DNA of 55,245 bases from an uncultured Bacteroidia bacterium (GTDB taxonomy: Bacteria; Bacteroidota; Bacteroidia; Bacteroidales; Prolixibacteraceae): positions 1 through 55,245 of the forward strand of contig CAILKW010000586.1 in NCBI GenBank assembly GCA_903834845.1, given 5' to 3'. Below are positions 1-55,245 of the stretch, piece by piece. Below the pieces are notes generated by a model. That model ran no database searches and was not told the DNA's origin. It was given only the letters and a program-made list of their open reading frames with translations. Position numbers and translations under genes: made by a program. Each line of letters begins with the position of its first letter. Position 1 is the first letter of the stretch.

Positions 1-710
1 GACAATTTCTTTTTATCGCCATTGATGGCTCCCGATGTGGCAATGGCTGCCGATACCCCACATATTGATACAGCACTTGAAAGCATAGTTGCATATTCGT
101 CATCAACTTTTAACTTTTTGGATACCCAGAAAGCAAAATACCAGACACAAAATACAACGATAAGCGATTGGATCAAACCATAACTACCAGCAGAAAGCAA
201 ATCGGAAAACAGGATAGTGGCACCCAATAAAACAAGTCCAACCTTTACAAACAGCTCTGTTTGTGCACCTCCGACTACCCATTGACGCAAGTTGCCAATG
301 TGCCCGATCATCAACCCGATTGCGAGTGAAAACAAAACGGTTTCTAGTCCCAGGTTTTTAAATGGTAAATATGAGGATAGTAATTGTGCAAACAAGGCAA
401 GAAGGAAAACAAGGAAATAGCCAACAAGGAATTTTTTGGGTTTATCGCCACTAAAAAATAAACCAATAACTGCAATACACAGAAACAGCACAAATGTAGC
501 CGTAATCGATGTGAGTAATGAACCATTTGAAAATGAGGCAGATAATGTCTCGAAATTGCTCCATCCGGTTTTATCTCCGAACGACGGTACTTTTATGTTG
601 TAACCTGCAAAAAGCGTTAAGAAAATAAGCACAAAACCAGAAATCACAGTTGCCCAGTCTTGCCCAACATGAATTGGATTTTTTTTTGTAACATTTACTT
701 TGTCTGTCAT
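1..710 (-). CDS. YeiH/UPF0324-family membrane protein (putative sulfate/anion exporter), 3' end cut off
   Basis: I translated this reading frame directly; it opens at an ATG at 710 (MTDKVNVTKK...) and runs off the left edge, so about 236 residues are visible. It is a polytopic inner-membrane protein: hydrophobic segments occur near residues 21-38, 66-86 and 92-110, with more further on. Two stretches are typical of the YeiH/YadS family (PF03601): VGLVLLGATILFSDLL, and AVSICGVSAAIATSGAI close to the truncation. Members are annotated as putative sulfate exporters, but the substrate is poorly established. It starts 30 bp after the coaX stop on the same strand, so the two are probably cotranscribed. 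It has no visible link to the glycan locus. The family call rests on remembered motifs and is fairly secure; the transported ion is not. Confidence 0.85.
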   Translation of the reverse strand, partial: MTDKVNVTKKNPIHVGQDWATVISGFVLIFLTLFAGYNIKVPSFGDKTGWSNFETLSASFSNGSLLTSITATFVLFLCIAVIGLFFSGDKPKKFLVGYFLVFLLALFAQLLSSYLPFKNLGLETVLFSLAIGLMIGHIGNLRQWVVGGAQTELFVKVGLVLLGATILFSDLLSAGSYGLIQSLIVVFCVWYFAFWVSKKLKVDDEYATMLSSAVSICGVSAAIATSGAINGDKKKL

Positions 711-740
711 AACCAATAAGGGTTTTTATTTTTGAATGAT

Positions 741-1502
741 TTAAAAGAAGTCAGCCATGTATTTTAGTCCGTCAAGCGTCAGGTTTTCGTCGGTGACCTG
801 AATCCTTGTGGAAACGTTTCGTAGAATTGACGATAATCCACCTGTAGCGATTACATTGATCTTTTCTGAAAGCTCTCCTTCAGTCCTGGCAACCATTGAA
901 TCAACCAGCCCGGCAAAGCCAAGAACAATTCCCGACTGAATGGCATGAATCGTATTATCACCCAGAACGGATGGAGGAGCAACTAATTGCACATCACGTA
1001 ACTGTGCAGTATTGCCGGTCAATGATTTCAATGCTGTCAATAATCCTGGTGCAATGGCAACACCCAATATTTTACCTGTCTTGCTAATGGTAGTAAAAGT
1101 AAGTGCAGTGCCAAAATCGATCACCATGCAAGGACCTCCATAACGAATAAAAGCAGCTGTAGCATCTGCTACAATATCAGTACCTATTTCAACGGGGTTC
1201 AATATTTCTATCGGCAATCTTTTATAAGCAGATGGCTCTACCAAAAATGGAGGTTGACCCAGAAAATGACCAAGCATCTCCTTGAATGGCCTGATCAGGC
1301 TGGGAACCACACTGCTTAGAACAGTCCTTGTAATTGCACTTTCGCTAATGTTGAAACTGGTAAATAATGACCTGAATATCACTTCATATTCATCCGCAGT
1401 TTTAAATAAATCGGTCTGTATCCTCCAGATTTTAAGCCATTCATTTTGATCAGCCACCCCAAAAACGATGTTAGTATTACCGATGTCTATTGTAAGTATC
1501 AT
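741..1502 (-). CDS. coaX: Type III pantothenate kinase
   Basis: This cytoplasmic enzyme phosphorylates pantothenate, the first step of coenzyme A synthesis. The 253-aa protein has the usual length of the CoaX family. It shows the ASKHA-type phosphate-binding start MILTIDIGNTN with the catalytic Asp in DIGNTN. The motif MVIDFGTALTF lies near residues 125-135, and the G-x-x-I-x-PG-x-x-T motif (GVAIAPGLLTAL) follows, then the late ATGGLSSIL segment. The start at 1502 places DIGNTN at residues 6-11, as is normal. The YeiH-like gene follows 30 bp downstream. A TATTTTTG box at 1531-1524 (minus) could be its -7 element. This is a housekeeping gene marking the left border of the glycan locus. Confidence 0.96.
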   Translation of the reverse strand: MILTIDIGNTNIVFGVADQNEWLKIWRIQTDLFKTADEYEVIFRSLFTSFNISESAITRTVLSSVVPSLIRPFKEMLGHFLGQPPFLVEPSAYKRLPIEILNPVEIGTDIVADATAAFIRYGGPCMVIDFGTALTFTTISKTGKILGVAIAPGLLTALKSLTGNTAQLRDVQLVAPPSVLGDNTIHAIQSGIVLGFAGLVDSMVARTEGELSEKINVIATGGLSSILRNVSTRIQVTDENLTLDGLKYMADFF

Positions 1503-1523
1503 TCGAATTGTTAATTAGGATGG

Positions 1524-1531
1524 CAAAAATA
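1524..1531 (-). promoter_or_regulatory. Candidate -7 box upstream of coaX
   Basis: TATTTTTG on the minus strand fits the Bacteroidota -7 consensus TAnnTTTG and lies about 22 nt before the coaX start. No well-spaced TTTG (-33) element is visible. Six fixed bases in AT-rich DNA occur often by chance, so this is only suggestive. Confidence 0.25.
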
Positions 1532-2260
1532 TATCATAATAGCAAATGTCAGATTATATTTTAATTGAGAAATCGAAAATTAAGAGTTATCAATAATTTG
1601 TAACCTATTTTAACCCAATGTATTTAAAAGCAAATATGAGGGAATATTGATAATAACTTTAATCCAGATTGTTTTACGCTTAACTTCGCACACACAATGG
1701 GGCTTTATGACAAACTATTTTAAAACCCTTATTGATAATAAAGGTTTTATAACCAGCATGAACAAGGTTTATTACCAACCACAAAAATCAAGATACAATG
1801 ATTCTGGTCAAATGTTTATCCTTAATTAGACCAAAGGTTAAGTAGCATAGATTTCTTTCGTTCCTGAAGTGAAATATTTCAAACTAACACATGGAACGAC
1901 CCACAATGCGAAATGGGATATATGATATTCAATGGTGATCCATTCCTACCAATATCACTGATCTTTTTGGCGTGATCGTTGGTGAAGCAAGTGATGCCAG
2001 CGATCGCATCAATTATGCCATCAGTATTCTTATCCTAAATGAAAGCGCAATGGCAGCACCTCCGATTTGAAGGTTGATGGAGCCCATTATCAATACACTA
2101 TTCATAACCTGAATGAGGACAGATTTCAGATGCTTTCTCATTTACATGATGGTCGGCCTTTCCCGATTGGGGGAGAGAAAGTAAAAACAGATACCTTCCT
2201 CCCAGATTATCCATTTGTAATTTATACCTTCTTTTGTCAACAAAATGGTAAATTCCGTTT

Positions 2261-2308
2261 CTATTTTGTCAAACGTGAAAGCAACATTTTTCGCGTTTGA
2301 CAAAATAG
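2261..2308. repeat. 20-bp near-perfect inverted repeat downstream of susD1
   Basis: The arms 2261-2280 and 2289-2308 are reverse complements with one mismatch in 20 bp and an 8-nt spacer. The structure lies 44-91 nt beyond the susD1 stop on that gene's 3' side, so it could end or stabilise the susCD transcript. No T-tract follows on the minus strand, which argues against a classic intrinsic terminator. The core TTTTGTCAA also occurs at 2232-2240. Positions 2287-2306 (minus strand) are identical over 20 bases to 7633-7652 inside the ECF sigma gene. Confidence 0.7.
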
Positions 2309-2351
2309 TATAAGAAAACCTCATTAATACAGAACCTTCCCTGCAAGCATT

Positions 2352-3806
2352 TTATTTGGAATATCCTGGATTCTGTTGATTTTTTAAGTTAGGATTAGCA
2401 TCAATTTCATATCTAGGAATAGGTAATATTGCATGAAAATAATCCCTGTTATAACTTGTTACTTCAGGAAGTAGGCCTGAAATATGCCAACCACCTATTC
2501 TTTTGATGGTTTCATTGTTCCTTAAGGCATCGAATTGACGTTGACCTTCTCCAACGAATTCTTTTCTTCTCTCCTTAGTTACCATATTAAGTGTAACAGT
2601 AGTTCCAACAACAGTTTTAGCAGGATTTGCTCTTTGAACAATTGCATTCAGATAAGTAGTTGCCTTTGTATTATCTCCTGTTTTTACAGAAGCTTCGGCA
2701 GCGTTCAGATAGGCTTCAGAAAGACGTAAAACAGGAATATTTGCATTTCTCACATCAGTATCAGCACCGGTATATTTAAGCAGATAGATCTTTCTTGTTT
2801 TATTAAATGAGCTACTGGATGTTATCAATGCGGTAATTTTGTTTCTTACATCAAGAGGATCTTCTTCAAGTAAAGTAAGAAAATCACTTGTTAAGACAAT
2901 GTCATTATATCCACCACTCCAATGAAGATAGGCAATGCCATCATTTCCTGCTCTATCTGTTATAGTATTTACAACCTCGAACAATACTTCAGTAGTAAAT
3001 CTACTCTTCCACGCTGCAGTAGCCGAGCCATATTCTGCATTTGTCCAAAGTTTGTATCCATTAGCTAAGGCTCCGGTTATTGCTTCTTCTGCCTGGATAA
3101 GGGCATTAGGATTATCACCTTTATATAAATAAACTCTGCTCAATAAGGTTTTAGCTCCCCACTTGTTTATTTTTCCATCATTTTTCGTTACTTTCAATAA
3201 TAGGATGGCATCGGTTAAATCTTTTATAATCTGGGTATAACATTCGGCTACAGTATTTCGGGTTGGCTGATAATTCGGGCCAACTACTTCTGTAACAATA
3301 ACACCTCCTAATGAAGCTCCATTATCTTTTGTAAAAGTTGAACCATGAACTCTGGTAACATCAAACAAGGCAAGTGCCCTTAATGCCAATGCTTGTCCTT
3401 TTATATCATCCCTTTTAGTTGTTTCACTTGGTGTTATTGATAGATCGTCAATTTGGGATAAGAGGTTATTTGCGTATCGTATAACCTGATATGGTAATGA
3501 CCATAAAGAGGTATAACTATTATCGGGAGTCGTGTACATCATATAATAGGCCGATGCTCTTTTATTAGTTCCTGTCGCTTGCATATCATCACCTGTTACA
3601 TCGGCATAATATTGCATCCGTGCACCGTAGTATTCATAGTTCTGAAGGGTGGAATAAATACCGTTTATTGCATAATCAGCATCAAATATGTTCTTTATCG
3701 CTTCCTGCGATGGCACCTGTGTCGTGGGTTTTAAATCAACCCAATTTTTATTGCAAGATATCGAACATATTGATATTACAACCAGTATATATATAGTTTT
3801 TTTCAT
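2352..3806 (-). CDS. SusD/RagB-family surface glycan-binding lipoprotein (first pair)
   Basis: This outer-membrane lipoprotein should cap the adjacent SusC porin and deliver oligosaccharides to it. The 484-aa protein has a type II signal peptide with lipobox SISC (Cys18). The helical SusD fold is supported by the TPR-like segment around residues 130-150 (GQALALRALALFDVTRVHG), a typical family stretch, and by the C-terminal RRKEFVGEGQRQFDALR and LPIPRYEIDANPNLKNQNPG-type ending (residues about 410-484). It lies 12 bp downstream of susC1 on the same strand, the normal susC-susD order. The binding specificity cannot be read from sequence. It is only distantly similar to the second SusD in this window, so the two pairs probably do not come from a recent duplication. 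Confidence 0.96.
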   Translation of the reverse strand: MKKTIYILVVISICSISCNKNWVDLKPTTQVPSQEAIKNIFDADYAINGIYSTLQNYEYYGARMQYYADVTGDDMQATGTNKRASAYYMMYTTPDNSYTSLWSLPYQVIRYANNLLSQIDDLSITPSETTKRDDIKGQALALRALALFDVTRVHGSTFTKDNGASLGGVIVTEVVGPNYQPTRNTVAECYTQIIKDLTDAILLLKVTKNDGKINKWGAKTLLSRVYLYKGDNPNALIQAEEAITGALANGYKLWTNAEYGSATAAWKSRFTTEVLFEVVNTITDRAGNDGIAYLHWSGGYNDIVLTSDFLTLLEEDPLDVRNKITALITSSSSFNKTRKIYLLKYTGADTDVRNANIPVLRLSEAYLNAAEASVKTGDNTKATTYLNAIVQRANPAKTVVGTTVTLNMVTKERRKEFVGEGQRQFDALRNNETIKRIGGWHISGLLPEVTSYNRDYFHAILPIPRYEIDANPNLKNQQNPGYSK

Positions 3807-3818
3807 GGTTAATATGTG

Positions 3819-6800
3819 TTAAAAATTTATGTCTAATCCAAAAGTTACAGTTTTGAGCTGGGGCGTTTGATAAGCCATTACACCATCATTGCCTACCTCG
3901 GGGTCATACATTTTCCATTTTGATAGTGTCCAAAGATTAGTGGAGGAAGCAAAAATTCTTACCTTTTCCACTTTTAGATAATCAGTTACCCTTGTGGGGA
4001 TGGTTATACCCAAACTGATATTCTTAAGTCTGATATGGTCGGTACTATGAATCCTTCGTGAGTTGGAATATCCATCAGCCATATCCCACTTATTATTGGC
4101 GATATAGATCCCGTAAATTGATACATCCCCGGGTTTTCTCCATCTGTTACTGTAATAAGACGGGATATTTCCATCCAAACCATTTGTAGTACCCTCCTTA
4201 TCCAATTTACCGGCACCTGAATCATAAGAATAGCCACCAAGAGAATACGTAAATGTGAAGCCTAAATCAATAATTTTGTATTTGAAATTATTTACAAAAC
4301 CACCTATAACTTTTGGGTAAACGCTTTCCAGCGGAATCATATTTGCTGTGTTTAGATCCTTCGTTTTTTCTTTTACATAGTTTCCATCAGCATCAAGTGT
4401 ATTGGTATAAAACCATGTCATTCCATCAGCAGGATCAATTCCAGCAAACTCTCTTAAATAAAAGGTATTGAATGGTTTCCCGACCATTCTGATCTGGGAA
4501 CCACTAATGATAGATGTCTGTATCCCATCCAATACCAATATTTTATTGATGTTGCTTGAGATATTGAAACTTGAAGTCCAGTTTAATAGCTTTTTATTGA
4601 TGATTGTAGAAACCAGTTCAAGCTCAACACCACGATTCCTCATTTGCCCTATATTGCTTAGAATTGAGCTGAAACCCGTTGTTAGCGAGGTCGGTTCGTT
4701 CATTAATAGGTCTTTTGTTAATCTGTTGTAATATTCAACAGAAACCCTTACTTTATCAAGGATACTGAAATCGAGGCCGATGTTAGCATTATAATTGGTC
4801 TCCCATTTGAGATTACTGTTTAAGAATTGTGTTTCGACAATACCTGGTAATGAATTATACTCAGCACCATAAGTTGATAAACCCATAAAATCGTAATAAC
4901 CTGAAGGCAGGGTACCATTAACCCCATAAGATGCCCTTAGTTTAATTTCAGGGAAGATATTCTTCATCCCTTGGATAAAAGATTCTTCAGAAACTCTCCA
5001 TGCTCCTGATAATGACCAGAAATTTCCCCATCGGCTCTCAGGTGCCAATCTTGAACTACCATCACGCCTGAAACTCAACCCTGCGTAATATTTTCCATTG
5101 TAGTCATAATTTACCCTCGAAACATAAGATAACATTCTGTATCCTTCTGCTGAACCATTTACACTTCTTACAACAGAGAAGTTATCAAGTTCTACCATGT
5201 TCCAGTTTGCCAGATTTTCTTTTGATCCCGTAAGATAATCTCTGGAATAATCTGTGATTTCATAAGCTGCTAATGCATCAAAATTATGGTTTTTAGCAAA
5301 TGTTTTTACATATTGAACGCTATTAGACCAAACAGTACTTCTTCTGTCATATACGGATTTATTGAGAGTACCAAGATTGGCAGGATATGAGGATAAAGGA
5401 TGGGTAAAACTTTCTCCTTTTATCATATTAATATCATAGCTAAGAGAGGATTTTAAATTCAGATCATTCATTATTTTGTAACTTGCATATACATTATTGA
5501 AAACACGGATAATATTATCATTTTGGTAGTTCAATTCTGCATAAGATAAAGGATTTCGACCTGTTCCATTTCTGGGAAAATTAAATGCGTAGGTTCCATC
5601 TTCATTAAATGGAACATCTCTTCCCGGTACGGTAACAAAAACAGAATAAAATGGACTAACATACGCGGATCCTTCAGTGTTTGTACTTTGTTTAATGCTT
5701 GAGAACATCAAATTTGTACCTACACTTAATTTTTTGGAGGCTTCATAACTAAAGTTTAAACGGCCTGAAAGTCGTTTCAAAAAACCCATAATTGAAATAC
5801 CTTCCTGATCGGTGTAACCCAGAGTAGAAAAGTATTTTATTTTATCAGTACCCCCGGATAAGGAGATTTCATTATTCTTTGAAATCCCTTTTCTGAACAG
5901 CAGGTCTTTCCAATCAGTCCATACTCCTGTCCAGGGTAACTTCGCATATTTATCAATGTTAGCATCGGCATAAACCTTTGCAGCTGCTTGATCCATTGCT
6001 TTATAATAAATCCCTTCATTAACTAATCCTTCATAGATAGTTTCCCTGCGTTCGTCTCCACCCATAAAAGGCCGGTAATCCATTGCAAAATCTGAAAAAC
6101 CAAACTCTGTTTTAAAATTGATTTTTGTAGCACCTGAACTACCTTTTTTTGTAGTAATAATAATGACACCATTTGCTGCCCTTGATCCATAAAGTGATGC
6201 TGCAGCTGCATCCTTGATTACAGATATGCTTTCAATGCTTGAAGGATTTATGGTTGAAAGAATATCCAGGCCAGAGCTTGAACCTATGGCAGATATGTTC
6301 CCAGAAATTACAGGAACTCCATCTATTACATATAATGGATCGTTTGAGGCATTGAATGACCCTACCCCTCTAATCCTTATTTGAGTGGCTCCCCCAGGTT
6401 GACCGGAAGTATTAGTTACCTGTACGCCAGATGCAGATCCTTGTAGAAGATTCGCAATACTTAAAACGGGAACATCTGCAAGCTTATCCATTTTAATAAT
6501 ACTGGCAGAACCGGCATAGGCTTCTTTTTTCAAAGTTCCATAACCAGTAACAATAACTGCTTCCAAGTTATAATTGTCTTCCTGCAAAACAATATTCAAC
6601 GGCGTTCTATCAGCATTAATAGAAACCTCCATTGTTTTCATCCCAATAAATGAGATAACCAGAACTGCCTTTTCTCCTGAAACCGCAAGTACAAATTTCC
6701 CATCTTTATCGGCAGTTGTTGCATTCATCGAAGAGCCCTTTTCAAGGATGGTTGATCCTGTTAAAGGCAAATTATCAGGGGAGGAAGTAACAGTTCCATT

Positions 6801-6935
6801 AACTATTACCTTCGGCTGGGAAGACACTTGTAATGACCACAATAAGAGAATCAAAGTCAGTGACCAAGCTGAGTAACATAACTTTATCGCTTTTTTTGCA
6901 AACGATAAGTTTGGAAAATAAATTTTTTTCTTCAT
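3819..6935 (-). CDS. SusC/RagA-family TonB-dependent transporter (first pair, no STN domain)
   Basis: This is the outer-membrane, TonB-energised importer that works with the SusD encoded 12 bp downstream. From the ATG at 6935 the product is about 1038 aa. It has an N-terminal signal peptide ending near VSSQ, then a carboxypeptidase-regulatory-like domain (NGTVTSSPDNLPLTGSTI, residues about 45-120). The conserved plug sequences follow (IRIRGVGSFNASNDPLYVIDG; SLYGSRAANGVIIITTKKG), and then a C-terminal beta-barrel ending in Phe. An upstream in-frame start at 6998 adds 21 basic residues, but a TATATTTG box at 7014-7007 would put the transcript start almost on it, so 6935 is preferred. It lacks the STN domain seen in the second SusC, so it probably does not signal to the FecR protein in this locus. 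It is transcribed divergently from the sigma/anti-sigma block. Confidence 0.97.
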   Translation of the reverse strand: MKKKIYFPNLSFAKKAIKLCYSAWSLTLILLLWSLQVSSQPKVIVNGTVTSSPDNLPLTGSTILEKGSSMNATTADKDGKFVLAVSGEKAVLVISFIGMKTMEVSINADRTPLNIVLQEDNYNLEAVIVTGYGTLKKEAYAGSASIIKMDKLADVPVLSIANLLQGSASGVQVTNTSGQPGGATQIRIRGVGSFNASNDPLYVIDGVPVISGNISAIGSSSGLDILSTINPSSIESISVIKDAAAASLYGSRAANGVIIITTKKGSSGATKINFKTEFGFSDFAMDYRPFMGGDERRETIYEGLVNEGIYYKAMDQAAAKVYADANIDKYAKLPWTGVWTDWKDLLFRKGISKNNEISLSGGTDKIKYFSTLGYTDQEGISIMGFLKRLSGRLNFSYEASKKLSVGTNLMFSSIKQSTNTEGSAYVSPFYSVFVTVPGRDVPFNEDGTYAFNFPRNGTGRNPLSYAELNYQNDNIIRVFNNVYASYKIMNDLNLKSSLSYDINMIKGESFTHPLSSYPANLGTLNKSVYDRRSTVWSNSVQYVKTFAKNHNFDALAAYEITDYSRDYLTGSKENLANWNMVELDNFSVVRSVNGSAEGYRMLSYVSRVNYDYNGKYYAGLSFRRDGSSRLAPESRWGNFWSLSGAWRVSEESFIQGMKNIFPEIKLRASYGVNGTLPSGYYDFMGLSTYGAEYNSLPGIVETQFLNSNLKWETNYNANIGLDFSILDKVRVSVEYYNRLTKDLLMNEPTSLTTGFSSILSNIGQMRNRGVELELVSTIINKKLLNWTSSFNISSNINKILVLDGIQTSIISGSQIRMVGKPFNTFYLREFAGIDPADGMTWFYTNTLDADGNYVKEKTKDLNTANMIPLESVYPKVIGGFVNNFKYKIIDLGFTFTYSLGGYSYDSGAGKLDKEGTTNGLDGNIPSYYSNRWRKPGDVSIYGIYIANNKWDMADGYSNSRRIHSTDHIRLKNISLGITIPTRVTDYLKVEKVRIFASSTNLWTLSKWKMYDPEVGNDGVMAYQTPQLKTVTFGLDINF

Positions 6936-7006
6936 TCTTTTGTTTTTGTTTAACAATGGGTTGTAAAAGACACCTTTTAACTTCTTTTTTGATGTCATTC
7001 TTTGCG

Positions 7007-7014
7007 CAAATATA
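7007..7014 (-). promoter_or_regulatory. Candidate -7 promoter box for susC1-susD1
   Basis: TATATTTG on the minus strand matches the Bacteroidota TAnnTTTG consensus. Transcription would begin near 7000, leaving a leader of about 65 nt before the ATG at 6935 and none for the longer open frame at 6998. A TTTG-like -33 element with normal spacing is not evident. Confidence 0.45.
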
Positions 7015-7341
7015 TTTAATAGTTTTCAATTAAATTAATGTCAATTTATTATTTTGAATAATTATTCTTATCCAAAACTAACAAATCAAGTTCGCCAACA
7101 ATTATTCAAGTCTCCAAAAGATTTGTTGTGTAATTCTTTTACATTGCAACTTGCATCGGAAGTTAAATAAAAGGAAGTTAACCCAATCTAATATTTGGTC
7201 AATTTGATTGTTGTTTGAGAGATTATCACATTCACAAACAATAGTTTCATATTTTTATTGTTGTTGTTTAATATAATGTTCTATGTCTTTTGTTTTCATT
7301 TGTAATTTTCATTAAAGTAGCCACAAATCCATTCAAACTAC

Positions 7342-7349
7342 TATATTTG
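7342..7349 (+). promoter_or_regulatory. Candidate -7 promoter box for the ECF sigma gene
   Basis: TATATTTG fits TAnnTTTG and lies 27 nt before the ATG at 7377, giving a short leader of about 20 nt. No -33 TTTG with 19-21 nt spacing is visible, so the call rests on one element and its position. Confidence 0.45.
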
Positions 7350-7376
7350 TAGATATTTTGAGACTATTTTAAATCT

Positions 7377-7982
7377 ATGGGTGAAAGGAACGAGATAGAC
7401 AGTTTTCTTTTAGAGGAGTTTAAAAGCGGCAACCCACGTGCTTTTGATAAGATTTTCAACAATCATTATCAGAACATGTGCCGTTTTGCCCATTCTATTG
7501 TTCACGATGACGATACTGCTCATTCTCTTGTACAACAGGTATTTGTAAATTTGTGGGAAAACAGGGAATCCTCAGATCATATTGACAGTTTGATTCCTTA
7601 CCTTACTACAATGGTTCGCAATCACTGCATTAATTTTGTCAAACGCGAAAAACGAAACATTAAGCTTGCAAAATTACCGGCAGAAGCCCAATCAGAAAAT
7701 ACTACTGAAAACGATCTTTTCGTCTTTGAATTTGAAGAACTGCTAATTAATGCTCTATCGCTGCTACCCGAAAGATGCAAAATGGCTTTCGAATACAGCC
7801 GTTTTGAAAGTATGACAAATAATGAGATTGCCCAAAAGATGGAAATCACTACCAAAGGCATTGAAGCATTAATCGGCAGAGCACTAAAATCATTACGTAT
7901 TTCACTTGCCGATTATTTGCCCTCCATAAGGAACGACAAAATTAAGAACCCCATTCTTTTCATGTTGTTGAAATATTTATAA
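7377..7982 (+). CDS. ECF RNA polymerase sigma factor, FecI-like (Bacteroidota PUL type)
   Basis: This alternative sigma factor should be held by the FecR-type protein encoded next and released when the STN-bearing SusC detects substrate. The 201-aa protein has region 2 near residues 15-85 (AFDKIFNNHYQNMCRFA, then DTAHSLVQQVFVNLWENRE, then YLTTMVRNHCINFVKREKR). Region 4 spans about 120-180 (LLPERCKMAFEYSRFESM, TNNEIAQKMEITTKGIEALI as a helix-turn-helix, then GRALKSLR). The start at 7377 follows a TATATTTG box by 27 nt. The anti-sigma gene begins 106 bp downstream. A 20-base segment at 7633-7652 is repeated near susD1. Likely targets are the susC2 operon and perhaps the enzymes beyond it. Confidence 0.96.
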   Translation: MGERNEIDSFLLEEFKSGNPRAFDKIFNNHYQNMCRFAHSIVHDDDTAHSLVQQVFVNLWENRESSDHIDSLIPYLTTMVRNHCINFVKREKRNIKLAKLPAEAQSENTTENDLFVFEFEELLINALSLLPERCKMAFEYSRFESMTNNEIAQKMEITTKGIEALIGRALKSLRISLADYLPSIRNDKIKNPILFMLLKYL

Positions 7983-8041
7983 AATAAATCAGCATTAAGT
8001 TAATTTTCGATTTATTTTAAAATTTTTCTGTTTCCTGATGT

Positions 8042-8058
8042 AGGGTAACCTCTGCCCT
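8042..8058 (+). promoter_or_regulatory. Small GGG/CCC hairpin between sigma and anti-sigma genes
   Basis: AGGG at 8042-8045 can pair with CCCT at 8055-8058 around a 9-nt loop, about 30 nt before the anti-sigma ATG. GC-rich short hairpins in this gap are common, from memory, in FecI/FecR pairs of Bacteroidota and may tune anti-sigma translation. The stem is only 4 bp and the role is inferred. Confidence 0.3.
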
Positions 8059-8088
8059 TATTTGTCATTCCATTGAAAGCAATAAAAA

Positions 8089-9138
8089 ATGAATATCGAA
8101 AACGACGAAATATATTATCTTATTGCCAAGTCATTCACTGGTGAATTAACGGTTGAGGAATCAGTTATATTGAATAACTGGAAATCTGCCGACAGATCAA
8201 ACCTTGCCGAATATAATGATTATCAGTTGATTTGGAAACATTCAAATCGCTTGGCGATGCCTAACCAAATCAATTTACCAAAATCTTTGACAACTGTCCG
8301 CCAAAAAGCAGGTATAGGCAAGCGACAGATAAAATGGATTCCCATTTTCGCACAAATAGCAGCAGTATTGGTTCTTGCATTACTATTCTCCTCCATTTAC
8401 AACATGTTTTTGATTACAAAACCTATTGAAAAAACTGAAACTTTGGTTTATCAGCAGGTAAAAGCAACTTACGGAACACAATCGCGTATTGATCTGTCTG
8501 ACGGAACAGTTGTTTACCTGAATTCGGGAAGTTTACTCAGGTTTCCTAATTCATTCAATGGCCAGAAAACCAGAAATGTAGAGTTAATAGGGGAGGGTAA
8601 CTTTACTGTGGTAAAGAATATAGAACAACCTTTTATCGTTGACATCCGAAAAATACAAATCAAAGTACTTGGAACAACCTTCAATGTAGATGCCTACCCT
8701 GACAATGCAGACTTCACAATAGCCCTTATTGACGGTAAAATTCAGCTTCAACAAAAAACAGCAAAAGAAATTGTTGATGTGATCGAGATGAAACCTAAAA
8801 TGGTAGTGACTTACAAACATTCGGTAAACAAATTAGTTGTAAATACCGAGGATGACCTAAGCAAATATACTGCATGGACAAACGGAAAAATTGTTTTTTC
8901 AAATGACCCTGTCACCACGGTAATTCATAAACTTGAAAATTGGTATAATGTTGATATTGAGCTTGCCGACAAGAAACTTGAAAAATACCGGTTCACGGGG
9001 ACGTTTATTGATGAACCGCTCGAACAAGTTTTAAATATATTAAACCGCACATCTAAAATGGAATACAAAATTGTTTCGGCCCAAAAACTTGGCGATAACT
9101 CCTATTCAAAACGAAAGATCATTTTAAAGTCAAAGTAA
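8089..9138 (+). CDS. FecR-type transmembrane anti-sigma factor
   Basis: This inner-membrane regulator is expected to hold the sigma factor at its cytoplasmic N-terminus and to receive a signal from the STN domain of SusC2 in the periplasm. The 349-aa protein has an N-terminal cytoplasmic part (residues 1-80) and one membrane helix at about 83-108 (WIPIFAQIAAVLVLALLF). The FecR domain follows (about 115-235; LSDGTVVYLNSGSLLRFP, VLGTTFNVDAY), then a C-terminal DUF4974-like secretin-fold domain (about 265-335; TVIHKLENWYNVDIELADK). It lies between the sigma gene and susC2, the standard arrangement for a trans-envelope signalling PUL. All expected parts are present and nothing looks broken. Confidence 0.96.
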   Translation: MNIENDEIYYLIAKSFTGELTVEESVILNNWKSADRSNLAEYNDYQLIWKHSNRLAMPNQINLPKSLTTVRQKAGIGKRQIKWIPIFAQIAAVLVLALLFSSIYNMFLITKPIEKTETLVYQQVKATYGTQSRIDLSDGTVVYLNSGSLLRFPNSFNGQKTRNVELIGEGNFTVVKNIEQPFIVDIRKIQIKVLGTTFNVDAYPDNADFTIALIDGKIQLQQKTAKEIVDVIEMKPKMVVTYKHSVNKLVVNTEDDLSKYTAWTNGKIVFSNDPVTTVIHKLENWYNVDIELADKKLEKYRFTGTFIDEPLEQVLNILNRTSKMEYKIVSAQKLGDNSYSKRKIILKSK

Positions 9139-9199
9139 ATATTTATAAATAACTCTAAAAACATTTTGCCTATGTAGTAACAATTTAAAGACAAAAAAA

Positions 9200-9258
9200 A
9201 CAGGAAAGTGTTGGAAGCACTCCCCTGTCAAAATTTTCAGAAAGCCTGCGCACCAGGC
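9200..9258 (+). promoter_or_regulatory. Double hairpin in the susC2 leader
   Basis: Two stems lie in the 161-bp gap before susC2. Arms 9200-9210 and 9218-9228 pair at 9 of 11 positions around a 7-nt loop, and 9244-9248 pairs perfectly with 9254-9258 around a 5-nt loop. The first is not followed by a T-run, so it is more likely a leader element (RNA stability, small-RNA target or sigma promoter-proximal structure) than a terminator. Similar GGAAGTGTT...CACTCCCC motifs precede other FecI-linked susC genes as far as I remember; a search should test that. Confidence 0.4.
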
Positions 9259-9299
9259 AAACAAAAATTAATTATTAATAATAAAAATCACACAAAGGT

Positions 9300-12200
9300 A
9301 TGAATAAAATTTTCAAAGACAGGGGAATTCTGTCAGGGAATTTCCCGAGACAACTGTTTTTTATTATGAGACTAACATTATTTTTTCTAATCACCACTGT
9401 ATTAGGCTTATTCGCAAACGGGAGCTATTCTCAAAATACCCGTATAACACTTGAGTTAAAGAGTGTGACAGTAAAAGAGACACTTAAAGCTATTGAAAGT
9501 TCCAGTGAATTCTTCTTCGTTTATAACAACGAACTGATCAATGTGGAGCGTAAAATTGATATCACCGTTAAGAATGAAAAGATTGGTGATGTTCTTAGCA
9601 AAATCTTTGATGGAAGAAACGTAGAGGTAACAGTAATTGACCGCAAGATTATATTGGCTCCGACCTATATGAGCAGTCAGCAACAGGGTAAAAAGGTGAC
9701 CGGGAAAGTAACAGATCAGGCAGGGTCGCCAATCCCGGGAGCATCAGTAATGGTAAAAGGTACAACAATTGGTGTAACAACCAACAGTGATGGGAATTTT
9801 TCAATTGTGATTCCACCGGATGCCAAAACGCTGGCTTTCTCGTTTGTGGGTATGAAAACGCAGGAAGTTGCCATTGATAGCAGATCACTGTATAGTATAG
9901 TTCTATCTGAGGAAACTATTGGAATTGAAGAAGTTGTGGCTATCGGGTATGGTACTCAAAAGAAGGTAAATCTGACGGGTTCTGTTTCCTCAATTATGTC
10001 TGGGGAATTGGCAAAGCGTGCTGTTGTTAATCCAGCCCTAATGCTTCAGGGTAAAATTCCAGGTATTCAGATTGTTCAGAACTCAGGTGCACCAGGTAAT
10101 GAATCTGCAAGTATCCAGATACGCGGAAGAAGATCGTTTGGAACAGGTAATGAGCCATTAATTTTAGTAGATGGCGTACAGGGGTCACTTTCTCAGTTGA
10201 ATCCTGATATGATTGAATCAATATCTGTTTTAAAGGATGCCTCTTCATCGGCAATTTATGGGTCTCGTGCCGCGAATGGAGTTATCCTTGTTACTACTAA
10301 GAAGGGAAACGCCAACAATCGTTTAAATATTGAATTCCATTCAAGTTTATCTATAGAAAATCCTACCTACCTACCTGATTTGGTTACCAATTCTGCCGAA
10401 TACATGACGTTACTAAACGAGGCGGCAGTAAATACCAGAGGTACAGGCAGGGAAATATATACCCAGGCAGAAATTGATTCCTATAAAAATAATGTGGGAA
10501 ATCCTATGTATCCAAATACAGATTGGAATAAATATACTTACAGAACAGGAGCAACTAAGTCTAATTATTTGAGCCTTAGCGGAGGCAGTGAGGCGACTAC
10601 ATATAATCTTGGATTAGGTTATGTTGATCAGACTGGAGTTGTGCAGCATTATGACGCAAAAAAATACAACGTTTTATTTAACATGGTCAGTAAACTCAGT
10701 AAAATTGTAACGTTGAAAACGAACTTTAATCTGAGTCAGAATGTTCGCAATGAAAGTCAGGGTGGGATTACAAACTTGGTGCTTACAACATGGGGTGCAC
10801 ATCCTACATACGGACCTCGAATACTTAAGGATGGACCAAGCTTAGGACAATATACCAGATGGGCATTCGGAAAAGTATATAACAACTGGCAACCAACCAT
10901 AGCTATAGAAAACGGAGGAGACAGGTATCAGAATAACAATGCCCAGATTTCTGCTACAATAAGTGTGAAACTCATGGAAGGACTGGATTGGGAAACTACC
11001 GGTGCTGCACGCCTTAATTTTGATAATTTTAAGTCAACGGGTTATGCATTACCTACTTACGATTGGACTACGGGTAATTATATTGCCTCTATTCAGGGTG
11101 CAAGTACTGGTATTGCGGTTACCCGTACTGATACCAAAAATCAGTTTTATAATTTATTCTCTACACTGAAATACAATAAGCTATTTGCAGAAAAACATCA
11201 AGTGTCGGTATTGGCAGGATATAGTCAGGAAAATCTTCGAAATGATTATTTGACGGGTTACCGAAAGTTAATGCCAAGTCCAACCGCAACAGAGTTAAAT
11301 TCCGGTTCGACTATCGGACAAACAACTGGTGGGACAGCCTACGAATGGGCTATACAGTCCTTTTTCGGGCGTTTAAATTATTCGTATAATGACAAATACC
11401 TGTTTGAGGCCTCCTTTCGATACGATGGTTCCTCACGGTTTTCTCAGGGAAATAAATGGGGATTGTTTCCTTCTCTTTCAGCAGGATGGAAAATTAATAA
11501 AGAAAGTTTCATCAGTGATTTAACGTGGATCAACGAATTAAAGTTGAGGGCTTCGTGGGGAGAGTTAGGTAATCAGGAAATCGGGAATTATCCTTATCAG
11601 GAAATTATGTCCATTGGTTTAAATTATCCGTTCGGATCTTCAACTCAATCAGGAGCTTATCTTAACAGGTTAAGCAATAATGATATTACTTGGGAAACAA
11701 CAACAATTACTGATGTAGGAGTTGATTTTAGTCTTTTCAGCAACAAACTATACGGTACAGTTGACTATTTCAACAAAACAACTTCGGATATTCTCCGGGG
11801 AGCTCAGGTACCTGGATTTGTTGGGTTATCCGCACCTACCATCAATGATGGTGCTATGAAAAATGAAGGAATGGAATTTTTGGTAGGCCACAAAAATACT
11901 GTGGGTGATTTTACCTATGATGTAAGCTTTAATCTTGGCAGCTATAAGAATACTCTTACTAAATTTGGAGCAAGACAGGATGGTGGTGCCTATATTAACG
12001 AAGAGGGCATGCCGTGGAATAGCTATTTTGCATGGCATCAGATAGGGATTTTTCAAACTCAAGCCGAAATTGATGCAGCTCCAAAACATCAGTTTAATCC
12101 TAAACCCGGAGATTTTCGTTATGAGGATGTAAATAAGGATGGGAAAATTGATCAGGACGACAGAATTGTTGTCCCCGGAATTTTCCCTAAATTTGATTAT

Positions 12201-12698
12201 GGCGGAACTATTTCAATTCAATGGAAAAATTTTGACTTGTCTGCATTTTTTCAAGGTTCTGAAGGAAGAAAATACTCAGTTATTTTCTGGGGTTTTGAAC
12301 CATTCTTTCAGGAAGGGAAACCACCAACATTCTGGAGAAACCGCTGGACTCCGCAGAATCCTTCTACCACATTACCAAGACTTTATATTCCTGGTGAACA
12401 TCCCGCCATTACAACAAATTCTTCATGGTGGCTACAGGATGCCTCCTACTTTAGATTGAAGAACCTTCAGTTTGGTTATAATATTCCTAAAATTTTATGT
12501 AAAAAAATAGGAGCCCAGGGTATCCGAGTTTACTACTCAGGAGATAACTTGTTTACTATAACGCAATACTATAAAGGGATTACCGGTGCCAAAAATGCCG
12601 GAGGTGATCCTGAAAGAAGTAGTGGTTCTGGCAACCAATGGTTTGCTAATTATCCGCAGGTAAAGATTCATTCTTTTGGCGTTAAATTAAATTTCTAA
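9300..12698 (+). CDS. SusC/RagA-family TonB-dependent transducer with STN domain (second pair)
   Basis: This outer-membrane glycan importer also signals. The 1132-aa protein begins with a long signal peptide (cleavage near residue 45, SYSQ). An STN domain (about 48-120; LKSVTVKETLKAIESSS) contacts FecR-type anti-sigma factors. Next come a carboxypeptidase-regulatory-like domain (about 132-205), the plug (IQIRGRRSFGTGNEPLILVDG; AIYGSRAANGVILVTTKKG) and a beta-barrel ending in LNF. The start at 9300 keeps the basic N-region PRQLFFIMRLTLFFL usual for FecI-linked SusC proteins, although Met23 (9366) would also give a signal peptide. It sits directly after sigma and anti-sigma and 17 bp before susD2. 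It is the probable sensor for the locus. Confidence 0.97.
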   Translation: MNKIFKDRGILSGNFPRQLFFIMRLTLFFLITTVLGLFANGSYSQNTRITLELKSVTVKETLKAIESSSEFFFVYNNELINVERKIDITVKNEKIGDVLSKIFDGRNVEVTVIDRKIILAPTYMSSQQQGKKVTGKVTDQAGSPIPGASVMVKGTTIGVTTNSDGNFSIVIPPDAKTLAFSFVGMKTQEVAIDSRSLYSIVLSEETIGIEEVVAIGYGTQKKVNLTGSVSSIMSGELAKRAVVNPALMLQGKIPGIQIVQNSGAPGNESASIQIRGRRSFGTGNEPLILVDGVQGSLSQLNPDMIESISVLKDASSSAIYGSRAANGVILVTTKKGNANNRLNIEFHSSLSIENPTYLPDLVTNSAEYMTLLNEAAVNTRGTGREIYTQAEIDSYKNNVGNPMYPNTDWNKYTYRTGATKSNYLSLSGGSEATTYNLGLGYVDQTGVVQHYDAKKYNVLFNMVSKLSKIVTLKTNFNLSQNVRNESQGGITNLVLTTWGAHPTYGPRILKDGPSLGQYTRWAFGKVYNNWQPTIAIENGGDRYQNNNAQISATISVKLMEGLDWETTGAARLNFDNFKSTGYALPTYDWTTGNYIASIQGASTGIAVTRTDTKNQFYNLFSTLKYNKLFAEKHQVSVLAGYSQENLRNDYLTGYRKLMPSPTATELNSGSTIGQTTGGTAYEWAIQSFFGRLNYSYNDKYLFEASFRYDGSSRFSQGNKWGLFPSLSAGWKINKESFISDLTWINELKLRASWGELGNQEIGNYPYQEIMSIGLNYPFGSSTQSGAYLNRLSNNDITWETTTITDVGVDFSLFSNKLYGTVDYFNKTTSDILRGAQVPGFVGLSAPTINDGAMKNEGMEFLVGHKNTVGDFTYDVSFNLGSYKNTLTKFGARQDGGAYINEEGMPWNSYFAWHQIGIFQTQAEIDAAPKHQFNPKPGDFRYEDVNKDGKIDQDDRIVVPGIFPKFDYGGTISIQWKNFDLSAFFQGSEGRKYSVIFWGFEPFFQEGKPPTFWRNRWTPQNPSTTLPRLYIPGEHPAITTNSSWWLQDASYFRLKNLQFGYNIPKILCKKIGAQGIRVYYSGDNLFTITQYYKGITGAKNAGGDPERSSGSGNQWFANYPQVKIHSFGVKLNF

Positions 12699-12715
12699 CC
12701 TTAAATTTTAAAACA

Positions 12716-14194
12716 ATGAATAAGCATATATTTAAATATCTGGTCATTGGAGTTTTCTTTGCTCTGACATTATGGTCGTGTGAAAATTTTCTGGATAAAC
12801 AACCTCTTGATTCTCCGTCAAAAGCCACTTTTTGGAAAACAGAAGCGGATGCTACTATGGGTCTTGCAGCTTGTTATGGCAGGCTTAATAACGATTGTAC
12901 TGGTGCGACAAATGGTGGAGGATCACTCCATCACTCAGGAGGAATGACCGATGAGGGTTATGCACAATATCCATGGGAAGGTGGTTATACTAATGTACCT
13001 CGCGGTATTATTGAAGCAACAACCGGTGGAGTATTAAGCAATTTTTGGTATAACAGCTACCGAGGTATTACTACTTGCAATGTGTTTTTGGAAAATATTG
13101 ATGCCATTCCAATGGCTGATGCATTGAAAAGTGTAATGAAGGGAGAGGTACTCTTCCTCAGAGCTTTCTGGTATAATTACCTTACTGCTCTATACGGCGA
13201 TTGCCCGCTAATTATTAAAGTGTTGAGCGTAGAAGAATCTATGAAGCTTAAACGTACACCAAAGGCAGAGGTAGTTACCCAGATATTAAAGGATCTGGAT
13301 GCAGCCATTGCGCTATTGCCTGATAAAATTTATGCCGGAAATGCTGTGAAAGGATCCGCTCAAGCATTGAAAGCAAGGGTATGTTTGTACAACGAAAAAT
13401 GGGCAGATGCCGCAACTGCTGCCAAAGCTGTGATGGATAACCCTTTGTACGCTCTTCATCCCGATTTCCTTGCCATGTGTAATGGAAATGCTGAGAATGG
13501 CAACAAAGAAATTCTCTTTTCTGTTAAATATCTTGCACCAGATGTTATTCATGGCCTCGATTACGAGCATGGCAGTTGGTTTTCATCTACACCAATTCAA
13601 GATTATGTTGACTTTTTTGAAAAACTACCGGGATGGGATGCTGCAAATCCGTTTGAAAAGCGTGACCCCAGACTGAAACTTACTGTTCTTGTTCCTGGTG
13701 CGCCATTTCCTTATGTAAAGACAGGCGACGTATTTGTACCCTCCTTAAATGCCGGAAAAACCCTTTATGGACTTATTAAATTTATAAAAACTGTAAGTTC
13801 ATCCTCTACTAATTGCGATCAGGATATTATCCTTCTACGACTGGCAGATGTTATGCTGATGTACGCTGAAGCTAAACTTAAAGGTGGGCAAAATGATGCT
13901 TCTGCTTTGAAAGCATTGAATGATGTTCGCGCTCGTTTTGGCAATGTGCTTGTACCAAAAACTACGCTCGACATGAATGCAATCATGTATGAAAGAAAAG
14001 TTGAGCTCGGATTCGAAGGATTGCGTTTCTTCGATATTCGACGTTGGAAAATTGGAACCCAAGCAATGACAGGACTCAAGGATCCTGTCGCCAAAGATTA
14101 CACATTCAACGAGAGTAAACATTATCTGTGGCCTATTCCGCAGGCTGAGATAAATGTAATGGGAAAGGTATTTGGTCAGAATCCCGGTTATTAA
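12716..14194 (+). CDS. SusD/RagB-family surface glycan-binding lipoprotein (second pair)
   Basis: This is the partner of the STN-bearing SusC, 17 bp upstream. The 492-aa protein has a type II signal peptide with Cys22 in LWSC, followed by the common early SusD sequence ENFLDKQPLDSPSKATFW. It keeps the RagB helical region (about 140-165; GEVLFLRAFWYNYLTALYGD), the TPR-like AKAVMDN segment and the C-terminal signature LADVMLMYAEAKL, YERKVELGFEGLRFFDIRRW and LWPIPQAEI with the final NPGY. It therefore belongs to the canonical SusD type more closely than the first SusD does. A strong hairpin 10 nt after the stop separates it from the enzyme genes. Confidence 0.97.
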   Translation: MNKHIFKYLVIGVFFALTLWSCENFLDKQPLDSPSKATFWKTEADATMGLAACYGRLNNDCTGATNGGGSLHHSGGMTDEGYAQYPWEGGYTNVPRGIIEATTGGVLSNFWYNSYRGITTCNVFLENIDAIPMADALKSVMKGEVLFLRAFWYNYLTALYGDCPLIIKVLSVEESMKLKRTPKAEVVTQILKDLDAAIALLPDKIYAGNAVKGSAQALKARVCLYNEKWADAATAAKAVMDNPLYALHPDFLAMCNGNAENGNKEILFSVKYLAPDVIHGLDYEHGSWFSSTPIQDYVDFFEKLPGWDAANPFEKRDPRLKLTVLVPGAPFPYVKTGDVFVPSLNAGKTLYGLIKFIKTVSSSSTNCDQDIILLRLADVMLMYAEAKLKGGQNDASALKALNDVRARFGNVLVPKTTLDMNAIMYERKVELGFEGLRFFDIRRWKIGTQAMTGLKDPVAKDYTFNESKHYLWPIPQAEINVMGKVFGQNPGY

Positions 14195-14204
14195 ACCTCA
14201 ATTT

Positions 14205-14242
14205 TTAATTAGCAAAGGTGCAACAGCACTTTTGCTAATTAA
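14205..14242 (+). terminator. Strong hairpin after susD2 (terminator or attenuator)
   Basis: Arms 14205-14221 and 14226-14242 pair over 17 bp with one G-T wobble around a 4-nt loop, starting 10 nt after the susD2 stop. The AT-rich outer stem could serve as the terminal U-run. It probably limits read-through so that transporter and binding protein are expressed more than the enzymes downstream, or it stabilises the susCD mRNA. Confidence 0.75.
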
Positions 14243-14369
14243 TTCATTTATTGCACTTCCTAAAATTTAACTACTGTTATAAAATTAGGGTGTTAGAATA
14301 TTATTATTCATTTCCCATATATCCAGATGGCGAAAATACAATAATGATATTCGGATTTAATCCTAAAAA

Positions 14370-14534
14370 ATGGAAGCTAAATTATTAGCATTAAAGCCGA
14401 ATTTGGGAAAGCTTTTCCTACGTGCTTCCGTGTATCCGGAAAAATTTGAAAAAACGAATGAAGTAAATCGATGGAAGGTGAAGTGTCTGTGTTTTACTCT
14501 GAAAAAATGTACCTGTATAATCCCCCTCTTTTAA
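14370..14534 (+). CDS. Possible 54-aa small protein before the enzyme operon
   Basis: An ATG at 14370 opens 54 codons that end 26 bp before the next gene. The product (MEAKLLALKPNLGKLFLRAS...) is basic, has four Cys in its last 16 residues (KCLCFTLKKCTC) and has no signal peptide or family I recognise. It is the only open frame of note in the 366-bp gap 14195-14560. I see no good -7 box or other motif there. It may be chance or a relic. Confidence 0.22.
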   Translation: MEAKLLALKPNLGKLFLRASVYPEKFEKTNEVNRWKVKCLCFTLKKCTCIIPLF

Positions 14535-14560
14535 TACCAACCTTATAAATTCTACTAATA

Positions 14561-16843
14561 ATGAAATCATGGAAATATTTTTGCGCAAGCCTTCTCATAC
14601 CTGTTTTTTCGCTTATTTATATTGGATGCGATAAGTCAAAGATGAAACAAATGTCAGTTTCATCGTACAAAGGCATTTTTAAAAGTCCCCCCACGCATAT
14701 TCCAACAGGTAAGACGCCAGATGGACCGATTGCAGGTAATGGAGATGTTGGGATAGTATTCAGCGGAACTCCTGATTTGCAACGATTTTATTTCTCAAAA
14801 AATGACTTTTGGAAATCAAAACCAGGGTATCCGGATGGTGGTGTTTTTCTTCCTGGTGGTTTGGATATACGGGTCCAAGCAATGAAAGGAGCTTCCTATT
14901 ATGCCGAGCAAGTCCTTGAAAATGCTACCCTAAAGGTTGATTTCAAAACAGAGAATGCCGGCTATAAACTTGATTCGTGGGTAGCGGCATCTGATAATAT
15001 TGTTATTCTGCAATTCGCGTCTGAAAAGAAGACTTATGATGTAAACCTGAATCTTTGGTCTCAAACTGGAAATGGCTCAATTAATGAATCGGGGCAGGAT
15101 GGTGAGGTTTATTGGGTAACACGCAAATTTGAAACTCCAGATCTGAAATGGCCAACTCAAATCGCTATTGCCATGAAAGTTCTTGGAGGAGGCCTAAGGG
15201 ATTTTCAATTGAAACCATCAGAAAGAGTACAGGTAGCTATTAGTTTTTGTACTAATCATGACAATGACAATTATTTCCAGACTGCAGTGGCAAAGGTTAA
15301 AAACCTGACGTTACATTCAATAAAAACTTTACGGCAAGATCACGAAACATGGTGGAAGGAGTTTTGGTCACAGTCGATGATAAATATTGGGGATACCTTA
15401 ATTGAAAAATATTATTATGGTTCGCAGTATTTACTTGCTTGCTGTAGCAGGAACAAAAATTTTCCACCTGGGCTTTGGGGAAACTCCCTGACTGAAGACG
15501 CTTCTTTTACTAATTGGGTAGGCGACTATCACCTAAACTACAACCACCAATCGCCGTGGTGGGGTGTTTTTTCATCCAACCAGATAAAATTGGCTGATCC
15601 TTATGATACGCCAATCCTTGAATATATGCCAAATGCAAAAATATTTGCTAAGGAATTTTTAAAATGCAGAGGAGTATATTATCCGGTTGGGATTGGTCCG
15701 AAGGGTTTTTGCCCCGCTATGTTCCCGCTTACAGCCGCGAAAATGCAATTTTATTACAAAACTCCTGAAACAAATATTGAAAACGGCTATATGTTTCTCG
15801 GGCAAAAAAGCAACGCTATATTTGCTTCAGTTAATATGTTACTGAGGTATTATTACACTTACGACGCTGAATATGCAAAAAAGGTATATCCATTTCTTCG
15901 TGAAATTGCCGACTTCTGGGAAGACTACCTTAAATTTGAAAATGGGCGGTATGTAAGTTATAATGATAATGTTGGTGAGGTTGGTCCCTGGGAAGGAAAA
16001 GACTGGAAGAAAAATTATGGAGACATAAATCCTGTAGGAAGCATGGGATACCTCAGAATATTTTTCAAAGGGATTATCGAGATCAGCAATGATTTGAAAG
16101 TAGATGCAGACCGACAGGCAAAATGGAAGAATATTCTTGAAAATTTAAGTCCAATTCCTACCATAGAAGTGGCTGGTAGTATTAGGATTCACGGCAGCGA
16201 AGGAGGAAATGGTTCAGGAGGCCGAATGATCGGTGCCTCTCCCGGTACTATGTGGAGCTTATTATATCCATTACCCGCTTTCGACAGAAATATTGATACA
16301 ACCCTAATCAGAATTCTTCGGAATGAAGCTAACCTTTGGGATGAGAAACATTGGGATCATGCTCATTCAGGAGGATTTGAAATCATTTTCAGCTCTGCTG
16401 CCAGATTGGGAATGAATCCGGTATTTATTCTGGAAAAATTATCAAGCAGGTTAAAAAACGGCAGTTATCCTAATTTATGGGTTCCAAGCGGAGGTGGCGG
16501 AGTAGAAACACTTAATGCAGTACCTGCAGCTATTAATGAAATGCTTTTGCAAAGCTATGAAGGGATTATCAGGGTTTTCCCAAACTGGGTGAAAGAAAAA
16601 GATGCCAGTTACTCCACCTTACGGGCAATTGGAGCTTTTCTAATCAGTAGCAGTTTAAAGAGGGGGAAAGTTCAGTATATTAACGTATTAAGTGAAAAAG
16701 GCCGTACCTGCACTATTGAAAACCCGTGGGGTGATGTCAAGGTTTTATTGGAAAGAGATGGCCGGAAATCGGAAATCTTAACTGGAAAATTGATAAAATT
16801 TGAAACAAAACAAAACGAGAAGATCATAATAACGGTTATCTGA
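14561..16843 (+). CDS. DUF5703-like lipoprotein, putative GH95-related glycosidase (paralogue A)
   Basis: The 760-aa product has a lipoprotein signal (Cys23 in YIGC) and is probably outer-membrane anchored. I believe it belongs to the DUF5703 family, whose activity is unknown to me. Its architecture mirrors GH95. The N-terminal beta-sandwich motif PIAGNGDVGIV with NDFW (residues 56-84) corresponds to PIGNG-x-G-x-x-VFGG with (N)D-x-FW in GH95. The toroid begins near 280, with YLLACCSRN, then NYN at 326-328 in a YHLNYNHQ motif. The segment YNDNVGEVG holds Glu473, a candidate general acid. GGGGVETL with Glu649 lies 11 residues before EMLLQS (660), where GH95 has its key Asp. The gene ends 10 bp before a GH78 gene. 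Two more paralogues occur in this window (B and C). The glycosidase assignment is an inference; the substrate is unknown. Confidence 0.8.
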   Translation: MKSWKYFCASLLIPVFSLIYIGCDKSKMKQMSVSSYKGIFKSPPTHIPTGKTPDGPIAGNGDVGIVFSGTPDLQRFYFSKNDFWKSKPGYPDGGVFLPGGLDIRVQAMKGASYYAEQVLENATLKVDFKTENAGYKLDSWVAASDNIVILQFASEKKTYDVNLNLWSQTGNGSINESGQDGEVYWVTRKFETPDLKWPTQIAIAMKVLGGGLRDFQLKPSERVQVAISFCTNHDNDNYFQTAVAKVKNLTLHSIKTLRQDHETWWKEFWSQSMINIGDTLIEKYYYGSQYLLACCSRNKNFPPGLWGNSLTEDASFTNWVGDYHLNYNHQSPWWGVFSSNQIKLADPYDTPILEYMPNAKIFAKEFLKCRGVYYPVGIGPKGFCPAMFPLTAAKMQFYYKTPETNIENGYMFLGQKSNAIFASVNMLLRYYYTYDAEYAKKVYPFLREIADFWEDYLKFENGRYVSYNDNVGEVGPWEGKDWKKNYGDINPVGSMGYLRIFFKGIIEISNDLKVDADRQAKWKNILENLSPIPTIEVAGSIRIHGSEGGNGSGGRMIGASPGTMWSLLYPLPAFDRNIDTTLIRILRNEANLWDEKHWDHAHSGGFEIIFSSAARLGMNPVFILEKLSSRLKNGSYPNLWVPSGGGGVETLNAVPAAINEMLLQSYEGIIRVFPNWVKEKDASYSTLRAIGAFLISSSLKRGKVQYINVLSEKGRTCTIENPWGDVKVLLERDGRKSEILTGKLIKFETKQNEKIIITVI

Positions 16844-16853
16844 AAGAGGAAGG

Positions 16854-19800
16854 ATGATGATTAAAACCAATTTAATACCTAAAGTCTGGATTATTGGGAC
16901 ATTCATGTTGTTGAATATAGTACCGGTCTGCGGCAAGGAACAAAGGATGAATTTAGCAAAGGGAATTTTTTGCAAAACATTCTCTTCCATCGAATCAAGC
17001 GAGTGGTCTGCAAATAAATTGACTGACGGTGATAAAGGGGGAAAAGGTTGGAGTAGCAAGGCATTCTCTTTGTATCCCGATCATTCTTTGTATCCTGAAA
17101 ATGTAGTTATTGATTTAAAAACCACTTATGATATTGAAAAAGTCATACTGTTCCCGAGAGGTGATGATAATATGGCAGGCAAGGGTTTCCCAAAAAACTT
17201 TACAATTGAGGTTTGTAGGGAAGGAGAAAAATGGAAGGTTGTTTCGCAAAGAATAAATTATCCTGTACTTGTTAACGGTAAAGCACAAACATTTACACTC
17301 AAAAATGCCAAAGGCCGCTACTTTAAAATAGAAGCAACCCAATTACACTCTGTTGATAGTGGCAAGTATTATTTTCAATTATCAGAAATTGAAATTTTTG
17401 GTAAAGAACTTAACAATCCTTCATCAAAAATACCAAAAAGTTCTTTCCAAAAAGACTCAAATACTGTGAATAACCTTCGTTGTGAGAATGAGACTAATCC
17501 GATTGGAATAGATGTTAAGAATCCACGGTTATCATGGTGGATAATATCTAAGGAAAGAGGTGTCATACAGAAAGCTTATCAAATATTGGTTGCTTCAAGT
17601 GAAGCCGTTCTTAAAAAAGGAGAGGGGGATATTTGGAATAGCAAACGAGTTGAGGGTGAAAATTCTACTTCAGTAACTTATGCAGGAAAACCTCTTCAAT
17701 CCGGAGCTCGCTATTGGTGGAAAGTTAAAGTTTTTAGTGATTGCAAAAATGAGTTTGGGTGGAGTTTTCCTGCACATTTTGAAACCGGGAAAATGAATCA
17801 GTCTGATTGGGAGGGAAAATGGATCGGAGCCAATGCAGATACTAAACATGGAGCAGTTTATTTGCGTAAAGAAATAGATATTGGCAAACAGGTTAAACGG
17901 GCAGTGGTTTATTTCTGTGGACTGGGATTTTCTGATTTGAGCATTGACGGACAAAAAATAGGTGATTATTTTCTGGGACCGGGATTCACCACCTACAATA
18001 AACGAACTTATTACTTGGCATTTGACGTTACAAAAAATTTCTCAAATCTCGGTCGCAAAGCATTGGCTGTTACCTTGGTTGACGGTTGGTACGGATTAGC
18101 GAAAGACCCATGGGTTCACAAATTTGAAAAAAATAGTTATGTTGATAAACCAAAGCTGCTTTTAAATCTTCATATTGAATATAAAGATGGTACAGAATCC
18201 AATATAGTCTCGGATAAGAGTTGGAAATGGTCGGACGGGCCTATTACTTTTAGTTGGATTGCACAGGAAAATATTGACCTAAGGAAAGCACATTCAGGAT
18301 GGGATAAGGCAGCATTTAATGATTTTAATTGGAATCCGGTGAAAGAAGTGAATGGACCAACAGGTGTTTTAATGCACCAAAAAGAGCCTCCGTGTCGGAT
18401 TATAGATGTAATTCATCCTGTTTCAATGATTTATGATCCTGTTTCAAGTACCTATAAGTTTGATTTTGGACGTGAATTATCAGGTGTGGTTCGTTTTAGA
18501 ACTAAAGGTGCAAACGGAAACACAATTACAATTACAACAATACCTTTGGATGAAAAATATTCCCATAATAACCATTTTATTCTTGACGGAAACAAGGATT
18601 ATGAAATCTATGAACCTCGGTTTTTCAATATTGGAATAAAACAGTTAGCGATAAAAGGAGTAACTCTAACACCTGAATTAGAAGATATCTCAGTTCTGGT
18701 TATCTCAAACTCCTGGGAGAAAGCCGGGAGCTTCAGTTGTTCCGATGATTTCGTTAATTTCTTAGAAGACATTGTACGCAGGACCTCTGCATATTACACA
18801 ACATTCCTTCCAAATGACCCTACACGTGAATGGAAAGTATGGACGCAGGATATTGTAACCATGTTTGTTCCAAATACCTATTTATTTGATGCTCAAAGGA
18901 TGTATGAACGCTGGCAATTCGATATGGTAAACGACCAGCGAGAGGATGGCAATGTTCCAAATATTAGTCCAGGAGGTTTTTTCGATGATTATAACAGTCC
19001 ATGGTGGGGAGGTTGTGTTGTTTGGCTTCCTTGGAATTTATTTCAATATTATGGTAATGAGTTAGTTCTTAAGGAATCTTATCCGGCAATGAAACTTTAT
19101 GTAGATTATCTTACCAGTGTGAGTAAAGATGGTTTACAGGATTGGGGGCTTGCAGACTGGTGTCCTATTGAAGAAACGCCTCGTCCTATTATCAATACAG
19201 CCGCTCATTATTATTATGCTAAAATTGTGAGTAATACTGCTAAAATACTTGGGAAATCTGATGATGAGAAAAGATACTCGGATTTAGCTTCCAAGATAAA
19301 AAAATTATTTAATGAGCAATTTTTAGATTCATTAACAGGGATTTATGGTAAGTTGGGATGGACAATTACCCCTGGTTATCCTTCAAGTGTTTTAAATGGA
19401 GTTGTACCTCATAAAATTTGGTGGTCCGGAAATAGAGTCTGTACACAAGCTGGTCAGATACTTCCCTTAGCTTTAGGCCTTGTACCTGAAAGACAAATTC
19501 CATTAGTTCAAAAAACCCTATTGTCTGAAATTGAAGCACATAGTAATCACCTTTCTACTGGTTTTTGTTCTACTCCTTATTTGGTTCAGTTATTGGCAGA
19601 CCTTGCACCAGAGGTTGGATGGAAAATGACTACTATTCGGGATTATCCTTCATGGTACAGTAATACTGTTGGTTCCGATAATTACCTTATGAAAGAAATG
19701 TGGCATGGTGGGCAGGCATTTATGCCTTCTCTTGCAGGTAATATTGGCGGGTGGATTTATCAGTCACTTGGTGGAATTCGTCCCAATAGTCCTGGATTTA

Positions 19801-20105
19801 AGAAGATTATTATTAAGCCCAATTTAATCGGAGATTTACATTGGGTTAAAAGTTCTTATAAATCTATTTACGGTGAAATAATGAGTAGTTGGCAAAAACA
19901 CGGGAATCTATTAATAATGAGTATAAAAATTCCTTGTAACACAACAGCTACTGTTTACATTCCATGCAAAGAGGCTGCAAATATTACCGAGTCAGGAAAT
20001 CCTATTGATAAAGTTCAAGGTGTGAAGTTTATGCAAAAGGCTAATAATGTTGCTGTGTATTCTGTTCTTTCCGGAGCATATAACTTTCAGTCCGAACTAC
20101 CATAA
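16854..20105 (+). CDS. GH78-like alpha-L-rhamnosidase with N-terminal discoidin-type domain
   Basis: This exported 1083-aa protein should remove terminal alpha-L-rhamnose (the GH78 reaction, inverting). After a signal peptide (about 1-27) comes an F5/8-type C (discoidin/CBM32-like) domain at about 30-185. A fibronectin-like domain follows at about 205-312 (LRCENETNPIGIDVKNPRLSW, GARYWWKVKVF, typical of GH78). Then come a beta-sandwich with GW(Y)G motif and a carbohydrate-binding-like segment (FDFGRELSG). The six-hairpin toroid starts near 620, and a C-terminal beta-sandwich follows. The acid-motif region reads NDPTREWKVWTQD (Glu659), one residue shorter than the usual GH78 form. The site of the expected catalytic-base Glu reads KEMWHGG, with His951 where W-E is normal. 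It may therefore have altered specificity or activity. It starts 10 bp after paralogue A and is close to the next gene. Confidence 0.88.
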   Translation: MMIKTNLIPKVWIIGTFMLLNIVPVCGKEQRMNLAKGIFCKTFSSIESSEWSANKLTDGDKGGKGWSSKAFSLYPDHSLYPENVVIDLKTTYDIEKVILFPRGDDNMAGKGFPKNFTIEVCREGEKWKVVSQRINYPVLVNGKAQTFTLKNAKGRYFKIEATQLHSVDSGKYYFQLSEIEIFGKELNNPSSKIPKSSFQKDSNTVNNLRCENETNPIGIDVKNPRLSWWIISKERGVIQKAYQILVASSEAVLKKGEGDIWNSKRVEGENSTSVTYAGKPLQSGARYWWKVKVFSDCKNEFGWSFPAHFETGKMNQSDWEGKWIGANADTKHGAVYLRKEIDIGKQVKRAVVYFCGLGFSDLSIDGQKIGDYFLGPGFTTYNKRTYYLAFDVTKNFSNLGRKALAVTLVDGWYGLAKDPWVHKFEKNSYVDKPKLLLNLHIEYKDGTESNIVSDKSWKWSDGPITFSWIAQENIDLRKAHSGWDKAAFNDFNWNPVKEVNGPTGVLMHQKEPPCRIIDVIHPVSMIYDPVSSTYKFDFGRELSGVVRFRTKGANGNTITITTIPLDEKYSHNNHFILDGNKDYEIYEPRFFNIGIKQLAIKGVTLTPELEDISVLVISNSWEKAGSFSCSDDFVNFLEDIVRRTSAYYTTFLPNDPTREWKVWTQDIVTMFVPNTYLFDAQRMYERWQFDMVNDQREDGNVPNISPGGFFDDYNSPWWGGCVVWLPWNLFQYYGNELVLKESYPAMKLYVDYLTSVSKDGLQDWGLADWCPIEETPRPIINTAAHYYYAKIVSNTAKILGKSDDEKRYSDLASKIKKLFNEQFLDSLTGIYGKLGWTITPGYPSSVLNGVVPHKIWWSGNRVCTQAGQILPLALGLVPERQIPLVQKTLLSEIEAHSNHLSTGFCSTPYLVQLLADLAPEVGWKMTTIRDYPSWYSNTVGSDNYLMKEMWHGGQAFMPSLAGNIGGWIYQSLGGIRPNSPGFKKIIIKPNLIGDLHWVKSSYKSIYGEIMSSWQKHGNLLIMSIKIPCNTTATVYIPCKEAANITESGNPIDKVQGVKFMQKANNVAVYSVLSGAYNFQSELP

Positions 20106-20142
20106 AAAAATAATTTATGAGCTAATTGCAATTAAACCATTT

Positions 20143-22644
20143 ATGATTAAGAAAATAGAAATATTGCTTCTTTTTGTTATAGTTTATATTCAGATTTACG
20201 GTCAGAATTCAGATGTTCCAATGTTGAATTCATGCATGATTTGGGACGGTGGCACAATACTTCCCGATACTGTTCCTTTTCATCAGTCCTTTCCTGTTTC
20301 GGTTGGATTCCGTAAACAGTTCATTCTATCCGGCAAACCTGCCTCGTCTGTCCTGCATATATTTGCCGATTCACGATATCTCATTTGGATAAACGGGAAA
20401 TACGTGGCTCGTGGTCCGAATCGGTTCGATCCCCAAAGGGTGGAATATGATACTCACATCATTACAAGATGGCTCAAAGAAGGCAAAAATTCTATTTCGA
20501 TTCTTGTGCAGAGCGGTTTGTCGAATTACCGGTTTATCTATCACCAACCAGGCCTTGGAGTTTTGCTAAAAGTAAAGGATAAGAACGAGCAGTTTTTAGC
20601 GCAGTTTACAACCGATACCACTTGGCGATGCAGTTCCTCCACTCGGTTCGGAAAGCCTGTGGTTATGCTTAGCGGAATTACCGATCGAGTGGATGAGCAT
20701 CTTGAAAAGGCTGATTGGCTTGGGCCGGATTTCGATGATAAAGACTGGAAAATGCCAGTAAAAATCTCAGGAAAATATTGGGGAGGCTTTTGCAAAAGAA
20801 TGATACCGCTATTACGCGAAACTTTGGTTGTTGGCGCACAAATAATCAAAATCAAAAAGGGAAATTCTATTGACAGCACCGCTTACCCTGTTAGCGGATC
20901 TCTGCCTCTTGAGCTTACGGCTCCGGCCACCATCCTTATTGATATTGGACAAATGACACGTGCCTGGTTCGAGCTTGATTTTGAGTCAGGGATGGAATCT
21001 CGCGTTGAAATTCTTCCCCGGCAATCATTCACAAACCGTACTGCGGAATTTCTTGGAAGTTGCAGTTATCAAACAACTGCAAAGCTTGGCCGCAGGTCTT
21101 ATATCACCACCGATGATTATACCTGCCGTCTTGTTTACCTTCAACTTCACACCGGAAAAATTAAAATACATGGGCTGAAGATTGTCGAGAGGCGATATCC
21201 GTTCGACAGGGTAGGGAGCTTTCAGTGTAACGACAATTTTCTTAATCAACTCTGGGATATGTCGATGCGTACTTCTGAAGTCAATGCGAGTGATGGCTAT
21301 ATTGATGGTTCTGAGGGTGGGGAGTGGGTTACCGGATTGATAGACTATCCTGTAACAGAAGTCGCTTTTGCTGCACCTGACGAGCAAGGGGAGCCGATAT
21401 ACAGCGACATGCGGTTATTGGGTAATCAGATTTCGCGCATGGCACTGAGTCAGGAAGGGGATGAACTTATAAAAGGGTGGCATCCGTCAGACTGGCATCG
21501 CGGACCAAGAGATCAGGGAAGTGGAATTCATAATTTCATTGAGGACAGTTCTCCTTCATGGATAAATCTTTTGCGCATTTATTATGAGGGAACCGGCGAT
21601 CGCTCTCTGGTAGAAAGGGAGTGGCCGGTTTTGGAAAAAATATTGAAATGGTTTCTCGACAGGCGTACCAAACGTGGGTTGGTCAGTGCCCGGGAGTTTT
21701 ACCTTCATTTCGATAATCCTATTGCATTCCAAATTTGTGAAGGAGCAACACTTAATGCTTTTTTTTACGGAGCTTTAATTGACGCAGTCTGGCTGGCTGA
21801 TAAACTTGGCAAAAAGGATCGTGCTGAACAATACTCCAAAGCGGTTAAGGAACTTACCGAAGCGTATAACATGTATCTCTGGGATGAATTGGCGGGTACC
21901 TATTATGCGGGTTTAAAAAAAGGTGAAAAGTTACTTCTTACACCCTGGCCTCATGAACCGTGGAAGGCTTACTATGCTTTGATTGATCAAAGCAAGGAGT
22001 TCTTTCCGGCAACTGTTCAAGCTGCTGTTATGGCACTTAGCCGAGGTCTTGTACCGGAAAGCCGTATTGCATCAGTCAGGAAATACTTATTTGATCACCA
22101 TAATGAGTTTGTAAGTCCATTGTCCTACTTATACGCATTCAAGGCATTTTATCAGATGGATACGGATAGGGCGGACATGGAGGCGATCAAAACAATGCGA
22201 AAACGGTGGGCAGTTATGGTCGGGCGTAAAATGCCGGGAACGCTCGGTGAGCAGTTTGATGATAAAAGTTACTACTGTCATGACTTTGGTACTATTCCAT
22301 CTGCCTTCCTTAGCTCTTATGTTCTTGGTGTGAGGAGAGACGGTACGATCGAAAATAAAAGGATTCTTGTGGAGCCACGTCTGGGAGACCTAACAGAGGC
22401 AAAAGGAGTGGTTATAACACGTCATGGGCCAGTACCTGTCGAATATAAAAGACTGATCAACGGCGGACTCGAATTTCATATCAATGTTCCGCAAGGAGTG
22501 ACTGCAGCCTTTTCAATGCCAAAACCTTCAGACAAGCCAATTCTGATGATCGATGGAAAAACCCAGGTAAAAGCTAAACTATCAAGTCGGTTTTTAACTG
22601 TCGAACTCGGTTCTGGGGTTCACTCAGGTGTCATAGCACCCTGA
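20143..22644 (+). CDS. Second GH78-like rhamnosidase-type six-hairpin glycosidase, divergent
   Basis: The 833-aa product starts best at the ATG at 20143, because a longer open frame from 20047 would overlap the preceding gene by 59 bp and has no signal peptide. From 20143 a signal peptide ends at IYGQ (about residue 21). A GH78-type beta-sandwich region (about 60-130; ILSGKPASSVLHIFADSRYL, a sugar-binding-like fold) leads to the helical toroid beginning near 358 (SFQCNDNFLNQLWDMSMRT). The acid-motif region reads DGSEGGEWVTGLID (Glu391, Glu394) instead of D-C-P-x-R-(D/E)-E-R-x-G-W-T-G-D. The base region reads GTLGEQFDDKS with the following HDFGTIPSAFLSSYVLGV, which resembles GH78. The bases look richer in GC than in the genes on either side, an impression only. 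Rhamnosidase activity is plausible; a related specificity is also possible. Confidence 0.75.
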   Translation: MIKKIEILLLFVIVYIQIYGQNSDVPMLNSCMIWDGGTILPDTVPFHQSFPVSVGFRKQFILSGKPASSVLHIFADSRYLIWINGKYVARGPNRFDPQRVEYDTHIITRWLKEGKNSISILVQSGLSNYRFIYHQPGLGVLLKVKDKNEQFLAQFTTDTTWRCSSSTRFGKPVVMLSGITDRVDEHLEKADWLGPDFDDKDWKMPVKISGKYWGGFCKRMIPLLRETLVVGAQIIKIKKGNSIDSTAYPVSGSLPLELTAPATILIDIGQMTRAWFELDFESGMESRVEILPRQSFTNRTAEFLGSCSYQTTAKLGRRSYITTDDYTCRLVYLQLHTGKIKIHGLKIVERRYPFDRVGSFQCNDNFLNQLWDMSMRTSEVNASDGYIDGSEGGEWVTGLIDYPVTEVAFAAPDEQGEPIYSDMRLLGNQISRMALSQEGDELIKGWHPSDWHRGPRDQGSGIHNFIEDSSPSWINLLRIYYEGTGDRSLVEREWPVLEKILKWFLDRRTKRGLVSAREFYLHFDNPIAFQICEGATLNAFFYGALIDAVWLADKLGKKDRAEQYSKAVKELTEAYNMYLWDELAGTYYAGLKKGEKLLLTPWPHEPWKAYYALIDQSKEFFPATVQAAVMALSRGLVPESRIASVRKYLFDHHNEFVSPLSYLYAFKAFYQMDTDRADMEAIKTMRKRWAVMVGRKMPGTLGEQFDDKSYYCHDFGTIPSAFLSSYVLGVRRDGTIENKRILVEPRLGDLTEAKGVVITRHGPVPVEYKRLINGGLEFHINVPQGVTAAFSMPKPSDKPILMIDGKTQVKAKLSSRFLTVELGSGVHSGVIAP

Positions 22645-22750
22645 TTCCTTGAAATGATAATCTACATGTAAGAATACAATAAATTTTTCAATGTCTTAGT
22701 AATCACGAGAATAAATTTAAAAGTAACTTCAATTTTAATTATAAAGCACT

Positions 22751-25051
22751 ATGAAAAAATATCAAAGCTTTTTAACATTTCTTGTTGTCGCAATTACAAT
22801 CTGGATCTTTTCAGGCTGTACACCATCATCAAATAACCTGTATGTTTCGAAATACAAGGGTATTTTTACTTCACCACCTAAAAAAGTACCTACTCTTTTT
22901 ACTCCGGATGGTCCGATTGCCGGAAATGGAGATGTGGGAATTGTTTATGGCGGCTCTACGGAGAAACAATGCTTCTATTTTTCAAAAAACGATTTTTGGA
23001 AAGCAAAGCTTGGTTATGCTGACGGAGGTATATGTCTGCCAGGAGGATTGAACATTTCTGTTAAAGAGTTGAAAGGTGCTGATTATCATGTGGAACAAGG
23101 AATAGATTACGGAACCATCACTGCAAATTTCCAGAAAGGAAACCTGATTTGGAAGCTTAAATCGTGGGTATCCGCCACAGATAACCTTGTAGTTATAGAA
23201 CTTACTTCTGAAGGAGCTCCGTGCACGGTCAATCTTGATTTGTGGGTAAAGAAAGGTAACGAATCACGTGATGAATCAGGAATTAGGGATGGAATTTACT
23301 GGTTTACGCGCCATTTAGATGCTCCTGACTTAGTGTGGCCTAGTCATATCACAGCTGCAATGAAGATTCTTGGTGCTGACAGTAATTCTTTTGTACTCAA
23401 TCCATCGAAAAGTGTCAGGATACTAATTGGATTTTGCACTAATCACGACAGTGAGGATTATTTTAACATTGTAATGGGAAAAGTTAAATCAGTCACGGAA
23501 TCACAAATTACGAAGCTTTGGCAGGAACATGAAAAGTGGTGGGCAGGCTTTTGGTCCGAATCAAAGGTCGAAATAGGAGATACTCTTATCGAAAAGTATT
23601 ATTATGGATCTCATTACCTCCTTGCATCATGTAGCCGCAACATTAACTTTCCTCCAGGGCTCTGGGGCAATTCGATAACTGAGGATACGGGTTTTTCAAA
23701 CTGGGAAGGCGATTATCATTTAAATTATAATTTCCAAGCTCCATATTGGGGAGTTTATTCTTCAAACCATGTTGCGCTTTCCGATCCTTACGATGCGCCT
23801 ATCCTTGATTATATGAAAAGTGGGAAAAAACATGCTCTTGACCTCTTGAAATGCCGAGGAGTTTATTATCCTGTAGGGATAGGTCCGAAAGGATATTGTA
23901 CCTCGATGTTTCCACTTACTGCAGAAAAAATGAAGCGTGCTTATCGCACCGAAGAAATCGGCATTGAGGGAGGTTACATGTTCCTCGGACAGAAAAGTAA
24001 CGCTGTTTTCTGTACGGCAAACATGTTTATGCGTTTTTATACTACATACGATACTGCTTATGCATTAAAGGTTTACCCCTTTATCACTGAAGTTGCCAAC
24101 TTTTGGGAAGATTACCTGAAGTTCGAAAAGGGCAGGTATATAAGCTACGATGATTCTTTTTGGGAAGTTGGCCCATGGATGGGTAAAGATTGGAAGAAGG
24201 ATTACGGTGATATTAATCCTACCCTTTCGTTGGGAATGGTGCGGATGCTGTTTACAGGTATTCTGGATATGAGCAGCTTTTTAAATACTGACGAGGGTCG
24301 CAGGGTTAAATGGCAGCATATCCTTGATAATCTGAGCAAGATTCCCACAGTTGTAATAAACGGGGAAACCCGGATAGCCGCTTGCGAAGGAGGTACAGGA
24401 TCAGGCTCGCGCACAAAGCCTGGTTTTGGCCGTGTTATGATGCATGGGCTAACTTTTCCAACCGGTGTAACGGGAATCGAAATTGATTCAGCTTTTGCTT
24501 CGATTTTGCGCAAAGAGATCAGCCGCTGGGGTAAGGAACCGATGGGCGATGGAAACTGGAATATGCTTCAGGGATCCGAAACCTATTTTCCTTCGGCAGT
24601 CAGGCTGGGATATAATCCCGACACAATCCTGACAAGGCTGAAAAAAAGTATTTTAACAACAAAGACATCCAACTATTTTATTCCTCATGGAGGAGGCGGC
24701 ATCGAGATGCTTAGCCCCGTAACATCCTGTATCAACGAAATGCTGTTGCAGGGGTACGAAGGAGTCATTCGCGTTTTTCCAACATGGCCAATCAATAAAG
24801 ATGCAAAGTTTGAAAATTTAAGGACTTATGGAGCTTTCCTTATTTCATCTGAAATAAAAAACTCTTCAATTTCTTATGTTGAAATTACAAGCGAAAAAGG
24901 TCGAGAATGTAAATTGCTTCGTCCCTGGAAAAGCGGTAAAATTCAGATTAAATCTGAAGGTGGTTCTGGCACTTTACTATTCAAAGAAATAGATAATAGA
25001 ATTGTTTTTCAAACAGAAATCGGTAAAAAGTACATTGTCAAACCGGTATAG
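22751..25051 (+). CDS. DUF5703-like lipoprotein, putative GH95-related glycosidase (paralogue B)
   Basis: The 766-aa lipoprotein (Cys23 in FSGC) is clearly homologous to paralogue A along its whole length. It keeps PIAGNGDVGIV and NDFW (about 55-83), YYYGSHYLLASCSRN, NYN at 325-327, Glu472 in the DDSFWEVG segment, and Glu652, 11 residues before EMLLQG at 663. These are the same positions inferred as catalytic in A and C. It differs in the C-terminal barrel-like segment between 545 and 610, which may set the substrate choice. It stands 106 bp after the second GH78 gene and before the beta-helix gene. Two lipoprotein paralogues in one locus suggest different linkages in one glycan. The function is inferred, not known. 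Confidence 0.8.
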   Translation: MKKYQSFLTFLVVAITIWIFSGCTPSSNNLYVSKYKGIFTSPPKKVPTLFTPDGPIAGNGDVGIVYGGSTEKQCFYFSKNDFWKAKLGYADGGICLPGGLNISVKELKGADYHVEQGIDYGTITANFQKGNLIWKLKSWVSATDNLVVIELTSEGAPCTVNLDLWVKKGNESRDESGIRDGIYWFTRHLDAPDLVWPSHITAAMKILGADSNSFVLNPSKSVRILIGFCTNHDSEDYFNIVMGKVKSVTESQITKLWQEHEKWWAGFWSESKVEIGDTLIEKYYYGSHYLLASCSRNINFPPGLWGNSITEDTGFSNWEGDYHLNYNFQAPYWGVYSSNHVALSDPYDAPILDYMKSGKKHALDLLKCRGVYYPVGIGPKGYCTSMFPLTAEKMKRAYRTEEIGIEGGYMFLGQKSNAVFCTANMFMRFYTTYDTAYALKVYPFITEVANFWEDYLKFEKGRYISYDDSFWEVGPWMGKDWKKDYGDINPTLSLGMVRMLFTGILDMSSFLNTDEGRRVKWQHILDNLSKIPTVVINGETRIAACEGGTGSGSRTKPGFGRVMMHGLTFPTGVTGIEIDSAFASILRKEISRWGKEPMGDGNWNMLQGSETYFPSAVRLGYNPDTILTRLKKSILTTKTSNYFIPHGGGGIEMLSPVTSCINEMLLQGYEGVIRVFPTWPINKDAKFENLRTYGAFLISSEIKNSSISYVEITSEKGRECKLLRPWKSGKIQIKSEGGSGTLLFKEIDNRIVFQTEIGKKYIVKPV

Positions 25052-25054
25052 GTA

Positions 25055-25062
25055 TATTTTTG
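25055..25062 (+). promoter_or_regulatory. Candidate internal -7 box before the beta-helix gene
   Basis: TATTTTTG lies 4 nt after the stop of paralogue B and 87 nt before the preferred start at 25149. An ATTG at 25034-25037 sits 17 nt upstream, slightly closer than the usual -33 spacing. Weak evidence. Confidence 0.25.
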
Positions 25063-25148
25063 TATTTTATTGAATAAAATTGCCATTGTTAATAAAAACA
25101 TACGAAAGGCAAATTAAATATTTACATTTAAACCTCAATTATAGAACA

Positions 25149-27353
25149 ATGAAAACAGAAATTCGGTCATTTTTTGGTATTAAAGTGAGAAACCTTGAGA
25201 CATCAATTCGGTTGACTTTACCAATACAAATCTTTAAAGCAGGGCTATTACTTTTAGGTTTATTTATTCAGATTCTTGCATTGGGTAATATTGTAAAAGT
25301 TAGTGAATATGACGCCGAAAATAATAAAATTGTATTTTTTATTTCACCCTACGGTAACGATAATTGGTCAGGAAAACTTGCAGAAAAAAATGCAGACCAA
25401 ACAGATGGGCCCTTTGCTACACTGGAACAGGCACGCGATGCAGCAAGAGAAATACGAAAGGTAAAAAATGTAATTGTACCAATCAACATCCAACTTCGTG
25501 GTGGTACATACTACTTAAATAAAACATTTGTTTTAAAACCTGAAGATACCGGGTCAGAAGCAAGCCCCACTATTTATGAATCATTTCCGAACGAAAGAGC
25601 TGTTATAAGTGGAGGTAAAATTATTTCAGGCTGGAAAAAGGGTAAAGGGGTATTATGGAAAGTCAAAATTCCGGAAGTGCAAGAAGGACAATGGTATTTC
25701 AGACAATTGTATGTTGATGGAAATCGCCGATACCGTCCGCGGTATCCAAAAGAGGGATTATTTAAAGTAGCGAATTTGCCAAAGTTGGAGACTAACAGCT
25801 GGATGGCGCAAAGTACCCCTGAAGTGGGAGAGTTACCAAAGCGTGCTTTTAAATTTGCCAATGGAAATATTCAGGCAAAATGGTATAATATCAGTGATGT
25901 TGAGGTTGTAATAGCTCAGTTTTGGACAGAGACCCGATTGAAAATTCAACAAGTTGATGATAAGGAAAAACTGGTTTTGTTTACCGGTGATTCCTTCCGG
26001 CCTCTTACCTGGTCTTTTGGTTATCATATTGAGAATGTTTTTGAGGAAATTGGTAATCAACCGGGAACATGGTATTTGGATAAGTCAAAAGGAGAGCTCT
26101 GGTATAATCCTTTGCCAGGCGAAGATATGTCGTTAGCTGAGGTAATTGCTCCAAAATCAAAACTTGAGCAATTGGTAAAATTCGAAGGAGATGTCACCAA
26201 TTCAGCATTTATTCAATACACTACTTTTCAAAATCTCACATTTGCACACACTCCTTGGGAGATTCCTTTAAAAGGACATTCCTGCATGCAGGCTGAAATA
26301 GCACTTCAGGCTGCAATTGTTGCCGATGGTTCTTATTATTGCAGTTTTAATAACTGTGAATTCATCCATACCGGTGCCTGGGGTATTGAAATGCGGCAGG
26401 GTTGCAGAAATACTGCTATTATTGGTAATACCTTTGCTGATATAGGTTCTGGTGCCGTTAAGATTGGCCAACCTTTGGTTTGTAAATTGGATATCGAAGA
26501 AACAAGAGAAACAGTAATTTCAGATAACTATCTTAAAGAGACAGGTAAAGGAACCCTTGGATCTGCAGGTATATGGATTGGGCAGAGCAGTAAAAATGTA
26601 ATCAGCCACAATGATATTTCAGGTTCATTGATGTGGGCAATATCTGTCGGTTGGACTTGGTCGTATTTTCCCTTACAAAGATCCAGAGACAACATAGTGG
26701 AGTATAACTATATACATGAGTTAGGCGTTGGAACATTAGGTACACATGGGGCAATTTATGCACTTGGAACCTCACCCGGAACCAGCATCAGAAACAATTA
26801 TATAAGAAATGTATATGCAAATGAATATTGGGGTGCTGGTGAAGGTATTATTCTGGATAACGGTTGTTTTGGAATTGTAGTGGAAAACAATATTGTATAT
26901 AATGCTGATGCCGGAGGCTATGGAAGTAATTATAATTGCGCCGGAAATTTCATACATAATAACATTTTTTTGTATGGAAATAAATATCAGTTGACAGTTT
27001 ATGGCGACCAACCGGAAGGAGCTCCACAACCAAAAGGGGAAGTTTTTTCGCGCAATATCGTAGTATGGAAGAAGGGCCCGTTGCTTAATGAAGGCGACTG
27101 GCCAAATTTCAGCACTCTCTGGGATGGTAATGTATATTTTAATGAAACTAATGAACCTGTAACCTTTCTCACCAAGAAGAAATATACACTTGAACAGTGG
27201 AAAGAAAAAGGTCTCGACAAAAACTCGGTTGTTGCAGATCCTTTGTTAGTTGATCCTGTTAATGGTAATTTCTCGCTCAAACCGGAATCCCCTGCTCTAA
27301 AACTTGGTTTCAAACCTATAGATATCAGCAACGTAGGACCGAGAAAATTATGA
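25149..27353 (+). CDS. Right-handed beta-helix protein, GH141-like glycosidase candidate
   Basis: The ATG at 25149 gives about 734 aa with a hydrophobic signal segment at 27-46. A frame open from 25080 (TTG start) adds 23 residues without purpose. The mature N-terminus reads FFISPYGNDNWSGKL, then DGPFATLEQARDAAR, LRGGTYYLNKTFVLKPED and VISGGKIISGW. That order is typical of GH141/GH120-type exported proteins. Many short N-rich turns follow (residues about 330-650; for example FNNCEFIHTGAWGIEM, ENNIVYNADAGGYGS), as expected of a parallel beta-helix coil. GH141 is known from pectin-directed alpha-L-fucosidase and xylanase examples, so a fucose or xylose linkage fits this locus. The catalytic residues cannot be fixed without alignment, and a binding or lyase-like role is not excluded. 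Confidence 0.75.
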   Translation: MKTEIRSFFGIKVRNLETSIRLTLPIQIFKAGLLLLGLFIQILALGNIVKVSEYDAENNKIVFFISPYGNDNWSGKLAEKNADQTDGPFATLEQARDAAREIRKVKNVIVPINIQLRGGTYYLNKTFVLKPEDTGSEASPTIYESFPNERAVISGGKIISGWKKGKGVLWKVKIPEVQEGQWYFRQLYVDGNRRYRPRYPKEGLFKVANLPKLETNSWMAQSTPEVGELPKRAFKFANGNIQAKWYNISDVEVVIAQFWTETRLKIQQVDDKEKLVLFTGDSFRPLTWSFGYHIENVFEEIGNQPGTWYLDKSKGELWYNPLPGEDMSLAEVIAPKSKLEQLVKFEGDVTNSAFIQYTTFQNLTFAHTPWEIPLKGHSCMQAEIALQAAIVADGSYYCSFNNCEFIHTGAWGIEMRQGCRNTAIIGNTFADIGSGAVKIGQPLVCKLDIEETRETVISDNYLKETGKGTLGSAGIWIGQSSKNVISHNDISGSLMWAISVGWTWSYFPLQRSRDNIVEYNYIHELGVGTLGTHGAIYALGTSPGTSIRNNYIRNVYANEYWGAGEGIILDNGCFGIVVENNIVYNADAGGYGSNYNCAGNFIHNNIFLYGNKYQLTVYGDQPEGAPQPKGEVFSRNIVVWKKGPLLNEGDWPNFSTLWDGNVYFNETNEPVTFLTKKKYTLEQWKEKGLDKNSVVADPLLVDPVNGNFSLKPESPALKLGFKPIDISNVGPRKL

Positions 27354-27390
27354 TAATTTTATCAGGTATAAACTATTCATTTTTTGTCGC

Positions 27391-29823
27391 ATGAAAAAAC
27401 TATTCTTTTTCTTAATTGCAATTTACTTGATTTACCCCATTTACGCTGGTGAATTTTCAAAGGCAGAGGTTCGTGTCGGTTCTGACAAAGCAAATCCGGA
27501 TTATTCTCCATCAACAATCATGTGGATGAATCTACCAGCCAAAACATGGAATGAAGCTACACCAATTGGCAATGGAAGTCTGGGGGGTATGGTATTTGGA
27601 GGTACTTCAAACGAAAGGATACAGATTAATGATGACACATTCTGGTCTGGCCTACCACGGGATGTACAGAATCCGGCGGCGGCTCAATATTTACCTGAAA
27701 TAAGGAAATTAATTTTTGATGACAAAACCAAAGAAGCACAAAAGTTAATAGACTCTAAATTACTCGGACCCTATAATGAATGTTATATGCCTCTGGCAGA
27801 TATTCTTTTAGAAATAAATGACAGTCTTAATATCAGGAATTACCGCAGAGAATTGGATTTAAGCAAAGGGGTTGTTACCATTACATATTCACAAAAAGGG
27901 GTCAATTTTAAAAGGGTAATATTTGCATCATATCCCGATCAAACAATTGCAATAAATCTCACAGCCGATAAACCAAATGCGATTAATCTATCAGCCACCT
28001 TAGTCAGCACTGTAAAATATAACACAACAGTTGAGAATAATCAGGTAATCATTGACGGACAAGCACCAAGTCATGCGGAACCACATTATCAGGGGAAACA
28101 TGAACCCATTTATGATGAACGTGGCGGCATTCGATTTGAAGGACGGCTTTTGGTTAATAATGATGGTGGCAAGCTGACTCAATTAGGCAGTAAAATTGTT
28201 GTTAAAGGTTCTACTTCATTAACATTATTATTTGCTGCCGCTACCAGCTTTAATGGTTATAATAAAAACCCTGTTACGGATGGAAAAAATGAGAAGGCAA
28301 TTTGTTCTCAAAAAATCAATAATTTAGTATCAAAAGAATATAAAAATTTATATACTAATCACATAAAGGATTATTCGGAGTTATTCGGCAGGTTAAGCAT
28401 TGATTTGGGGAACTCCCCGGAATCATCAATGGCTTTAAATGAACGTGTACAGAATTACAAAAAAGGCTTAGATCCCTCACTAACCGCCCTATATTTCCAA
28501 TTTGGCCGTTACCTTCTAATCTCTTCATCGCGTCAGGGTACTCAGCCTGCCAATTTGCAGGGTATATGGAACAAGGATATGCAACCGGCGTGGAGTTCTA
28601 ACTACACACTAAATTGTAATGCCCAGATCAATTATTGGCCGGTTGAATCTGCAAATCTCTCGGAATGTCATCTGCCATTGATTGATATGATCAGAGAAGC
28701 GAGTGTTGACGGAGCAAAAACCGCAAAGAATCTCTATGGCGCAAGGGGTTGGATGGCGCATCATAACTTAGATATCTGGAGAACTACCTGGCCTGTTGGA
28801 GGTACAAACGGTACAGGTTTATGGGCAATATTTCAGGTGGGAGGAGCTTGGTTATGTCAGCATATCTGGGAGCATTACACTTATACACTGGATAAAAAAT
28901 TTCTGATGGATAATTACCCTTTATTAAAAGGAGCTACACAATTCTATTTAGATAATCTGCAAAAGGACAGGAAAGGATATTTGGTGACCAATCCTTCTGA
29001 ATCGTTCGAAAATCAATATATAAAGCCAAATGGAGAGAAAGGCTGGGTTTGCATGGGGTCAGCTCAGGATATGCAGATTATCCGTGCTCTTTTTGAAAAT
29101 ACGATGAAAGCTGCCGATATTCTTGGCGGAGATGATGCTTTTAAAACAGAGGTTGAGAAGAGCTATAATAAGTTAGCTCCTATGAAAATCAGTCTTAAAA
29201 CCGGTCGTTTACAGGAATGGAATGATGATTGGGAACCGGCAGATCCAAAAACTGATCAGATTGGGCATAGCTGGGGTTTTGTGGCAGGCAATTTAATTAC
29301 CCTCCGCAGAACACCTGAATTAGCTAAGGCATTCCGGAGAACGCTCGAGTATCATCATCTTGGGACTATTGATAATTATTGTAGCTGGCCGGCAGCATTT
29401 GCGAGCATGGATTGGGCAAGATTTGAAGAAGGAGATAGTCTTCAATGTATAATTGACCAACATTTTATTACTGCTCTTTCACCTAATCTGACTTCATATT
29501 GTAAAACTATGGATATGCGGGTTTGGCAAATAGATGGAAACCTGGGAGTTACCTCTGCCATTGCCGAAATGCTGCTGCAAAGTCATGCAGGAGAAATTAA
29601 TTTACTACCTGCTTTGCCTTCAAAATACCCAAATGGTTCAGTAAATGGACTCCGTGCAAGAGGAGCTTGTTCTATAAATATCGATTGGAAAGCAGGAACA
29701 CTTGTTAAAGCACAAATTACCTCTGACAAAGGTGGGTCTTTTACGATTCGATACAAAGAAAAAACCAAACAGGTAAAATTGAAATCCGGTGAATCAATTA
29801 TATTTAGCAGCTCACTCGAATAA
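27391..29823 (+). CDS. GH95 alpha-L-fucosidase (or alpha-L-galactosidase)
   Basis: This exported 810-aa inverting glycosidase should cut terminal alpha-1,2-linked L-fucose; some GH95 members prefer alpha-L-galactose. It has an N-terminal signal peptide (about 1-19). The GH95 beta-sandwich opens with TPIGNGSLGGMVFGG and DDTFWSG (residues 57-87), and a helical linker precedes the toroid (about 360-720). The catalytic set is complete by comparison with characterised GH95: Asn408 and Asn410 in LNCNAQINYWP, Glu540 in NPSESFENQY, and Asp in QIDGNLGVTS followed by EMLLQSHAG. It follows the beta-helix gene by 37 bp. A second, different GH95 (44161-46584) is present. It was used here as the template for reading the DUF5703-like proteins. 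Confidence 0.93.
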   Translation: MKKLFFFLIAIYLIYPIYAGEFSKAEVRVGSDKANPDYSPSTIMWMNLPAKTWNEATPIGNGSLGGMVFGGTSNERIQINDDTFWSGLPRDVQNPAAAQYLPEIRKLIFDDKTKEAQKLIDSKLLGPYNECYMPLADILLEINDSLNIRNYRRELDLSKGVVTITYSQKGVNFKRVIFASYPDQTIAINLTADKPNAINLSATLVSTVKYNTTVENNQVIIDGQAPSHAEPHYQGKHEPIYDERGGIRFEGRLLVNNDGGKLTQLGSKIVVKGSTSLTLLFAAATSFNGYNKNPVTDGKNEKAICSQKINNLVSKEYKNLYTNHIKDYSELFGRLSIDLGNSPESSMALNERVQNYKKGLDPSLTALYFQFGRYLLISSSRQGTQPANLQGIWNKDMQPAWSSNYTLNCNAQINYWPVESANLSECHLPLIDMIREASVDGAKTAKNLYGARGWMAHHNLDIWRTTWPVGGTNGTGLWAIFQVGGAWLCQHIWEHYTYTLDKKFLMDNYPLLKGATQFYLDNLQKDRKGYLVTNPSESFENQYIKPNGEKGWVCMGSAQDMQIIRALFENTMKAADILGGDDAFKTEVEKSYNKLAPMKISLKTGRLQEWNDDWEPADPKTDQIGHSWGFVAGNLITLRRTPELAKAFRRTLEYHHLGTIDNYCSWPAAFASMDWARFEEGDSLQCIIDQHFITALSPNLTSYCKTMDMRVWQIDGNLGVTSAIAEMLLQSHAGEINLLPALPSKYPNGSVNGLRARGACSINIDWKAGTLVKAQITSDKGGSFTIRYKEKTKQVKLKSGESIIFSSSLE

Positions 29824-29874
29824 ATCAAATTTGTTCTGATATCTTAAAAGCTCAAAAGTTAATTTCTAAAGATT

Positions 29875-29882
29875 TATATTTG
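29875..29882 (+). promoter_or_regulatory. Candidate -7 box in the gap before the 957-aa gene
   Basis: TATATTTG fits TAnnTTTG in the 363-bp gap, the longest gap inside the enzyme block. Transcription would start near 29888, just ahead of a 36-codon frame and about 300 nt before the 957-aa gene. No convincing -33 element. Confidence 0.35.
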
Positions 29883-29905
29883 TATAGAAGATAAAATTAT
29901 GGTTT

Positions 29906-30016
29906 ATGGAAAAAGTAATAAGTTTTTTTAAGCAATCTTCTTTCTTGGCTTTGCCTTTGATAAAACAGAGGAAAGAGGAGCTTTTATTATTGGCAAAGAC
30001 AGTTACTAAAATATAA
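29906..30016 (+). CDS. Possible 36-aa small protein
   Basis: An ATG 23 nt after the TATATTTG box opens 36 codons (MEKVISFFKQSSFLALPLIK...). The product is basic and hydrophobic in its centre (FFKQSSFLALPLIKQR) and could be membrane-associated or a leader peptide. It does not resemble any family I know. The rest of the gap 29824-30186 shows no other feature beyond a T-arm-like chance match near 30090. It may be chance. Confidence 0.2.
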   Translation: MEKVISFFKQSSFLALPLIKQRKEELLLLAKTVTKI

Positions 30017-30186
30017 CCCAAAATTTTATTTATTCTGAATGAATTTGTAAATCAATATGCAAAGACGGGAGTTGCCAAAGTGACGGAATGGAATTGAACC
30101 CGTCAGGAATATTCAGGTAAAGCTGTTTTGTAGTTAAGTAAAATAGAAATGGACGTTTAATTAATACTTCATCAATATTTAATAAT

Positions 30187-33060
30187 ATGAAATCAAATTT
30201 CAGCAAAATTATTTCTCTGGTTATCATACTTGGTGTTTCGGGTTTTCTTTGTTTTTCACAAATGATAACAGGTGATAAAATAAAAATGTATATTTTTCCG
30301 ATGAATCCGCGTCAGCATCCCGATGATGTCCGCAGGTACATAAAACCTCCCGATGCCGATGTTTTCGGAAACCAAATCCAATTTATGTCATTACGCAGTT
30401 TAGAGGATAACTATAAAAAATCTTTAGATGATTATACCATTAAATATGGACTTGGTGACATTATATGGCCTTCATATCCATTGATTTACAGGAAGGATCT
30501 CTCTGAAATTGTTCAGGAATTAAAAAAGAGAAATCTATATTTATTCGACCTTTGGGGATACGTTCCCGGCTCAGGACCAGGTGGTTATTGGCAGCAGTTT
30601 GTGGTTCCGCAGAAATCATTGGATATATTCCAAAAAGAGATGGGAGACCGTTGGCTGGGTATGGATAATGGTGAGCAGGATGGCAGGTATGTAGGTGGAT
30701 TTGCCAGCCAGATGGTATATCCCGGGGATAACAGGGAAAATCAATACCTGAATTTTCAAAACCATTTTCAGGGATTAACCGATAAGCTTGGTAATAAGAT
30801 GGCAACACTTGTTTCATTGAATTTCGGTCATTATTTTCTGAAAGAGGGTGTTTACACGCTAATCGGAGCTGAAACTGCCCAAGGGCTACCCAATGGCCAG
30901 GTATATTACTCGTTTATCAGGGGAGCGGGGAAACAATACGGTGTTCCCTGGTTTGGCAACGCTTCAGTATGGAATCGTTGGGGATGGAAAAATTATTCCG
31001 GAATCACTGAATATAATGGCGGCGACACTGAAGGAACCAGCCTGAGCTTACTAAAACGGCTTATTTACAGCCATATCATGTACGATTGTGTGGCAGTAGG
31101 ATTCGAGTCATCATTACTTAACAAAAAAGAGGAACTGAGTCCGATTGGAAAAATTCAGCAATCAGCTTACAAATGGGTAAAAAAATACGGTGATCCCGGT
31201 CATCTATATACTCCGGTTGCGGTAATGGTTGATTTCTTTTCGGGATGGTCTTTTCCCCGCCATCTCTATTCCGGAAATATTTATCGTGTTTGGGGCAACC
31301 TTCCTTATGAAGAAGGTGATTATCTTACCGATGGCATTATAAATATGCTTTACCCAGGGTATCAGGATGCCTCATATTTTCATGATGAAACAGGTTTCAT
31401 TGCACCAACTCCTTATGGTGATGTAGCCGATTGTATTCTTAGTGATTGCCCGTTATGGTTACTAAAACAGTATCCGGTTCTTGTTATCGGAGACAAACTA
31501 AAGGGCGGTAATGAAATAAAGGATAAACTGGAAAAATATGTCGAATCAGGAGGCCATCTGATTATAACTTCAGGAAGTTTGGAAAATATCCCCGGCGGAT
31601 TATCAGGAATCACTATCGGCAAAGGTGATAAAGCGTTTGATTCAAATGCAATGATTTCTTATAACAATTCCGAAATGAAAGAAACATCTTCATTTATGGT
31701 CAAAGACATCATTGCACCAGCCAATTCTATTACTATTGCAACTTGCAACAATAAACCAATAGTTGTGGAGCATGGGGTTGGAATGGGTAAGATAACTGTT
31801 TTTGCAGCTTCCTTCGGGTTAGGTCAGCACCCACAGGATTTACCCAAATCCTCTGTTGACGTGGCTCTGAAAACTCCATTCCCTTTACTTACTCATGTGA
31901 AGAGTGTACTTGGAGATATTTTCAGCAGGACTGAAATATTTGAAACAGATAAAAATCTAAGTTTGATCACTTGCCGGAAAGGTAAAGGAGAATTCACAGT
32001 AGCGATAACTAATAACTCGTGGCACGAGATGCCATTCCAGATCTCTGCCAAAGTAGGTAAAATCTTAAATATGACCGAATTGCCAATAGATTGTTCGGAA
32101 CAAAAAGCTATTGGATTCCAACCTAAAATAGTAGTGAGTAAAGCCGGAAAGAATACGGGAAAAACAATTGCAGGCGGCGATGTGCGGATTTTCAATATCA
32201 AAATTGAAGGAAATAACATTGAGGATATCCCATTTATACAACCTTCGCCAAATCCTGTTAACAGGGGATTGACACTTAGGAATATTACTTCGGTAAAACA
32301 AGAAATCTTGCTTCGACCTACTTTCTTTCAACATTTCGACAAGGTAATTATTGATTGGAAATACCTGGTAAATAAGGATAAAGCAATTATTGCCGAAGAA
32401 TCAGGCTGGATAAATAGGCAGGGATTAAAAGTGATTGTTGATTTTTCATCCGGAATTAATCTTTTCCCTGATCTGAGGCTGGTAAACAATGATTCTTTGG
32501 AATTTAACAGAAGCATGGCAACTATCAAATCTGTAATTGACAAAATGGCTGTTTTAGGGGCCAGAGATCTGGTTTTGACCACGCACCGGACGGTTGAAAA
32601 CAATTTCACTAATGAAGAATTCGAGGAATCAATTAAAAATACCATAAAGGAGATTTGTCGATATTCTGCGAGGGAGATGATAAACGTTAATCTGAAAATG
32701 ACTTATGGAAGAAATGCTGCCAATCTTGGGCAAATCTCATCTATAGTTAAATCTGTAAACGAAGCCAATCTCTACGTTTCACCTGCTACAGCCTTAATTT
32801 TGAGCAATCCTGATGAATTTGATAAAAACCTTGCCTTGTTGAAAAATCTAAAATTACGATTACTCTTCGTTAGTGCATTTGAAAAAGATATTTATAATTC
32901 CCTCTGGAATATCAATAAAACGATAAGCGATTTTCCCGAAAAGCAGAAATTAAAACTAATGCTTTCAGCTAATCCGGAAAGTACTCTTATACTTGATGCC
33001 ATATATTGCGATCGGGATGAGGAATATTTAGATATAAAAACAATTGAAAATCTCAAATAA
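30187..33060 (+). CDS. Exported multidomain protein, putative TIM-barrel glycosidase of unassigned family
   Basis: I do not recognise a named family for this 957-aa protein. A signal peptide ends near LCFSQ (about 25). Residues about 35-370 look like a TIM barrel, with acidic clusters such as GMDNGEQDGRYVGG and TEYNGGDTEG and many aromatic residues (GYVPGSGPGGYWQQF, NRWGWKNYSG). A Rossmann/amidotransferase-like segment follows (about 420-480; YPVLVIGDKLKGG, LEKYVESGGHLIITSG), as in the trimerisation-type domain of GH42 beta-galactosidases. A beta-sandwich-like part comes next. The last 200 residues (VIDKMAVLGARDLVLTTHR, NLKMTYGRN) resemble a sugar-isomerase-type TIM barrel. The downstream gene begins 2 bp after this stop. 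Its setting among fucosidases and a sulfatase supports a glycan-processing role, not a proven activity. Confidence 0.6.
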   Translation: MKSNFSKIISLVIILGVSGFLCFSQMITGDKIKMYIFPMNPRQHPDDVRRYIKPPDADVFGNQIQFMSLRSLEDNYKKSLDDYTIKYGLGDIIWPSYPLIYRKDLSEIVQELKKRNLYLFDLWGYVPGSGPGGYWQQFVVPQKSLDIFQKEMGDRWLGMDNGEQDGRYVGGFASQMVYPGDNRENQYLNFQNHFQGLTDKLGNKMATLVSLNFGHYFLKEGVYTLIGAETAQGLPNGQVYYSFIRGAGKQYGVPWFGNASVWNRWGWKNYSGITEYNGGDTEGTSLSLLKRLIYSHIMYDCVAVGFESSLLNKKEELSPIGKIQQSAYKWVKKYGDPGHLYTPVAVMVDFFSGWSFPRHLYSGNIYRVWGNLPYEEGDYLTDGIINMLYPGYQDASYFHDETGFIAPTPYGDVADCILSDCPLWLLKQYPVLVIGDKLKGGNEIKDKLEKYVESGGHLIITSGSLENIPGGLSGITIGKGDKAFDSNAMISYNNSEMKETSSFMVKDIIAPANSITIATCNNKPIVVEHGVGMGKITVFAASFGLGQHPQDLPKSSVDVALKTPFPLLTHVKSVLGDIFSRTEIFETDKNLSLITCRKGKGEFTVAITNNSWHEMPFQISAKVGKILNMTELPIDCSEQKAIGFQPKIVVSKAGKNTGKTIAGGDVRIFNIKIEGNNIEDIPFIQPSPNPVNRGLTLRNITSVKQEILLRPTFFQHFDKVIIDWKYLVNKDKAIIAEESGWINRQGLKVIVDFSSGINLFPDLRLVNNDSLEFNRSMATIKSVIDKMAVLGARDLVLTTHRTVENNFTNEEFEESIKNTIKEICRYSAREMINVNLKMTYGRNAANLGQISSIVKSVNEANLYVSPATALILSNPDEFDKNLALLKNLKLRLLFVSAFEKDIYNSLWNINKTISDFPEKQKLKLMLSANPESTLILDAIYCDRDEEYLDIKTIENLK

Positions 33061-33062
33061 CC

Positions 33063-35171
33063 ATGAAGATATTTGCGATTGGAAGGATTGACGAAAGGTT
33101 TTCGGAACTCATGCCGTTCAAGTCGTTTGGTCTGGGAGTACTGCTCTTCTTTTTGGTTGCTGCGCAAATTTCAGCACAACAACCAATATTAGAAAAAACT
33201 AATATAAATCAGATAAACGATTTGCATCATCATTGGATAGTCGGGATAGATCTGAAAAATGGAATAACCCATTTGGGAATAGATTCTGAAGAAACAGGCC
33301 GGGCCGTGACTAACTTACTGGCTGAACCAATCAAAATGTCATGGGATGGATGCAGTGAAAAGGGATCCGCATGGAATAAAATATCTGAAAACAAATACGA
33401 GACTACTGTTGAATCAGTTAAAGGTCAAGGAACTGTAAAGTGGTTGGTCAGTGAAAATGCGGGCGACATGCTTTGGCAGATCGAATACTCAGGCAGGGAA
33501 AGTATCCGGAATTTCAGAATTGAGCTGCCTGTTAGTGCCTTACAGGCGGCTGCAGTTCTGATACCGTCAAAACTGGATAAAAGTAATCAGGGATTGGGTC
33601 CCTGGTTACTGGTTGCCCCTGATTTCGGTCATTTGCTGGTAACTTCAGACTCTGACATACAACTTGTTGGTATCAACGACGGTGTACGGGGAGGTGGAAG
33701 CAATGCCGTAAGCACTGGTGTTGATCCACGACTTCGGGGACAAAAATGGCTTGAAGCGAGTGAAATAAAGGACTTCAAGGCTGGAAAGCTGAATCTTACG
33801 TTTCGGGGAAATGAGGCTTTAGACGATGGGAAAAGTATAAAACTCAGGTTTCATACTACAGAAATGCCCAAACCTGAAGGTATTGAAGCAGGATTGTGGG
33901 AAAAAATACGCCGACCTTATCTTAACAATTGGCAACCTTGCGGAACATGGGCAGGACCCAAAAGGGAAATGGTGCTTTCTAATAATGTTCTTTCTGATCC
34001 CGCCTCTATTTCATTATGGTTTTATTCCGACCCTATGATTTTTTGGCATACTCCGGTTAAAGGTATTGATATGATTAATTTGCTTAAACATTCACTTGAT
34101 TATTATCTTGATAACGAAGTCAGTGCGCAAGGTCATGTTAATGCTTTTGGCAAAATGTACGACCTATATGTATCCTGTGGCGGAAGTCTTATCATCTCAT
34201 CTTGGGACTACTACAATATTTCTAATGACAAAATATGGCTTGAAAAAAGAATACGGAATTTGCATCTCATAGCAGATTACCTGCTACGCCGCGATGTTGA
34301 CAAAGATGGCATGATCGAAAGTATAAATAGCGGGAACTCTGGCACACTGCGCGATCCTGAACGTGCAGACAGTTGGTTTGAAATGATGAATTTTGGCCAT
34401 AAAAACACGTGGACAAATCTTATCTCTTATCGTTCTTTTTTGTGCCTGTCACAACTGCTTGATGAGATAGGACAAACAGAGGGCGCAATTTATTACCGGC
34501 AAAAGGCCGAACTACTTAGAAAGGCTTTCGTGAAAAATTTCCTTAGCCCTGAAAACGGCTGGTTTGTCAGCTGGATAAGTCTTGATGGACAAGTTCACGA
34601 TTACTGTCATACTTTTATAAATGGTTTGGCTGTTGCCTATGGAATGGTATCACCTGAACAAGGAAAGATTATTTTGGAAAAGGTAGTGGCAAAATCTAAA
34701 ACGATTGGCTTTAACAGTTGGCATCTTGGTGTACCGGCAAATTTAATTCCAAGTAAGAAAGAGGATATGATTGGGCCGCGGATTGGCATCAATGGAAAAC
34801 CCGTAAAAAATGATTTCTACTGGCCAGATAACCTTACTGAAGAGATGGCATTTGGAAATCGTTATGCTAATGGTACAATACATCCTCCGCTTGTATGGCC
34901 TTATCTGCTTGGTTTGCAGGTAGCAGGTCTTACTGTGGAAGCCGATCGAATATTAGACGGCATGATAGTATCTGCTCAGGAAGGATTGTTTCAGAATGGT
35001 ATTGTTAATGTGGGTTATGGCGGTGCAGAGCACTTTTATTCAAATGGACTTACCTGCGGCTATGAAGGTTATCTACCTGAGAGCTTCAACTTTTTGATGG
35101 CGTGTTTTACAAGAGACCCTCTAATGAGAAACAAGCTTTTAAAGCCAATGAGGATTATGGAAAACCATTAA
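33063..35171 (+). CDS. Exported (alpha/alpha)6-toroid-like protein, putative glycosidase (unassigned family, copy 1)
   Basis: The 702-aa protein has a signal peptide ending at ISAQ. The ATG at 33063 is kept, although Met17 (33111) would give a tidier signal and cannot be excluded. The N-terminal half (about 40-280) is rich in short strands, like a beta-sandwich. The C-terminal half is helical and repetitive, as in six-hairpin glycosidases: NNVLSDP, LLRRDVDKDGMIES-x-x-SGNSG (acidic, candidate active-site loop), FGHKNTW, FVKNFLSPENGWFVSW and HLGVP. All these motifs recur in the gene at 36791-38782. The locus pattern of copy 1, sulfatase, copy 2 suggests that the three act on one sulfated unit. 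I do not know a characterised relative; GH63/GH37-like clans share the D-x-D-x-DG type motif. Confidence 0.6.
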   Translation: MKIFAIGRIDERFSELMPFKSFGLGVLLFFLVAAQISAQQPILEKTNINQINDLHHHWIVGIDLKNGITHLGIDSEETGRAVTNLLAEPIKMSWDGCSEKGSAWNKISENKYETTVESVKGQGTVKWLVSENAGDMLWQIEYSGRESIRNFRIELPVSALQAAAVLIPSKLDKSNQGLGPWLLVAPDFGHLLVTSDSDIQLVGINDGVRGGGSNAVSTGVDPRLRGQKWLEASEIKDFKAGKLNLTFRGNEALDDGKSIKLRFHTTEMPKPEGIEAGLWEKIRRPYLNNWQPCGTWAGPKREMVLSNNVLSDPASISLWFYSDPMIFWHTPVKGIDMINLLKHSLDYYLDNEVSAQGHVNAFGKMYDLYVSCGGSLIISSWDYYNISNDKIWLEKRIRNLHLIADYLLRRDVDKDGMIESINSGNSGTLRDPERADSWFEMMNFGHKNTWTNLISYRSFLCLSQLLDEIGQTEGAIYYRQKAELLRKAFVKNFLSPENGWFVSWISLDGQVHDYCHTFINGLAVAYGMVSPEQGKIILEKVVAKSKTIGFNSWHLGVPANLIPSKKEDMIGPRIGINGKPVKNDFYWPDNLTEEMAFGNRYANGTIHPPLVWPYLLGLQVAGLTVEADRILDGMIVSAQEGLFQNGIVNVGYGGAEHFYSNGLTCGYEGYLPESFNFLMACFTRDPLMRNKLLKPMRIMENH

Positions 35172-35208
35172 AAATTATTACATTTATCTGTTAGATAAGA
35201 ATTTGTTT

Positions 35209-36765
35209 ATGAAAGAGATTAAAATTTTGCCTGTTACCTTTGCATTAACTGCCGTATTATTTACAAGTGGCCAAAAATTTTTTGCGGCGAAAAAGCAAAA
35301 TATCATTCTGATCCTTGCTGATGACATGAGTTATTTCGATTTGAGTTGTCTTGGGCAAAAAAAATTTAAAACTCCCAACATTGATAAACTATATAATGAT
35401 GGCCTGTTTTTTAGTCAGGCATACTGCGGAGCCCCCGAGTGTACCCCGTCGCGTTGTACTTTAATGCAAGGAAAACATTTGGGTCACAGTCGTATTCGCC
35501 TTAATAACTCTGTGCGTGGTCAGGATCATCTGATTGATCAAGATATCACAATAGCCGAAATGTTAAAAAAGGGTGGTTACAATACAGGGTTTGTAGGAAA
35601 ATGGGGAATGGGTCTTCCGAGAACAGAAGGAACACCTGAAAAACAAGGGTTCGATTATTCTTACGGTTATACAGACCAGCTCACTGCACATGGCTATTAT
35701 CCCAACTACCTTTACGAGAACGGCAAACCGGTGTCATTCCCCGAAAACTATGGTTTCAATATGGCAAAAGTTTATAAGCATACTTCTAGCAAGGAGGGCT
35801 TAAATATTTACAATGAAAATGGTGAACTGATTCCTGATGGCGTTAAAGACCCCGCAAAAGCCAAAAACTCCCAAAATCTGATACATGAAAAGGCACTTCA
35901 TTTTATCAGAGATAATCAAAAGTCACCATTTTTCCTGTATTATGCCACACAACTCCCTCATGGTCCGTTAATAACACCAAATCTTGGGGAGTTTAAAGAC
36001 GAACCGTGGGAACTGAAAAACAAAGAATGGGCCGCTATGATGACACATCTTGACCGCCATATCGGTGAATTGATTGATTTAACCGTTGAGCTGGGTATCG
36101 AAAAAAACACCATATTTCTATTTGCCTCCGATAACGGATATTCCCATTGGGGCTATATGAATCGTGCCCGTTATGAGGATGACCCTGTTTTTAAAAATAA
36201 AGGACCATGGAAAGGGGGCAAGTTTTCATCTTTCGATGGAGGAATGAGAGTTCCTTTAATAGCTTATTGCCCCGGTAAAATTCCACATAACACTACCGCG
36301 CACCCAGTCGTACTATATGATTTATTTGCAACCGCTTGTGATATAGCTGGTGTAAAATCTCCCGAAAACGATGGAATAAGCATAGTGCCTTTATTGATGG
36401 GAAAACCCGAAAAACAGAAAAATCATGCATTCTTCTACTGGGGTGGCGGAACCTTTATGCCTCAAGCCCAAGCTGTAAGATTAGGCGACTGGTTCGGAAT
36501 GAGAGCTAGCATAAATGAGCCTGTTCAATTGTGGAATCTGCAAAAGGATTTGAAGTGCGAGCGTAATGTAGCAGGTGAAAATCCCTCAATTATAAGGGAG
36601 ATTTTGCATATTATGGAAAAGGAGCATGAAGATAGCGAATGGTATGAAAATCCGGGAGATTCTGCCTCAGATATTAAGGCAAAAAAAGAAAAAGCACAAA
36701 AGAATAATACCATGCAGAATGATATTGGGCCAAATACCCAATTTCAGGAAAATATTGTAAACTAG
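35209..36765 (+). CDS. S1-family (formylglycine-dependent) sulfatase
   Basis: This exported enzyme hydrolyses sulfate esters on glycans. The ATG at 35209 is preferred to the TTG at 35203 and gives 518 aa with an N-terminal signal peptide (cleavage near FFAA). The maturation motif C-x-P-S-R is present at residues 78-82 (CTPSR), so the Cys would become formylglycine, followed by CTLMQGKHLGHSR. Metal ligands match the family: two Asp in LILADDMSY near residue 39, and D-N in FASDNGYSHW. It needs an anSME-type activating enzyme, which is not in this window. It sits between two paralogous unassigned proteins, pointing to a sulfated sugar in the target glycan. The S1 subfamily cannot be decided by eye. 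Confidence 0.95.
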   Translation: MKEIKILPVTFALTAVLFTSGQKFFAAKKQNIILILADDMSYFDLSCLGQKKFKTPNIDKLYNDGLFFSQAYCGAPECTPSRCTLMQGKHLGHSRIRLNNSVRGQDHLIDQDITIAEMLKKGGYNTGFVGKWGMGLPRTEGTPEKQGFDYSYGYTDQLTAHGYYPNYLYENGKPVSFPENYGFNMAKVYKHTSSKEGLNIYNENGELIPDGVKDPAKAKNSQNLIHEKALHFIRDNQKSPFFLYYATQLPHGPLITPNLGEFKDEPWELKNKEWAAMMTHLDRHIGELIDLTVELGIEKNTIFLFASDNGYSHWGYMNRARYEDDPVFKNKGPWKGGKFSSFDGGMRVPLIAYCPGKIPHNTTAHPVVLYDLFATACDIAGVKSPENDGISIVPLLMGKPEKQKNHAFFYWGGGTFMPQAQAVRLGDWFGMRASINEPVQLWNLQKDLKCERNVAGENPSIIREILHIMEKEHEDSEWYENPGDSASDIKAKKEKAQKNNTMQNDIGPNTQFQENIVN

Positions 36766-36790
36766 TCAAAAACCTAAAAAGTTGAAATAT

Positions 36791-38782
36791 ATGCAACATT
36801 TCAGATTATTACATCAATTTAATTTTTATACAGCACTTTTGATTTTTGCAGTATTCCTTTCGGGATGTGATTCATCAACAACGGAGGTCATGTCAGGTTC
36901 TTCTGCTTCAACCCAACTTACTATTACGGTGAATAAGGATTCAGCACAAATAACAAAACTTGGTTGGGACACCGAAGGAACCGGACGCGACAGCATCAAC
37001 TTGATCAAATCGCCTATTCAGTTATATTTGAGTAAAGGGAGTCAGGTCTTGACTCCAATGGTAACATCCAAAATGGTTGATAAACAAACTATTCAATTTA
37101 ATTTCTCATTGTCAAATAAAAAACAATTTCTCTGGGAAATAGGCGTAAGTGCAGGGGTGCTAAGCATGAAAATACTAAGTGAGGCAGATATAACTGCCGA
37201 AATAGACAAAATAGAATTGATATTTCCCTTTGATTCAAAAAAAACTTTAACCTCTATTATCAGTAGCAATTGGACAAAAGATGGTATGTTTCAGTTACCT
37301 GTTATCATGAGTGCCCCTGATATTGGTCAAATGTTGCTTAATAGTGGCGAAAATCAAAATATAAGCGGTTACACAGATGGAAGCAGAGCCGAAGGTTGGG
37401 TTAAGGTAAGAATTGAATTACCCGTTCCGGATCATAAATCATTTGCTAATTTGATCTTTACTCCTGTTATATTGCCGATTCCAAAAGGTTACTCAGATGA
37501 AAAGCGTTGGGAAGCAGTCCGAAGAGGATGGTTCAATCAGATTCAACAGAGTTGCGGAGCTTCCGGCGGGGGTAAGGCGGTTGTAGGAGTGTGGGCAAAT
37601 AACGTACTTAGCGATCCTGTAAGCAGTTTGCTATATCTCTTGGGTGATGCCACCATTTTAGTGCCTGAATTAGCCCCCGGTGTTAGCATGCCTCCTATAT
37701 TGCTGCGTGCAATAGAGTATTTCATGGATCAAAAGACAACTGATTATGGTATGGTTGGCTATACGGCTGGCGGTACTCCTGCTGCCGAATATGACAAAGG
37801 AGATCCTGATCCTAATGATAAAACCTACAATCCAGGCAAACATCAGACAGTGATGGATAGTAACCCTTCGGTCATTATCGGGGCATGGGCCTATGTTAAA
37901 GTCTCACTTGATACAATTTGGCTCAGAAAACGAATTGAAGAGTTGGAATTTATTGCTCAATATATGGAGAACCGCGATGTTGATAATGACGGACTGATAG
38001 AGTCAAGACAGAGCGGGAACGATGGGTCAAGGTTACATCGAAATCCAGACATGGCCTGGGATTGCTACTCTGCAGGACATAAAAATGCTTACATTAATGT
38101 ATTAGTTTATAGGGCATTTAATAATTTGGCTGATCTGGAAAAGCAACTGGGTAAAAATAATCAGGAAAAGAAATACCGTCAAAGAGCAGAAAGACTACGA
38201 GCCGCTTTTCTTAAAAACTTTTATAATCCGCAAACTGGTTGGCTCGGTTGGTGGCGAAGTAAAGATGGAAAACTTCATGATATTTACTCCGATATACCAA
38301 CAAGTCTTGCAATTGCTAATGGAATTATAACTAAGGATGAGGGCAAAGAGATGTTAAAAAAATATTGGAAGGCGTTGGAAGCGACAGGGTTCAACCACTT
38401 CGATTTGGGAGTTCCCGTGTGTCTTCGTCCGGTTCAACGTCAGGAAATGGAACATTATACTGAGTTTCAGCAATTCCTAAATGGAGGTTGCTGCGTGATC
38501 AATACTACCTATACTCTTGATGCTCTTTATACAGTAGGAATGACACAACAAGCTGATATGATTCTGGATGCCATGCTTAAACGACAGTGCCAGGGTGTTT
38601 TTCCAAATGGTGGCGGATTTCAGAATGGTTTTGTTGACAGCATGGGTTTCGGTGCCGAGGTGTTTGACTGGAATGGAAAAGCCGCAGGATATGAAGGACA
38701 CTTAGTTTATTGTTGGAGCTTTTTACATTCACTTTTGCGCAGAGAACCTGCCCTGCGAGATCGAAATTTAAACCCTATTTGA
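36791..38782 (+). CDS. Lipoprotein paralogue of the 702-aa protein, putative glycosidase (unassigned family, copy 2)
   Basis: The ATG at 36791 is preferred over the TTG at 36782. It gives a signal peptide with a lipobox ending LSGC (Cys26) and about 663 aa. The body shares motifs in order with copy 1: LGWDTEGTGRDS near the start, NNVLSDP, ENRDVDNDGLIESRQSGNDG, GHKNAYINVLVYRAF, FLKNFYNPQTGWLGWW and FDLGVP. It differs in its anchor (lipoprotein, against free secretion in copy 1) and in the loop after NNVLSDP. It follows the sulfatase by 25 bp. The high conservation of the DVDxDG(M/L)IES and GHKN segments between the two copies marks likely active-site loops. The function is unknown. Confidence 0.6.
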   Translation: MQHFRLLHQFNFYTALLIFAVFLSGCDSSTTEVMSGSSASTQLTITVNKDSAQITKLGWDTEGTGRDSINLIKSPIQLYLSKGSQVLTPMVTSKMVDKQTIQFNFSLSNKKQFLWEIGVSAGVLSMKILSEADITAEIDKIELIFPFDSKKTLTSIISSNWTKDGMFQLPVIMSAPDIGQMLLNSGENQNISGYTDGSRAEGWVKVRIELPVPDHKSFANLIFTPVILPIPKGYSDEKRWEAVRRGWFNQIQQSCGASGGGKAVVGVWANNVLSDPVSSLLYLLGDATILVPELAPGVSMPPILLRAIEYFMDQKTTDYGMVGYTAGGTPAAEYDKGDPDPNDKTYNPGKHQTVMDSNPSVIIGAWAYVKVSLDTIWLRKRIEELEFIAQYMENRDVDNDGLIESRQSGNDGSRLHRNPDMAWDCYSAGHKNAYINVLVYRAFNNLADLEKQLGKNNQEKKYRQRAERLRAAFLKNFYNPQTGWLGWWRSKDGKLHDIYSDIPTSLAIANGIITKDEGKEMLKKYWKALEATGFNHFDLGVPVCLRPVQRQEMEHYTEFQQFLNGGCCVINTTYTLDALYTVGMTQQADMILDAMLKRQCQGVFPNGGGFQNGFVDSMGFGAEVFDWNGKAAGYEGHLVYCWSFLHSLLRREPALRDRNLNPI

Positions 38783-38822
38783 TATTCTGATTACAAAAAA
38801 AGAAGTAAACAAAACAAATCGT

Positions 38823-40172
38823 ATGAGACTGACTTTATTATTCATTTTGCTGGCTATTGTCAGCTTGGTTCTTAAAGGGCAAATCGCTGATGTGCCTGAA
38901 ATCTTAAAAGAAACACCCCAACAACATGAAGCCAGAATGAATTGGTGGCATGATGCAAAATTTGGGATGTTTATTCACTGGGGATTATATTCTATTTACG
39001 GGAAAGGTGAATGGGCACAATGGAATCAGCAGATCCCGGTTGAGGAATATGCAAAATTTGCTGGTGAATTTAAGGCTGATAAATATGACCCGGAACAATG
39101 GGCATTGCTGGCTAAAGATGCCGGAATGAAATACATGGTGCTTACCACACGTCATCACGACGGTTTTTGCCTTTGGAACAGTAAATCGAGCTACCGGGAT
39201 TTCACGATTTTGAATTCTCCGGCAAAATTTGATGCAGTTGAAAAATACGTTAAGGCTGTACGAAAATATGACTTAGGAGTCGGTTTTTACTATTCACCGC
39301 TTGACTGGCGTTTCCCCGGTTATTTTTTCCCTAATTTGTATCGAAGCAGTGCTGAAGATATGAAATCACAAACCTACAATCAGATCAGGGAGTTGCTTAC
39401 AAATTACGGTAAGATTGATGTTTTATGGTGGGATGGAGGCGGTGACGACTGGCTTGCTTTCGGTAACGAACCACAGGGAACCGAACTGAAAAAAAGGGAT
39501 ACCAAATGGCCGCAGGATAAGCATTATTCCGGTAAACCACTTTGGGAGGGAAACAAGCTTAATGCTATGGTTCGTGAATTACAGCCTCAAATCATCGTAA
39601 ATGACCGAGCCAGTTCGCCTTTGCTTGAGTGGGAAGGTGATTTTACTACTCCCGAGGGCAAAATAGGAAAGTACAATACCGAGCGTGATTGGGAAACCTG
39701 CGATGTCATTGCCGGGAGCTGGGGATGGCAACCTAACAAGAAACCCAAATCGTTGGATTATTTAATAACTACTATGGTAAGAGTTGTTACCGGCGATGGA
39801 AATTATTTGCTTAATGTAGGACCCCGTGCCGACGGTTCAATAGAACCCGATCAGGCCGAGCGACTTAGAGAAGTTGGCCGATGGTTGGAAACTTATGGTG
39901 AATCAATTTATAAAACCAGAGGTGGTCCCTTTCCAAATGCCGAATGGGGAGGCTTTACCCATAAGAATGATATAATATATCTCCATGTGCTCGACTGGTC
40001 AAAAATGCCAGAATTGCTACCCATCATAGAACAAAAAATCAATAAAGCAACCTGCTTAGCTGGTGGAATGGTAAGTTTTAGCCAAACTAAAAATGGATTG
40101 AAGATATCAGTAATCGGGCAACCGGAAGGTCTTATAGATACGATTATTAAACTTGAGCTTAAAACCAATTAA
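38823..40172 (+). CDS. GH29 alpha-L-fucosidase
   Basis: This retaining alpha-L-fucosidase acts in the periplasm or at the surface. The 449-aa product has a signal peptide (about 1-19). The family motif WWHDAKFGMFIHWG follows at residues 41-53, then TRHHDGFCLWNS (109-120). The nucleophile Asp204 sits in IDVLWWDGGG. A C-terminal beta-sandwich closes the protein. The acid/base is less conserved in GH29 and was not assigned. It follows copy 2 by 40 bp and should release fucose that the GH95 enzymes, with a different linkage preference, do not reach. The A/B subfamily was not determined. Confidence 0.95.
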   Translation: MRLTLLFILLAIVSLVLKGQIADVPEILKETPQQHEARMNWWHDAKFGMFIHWGLYSIYGKGEWAQWNQQIPVEEYAKFAGEFKADKYDPEQWALLAKDAGMKYMVLTTRHHDGFCLWNSKSSYRDFTILNSPAKFDAVEKYVKAVRKYDLGVGFYYSPLDWRFPGYFFPNLYRSSAEDMKSQTYNQIRELLTNYGKIDVLWWDGGGDDWLAFGNEPQGTELKKRDTKWPQDKHYSGKPLWEGNKLNAMVRELQPQIIVNDRASSPLLEWEGDFTTPEGKIGKYNTERDWETCDVIAGSWGWQPNKKPKSLDYLITTMVRVVTGDGNYLLNVGPRADGSIEPDQAERLREVGRWLETYGESIYKTRGGPFPNAEWGGFTHKNDIIYLHVLDWSKMPELLPIIEQKINKATCLAGGMVSFSQTKNGLKISVIGQPEGLIDTIIKLELKTN

Positions 40173-40182
40173 CGATTTGTTG

Positions 40183-40190
40183 TAAATTTG
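40183..40190 (+). promoter_or_regulatory. Candidate internal -7 box
   Basis: TAAATTTG fits TAnnTTTG and lies 55 nt before the 752-aa gene at 40246, in the 73-bp gap after the GH29 stop. No spaced -33 TTTG is seen. Weak. Confidence 0.25.
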
Positions 40191-40245
40191 GACAGCATTA
40201 TTATTATACAATCTTTAATAGTCTATTTAATTAATAGTTAATTTT

Positions 40246-42504
40246 ATGTCAATACAGAATAAACGGAAAGTGAAAATATTCGAATTAAATCGGTTTGATT
40301 TGATATGTATAGTAATTGGCATTATTTTTCTGGTCGAAATAACAAGTGCAGAAACACTGCCAAAAAATACTGAAAACGAGGTCAAACTTAGATCAACACT
40401 GCTTGAAATAACCTTTGACAGCAAAGATGGTCTGCCGCTGTGGTATGATCTTCCGAAGTTAAAAGAACAATTCAATGGTAAAGAGGACGGTCAAACGATA
40501 AGAATTGTTTTGAAAAAGGTAATAAAATCAGCAAACAGATCTATTCAAAGTATTCTGAATAAAACCGGTAACGGGGAGATCTTTTTACCCAATAAAACTG
40601 ATACGGTTATAATCCCTCTTTTAAAACAGATATACATTCAAAAAAAACAGGCTGATGTTCGCTATGAGGCTTTTTTGGAAAATTTGAAAATTGTATCGTT
40701 TTCTATCCGATATATAGTTGAAAATCTGACAGTTTTCATAACAATAGCTGATGTGATTGAAGAAAACGGGTACGAATTGGTTGAAATTCAAACGAAAAGT
40801 CTTGTTTCAATCGCTCAAAAAGTAGGAAATGAATGGCTTGCGCATGGTGATGGCGGCGGTTATTATATCGAACTGGCTGCAGCCAAACCTTGTGTACTAA
40901 AGGACGGATGGAGTAAAGATTTTCCCTATTTCCCTAATTTTACCTACTTGCCGCTTGTGGTTATGGGAGATGGAAAAGTAACTTGTGCAATGGAAGTCCA
41001 GGGTTATCTGTGCAATACCCAATTGGAAGTATCAGATAAAAATGAACAGAAGAGGGCTACAATGGGTGTGAAAAGCTATTATAGGGTTAAAGGTGAAAGT
41101 ATAACCAGTTTATTGGTTGAACAAAATGAAATTTGCCGTCTTGATTTTATCGGGGATTATGATAGAAATAACAATTCAGATTGGTTGGATGCGGCAAAAG
41201 TAATGCGCGACCGCATGCCTCTTATTCCTACTCATTACTATGATAACAGAATGGTTTGGATCATTTCTGGCCAACAGGGACGAGCTGAAAAACCTGCCAT
41301 TACTTTTCAGGCTATTGAAAAAGTAATACGGAAAATAAACATGTTGACCAATGGTATTAAGCAAGCTGTTTATATATCGGGATGGACAGAGGGCGGACAT
41401 GATACCGGTTATCCCAATATTACCAAATTGAATGTTAAGATGGGTGGCCTCCCCGGTTTACAGCAACTCAAAAAAGCGACAGTTCGCTATGATGCCAACA
41501 TCAGTTTTGATGATAATTACGATGATCAGTTTAACAATGAATACACAAAGGGCCATTTTGACGAGAAGTACATTGCCAGAAATCCCGATGGCAATTTGAT
41601 GCAGCAACGAGCATGGAATGGGGTAGATATGTCACATATTACGGGAATGGCAAAATACATGAAAGACGGTGGCCCGGGTGTGGAACGCGTAAGGCAAACC
41701 TGCCTTAATTATGATTTGAAGAAAACGGAATTGGTTGATGCAATTACCTGGTGGTCTATCAGGAACGATTGGGATACGATCAGCCCTGCCAGTGCAGTAA
41801 AAAACCTTCGTGATGGGAAATTTAAACTTATCAGCGAATATAAAAAATACGGAATTTATATCATTTCTGAACTACTTCGTTATCCGTTTGTCGGGAAACT
41901 GGCCTTAGTAGTTGATGGCCCCGATGGTAACGGCTGGAATGATTTTGGCGGTACACAAATACCACTTCAGCGTTTAGTTTATAGCCGTTCTATTATCTAT
42001 GGGCCTGGTGGTGGCGATGGTGTTGCACGAGACCCTAGACTTACTTTAATGCAAAATAGCCGCCGGGGTCCCTGGATTTCTGGAAATACGGCAAGTGACG
42101 ATATAACCAACTACTTTTATCTGAATTTTCTGCCTTGGACAAAACTTCATGGTTTGGATATTTTATCTTTTCAAAGAATCAACCAATCAATAAGTATGGA
42201 GCTTAGTGAAAAGTCAAATATTAAAATTGATTATGCGAATAAAGAAAGTTTTACTGCCTTTTACAGAGGTGTTCGGATCATGGATGGAAACAGTTTAACT
42301 TGCCCTATCGACAATAAGAGAATCGCCTTTTATTCAAAAACTGAAAGGAAATTAACCTATCCGGTGCCCCTGGGTAAGGATACATCTCGGTTTAAAGCTA
42401 AAGCGTTATACGAGGAAAATAGCAGGGACTTTCCGTTTAAAATAGTTAACGGTAATATCGAAATTACCGTTCCCGCCTACAGACCTGTAATTTTTTCATT
42501 TTAA
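40246..42504 (+). CDS. DUF5696/GH101-like exported TIM-barrel protein, putative glycosidase
   Basis: I cannot assign a certain family to this 752-aa product. A signal/anchor sequence occupies about residues 18-40, with cleavage near TSA. The N-terminal third is strand-rich. The middle third carries barrel-like motifs: MVWIISGQQGRA, AVYISGWTEGGHDTGYPN, the acidic loop ISFDDNYDDQF, GVDMSHITGMAKYM and VDAITWWSIRNDWD. The remainder has VDGPDGNGWNDFGG and a beta-rich end. This pattern of acidic loops after WW/GW strands resembles DUF5696 and the GH101/GH129 type, from memory. The acidic positions in FDDNYDD and VDAITWWSIRND are candidates for catalysis. It lies between GH29 and GH51 genes in the same direction. 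Another glycosidase clan remains possible. Confidence 0.55.
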   Translation: MSIQNKRKVKIFELNRFDLICIVIGIIFLVEITSAETLPKNTENEVKLRSTLLEITFDSKDGLPLWYDLPKLKEQFNGKEDGQTIRIVLKKVIKSANRSIQSILNKTGNGEIFLPNKTDTVIIPLLKQIYIQKKQADVRYEAFLENLKIVSFSIRYIVENLTVFITIADVIEENGYELVEIQTKSLVSIAQKVGNEWLAHGDGGGYYIELAAAKPCVLKDGWSKDFPYFPNFTYLPLVVMGDGKVTCAMEVQGYLCNTQLEVSDKNEQKRATMGVKSYYRVKGESITSLLVEQNEICRLDFIGDYDRNNNSDWLDAAKVMRDRMPLIPTHYYDNRMVWIISGQQGRAEKPAITFQAIEKVIRKINMLTNGIKQAVYISGWTEGGHDTGYPNITKLNVKMGGLPGLQQLKKATVRYDANISFDDNYDDQFNNEYTKGHFDEKYIARNPDGNLMQQRAWNGVDMSHITGMAKYMKDGGPGVERVRQTCLNYDLKKTELVDAITWWSIRNDWDTISPASAVKNLRDGKFKLISEYKKYGIYIISELLRYPFVGKLALVVDGPDGNGWNDFGGTQIPLQRLVYSRSIIYGPGGGDGVARDPRLTLMQNSRRGPWISGNTASDDITNYFYLNFLPWTKLHGLDILSFQRINQSISMELSEKSNIKIDYANKESFTAFYRGVRIMDGNSLTCPIDNKRIAFYSKTERKLTYPVPLGKDTSRFKAKALYEENSRDFPFKIVNGNIEITVPAYRPVIFSF

Positions 42505-42531
42505 ACTTAGTTAATATTAATAGGATAAGTT

Positions 42532-44109
42532 ATGAAATATTTTTTAATATCATTACTCGCAATTTTCGTTGAATATGAGTCACTTCGGGCCACAGATTTG
42601 GAAGGCAATAAAGGAATGAAAGCAAGTCTGTCTGTTATCAATGCTGTTACCATTAGTCCTGATGCAAAAACAGTTCAATACGACCGAATGCTTTTTGGAC
42701 AGTTTATCGAGCATTTTCATCGGCAAATTTATGGTGGAATATTTGAACCAGGGTCAAAACTTTCGGATTCGGACGGTTTTCGAATTGATGTGATGGCAGC
42801 CATAAAGGAATTAAAAGCCCCTATAGTTCGCTGGCCTGGGGGTTGTTTTGTATCGGCCTATCACTGGCTTGACGGTGTTGGGAATAAAAGGATTCCAACT
42901 TACGATAAGGCGTGGAAAGTTGAGGAGCCTAATACGTTCGGTACTGATGAATATGTAAAATGGTGTAGGAAGATAGGTGCAGAGCCTTATATTTGTACCA
43001 ATGCAGGGACCGGAACCATGGAAGAGATGAGTGATTGGGTTGAATACTGTAATCTGGACATTGGCAAATATGGAAAATTGCGCATGGTGAATGGACATTC
43101 AGATCCATACAACGTGATGTTTTGGAGTGTGGGTAACGAAAATTGGGGATCACATGAAATTGGTGCAAAAACGATAGCCGAATGGGGTGAATTAGTTCGT
43201 GAATCAGCTAAGATGATGCGTGCTGTCACACCCGGTTTAAAACTCTTTGCCGCCGCATTACCCGATAAAAAGTGGACACTTCCGCTCTTAAAAGAAGCTG
43301 GATATTTACTCGATTATGTTTCGATACATGGTTATTGGGATCCACTTTGGGCAGTCAATAACATCTCCCCTTATTTAGCCTGCATGATGCGAACAGGCCA
43401 ACCTGAGGAATCAATTAAGCAAACAATCGAAATTCTTGACGAATCAGGTTTTCGCGGGAAAATAAAAATAGCTTTTGATGAATGGAATCTGCGGGGCTGG
43501 CATCATCCTGTTCTTGGTGATTTCAGAAGTACGATGGACATAAAAGCACGCGACAAAAATGATATTAACTCCACCTATACAATGGCTGATGCACTGTTTT
43601 CGGCATGCTTTCTTAATTCTTGTCTTCGCAATGCGGAAGATGTTAAAATAGCATGTTTCGCACCTGTAGTAAATGCACGAGGTACCATATTTGTCTATCC
43701 AGAAGGCATTGTGAAAAGAACCACCTTTCATGTATTAAGCATGTATGCCAACATGCTTGAAAAATATGTAATTCCAATCACTTTGTCGTCTGAATCATTA
43801 ACTTATGGCAACAAATCAACTCCTGCTCTTGATGTAATCCTTTCATGTAATGAAAAGAAAACGCGCTTTGTATTTGCCATAGTCAATAAAAATCCTGATA
43901 AAGTAATAGAATTCAATCCCGGCTTTGATCAGCTCAATATTAAAATCCCCGGACAATTAGTTGCTACCGTTTTGAGTGGTAAAGATCCCAATGATTATAA
44001 TGATATTGGTTCTGAAAATACTGTTATACCTAAGCAGGATGTTTTAAAAATGTCAAACGGCAATATTACAATACCGGCACACTCATTAGTTATTTTGCCA
44101 ATTGAATAG
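42532..44109 (+). CDS. GH51 alpha-L-arabinofuranosidase
   Basis: This retaining enzyme releases alpha-L-arabinofuranose. The 525-aa product begins with a short hydrophobic N-terminus (FLISLLAIFVEYESLRA) that may act as a signal. GH51 motifs are complete: FGQFIEHFHRQIYGGIFEPG, VRWPGGCFVSAYHWLDGVG, the acid/base Glu in VGNENWG, and the nucleophile Glu in IAFDEWNLRG. A C-terminal jelly-roll domain follows (VVNARGTIFVY, IVNKNP). It starts 27 bp after the 752-aa gene. Arabinose removal suits a pectin- or gum-like branched substrate. Confidence 0.95.
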   Translation: MKYFLISLLAIFVEYESLRATDLEGNKGMKASLSVINAVTISPDAKTVQYDRMLFGQFIEHFHRQIYGGIFEPGSKLSDSDGFRIDVMAAIKELKAPIVRWPGGCFVSAYHWLDGVGNKRIPTYDKAWKVEEPNTFGTDEYVKWCRKIGAEPYICTNAGTGTMEEMSDWVEYCNLDIGKYGKLRMVNGHSDPYNVMFWSVGNENWGSHEIGAKTIAEWGELVRESAKMMRAVTPGLKLFAAALPDKKWTLPLLKEAGYLLDYVSIHGYWDPLWAVNNISPYLACMMRTGQPEESIKQTIEILDESGFRGKIKIAFDEWNLRGWHHPVLGDFRSTMDIKARDKNDINSTYTMADALFSACFLNSCLRNAEDVKIACFAPVVNARGTIFVYPEGIVKRTTFHVLSMYANMLEKYVIPITLSSESLTYGNKSTPALDVILSCNEKKTRFVFAIVNKNPDKVIEFNPGFDQLNIKIPGQLVATVLSGKDPNDYNDIGSENTVIPKQDVLKMSNGNITIPAHSLVILPIE

Positions 44110-44160
44110 TTTTGAATTTTTTTATTTACAATTAAGTTTATAAAACCTGAGAGTTAGATT

Positions 44161-46584
44161 ATGAAAAAGTTATCTGTTCTTTTTTTATTTGTGTTCGTTA
44201 CAATAATGATTCTGAATGCCCGGAGCGAACAACCAGTTCTTAAACTTTGGTACAAACAAGCGGCTGACGAATGGATGAAATCAACGCCAATCGGAAATGG
44301 GCGCTTGGGAGCAATGATTTTCGGAGGCATCAATAACGATAGAATTGCATTAAATGAAATTACCATGTGGGCGGGGCAACCCGATCCAAATCAGGAATTG
44401 CCCTGTGGTAAAGAAAAATTGGCTGAGATTCGCAAACTGTTTTTTGATGGGAATATCGAAGAAGGAAACAAATTGGCTATTAAATACCTATCCGGAAAAC
44501 CTAATACTTTTGGTACTCATATTCCTGTTGGAGATTTAAAGCTGAACTTCAACTATGATGAAACCAATGTATCATCCTACAAGCGTGAATTAGATCTTGA
44601 AACAGCCATTACAACTGTATCATTCAAAATTGGTCAGGCAAGTTTTCAAAGAGAGTATTTTTGCTCAAACCCTGATAATGTATTGGTTGTCAGATTAAAA
44701 TCCGATAAGAAGAAGTCTGTTTCTTTTAGTTTATCGTTAGACTTGCTCAGTAAGGCAGGTATCACTGCAACACAAAACCAAATAGAATTCACCGGTAAAG
44801 CAACATCAACTTTAAAAGTAAATGGCTTCCCGAATTTCGGTGATGGAGGCGTTGATTTCATGGGAAAAGTTAATGTTTCAACTAAAGGAGGAAGCATCGA
44901 AACAGGCAATGGGATATTAAAGATTATTGAAGCCGACGAAGCAGTCATACTGATTGATATCCGTACAAGTCTTAATAATCCTGGTTTTAAGGAAATATGT
45001 GAAACCACTGTTAAAAAGGCAGCATTAAAAAAGTTTGATGAAATTAAGGCAGCTCATTTATCCGATCATGCTAAACTTTTTAGCAGGGTTGTAGTTAGTT
45101 TTGGTACCAATAGGGAAGCAGAAAGTTTGCCGACAGACGAGCGTTTTGAACGGTATAAAACGGGGAAAGAAGACCCGAATATGCCTGCTTTGTTCATGCA
45201 ATACGGCAGATATTTGCTAATGTCATCCTCACGCGAAAATTCTCCGCTTCCCGCTAATTTACAAGGTTTATGGAACGATAACCTTGCGGCAAATATGCCA
45301 TGGACATGTGATTACCATTTGGACATCAACACTCAACAAAATTATTGGCCGACTAATATCACAAATTTGGCCGAATGTAATATTCCATTATTTAATTTTG
45401 TGGAGTATTTGGCAAAGTTTGGTGAGAAAACAGCGATGAAAGTGTATGGAAGTTCAGGCTGGGTAGCACATACAGTTACAAATGTTTGGGGATATACAGC
45501 TCCGGGTGAATGGCCTGGCTGGGGCTTATTTCCTACAGCAGGCACATGGATAGCATCACATCTGTGGGAACATTATTTATTTACAAAAGATATTCATTTT
45601 CTTCGAAACAAGGCTTATCCGATATTGAAAAAAAATGCTGAATTTTTCATTGATTACATGACAGTAAATCCTGCCAATGGTTATCTGATGACGGGACCCA
45701 GTACATCACCGGAAAATTCCTTTTCGTATAAAGGCAAAATATTATCTCTCTCAATGATGCCAACATGCGACAGAGTATTTGTATATGAGCTATTTACAGC
45801 GTGTATTACATCCTCAAAAATATTAGGTTGCGATCGGGATTTCTGTAATATTCTTGAAATTGGGTTAGGAAAATTACCTCCAATCAAAGTCGGAAAAAAA
45901 GGAACTATTCAGGAATGGTTTGAAGATTATGACATTCCATATCCGAATCACAGACACACAACTCATTTAACATCCCTTTATCCTTTCTCACAAATATCTC
46001 TTGAAAAGACACCTGAGCTGGCAAAGGCAGCTAAAAAGACGATAGATGATAAACTAACTTCAAAAGGTTGGGAGGATGTTGAATGGAGTAGGGCAAATAT
46101 GATCAACTTTTATGCACGTTTGAAACAGCCGGAACTTGCCTATAACAGTGTATTTTCTTTGTTGAAAAATTTAACGAGAGAAAATTTATTTACAATTTCA
46201 GTTGCAGGTATTGCAGGAGCCAAGTTAGATATTTTTGTAATGGATGGCAATTCTGCAGGGACTTCAGGAATTGCCGAAATGTTGGTACAAAGCCATGAAG
46301 GTTATATTGAATTCCTTCCTGCATTACCATCCGAGTGGAAAACTGGATATTATAAAGGATTATGTGTAAGAGACGGTGCTATAACAGATGTCAGATGGGA
46401 AAATGGAAAAGTTATGAAAGCATCGCTAAAGGCCAATATACCTAATACATACAGGATTAAAATTCCTGATATATCTAAGGCTAAATTTCTAAAAAATGGA
46501 AAAGCATTTAATATTGAATTAATGAAAGGTGATATTGCAAGTATAAATTTGAAAACAAATGAAATATTGGATATACAATATTGA
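44161..46584 (+). CDS. Second GH95-family glycosidase (alpha-L-fucosidase-like)
   Basis: The 807-aa exported protein has a signal peptide (about 1-20). The GH95 opening STPIGNGRLGAMIFGG (41-56) with LNEITMW follows, and then a toroid beginning near 345. Glu518 in GPSTSPENSF is the expected general acid and the Asp in VMDGNSAGTSGIAEMLVQS matches the known Asp. The N-x-N motif reads LDIN (Asp388, Asn390), whereas the first GH95 here has LNCN; an Asp at the first position also occurs in other GH95 proteins as I recall, and may go with altered specificity (for example alpha-L-galactose). The similarity to the other GH95 is moderate, so they probably serve different linkages. It follows GH51 by 51 bp and is followed by the third DUF5703-like gene. 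Confidence 0.93.
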   Translation: MKKLSVLFLFVFVTIMILNARSEQPVLKLWYKQAADEWMKSTPIGNGRLGAMIFGGINNDRIALNEITMWAGQPDPNQELPCGKEKLAEIRKLFFDGNIEEGNKLAIKYLSGKPNTFGTHIPVGDLKLNFNYDETNVSSYKRELDLETAITTVSFKIGQASFQREYFCSNPDNVLVVRLKSDKKKSVSFSLSLDLLSKAGITATQNQIEFTGKATSTLKVNGFPNFGDGGVDFMGKVNVSTKGGSIETGNGILKIIEADEAVILIDIRTSLNNPGFKEICETTVKKAALKKFDEIKAAHLSDHAKLFSRVVVSFGTNREAESLPTDERFERYKTGKEDPNMPALFMQYGRYLLMSSSRENSPLPANLQGLWNDNLAANMPWTCDYHLDINTQQNYWPTNITNLAECNIPLFNFVEYLAKFGEKTAMKVYGSSGWVAHTVTNVWGYTAPGEWPGWGLFPTAGTWIASHLWEHYLFTKDIHFLRNKAYPILKKNAEFFIDYMTVNPANGYLMTGPSTSPENSFSYKGKILSLSMMPTCDRVFVYELFTACITSSKILGCDRDFCNILEIGLGKLPPIKVGKKGTIQEWFEDYDIPYPNHRHTTHLTSLYPFSQISLEKTPELAKAAKKTIDDKLTSKGWEDVEWSRANMINFYARLKQPELAYNSVFSLLKNLTRENLFTISVAGIAGAKLDIFVMDGNSAGTSGIAEMLVQSHEGYIEFLPALPSEWKTGYYKGLCVRDGAITDVRWENGKVMKASLKANIPNTYRIKIPDISKAKFLKNGKAFNIELMKGDIASINLKTNEILDIQY

Positions 46585-46623
46585 AAATTAAGAATTTAAT
46601 TTTAATCTAATTACTGAATATAA

Positions 46624-49113
46624 ATGAATCTTAGTAAAGCAGTTAAAGTCAATTCCCGTAGGGAATTTTTCAAAAAAGCAACTTTTACAGGACTGGGAAC
46701 AATAATTCTTCCTGATTTCCTAATGCCGCCTAACCTAACCGGAAAAGATAAGCCGGAAGTGACAGATTCTAATCGTATCAATAAAAGCAAAGTAATTGTA
46801 AAAACTGATGAGCAGTTTTCCGAAGATGGACGATTCAAAGCTACTTTTACCCAACCACCTCATCTTGTTCCTACGCGAAAGGTAGTTGATGGTCCAATAA
46901 TCGGAAACGGTGATGTTGGCGTAGTTTTAAGCGGTCCACCTGATAAACTGCGGTTGTGGATTTCAAAGAACGATTTTTGGAAAGCAAAACCTGTTTATCC
47001 TAACTCAGGCCCACGTCCGATAGGTGGTATCGAGATTGATATCCCCGCACTCCAAGACGGCAGCTATCATGTGGAGCAGATGCTCGAAAATGGAACCCTG
47101 GTTGGTCGTTTCACAACATCAATTGGAGTGGTTGACAGACAAGGTGATGCGCCCCCTTTTACTAAAGCAAGCACTACTATTATATTCAGATCTTGGGTTG
47201 ACACTTCGGCAAACCTGCTGATTGTGGAACTATCCGTTGAAGGTAAACCCGGGAAAGGTGATCTAATGTCGAGAGTGTTTCCAGGGGAAACCACAGCAGT
47301 TGGAGTTGATGTGCGGCTATGGGCACACACAGGTGATGAGTCGGAAACTTCGAGTGGTAATATAGCCGATGGATATTGGATAAAACGTAAATTCAACACT
47401 CCGGAAGCATCTATTTCCATTGAAAAAAAACCTTTGGTAATGAAGTCTGAGGCTGCTATTGCTATGCGACTGTTAAATCATCGGCAATTGCCGCTTCCCT
47501 GGAGCCGGGGGGATGGATGGTCGGGTGACCGATTTATCATTGCTCCGGGTCACCCTGTAACCATTGTTGCAGCAATTGTTACCAATGAAGAATCAGAGAA
47601 TCCACTAAAAGCTGCCATAGATGAGATCAGAAATATTGGGATAGCAAATCTTATTGAACGCCGGACTAACCATGAAATATGGTGGCGTGAGTTCTGGTCG
47701 AAATCGTCTATTGAAATCGGTGATCCTTTAATTGAAAAGTTCTGGTATGGTTCGCATTATATCATGGCTTGTTGTAGCCGGAATAAAAAATTTCCACCTG
47801 GTCTTTTTGGGAACTGGACCACATCCGATAACCCTTCATGGGAGGCCGACTACCATTTAAACTATAATCATGAGGCTCCCTGGTGGGGTACATATTCATC
47901 AAACCATATAGAACTATCTGAACCTTATGATGTTCCTATTTTGGAATATCTTCCGGTTGCAAAGGAGAATGCACGAAAATACCTCAATACCGGTGGCGTT
48001 TATTACGATGTAGGTATAGGGCCCAAGGGTTTGGAAACAACTTTTATGCCAGATGGGTATTCCATCCCTGGTGAAGGTAACCGCCAGTTTTTAGGCCAGA
48101 AAAGCAATGCTGTATTTGCAACTGTCAACATGCTGATGAGATTTTACTGTACTTATGACCTCGACTATGCGCAATATGTCTATTCTTTTCTTATTGAAGT
48201 GGCCAATTTCTGGGAAAATTATCTTATATTCGAAGACAATCGTTATGTCATTACCGGCGATGCCATTGGTGAAGTAGGTGATGGTGGCAGCGACAAGAAT
48301 AACTGTCTGTCGCTTGGCTTGGTTAAAATGTTTTTCAAAGGAATAATTGATGTGAGCAGTGAACTTGGCATGGATAAGGGTAGGCGCGACAAATGGAGGC
48401 ATATCCTTAGCCATATTAGTGATTTTCCTACCGTTGAAGTAAATGGGATTCGGCGAATAAGGGGTGCTGAAGCAGGACCAGGCTCAAAGCGTATAGGCCC
48501 AAATCGAGGTGATACACGTATAGAATTTCAGGGACTCGTCTGGCCATCGGGTGTAATTGGTCTTGGTTCAGATCCCGCATTTTTGAAAGTGTTGCAGGAT
48601 GATGTAAAAGGATGGCCTGACCGGGAGTGGTTTCATCACTACAATGGATTTAATACAACCTTTCCTGCTGCAGTGCGCGTGGGACACGACCCAAATGACA
48701 TTTTGACAAAGCTTAAGAAGGAATTGAACATCTCGGGACTACCGAATCTTTGGGTCTTTGGCGGTGGCGGTGGTATTGAAAACTGCTCTGGAGTACCAGC
48801 TACAATTAACGAAATGTTGATGCAGAGCCATGAAGGGGTACTGCGGCTGTTCCCGGTATGGCCTGAAAATATAGATGCAAAATTTGAAAATCTGAGAGCT
48901 TACGGCGCGTTTCTGGTGTCATCAACAAAAAAGAATGGTAATGTGGAATTTGTAACGATATTGAGCGAAAAAGGGAAAAAATGTAGCGTAGAAAATCCCT
49001 GGCTTGGAAAAACGATTCAAATCATCCGCCAAAACGGGAAAGTGGAAAAAGCTGACGGGAAAAGGTTTACAATAAAAACAGGGATCGGCGAAAAAATAAC
49101 CCTGACAGTTTGA
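46624..49113 (+). CDS. DUF5703-like protein with Tat signal, putative GH95-related glycosidase (paralogue C)
   Basis: The 829-aa protein starts with a twin-arginine motif (SRREFFKKA, residues 11-19) and a hydrophobic stretch (TGLGTIILPDFL), so it is probably exported folded by Tat, unlike the lipoproteins A and B. The body is homologous: PIIGNGDVGVV and NDFW (91-119), WYGSHYIMACCSRN, NYN at 413-415, Glu550 in GDAIGEVG, and Glu719, 11 residues before EMLMQS (730). It carries an insertion near 165-225 (GDAPPFTKASTTIIFRS) absent from A and B. A metal or cofactor requirement could explain Tat export, but no metal motif is clear. It lies 39 bp after the second GH95 gene. Its activity is unknown; the catalytic reading is inferred. 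Confidence 0.8.
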   Translation: MNLSKAVKVNSRREFFKKATFTGLGTIILPDFLMPPNLTGKDKPEVTDSNRINKSKVIVKTDEQFSEDGRFKATFTQPPHLVPTRKVVDGPIIGNGDVGVVLSGPPDKLRLWISKNDFWKAKPVYPNSGPRPIGGIEIDIPALQDGSYHVEQMLENGTLVGRFTTSIGVVDRQGDAPPFTKASTTIIFRSWVDTSANLLIVELSVEGKPGKGDLMSRVFPGETTAVGVDVRLWAHTGDESETSSGNIADGYWIKRKFNTPEASISIEKKPLVMKSEAAIAMRLLNHRQLPLPWSRGDGWSGDRFIIAPGHPVTIVAAIVTNEESENPLKAAIDEIRNIGIANLIERRTNHEIWWREFWSKSSIEIGDPLIEKFWYGSHYIMACCSRNKKFPPGLFGNWTTSDNPSWEADYHLNYNHEAPWWGTYSSNHIELSEPYDVPILEYLPVAKENARKYLNTGGVYYDVGIGPKGLETTFMPDGYSIPGEGNRQFLGQKSNAVFATVNMLMRFYCTYDLDYAQYVYSFLIEVANFWENYLIFEDNRYVITGDAIGEVGDGGSDKNNCLSLGLVKMFFKGIIDVSSELGMDKGRRDKWRHILSHISDFPTVEVNGIRRIRGAEAGPGSKRIGPNRGDTRIEFQGLVWPSGVIGLGSDPAFLKVLQDDVKGWPDREWFHHYNGFNTTFPAAVRVGHDPNDILTKLKKELNISGLPNLWVFGGGGGIENCSGVPATINEMLMQSHEGVLRLFPVWPENIDAKFENLRAYGAFLVSSTKKNGNVEFVTILSEKGKKCSVENPWLGKTIQIIRQNGKVEKADGKRFTIKTGIGEKITLTV

Positions 49114-49195
49114 TTATCCGGCTTTTGTTCAAAAACTGAAAATATTACAATGTTATAAGTTACTGAAAATTAATCAACTAATAAAATATCAATCT

Positions 49196-51046
49196 ATGAA
49201 TAATTTTAGAAATTTCAACTTGTTTGCTTTGATTATCCTTATTAGTGTGTCATGTACAAATACAATGACAGTAAAATCTCCCGATAAAAATAATAGTGTC
49301 ACTTTGGAGATAAAAAACAAGGGAATCTTGTTCTATTCCATTCAGTCCCATGGGATCAAAGCAATAGAGAAATCGTTGATGGGAATGGATATTGTTGATT
49401 CAGCACTAAATTTCAATTCCGGACTTGTCTTTGTTAAAGCTAATAAATCGGTTATTGACGAAACCTACTCTTTACCTACAGGCAAAACGTCTCTTTATAA
49501 AAATAATGCCAACGAATCAGTTTTCGTCTTTAAAAACAGTCACAACAAGGAACTAAGTGTTGTGTGCCGTGCGTACAATGATGGTATTGCCTTTCGCTAT
49601 GTTGTTGACAGTCCGGTAGAGGTCACGATCAAAAAAGAAAACACACATTTTTCAATTCCGCAAAATACCCGAAGCTGGATAATGGATTATGTGCCGCACT
49701 ACGAAAATTTTTATCAGGAAAGATTGTTGGATACAGTTGGAATTAAGACTCTTTCTTATCCTGCCTTAATCCGAATTGAAAACAAACTTTGGATGTTGTT
49801 GACCGAAGCCTGTGTTTACGACCAGCCCGCTACCCATATTAAGAAAACCAATATTGGTAACCAATTAGTTGTTGAACTTCCTGAGACGCAATATTCGGTT
49901 CCTGGAAAATGGGAATCCCCCTGGAGAACATTCATTCTGGGAACTAAACTGGCAACAATTGTTGAGTCAGTGTTGGTTGAAAACCTGAATCCGCCGTCAA
50001 CAATCTCCGATTTTAGCTGGATCAAGCCTGGCGTAGCTGTTTTCCCCTGGTGGGGTAATTATATGGCCAACAGTTATATAGATACTTTAAAAATGTATGT
50101 GGATCTTGCCGCTGAAATGAACTGGAAATGGATAGAGTTTGATGTTTCATTGGTTGGTTCGCCATTCAGAACGTCCAAACTTTGGGAAACTACAAAATGG
50201 TTGCCGGACTTTACCCGCTATGCATATTCAAAGGGGGTAAATGTGTACGGATGGGACGAAATAAATATATTAAAAACACCCGAGGGTCGCCAACACATTT
50301 ACGGTAAATACTTGGAATTAGGGATCAAAGGGATCAAAATAGATTACATTGATTCAGATAAACAATATGCAATGCTGTTTCGAAAAGATGCTATGGAAGA
50401 TGCTGCCAAAAATAAATTAATGGTTAGTTTTCATGGTGAAACAGTTCCTCATGGCCAACGCCGGACATACCCAAATGTTATGACACTGGAAGGTGTGCGG
50501 GGAGCAGAGTATTATACTTTCTCTACATCCCCATCCCCTGAACATAACTGTACTCTTCCCTTTACCCGTAATGTTGTTGGCTCAATGGATTATACCCCTG
50601 TTACCTTTACTATTCGTAACGAAAATCCGCGTACTACAACTTATGCTCATGAATTGGCATTGGCTGTAATTTTCGAGTCTGGCTGGTTAGTTTTGGCTGA
50701 TCGTCCAAAGGCTTATCTTGATTCTCCTGCAAAGGAATTTTTGAAGAAATTGGAATCAACATGGGACGAAACCCGCTTTATTGATGGCTATCCGGGGGAT
50801 TATGTCTGCATAGCAAGACGTAAATCCAACAAATGGTATATTGCCGCTATTAATGCTGGAAAAGCAAGAAGTGTTAATATTCCTTTGGATTTTATTGGGA
50901 AAGGAAATTATTCGATAAAAATATATGAAGATAAACCTGGAGATGATATGACCAATTTACAGATTCGGGAAGAGTTAGTATCATCAAGTACAGTCTTACA
51001 AGTGATTATGGCATCTAATGGCGGGTTTTGTACAATCATAGAATAA
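49196..51046 (+). CDS. GH97 glycoside hydrolase, probably retaining alpha-galactosidase type
   Basis: The 616-aa lipoprotein (Cys20 in SVSC) has the three-part GH97 plan: an N-terminal beta-sandwich (about 25-270, with NDGIAFRYVV), a TIM barrel (about 280-530) and a C-terminal beta domain. GIKGIKIDYIDSD holds Asp383, which occupies the nucleophile position of the retaining (alpha-galactosidase) branch, where the SusB-like inverting branch lacks it. SFHGETVPHGQRRTYPNVMTLEGVRGAEY holds Glu415 and Glu432, the latter in the conserved EGVRG motif, likely acid/base. The sugar at this subsite could be alpha-galactose or a related pyranose (L-arabinose has been reported in the family as I recall). 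It is followed by the URO-D-like gene. Confidence 0.92.
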   Translation: MNNFRNFNLFALIILISVSCTNTMTVKSPDKNNSVTLEIKNKGILFYSIQSHGIKAIEKSLMGMDIVDSALNFNSGLVFVKANKSVIDETYSLPTGKTSLYKNNANESVFVFKNSHNKELSVVCRAYNDGIAFRYVVDSPVEVTIKKENTHFSIPQNTRSWIMDYVPHYENFYQERLLDTVGIKTLSYPALIRIENKLWMLLTEACVYDQPATHIKKTNIGNQLVVELPETQYSVPGKWESPWRTFILGTKLATIVESVLVENLNPPSTISDFSWIKPGVAVFPWWGNYMANSYIDTLKMYVDLAAEMNWKWIEFDVSLVGSPFRTSKLWETTKWLPDFTRYAYSKGVNVYGWDEINILKTPEGRQHIYGKYLELGIKGIKIDYIDSDKQYAMLFRKDAMEDAAKNKLMVSFHGETVPHGQRRTYPNVMTLEGVRGAEYYTFSTSPSPEHNCTLPFTRNVVGSMDYTPVTFTIRNENPRTTTYAHELALAVIFESGWLVLADRPKAYLDSPAKEFLKKLESTWDETRFIDGYPGDYVCIARRKSNKWYIAAINAGKARSVNIPLDFIGKGNYSIKIYEDKPGDDMTNLQIREELVSSSTVLQVIMASNGGFCTIIE

Positions 51047-51081
51047 GCTTAAACTTGTTGAAATTTATATAAGCGATAAAA

Positions 51082-52152
51082 ATGATTTCACCACGCGAAG
51101 ATTTACTGCGGTGTCTGCGCCGCGAAGGATTTGAAAAAGTTCATGTTGATTATGTTTTTTGCGACTCTCAAATTGAGGCTTTCAGTCAACGCTTTGGCAA
51201 TCTTGATTTTGAAACTTACCTGGGACTTAGTCATCGAAAAATTGAAATTCCTGTTAAAAGGAACTTTACTTTAGGGCAAAAGCACTTTCCACGTGAAATT
51301 TTGCCTGATAGTACTGTCTTTGACGAATATGGCATCGGTCATTCAAAGGGTTCAGCCGCAGCTTTTCACATGACCAGAATGCATCATCCGCTTCGGGGAG
51401 CCGATACAAAGGAGATCATGGAGTATCCGTATCCGACTGTGGATGAATCGAAGACAGATGAGTTTGCTCAGAGGGTTGCTAACATACACGACAAAGGATT
51501 AGCTTCGTTTGGCTTTATGCAGATGACGGTTTTTGAAGCCTCTTGGTACTTGCGCTCAATAGAAGACCTGATGATGGACATGATGCAGGGTAACGAAGCA
51601 GCAACTATTCTATTGGATAAAATTACTGATTTTGCATGCGCAAAGGCCAAAGCTTATGCGACTGTCGGCGTTGATATTTTATCGTTGGGTGACGATATTG
51701 GTACACAAACTTCACTAATGATTGATGTTGGTTTGTGGGAACAATGGCTAAAGCCCCGTTTATTAAGAGTAATCAGAGCTGCTAAGGAAATAAAGCCGGA
51801 CATTCTTATTTTCTATCATTCCTGCGGGTATATTCTACCGTTTATTGATAAACTAATCGAAACCGGTGTTGAGATTCTTAATCCAATTCAACCGGAGTGT
51901 ATGGATTTTGACGAAATACATGAAAGATTTGGCGATCGTGTTTCATTCTGGGGTACGCTTGGCACCCAACAATTGATTCCTTTCGGGACTAACGAAGAAG
52001 TTAAAAAAGTTGCACTTTCGCGACTTGACAAATGTGGGATAAAAGGTGGAATTGTTATTGGGCCTACACATATTGTTGAGCCTGAAGTTCCTTGGGAAAA
52101 TCTAACGGCAATAATAGAAGCAGCAAAAGATTTTGAATCGAAAATAAAATAA
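51082..52152 (+). CDS. URO-D-fold protein, possibly a zinc-dependent methyltransferase-like enzyme
   Basis: The 356-aa cytoplasmic protein matches the uroporphyrinogen decarboxylase superfamily (PF01208), which includes HemE and the zinc-dependent MtaA/MtbA corrinoid methyltransferases. It lacks the N-terminal HemE substrate motif and carries YHSCGYI (His246-Ser-Cys248), the H-x-C zinc motif of the methyltransferase branch. Further ligand candidates are Cys273 and His330 (GPTHIVEP), where the classical enzymes use a Cys. Its start is 35 bp after GH97 and its stop is 6 bp before the symporter, so it is part of the same operon. It has no signal peptide and should act on something taken into the cytoplasm. 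Handling of a methyl group from an O-methyl sugar is a reasonable guess, no more. A heme role is unlikely. Confidence 0.8.
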   Translation: MISPREDLLRCLRREGFEKVHVDYVFCDSQIEAFSQRFGNLDFETYLGLSHRKIEIPVKRNFTLGQKHFPREILPDSTVFDEYGIGHSKGSAAAFHMTRMHHPLRGADTKEIMEYPYPTVDESKTDEFAQRVANIHDKGLASFGFMQMTVFEASWYLRSIEDLMMDMMQGNEAATILLDKITDFACAKAKAYATVGVDILSLGDDIGTQTSLMIDVGLWEQWLKPRLLRVIRAAKEIKPDILIFYHSCGYILPFIDKLIETGVEILNPIQPECMDFDEIHERFGDRVSFWGTLGTQQLIPFGTNEEVKKVALSRLDKCGIKGGIVIGPTHIVEPEVPWENLTAIIEAAKDFESKIK

Positions 52153-52158
52153 TTACGT

Positions 52159-53727
52159 ATGAAATTTTCTTTTCTTGATATAGTCATCTTCTTGATTTAT
52201 TGCGCCATTGTTATAGTAGTGGGATTAATTATATCTCGCAGGGTTAATAAAAAAAGAGATACCAACAGTTATTTCTTTGCAGGAAACTCTTTGCCGTGGT
52301 ATCTTGTAGGTAGTTCAATAATTGCTGCAAATATTTCGGCAGAGCAGTTTGTCGGAATGTCGGGTTCAGGATTTGCCATGGGACTGACAATTGCTACCTA
52401 CGAATGGCTTGCGGCAATTATGCTGATAATGGTGGCTTATTGGTTCCTGCCTGTTTTTATTCATAAAAAAATATATACCATGCCTCAATTTTTAGAGGTT
52501 AGGTATGATCATAGAATCAAAACAGTAATGGCGGTTTTCTGGCTTTTCCTGTTTGTATTTATCAACCTTACATCAATACTCTACCTTGGAGCACTTTCAT
52601 TAAAAACCGTTTTTGGAGTTAATTTGGAATATGCAATAGCGGGATTGGCCATTTTTTCAGTTTTTCTAACTGTAGGTGGTGGATTAAAAACCATAGCCAA
52701 TACCGATGTAATCCAGGTTATTTTTCTTGTTTTCGGTGGCCTTACAACTACTTATCTGGCTCTAAATACAGTTTCTGACGGACAAGGGGCATTTACCGGA
52801 TTTTCAATATTGATGGAAAAAGCACCTGAAAAATTTCACATGATTCTTAAAGAATCAGATCCAAATTATAAATATATGCCGGGAATCAGATCCATCCTCG
52901 GCGGTATCTGGATTGCCGGAATATATTACTTTGGTGCTAATCAATATATTATTCAAAAAGCACTTGGAGCAAAAAGTCTGAAGGAAGCTCAACGGGGAAT
53001 GGCTTTTGCCGGTTATTTAAAACTGATAATTCCTGTATTGGTGGTAATACCGGGCATTGCAGCTTTCGTGCTGAAGGCCGATATTGTAAAACCCGATGAA
53101 GCATATCCCTGGCTTCTCGACAGATTTGTACCTTCCGGTGTTAAAGGGTTTGTATTTGCAGCACTTATTGCCGCCATTGTGTCGTCACTGGCTGCAATTA
53201 TCAACAGTGCCTCCACCATTTTTTCAATTGATATTTTAAAGGTTCACTTTAAACCACTGATTTCGGAGGAAAACCTCGTAAAAGCAGGAAGGATTTCCAG
53301 TGTCATTATTGTGGCAATAGCTGCATCAATAGCCTCATTTCTAACTGGTATTGAACAGGTTTTTCAATTCATACAGGAATATACGGGCTTGGTTAGTCCT
53401 GGTATTACTGCTATGTTTATATTGGGAATATTTTGGAAGAAAACTACTGCAAAGTCTGCCTGGATTGCGGTTTTGATCACCCTTCCCGTTCCGTTGTTTC
53501 TAAAATGGATTTATCCCGAAATGCCATTTCTCGATAATATGGTCTTCTCGTTTATAATTATCAGTGCAGTAATGATTTTAGTTTCAGTTCTCGATAAAAG
53601 TATAGAGGCTCGATCTCATGCATGGGAGCTTCCTTCAGGAATATTCAAAAACGATGATAAAGTATTTAAATGGCTTACAATCGGGATAATCCTGATCCTT
53701 ATTTTGTTATATTACATATTTTGGTAA
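52159..53727 (+). CDS. Sodium:solute symporter (SSS/SGLT family), probable sugar importer
   Basis: This inner-membrane, Na+-driven transporter should take up the monosaccharide released by the locus enzymes. The 522-aa protein has about 13-14 membrane helices, beginning MKFSFLDIVIFLIYCAIVIVV. SSS features include the substituted motif SYFFAGNSLPWYLVGSSIIAANISAEQFVGMSG (residues about 37-70), typical of the SGLT branch, and the later GIWIAGIYYFGANQYIIQKALGAKS and FAALIAAIVSSLAAIINSAST (about 330-350). It starts 6 bp after the URO-D gene, which supports a shared substrate. The sugar is unknown; fucose, rhamnose, galactose or an O-methyl sugar would fit the enzymes nearby. Confidence 0.92.
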   Translation: MKFSFLDIVIFLIYCAIVIVVGLIISRRVNKKRDTNSYFFAGNSLPWYLVGSSIIAANISAEQFVGMSGSGFAMGLTIATYEWLAAIMLIMVAYWFLPVFIHKKIYTMPQFLEVRYDHRIKTVMAVFWLFLFVFINLTSILYLGALSLKTVFGVNLEYAIAGLAIFSVFLTVGGGLKTIANTDVIQVIFLVFGGLTTTYLALNTVSDGQGAFTGFSILMEKAPEKFHMILKESDPNYKYMPGIRSILGGIWIAGIYYFGANQYIIQKALGAKSLKEAQRGMAFAGYLKLIIPVLVVIPGIAAFVLKADIVKPDEAYPWLLDRFVPSGVKGFVFAALIAAIVSSLAAIINSASTIFSIDILKVHFKPLISEENLVKAGRISSVIIVAIAASIASFLTGIEQVFQFIQEYTGLVSPGITAMFILGIFWKKTTAKSAWIAVLITLPVPLFLKWIYPEMPFLDNMVFSFIIISAVMILVSVLDKSIEARSHAWELPSGIFKNDDKVFKWLTIGIILILILLYYIFW

Positions 53728-53746
53728 ATTTTTTAATACTGACACT

Positions 53747-55245
53747 ATGAAAATTATAGTTTTATTAGTAATCTTTCTGACTTTGATTTCAGAAATGACA
53801 TTTGCTCAAAAAATTGATTCGGTGAGACAGGTAATTAAAACAATGGGGTTTGATTTGCCTCGATTGTCCCCAATTCCTGAATCAAAGATCTCGGTTTTAG
53901 ATTTAAACGGTATCTGGAAATTTTCTCCCGAAAGCGGGAGCAAGGATTTTCAGAAAAGCATTGAAGTTCCGGGTGAATGGGTTATGCAAGGCTTTAATGT
54001 AAAACCCGGTACTTTTGCACAGTTCCGCAGGGAATTCGACATTCCATCTGAATGGAAAAATAAACGTTTGAAAATCAGGTGCGATGCGGTTTATAGCGAA
54101 TGTGAGATTTTTATCAATGATCAAAAAGCAGGAGGTCATCTGGGGGGATTCACCGCTTTCGAAACCGATATTTCTGACTTTGTTCACATTGGAAGAACAA
54201 ATAGCATTGTCATCAAAGTTCGCAGCGAAAGTATTGCCGATTCATTGTCGAGTGCATCCCAATATGCCGTGCATCCTTTAGGTGGGATAAGCCGAAAAAT
54301 ATTCTTATTGGCTTTGCCTGAGACAAACTGTTCGATGTTTCATGTTTCAACCACTTTTGATAAAAATTTTATAAATGCTCATTTGAATGTAGAAGTTGAG
54401 CTGTCGAACGAATCAGCTAAAGATACAAAAACCGAACTTCAGTTCGAACTTCGCAAAGGGGGTGAACATTCTATTATTTTTAATAAGGTGATAAAAATGG
54501 ATGATCCTTTGATGAAAAATGTTAACGTTTTGAAGACCTTTTCATTTGATGTTGAGCAACCCAAAAAATGGGATCCTGAACATCCGAATCTATATTCACT
54601 GAAATTATCGGTTGTTGTTAATGGGAAGGTTGTCGAAGTAATAGATAAAATATTTGGTTTTAAGCAAACTGATGTTCGCGGTAATCAAGTTTTTGTAAAC
54701 AACATGCCTATAAAACTTAGGGGAGTGTGCCGACATGAAGTGATGCCTTTGCGCGGTCGTTCCCTATCTCCCGGACAGTGGGAAGAGGATGTTAAGCTAT
54801 TCCGTGCAGCAAATGTAAACTACATCCGAACTTCGCATTATCCACCGGCACCCGAACTGCTCGAAGCCTGCGACAGATTAGGGATGTTTGTTGAAGTAGA
54901 AGGCCCATTTTGCTGGGCTGAACGAGCTAAAGTTCCCGAAAATTTGCGTTACCCAGCATTAATACAGCCTGAACTTGAAATGATAAATGCTTTTAGATCA
55001 AATCCATCGGTATTAATGTGGTCAATCGGAAATGAGTCCGGCAAATACAAAGAATATTTTAGTCAGTCGGCTGCTTTGATAAAAGCAATAGATCCGACGC
55101 GTCTGCGTAATTTTAGCCAGTATAAACCTGATGGCGACAATGAAGAGCTCGAAATAGGTAATCATCATTATCCAGGGCCTCAGGGACCTGAAAAATACGC
55201 AAATTCGAAACGTCCCATTACATTTGATGAATACTGCCACTTGAA
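53747..55245 (+). CDS. GH2 beta-galactosidase/beta-glucuronidase-type enzyme, 3' end cut off
   Basis: This frame starts at the ATG at 53747 and stays open to the right edge, giving 499 residues. It has a signal peptide (about 1-20, ending MTFA). The GH2 sugar-binding sandwich (about 50-190) includes FRREFDIPSEWKNK and HLGGFTAFETDIS, followed by an immunoglobulin-like domain. The TIM barrel then begins with VFVNNMPIKLRGVCRHEVMP and IRTSHYPPAPELLEACDRLG. Glu430 in MWSIGNES is the acid/base and Glu495 in ITFDEYCHL matches the nucleophile position, so both catalytic residues are visible before the cut. The start lies 19 bp after the symporter. The exact sugar (beta-galactose, beta-glucuronate, or other) cannot be decided. 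The expected C-terminal domains are outside the window. Confidence 0.93.
   Translation, partial: MKIIVLLVIFLTLISEMTFAQKIDSVRQVIKTMGFDLPRLSPIPESKISVLDLNGIWKFSPESGSKDFQKSIEVPGEWVMQGFNVKPGTFAQFRREFDIPSEWKNKRLKIRCDAVYSECEIFINDQKAGGHLGGFTAFETDISDFVHIGRTNSIVIKVRSESIADSLSSASQYAVHPLGGISRKIFLLALPETNCSMFHVSTTFDKNFINAHLNVEVELSNESAKDTKTELQFELRKGGEHSIIFNKVIKMDDPLMKNVNVLKTFSFDVEQPKKWDPEHPNLYSLKLSVVVNGKVVEVIDKIFGFKQTDVRGNQVFVNNMPIKLRGVCRHEVMPLRGRSLSPGQWEEDVKLFRAANVNYIRTSHYPPAPELLEACDRLGMFVEVEGPFCWAERAKVPENLRYPALIQPELEMINAFRSNPSVLMWSIGNESGKYKEYFSQSAALIKAIDPTRLRNFSQYKPDGDNEELEIGNHHYPGPQGPEKYANSKRPITFDEYCHL

Follow-up and report, generated by a model that had tools for sequence, protein, structure and literature searches.

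Among described enzymes, the systems closest to the proteins considered here are the glycoside hydrolase families GH95 and GH139. GH95 is represented by the structures of AfcA (2EAB-2EAE), FucOB (7ZNZ), BACOVA_03438 (4UFC), Xac1774 (7KMQ) and 2RDY, and GH139 by those of BT0984 (9HYQ) and SDT91673.1 (9HMB); the GH65 phosphorylases and hydrolases (4KTP, 1H54 and 7FE3) have the same general fold but are more distant matches. The residue roles used below are drawn from published work on AfcA, FucOB, BACOVA_03438 and BT0984 (PMC10063614, PMC4491172, PMC10154630, PMC12282258). In GH95, the roles of N421, N423, E566 and D766 (AfcA numbering) come from mutants of AfcA and FucOB, as given in PMC10063614. 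A His/Thr switch (H419/T370) is described as not decisive in PMC4491172; in AfcA, the C6 methyl group of fucose is accommodated by H419. For GH139, PMC12282258 identifies the solved DUF5703 proteins as GH139 enzymes, assigns roles from E561 and N412 mutants of BT0984, and describes an adjacent Gln-Asn pair, Q411-N412, together with a conserved Asp, D723. A catalytic base that is an amide side chain is unusual.

The window, by which we mean the whole stretch of 55,245 nucleotides that was analysed, is a Bacteroidota-type polysaccharide-utilisation cluster (PUL) with SusC/SusD pairs and genes for ECF sigma factors and FecR, from an assembly of 8.2 Mb in 851 contigs with 6.09% contamination. Its other enzyme genes encode GH78, GH78-like, GH141-like, GH29, GH97 and GH2 enzymes, a sulfatase, an arabinofuranosidase-type enzyme and two canonical GH95 enzymes, the latter on the plus strand at 27391-29823 and 44161-46584 (Pfam GH95_cat, 470.9 and 494.6 bits). 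The proteins at 20047-22644, 33063-35171 and 36782-38782 are distant six-hairpin proteins (GH78-like or MGH1-like) with modest Pfam matches. The three open reading frames under study lie exactly where the original prediction had placed them, all on the plus strand: the first copy (P0001, 760 aa) at 14561-16843, the second (P0002, 766 aa) at 22751-25051 with a lipoprotein signal pattern at its start, and the third (P0003, 829 aa) at 46624-49113, which is of a Verrucomicrobiota-type lineage and has a twin-arginine-like leader recognised by pattern only. We use 'family X' as a working name for the clade that holds them. Judging from sequence, a predicted model and analogy, we propose with a probability of about 0.7 that the three proteins are exported, exo-acting, inverting glycoside hydrolases of family X that would use a GH95-type mechanism.

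Homology to GH95 was evident at the profile level. In the profile-profile comparison that had been suggested as a check, and which we ran with hhalign, family X matched GH95 with E = 6.2e-38 over 647 columns; the match is not a chance one, because a control alignment of two window GH78-type proteins and two relatives reached a probability of only 0.2% (E = 0.29). Family X and GH139 matched at 2.8e-28, and GH95 and GH139 at 2.4e-21. Pfam GH95_cat was found in the three copies at 81.5, 74.6 and 72 bits (cut-off 27) and in 34/34 members, whereas DUF5703_N scored 27.8 bits, 22.6 bits and no match in the three copies (cut-off 26.7) and was a weak match at E <= 0.001 in 18/34. Searched against NCBIfam, the three copies had no match at E <= 0.1, and 4 of the 34 members matched a kojibiose hydrolase weakly. 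AlphaFold2, supplied with a 34-row alignment, returned a model (pLDDT 88.8, pTM 0.90) in which the first copy would comprise N-terminal beta, (alpha/alpha)6 and C-terminal beta domains, the likeness to GH95 thus extending to a predicted three-domain fold; the active-site loops are weaker, with block pLDDT values of 64 (321-330), 78 (471-480) and 75 (641-650). The proposed structure comparison was carried out as a Foldseek search of this predicted model rather than as a superposition, and GH95 crystal structures ranked first (2RDY, E 5.2e-37, TM 0.76), followed by GH139 (9HYQ, 7.5e-27, TM 0.67) and then GH65, from E 5.7e-24. The best 15 chains had a query-normalised TM of 0.71-0.76 and the fold N-terminal beta/(alpha/alpha)6 toroid/C-terminal beta, and the sequences of the ten PDB entries behind them match the canonical GH95 proteins of the window at E <= 1e-77 (2eac being counted under the 2eab sequence). 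Hence the name 'DUF5703-like', under which the three proteins had been introduced, is a weak one, because they are nearer GH95 by Pfam, hhalign and fold.

The motif order that the original prediction had seen in both groups held for the most part. PI(x)GNGx(V/L)G is present in 5/5 proteins (the three paralogues and the two GH95), and in 5/5 the residue that precedes EM(L)xQ by exactly 11 positions is a carboxylate, Glu in the paralogues and Asp in the two GH95. The YL(L/I)-type CSR stretch deviates in the third protein, which reads YIMACCSR, and N-x-N is found in all three paralogues, whereas the second GH95 (44161-46584) reads LDIN, that is, Asp-x-Asn. All residue numbers that had been claimed proved exact in a motif search. 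In the first copy these are N326-Y327-N328 (codons 15536-15544), the predicted general acid E473 (15977-15979) and E649 (16505-16507); in the second copy N325-Y-N327 (23723-23731), the predicted general acid E472 (24164-24166) and E652 (24704-24706); and in the third copy N413-Y-N415 (47860-47868), the predicted general acid E550 (48271-48273) and E719 (48778-48780), all on the plus strand. The canonical GH95 at 27391-29823 has Thr at the AfcA H419 position and lacks HRHxSHL, and the one at 44161-46584 has His at that position and an HRHTTHL motif; both lack His at the H760 position.

To place these residues on known active sites, we used HMMER to align crystal-structure sequences to a 34-member profile and counted AfcA numbering by hand (the index in chain 2EAB is the published number + 1, and that in FucOB 7ZO0 runs six behind). 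N326/N328 fell on N421/N423 and E649 on D766 of AfcA, and W319, H324, N326, N328 and E649 fell on W378, H383, N385, N387 and D699 of FucOB, with W319/H324 corresponding to W414/H419 of AfcA. For E473, hhalign against GH95 needed a one-residue gap to set it on the acid Glu (AfcA E566), and hhalign against GH139 aligned N328 with N412 and E473 with E561 of BT0984 with no gap at E561. The ungapped HMMER alignment to 2RDY left E473 one residue away from the acid Glu, and in a 96-row MAFFT alignment the E473 column held the acid Glu in 37/37 GH95 and 6/6 GH139 rows. W598 was set by hhalign on the GH95 stacking Trp, which is invariant in a nine-row GH95 alignment; this pairing comes from hhalign only, most GH95 rows of the MAFFT alignment having a gap there.

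Conservation was then read from homologues. Scanning genome contigs yielded 38 loci, 35 of them with an ORF scoring >700 bits to the three-copy profile, and the others with two ORF fragments (L089), a partial match (L093) or another lineage (L095). In the 38 ORFs formed by these 35 and the window's three, N326 and E473 are kept in 38/38, N328 in 37/38 and E649 in 37/37, one row being truncated before E649. Removal of a fusion (L062), a near copy of L083 (L084) and a truncated ORF (L088), and addition of five from relatives' genomes (eight matches outside the source genome, three partial ones left out), gave a 40-row set in which W319, H324, N326, E473, W598 and E649 are present in 40/40 and N328 in 39/40. 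D469 and N490 are also kept in all 40 rows, and E473 is therefore not marked out by its invariance alone. These counts, with the profile alignments, support the earlier proposal of a divergent glycosidase family with the catalytic constellation of GH95. N-Y-N is read in 39 of the 40 rows and N-H-S in one, a Flavobacterium granuli protein (L065, 9914-12232) with DYHTNHS, in which the proposed base Asn is Ser and whose gene is immediately followed by one for GH95. Members range from Parabacteroides to Paenibacillus and Verrucomicrobiota; by record title they cover at least seven phyla (Bacteroidota, Verrucomicrobiota, Planctomycetota, Lentisphaerota, Bacillota, Acidobacteriota and Candidatus Poribacteria), many being metagenome bins whose individual phylum labels may be wrong. 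Among the source genome and 40 relatives, 9/41 had matches, source included. A phylum-wide search of the best two candidates per genome found a match in 1/395 genomes, the source only, a figure that is not a prevalence, the same search having missed one of the source's own three copies.

The position of AfcA D766, 11 residues before the last-helix Glu, separates the groups: it is Glu in 40/40 family X rows, Asp in 37/37 rows of the GH95 clade, and, at the same spacing in GH139, Asn in 4/6 and Asp in 2/6, the Asn matching N729 of PMC12282258. The supposed 'Asp to Glu shift' is thus right in that Glu stands at the GH95 Asp position, but its direction does not follow, because Glu is found in most sister lineages too. 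It is present in the orphan lineages L101, L152, L153, L100, L155 and L095_8678, 4/6 of which have HRHxSHL. L101/L152/L153 and L100/L155/L095_8678 represent two additional branches within the GH95 superfamily, beside GH95 on trees, a placement with a support of 95 in a 69-row tree but only 31 in a 96-row tree. In a further orphan lineage with long inserts (L097 3355-5838, L149 and L154), Glu precedes the conserved Glu near the last helix by ten residues instead of eleven; the rows L061_1225, L097_3355, L149 and L154, with this Glu one column off, were scored as Glu by hand. On the tree, D/E requires one change when GH139 is left out (a count that omitted seven rows, six GH139 and L096_14139) and two changes with GH139, and D/E/N requires three. 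For these sequences a change from Asp to Glu is therefore no more than a possible direction. Asp, Glu and Asn at one position, with the Asn pair kept, make a natural set for testing amide activation.

Other parts of the pocket differ as well. HRHxSHL, which holds AfcA H678, is usual but not universal in GH95 (30/37) and occurs in 0/40 of family X, and His at the AfcA H760 position is found in 23/37 GH95 and in 1/40 of family X, the second window copy. At the H419 switch position, family X has His in 40/40, the fucose-type state, whereas GH95 has His in 17/37 and Thr in 20/37.

These data bear on whether the three proteins are simply divergent members of GH95, that is, alpha-L-fucosidases or alpha-L-galactosidases to be counted within that known family, which we regard as unlikely but still quite credible. 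The GH95_cat scores lie above the cut-off, the catalytic constellation is identical in kind, GH95 rows themselves vary at the pocket His, and BLASTP (effective search space 1e11, E <= 1e-5) connected 40/40 family X members to a GH95 row (best 2.8e-24) and 19/40 to a GH139 row, so that a curator could still lump family X with GH95. Against this, family X, GH95 and GH139 are three separate clades in trees of 69 and 96 rows, with SH-aLRT values of 100 and 99 for family X and with GH95 closed at 100; the GH95 sample came mostly from the source genome and its order, and in the 96-row tree the GH95 group was chosen by Asp at the 766 position, its monophyly (100) being the result. Identity is 28.8-90.8% within family X, 14.2-22.3% between family X and GH95 and 13.3-20.4% between family X and GH139, and GH139, classified separately by CAZy, has 11.9-18.7% to GH95. 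The lack of HRHxSHL and the Glu in place of Asp766 point the same way. Family X is probably sister to GH95 and GH139. That the proteins are GH139-like (DUF5703) 2-O-methyl-fucosidases seems scarcely probable: the DUF5703_N, hhalign and BLASTP links just given are in its favour, but GH139 has the adjacent Q411-N412 (PMC12282258) in place of N-Y-N, the Asp at the D723 position is kept in 6/6 GH139 rows and in only 2/40 of family X (L118 and L119; 0/3 window copies), and both fold and profile set family X closer to GH95. DUF5703/GH139 was rejected as the home family on residues and fold rank.

Within the preferred reading of family X as GH95-type hydrolases, the general acid might have moved and be D469 rather than E473. 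D469 is as invariant as E473, and the ungapped HMMER register sets E473 one residue off, but E473 falls on the acid Glu both in the 96-row MAFFT alignment and in hhalign with either GH95 (one gap) or GH139 (no gap), and we consider a moved acid improbable. Still more so would be proteins that retain only the fold and are non-catalytic or phosphorolytic like GH65. GH65 structures do match the predicted model, and a GH139 protein without the acid was inactive on the substrates tested, according to PMC12282258; however, the constellation in family X is near-totally conserved across phyla, and GH65 ranks behind both GH95 and GH139.

Taking family X as GH95-type hydrolases, we infer the chemistry from the roles of the aligned residues in GH95. 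The reaction would be a single displacement with inversion: E473 would protonate the leaving glycosidic oxygen, N328, aided by N326, would hold and activate the attacking water, and E649, in the place of Asp766, would polarise the N326/N328 pair. The cluster would then remove the sugars concerned alongside its GH95, GH29, GH78, GH141-like and sulfatase enzymes. As to the substrate, our guess is an alpha-L-linked 6-deoxy sugar which on its ring-oxygen side is unlike plain terminal fucose, such as rhamnose or a substituted or sulfated fucose. We make this guess because W319/H324 are kept, HRHxSHL is absent and His at the H760 position occurs in one member only; the absent HRH motif suggests that the sugar may be held differently than in AfcA. 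The step is weak, since these His residues are variable within GH95 too. A stronger reading, in which family X is a separate, undescribed family with a third solution at the D766 position (Asp in GH95, Glu in family X, mostly Asn in GH139) and releases an alpha-L-6-deoxy sugar foreign to known GH95, for example O4-substituted or sulfated fucose, or rhamnose, is tentative and in our view falls somewhat short of even odds. Literature searches, for which most subscription journals were outside coverage, found no paper on family X and no assay of any member. A substrate would give a function to many proteins that Pfam names GH95 and that are perhaps read as fucosidases by default.

The original prediction had also described the family as amplified in this locus, and this did not hold. 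The second copy has 53% and the third 46% identity to the first, and the third has 61-62% to its nearest sequence, a Verrucomicrobiota one, and joins Verrucomicrobiota and Poribacteria rows on the tree. Forcing the three copies into one clade (42 rows) cost 375.7 log-likelihood units (p-AU 4.5e-33), and forcing the first two together cost 24.2 (p-AU 0.0155, quick tree). Local amplification was ruled out by these constrained-tree tests, and separate acquisition of the copies fits best. The GC content of the third copy is 43.3% compared with 38.7% for the window, which taken alone is a weak sign of acquisition.

Gene neighbourhoods elsewhere were surveyed as observations with no control set, Pfam scans covering 20 proteins that were either neighbours or fused. 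In three Parabacteroides loci (L059-L061), the family X gene is downstream of SusC/SusD; 3/3 are flanked by a GH97 homologue, and L060 also has GH20; in Flavobacterium granuli it is beside GH29 homologues, GH20, GH95 and GH2. In the five Paenibacillaceae members there is no evident leader. In L070 family X comes after a permease and a sugar-type solute-binding protein and before a GH38 gene, and GH38 is also near family X in L075 and L094. The lack of a leader together with the permease and solute-binding neighbours points to exo-action on imported oligosaccharides in Paenibacillaceae. In a Chitinophagales bin (L062, 9773-14956), family X and a GH2 enzyme are joined in one ORF of 1728 aa, a fusion that might reflect stepwise cleavage of the same side chain.

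Two other genes of the window are recorded here. A 957-aa protein at 30187-33060 has a weak C-terminal match to xylose-isomerase-like TIM barrels, and its homologue in a Cyclobacteriaceae bin (L091, 4076-7003; 1053 bits) sits immediately upstream of a gene of family X. A URO-D family protein (51082-52152) adjoins a sodium:solute symporter at the cluster's end; corrinoid methyltransferases also belong to the URO-D family, and such an activity would suit methylated sugars.
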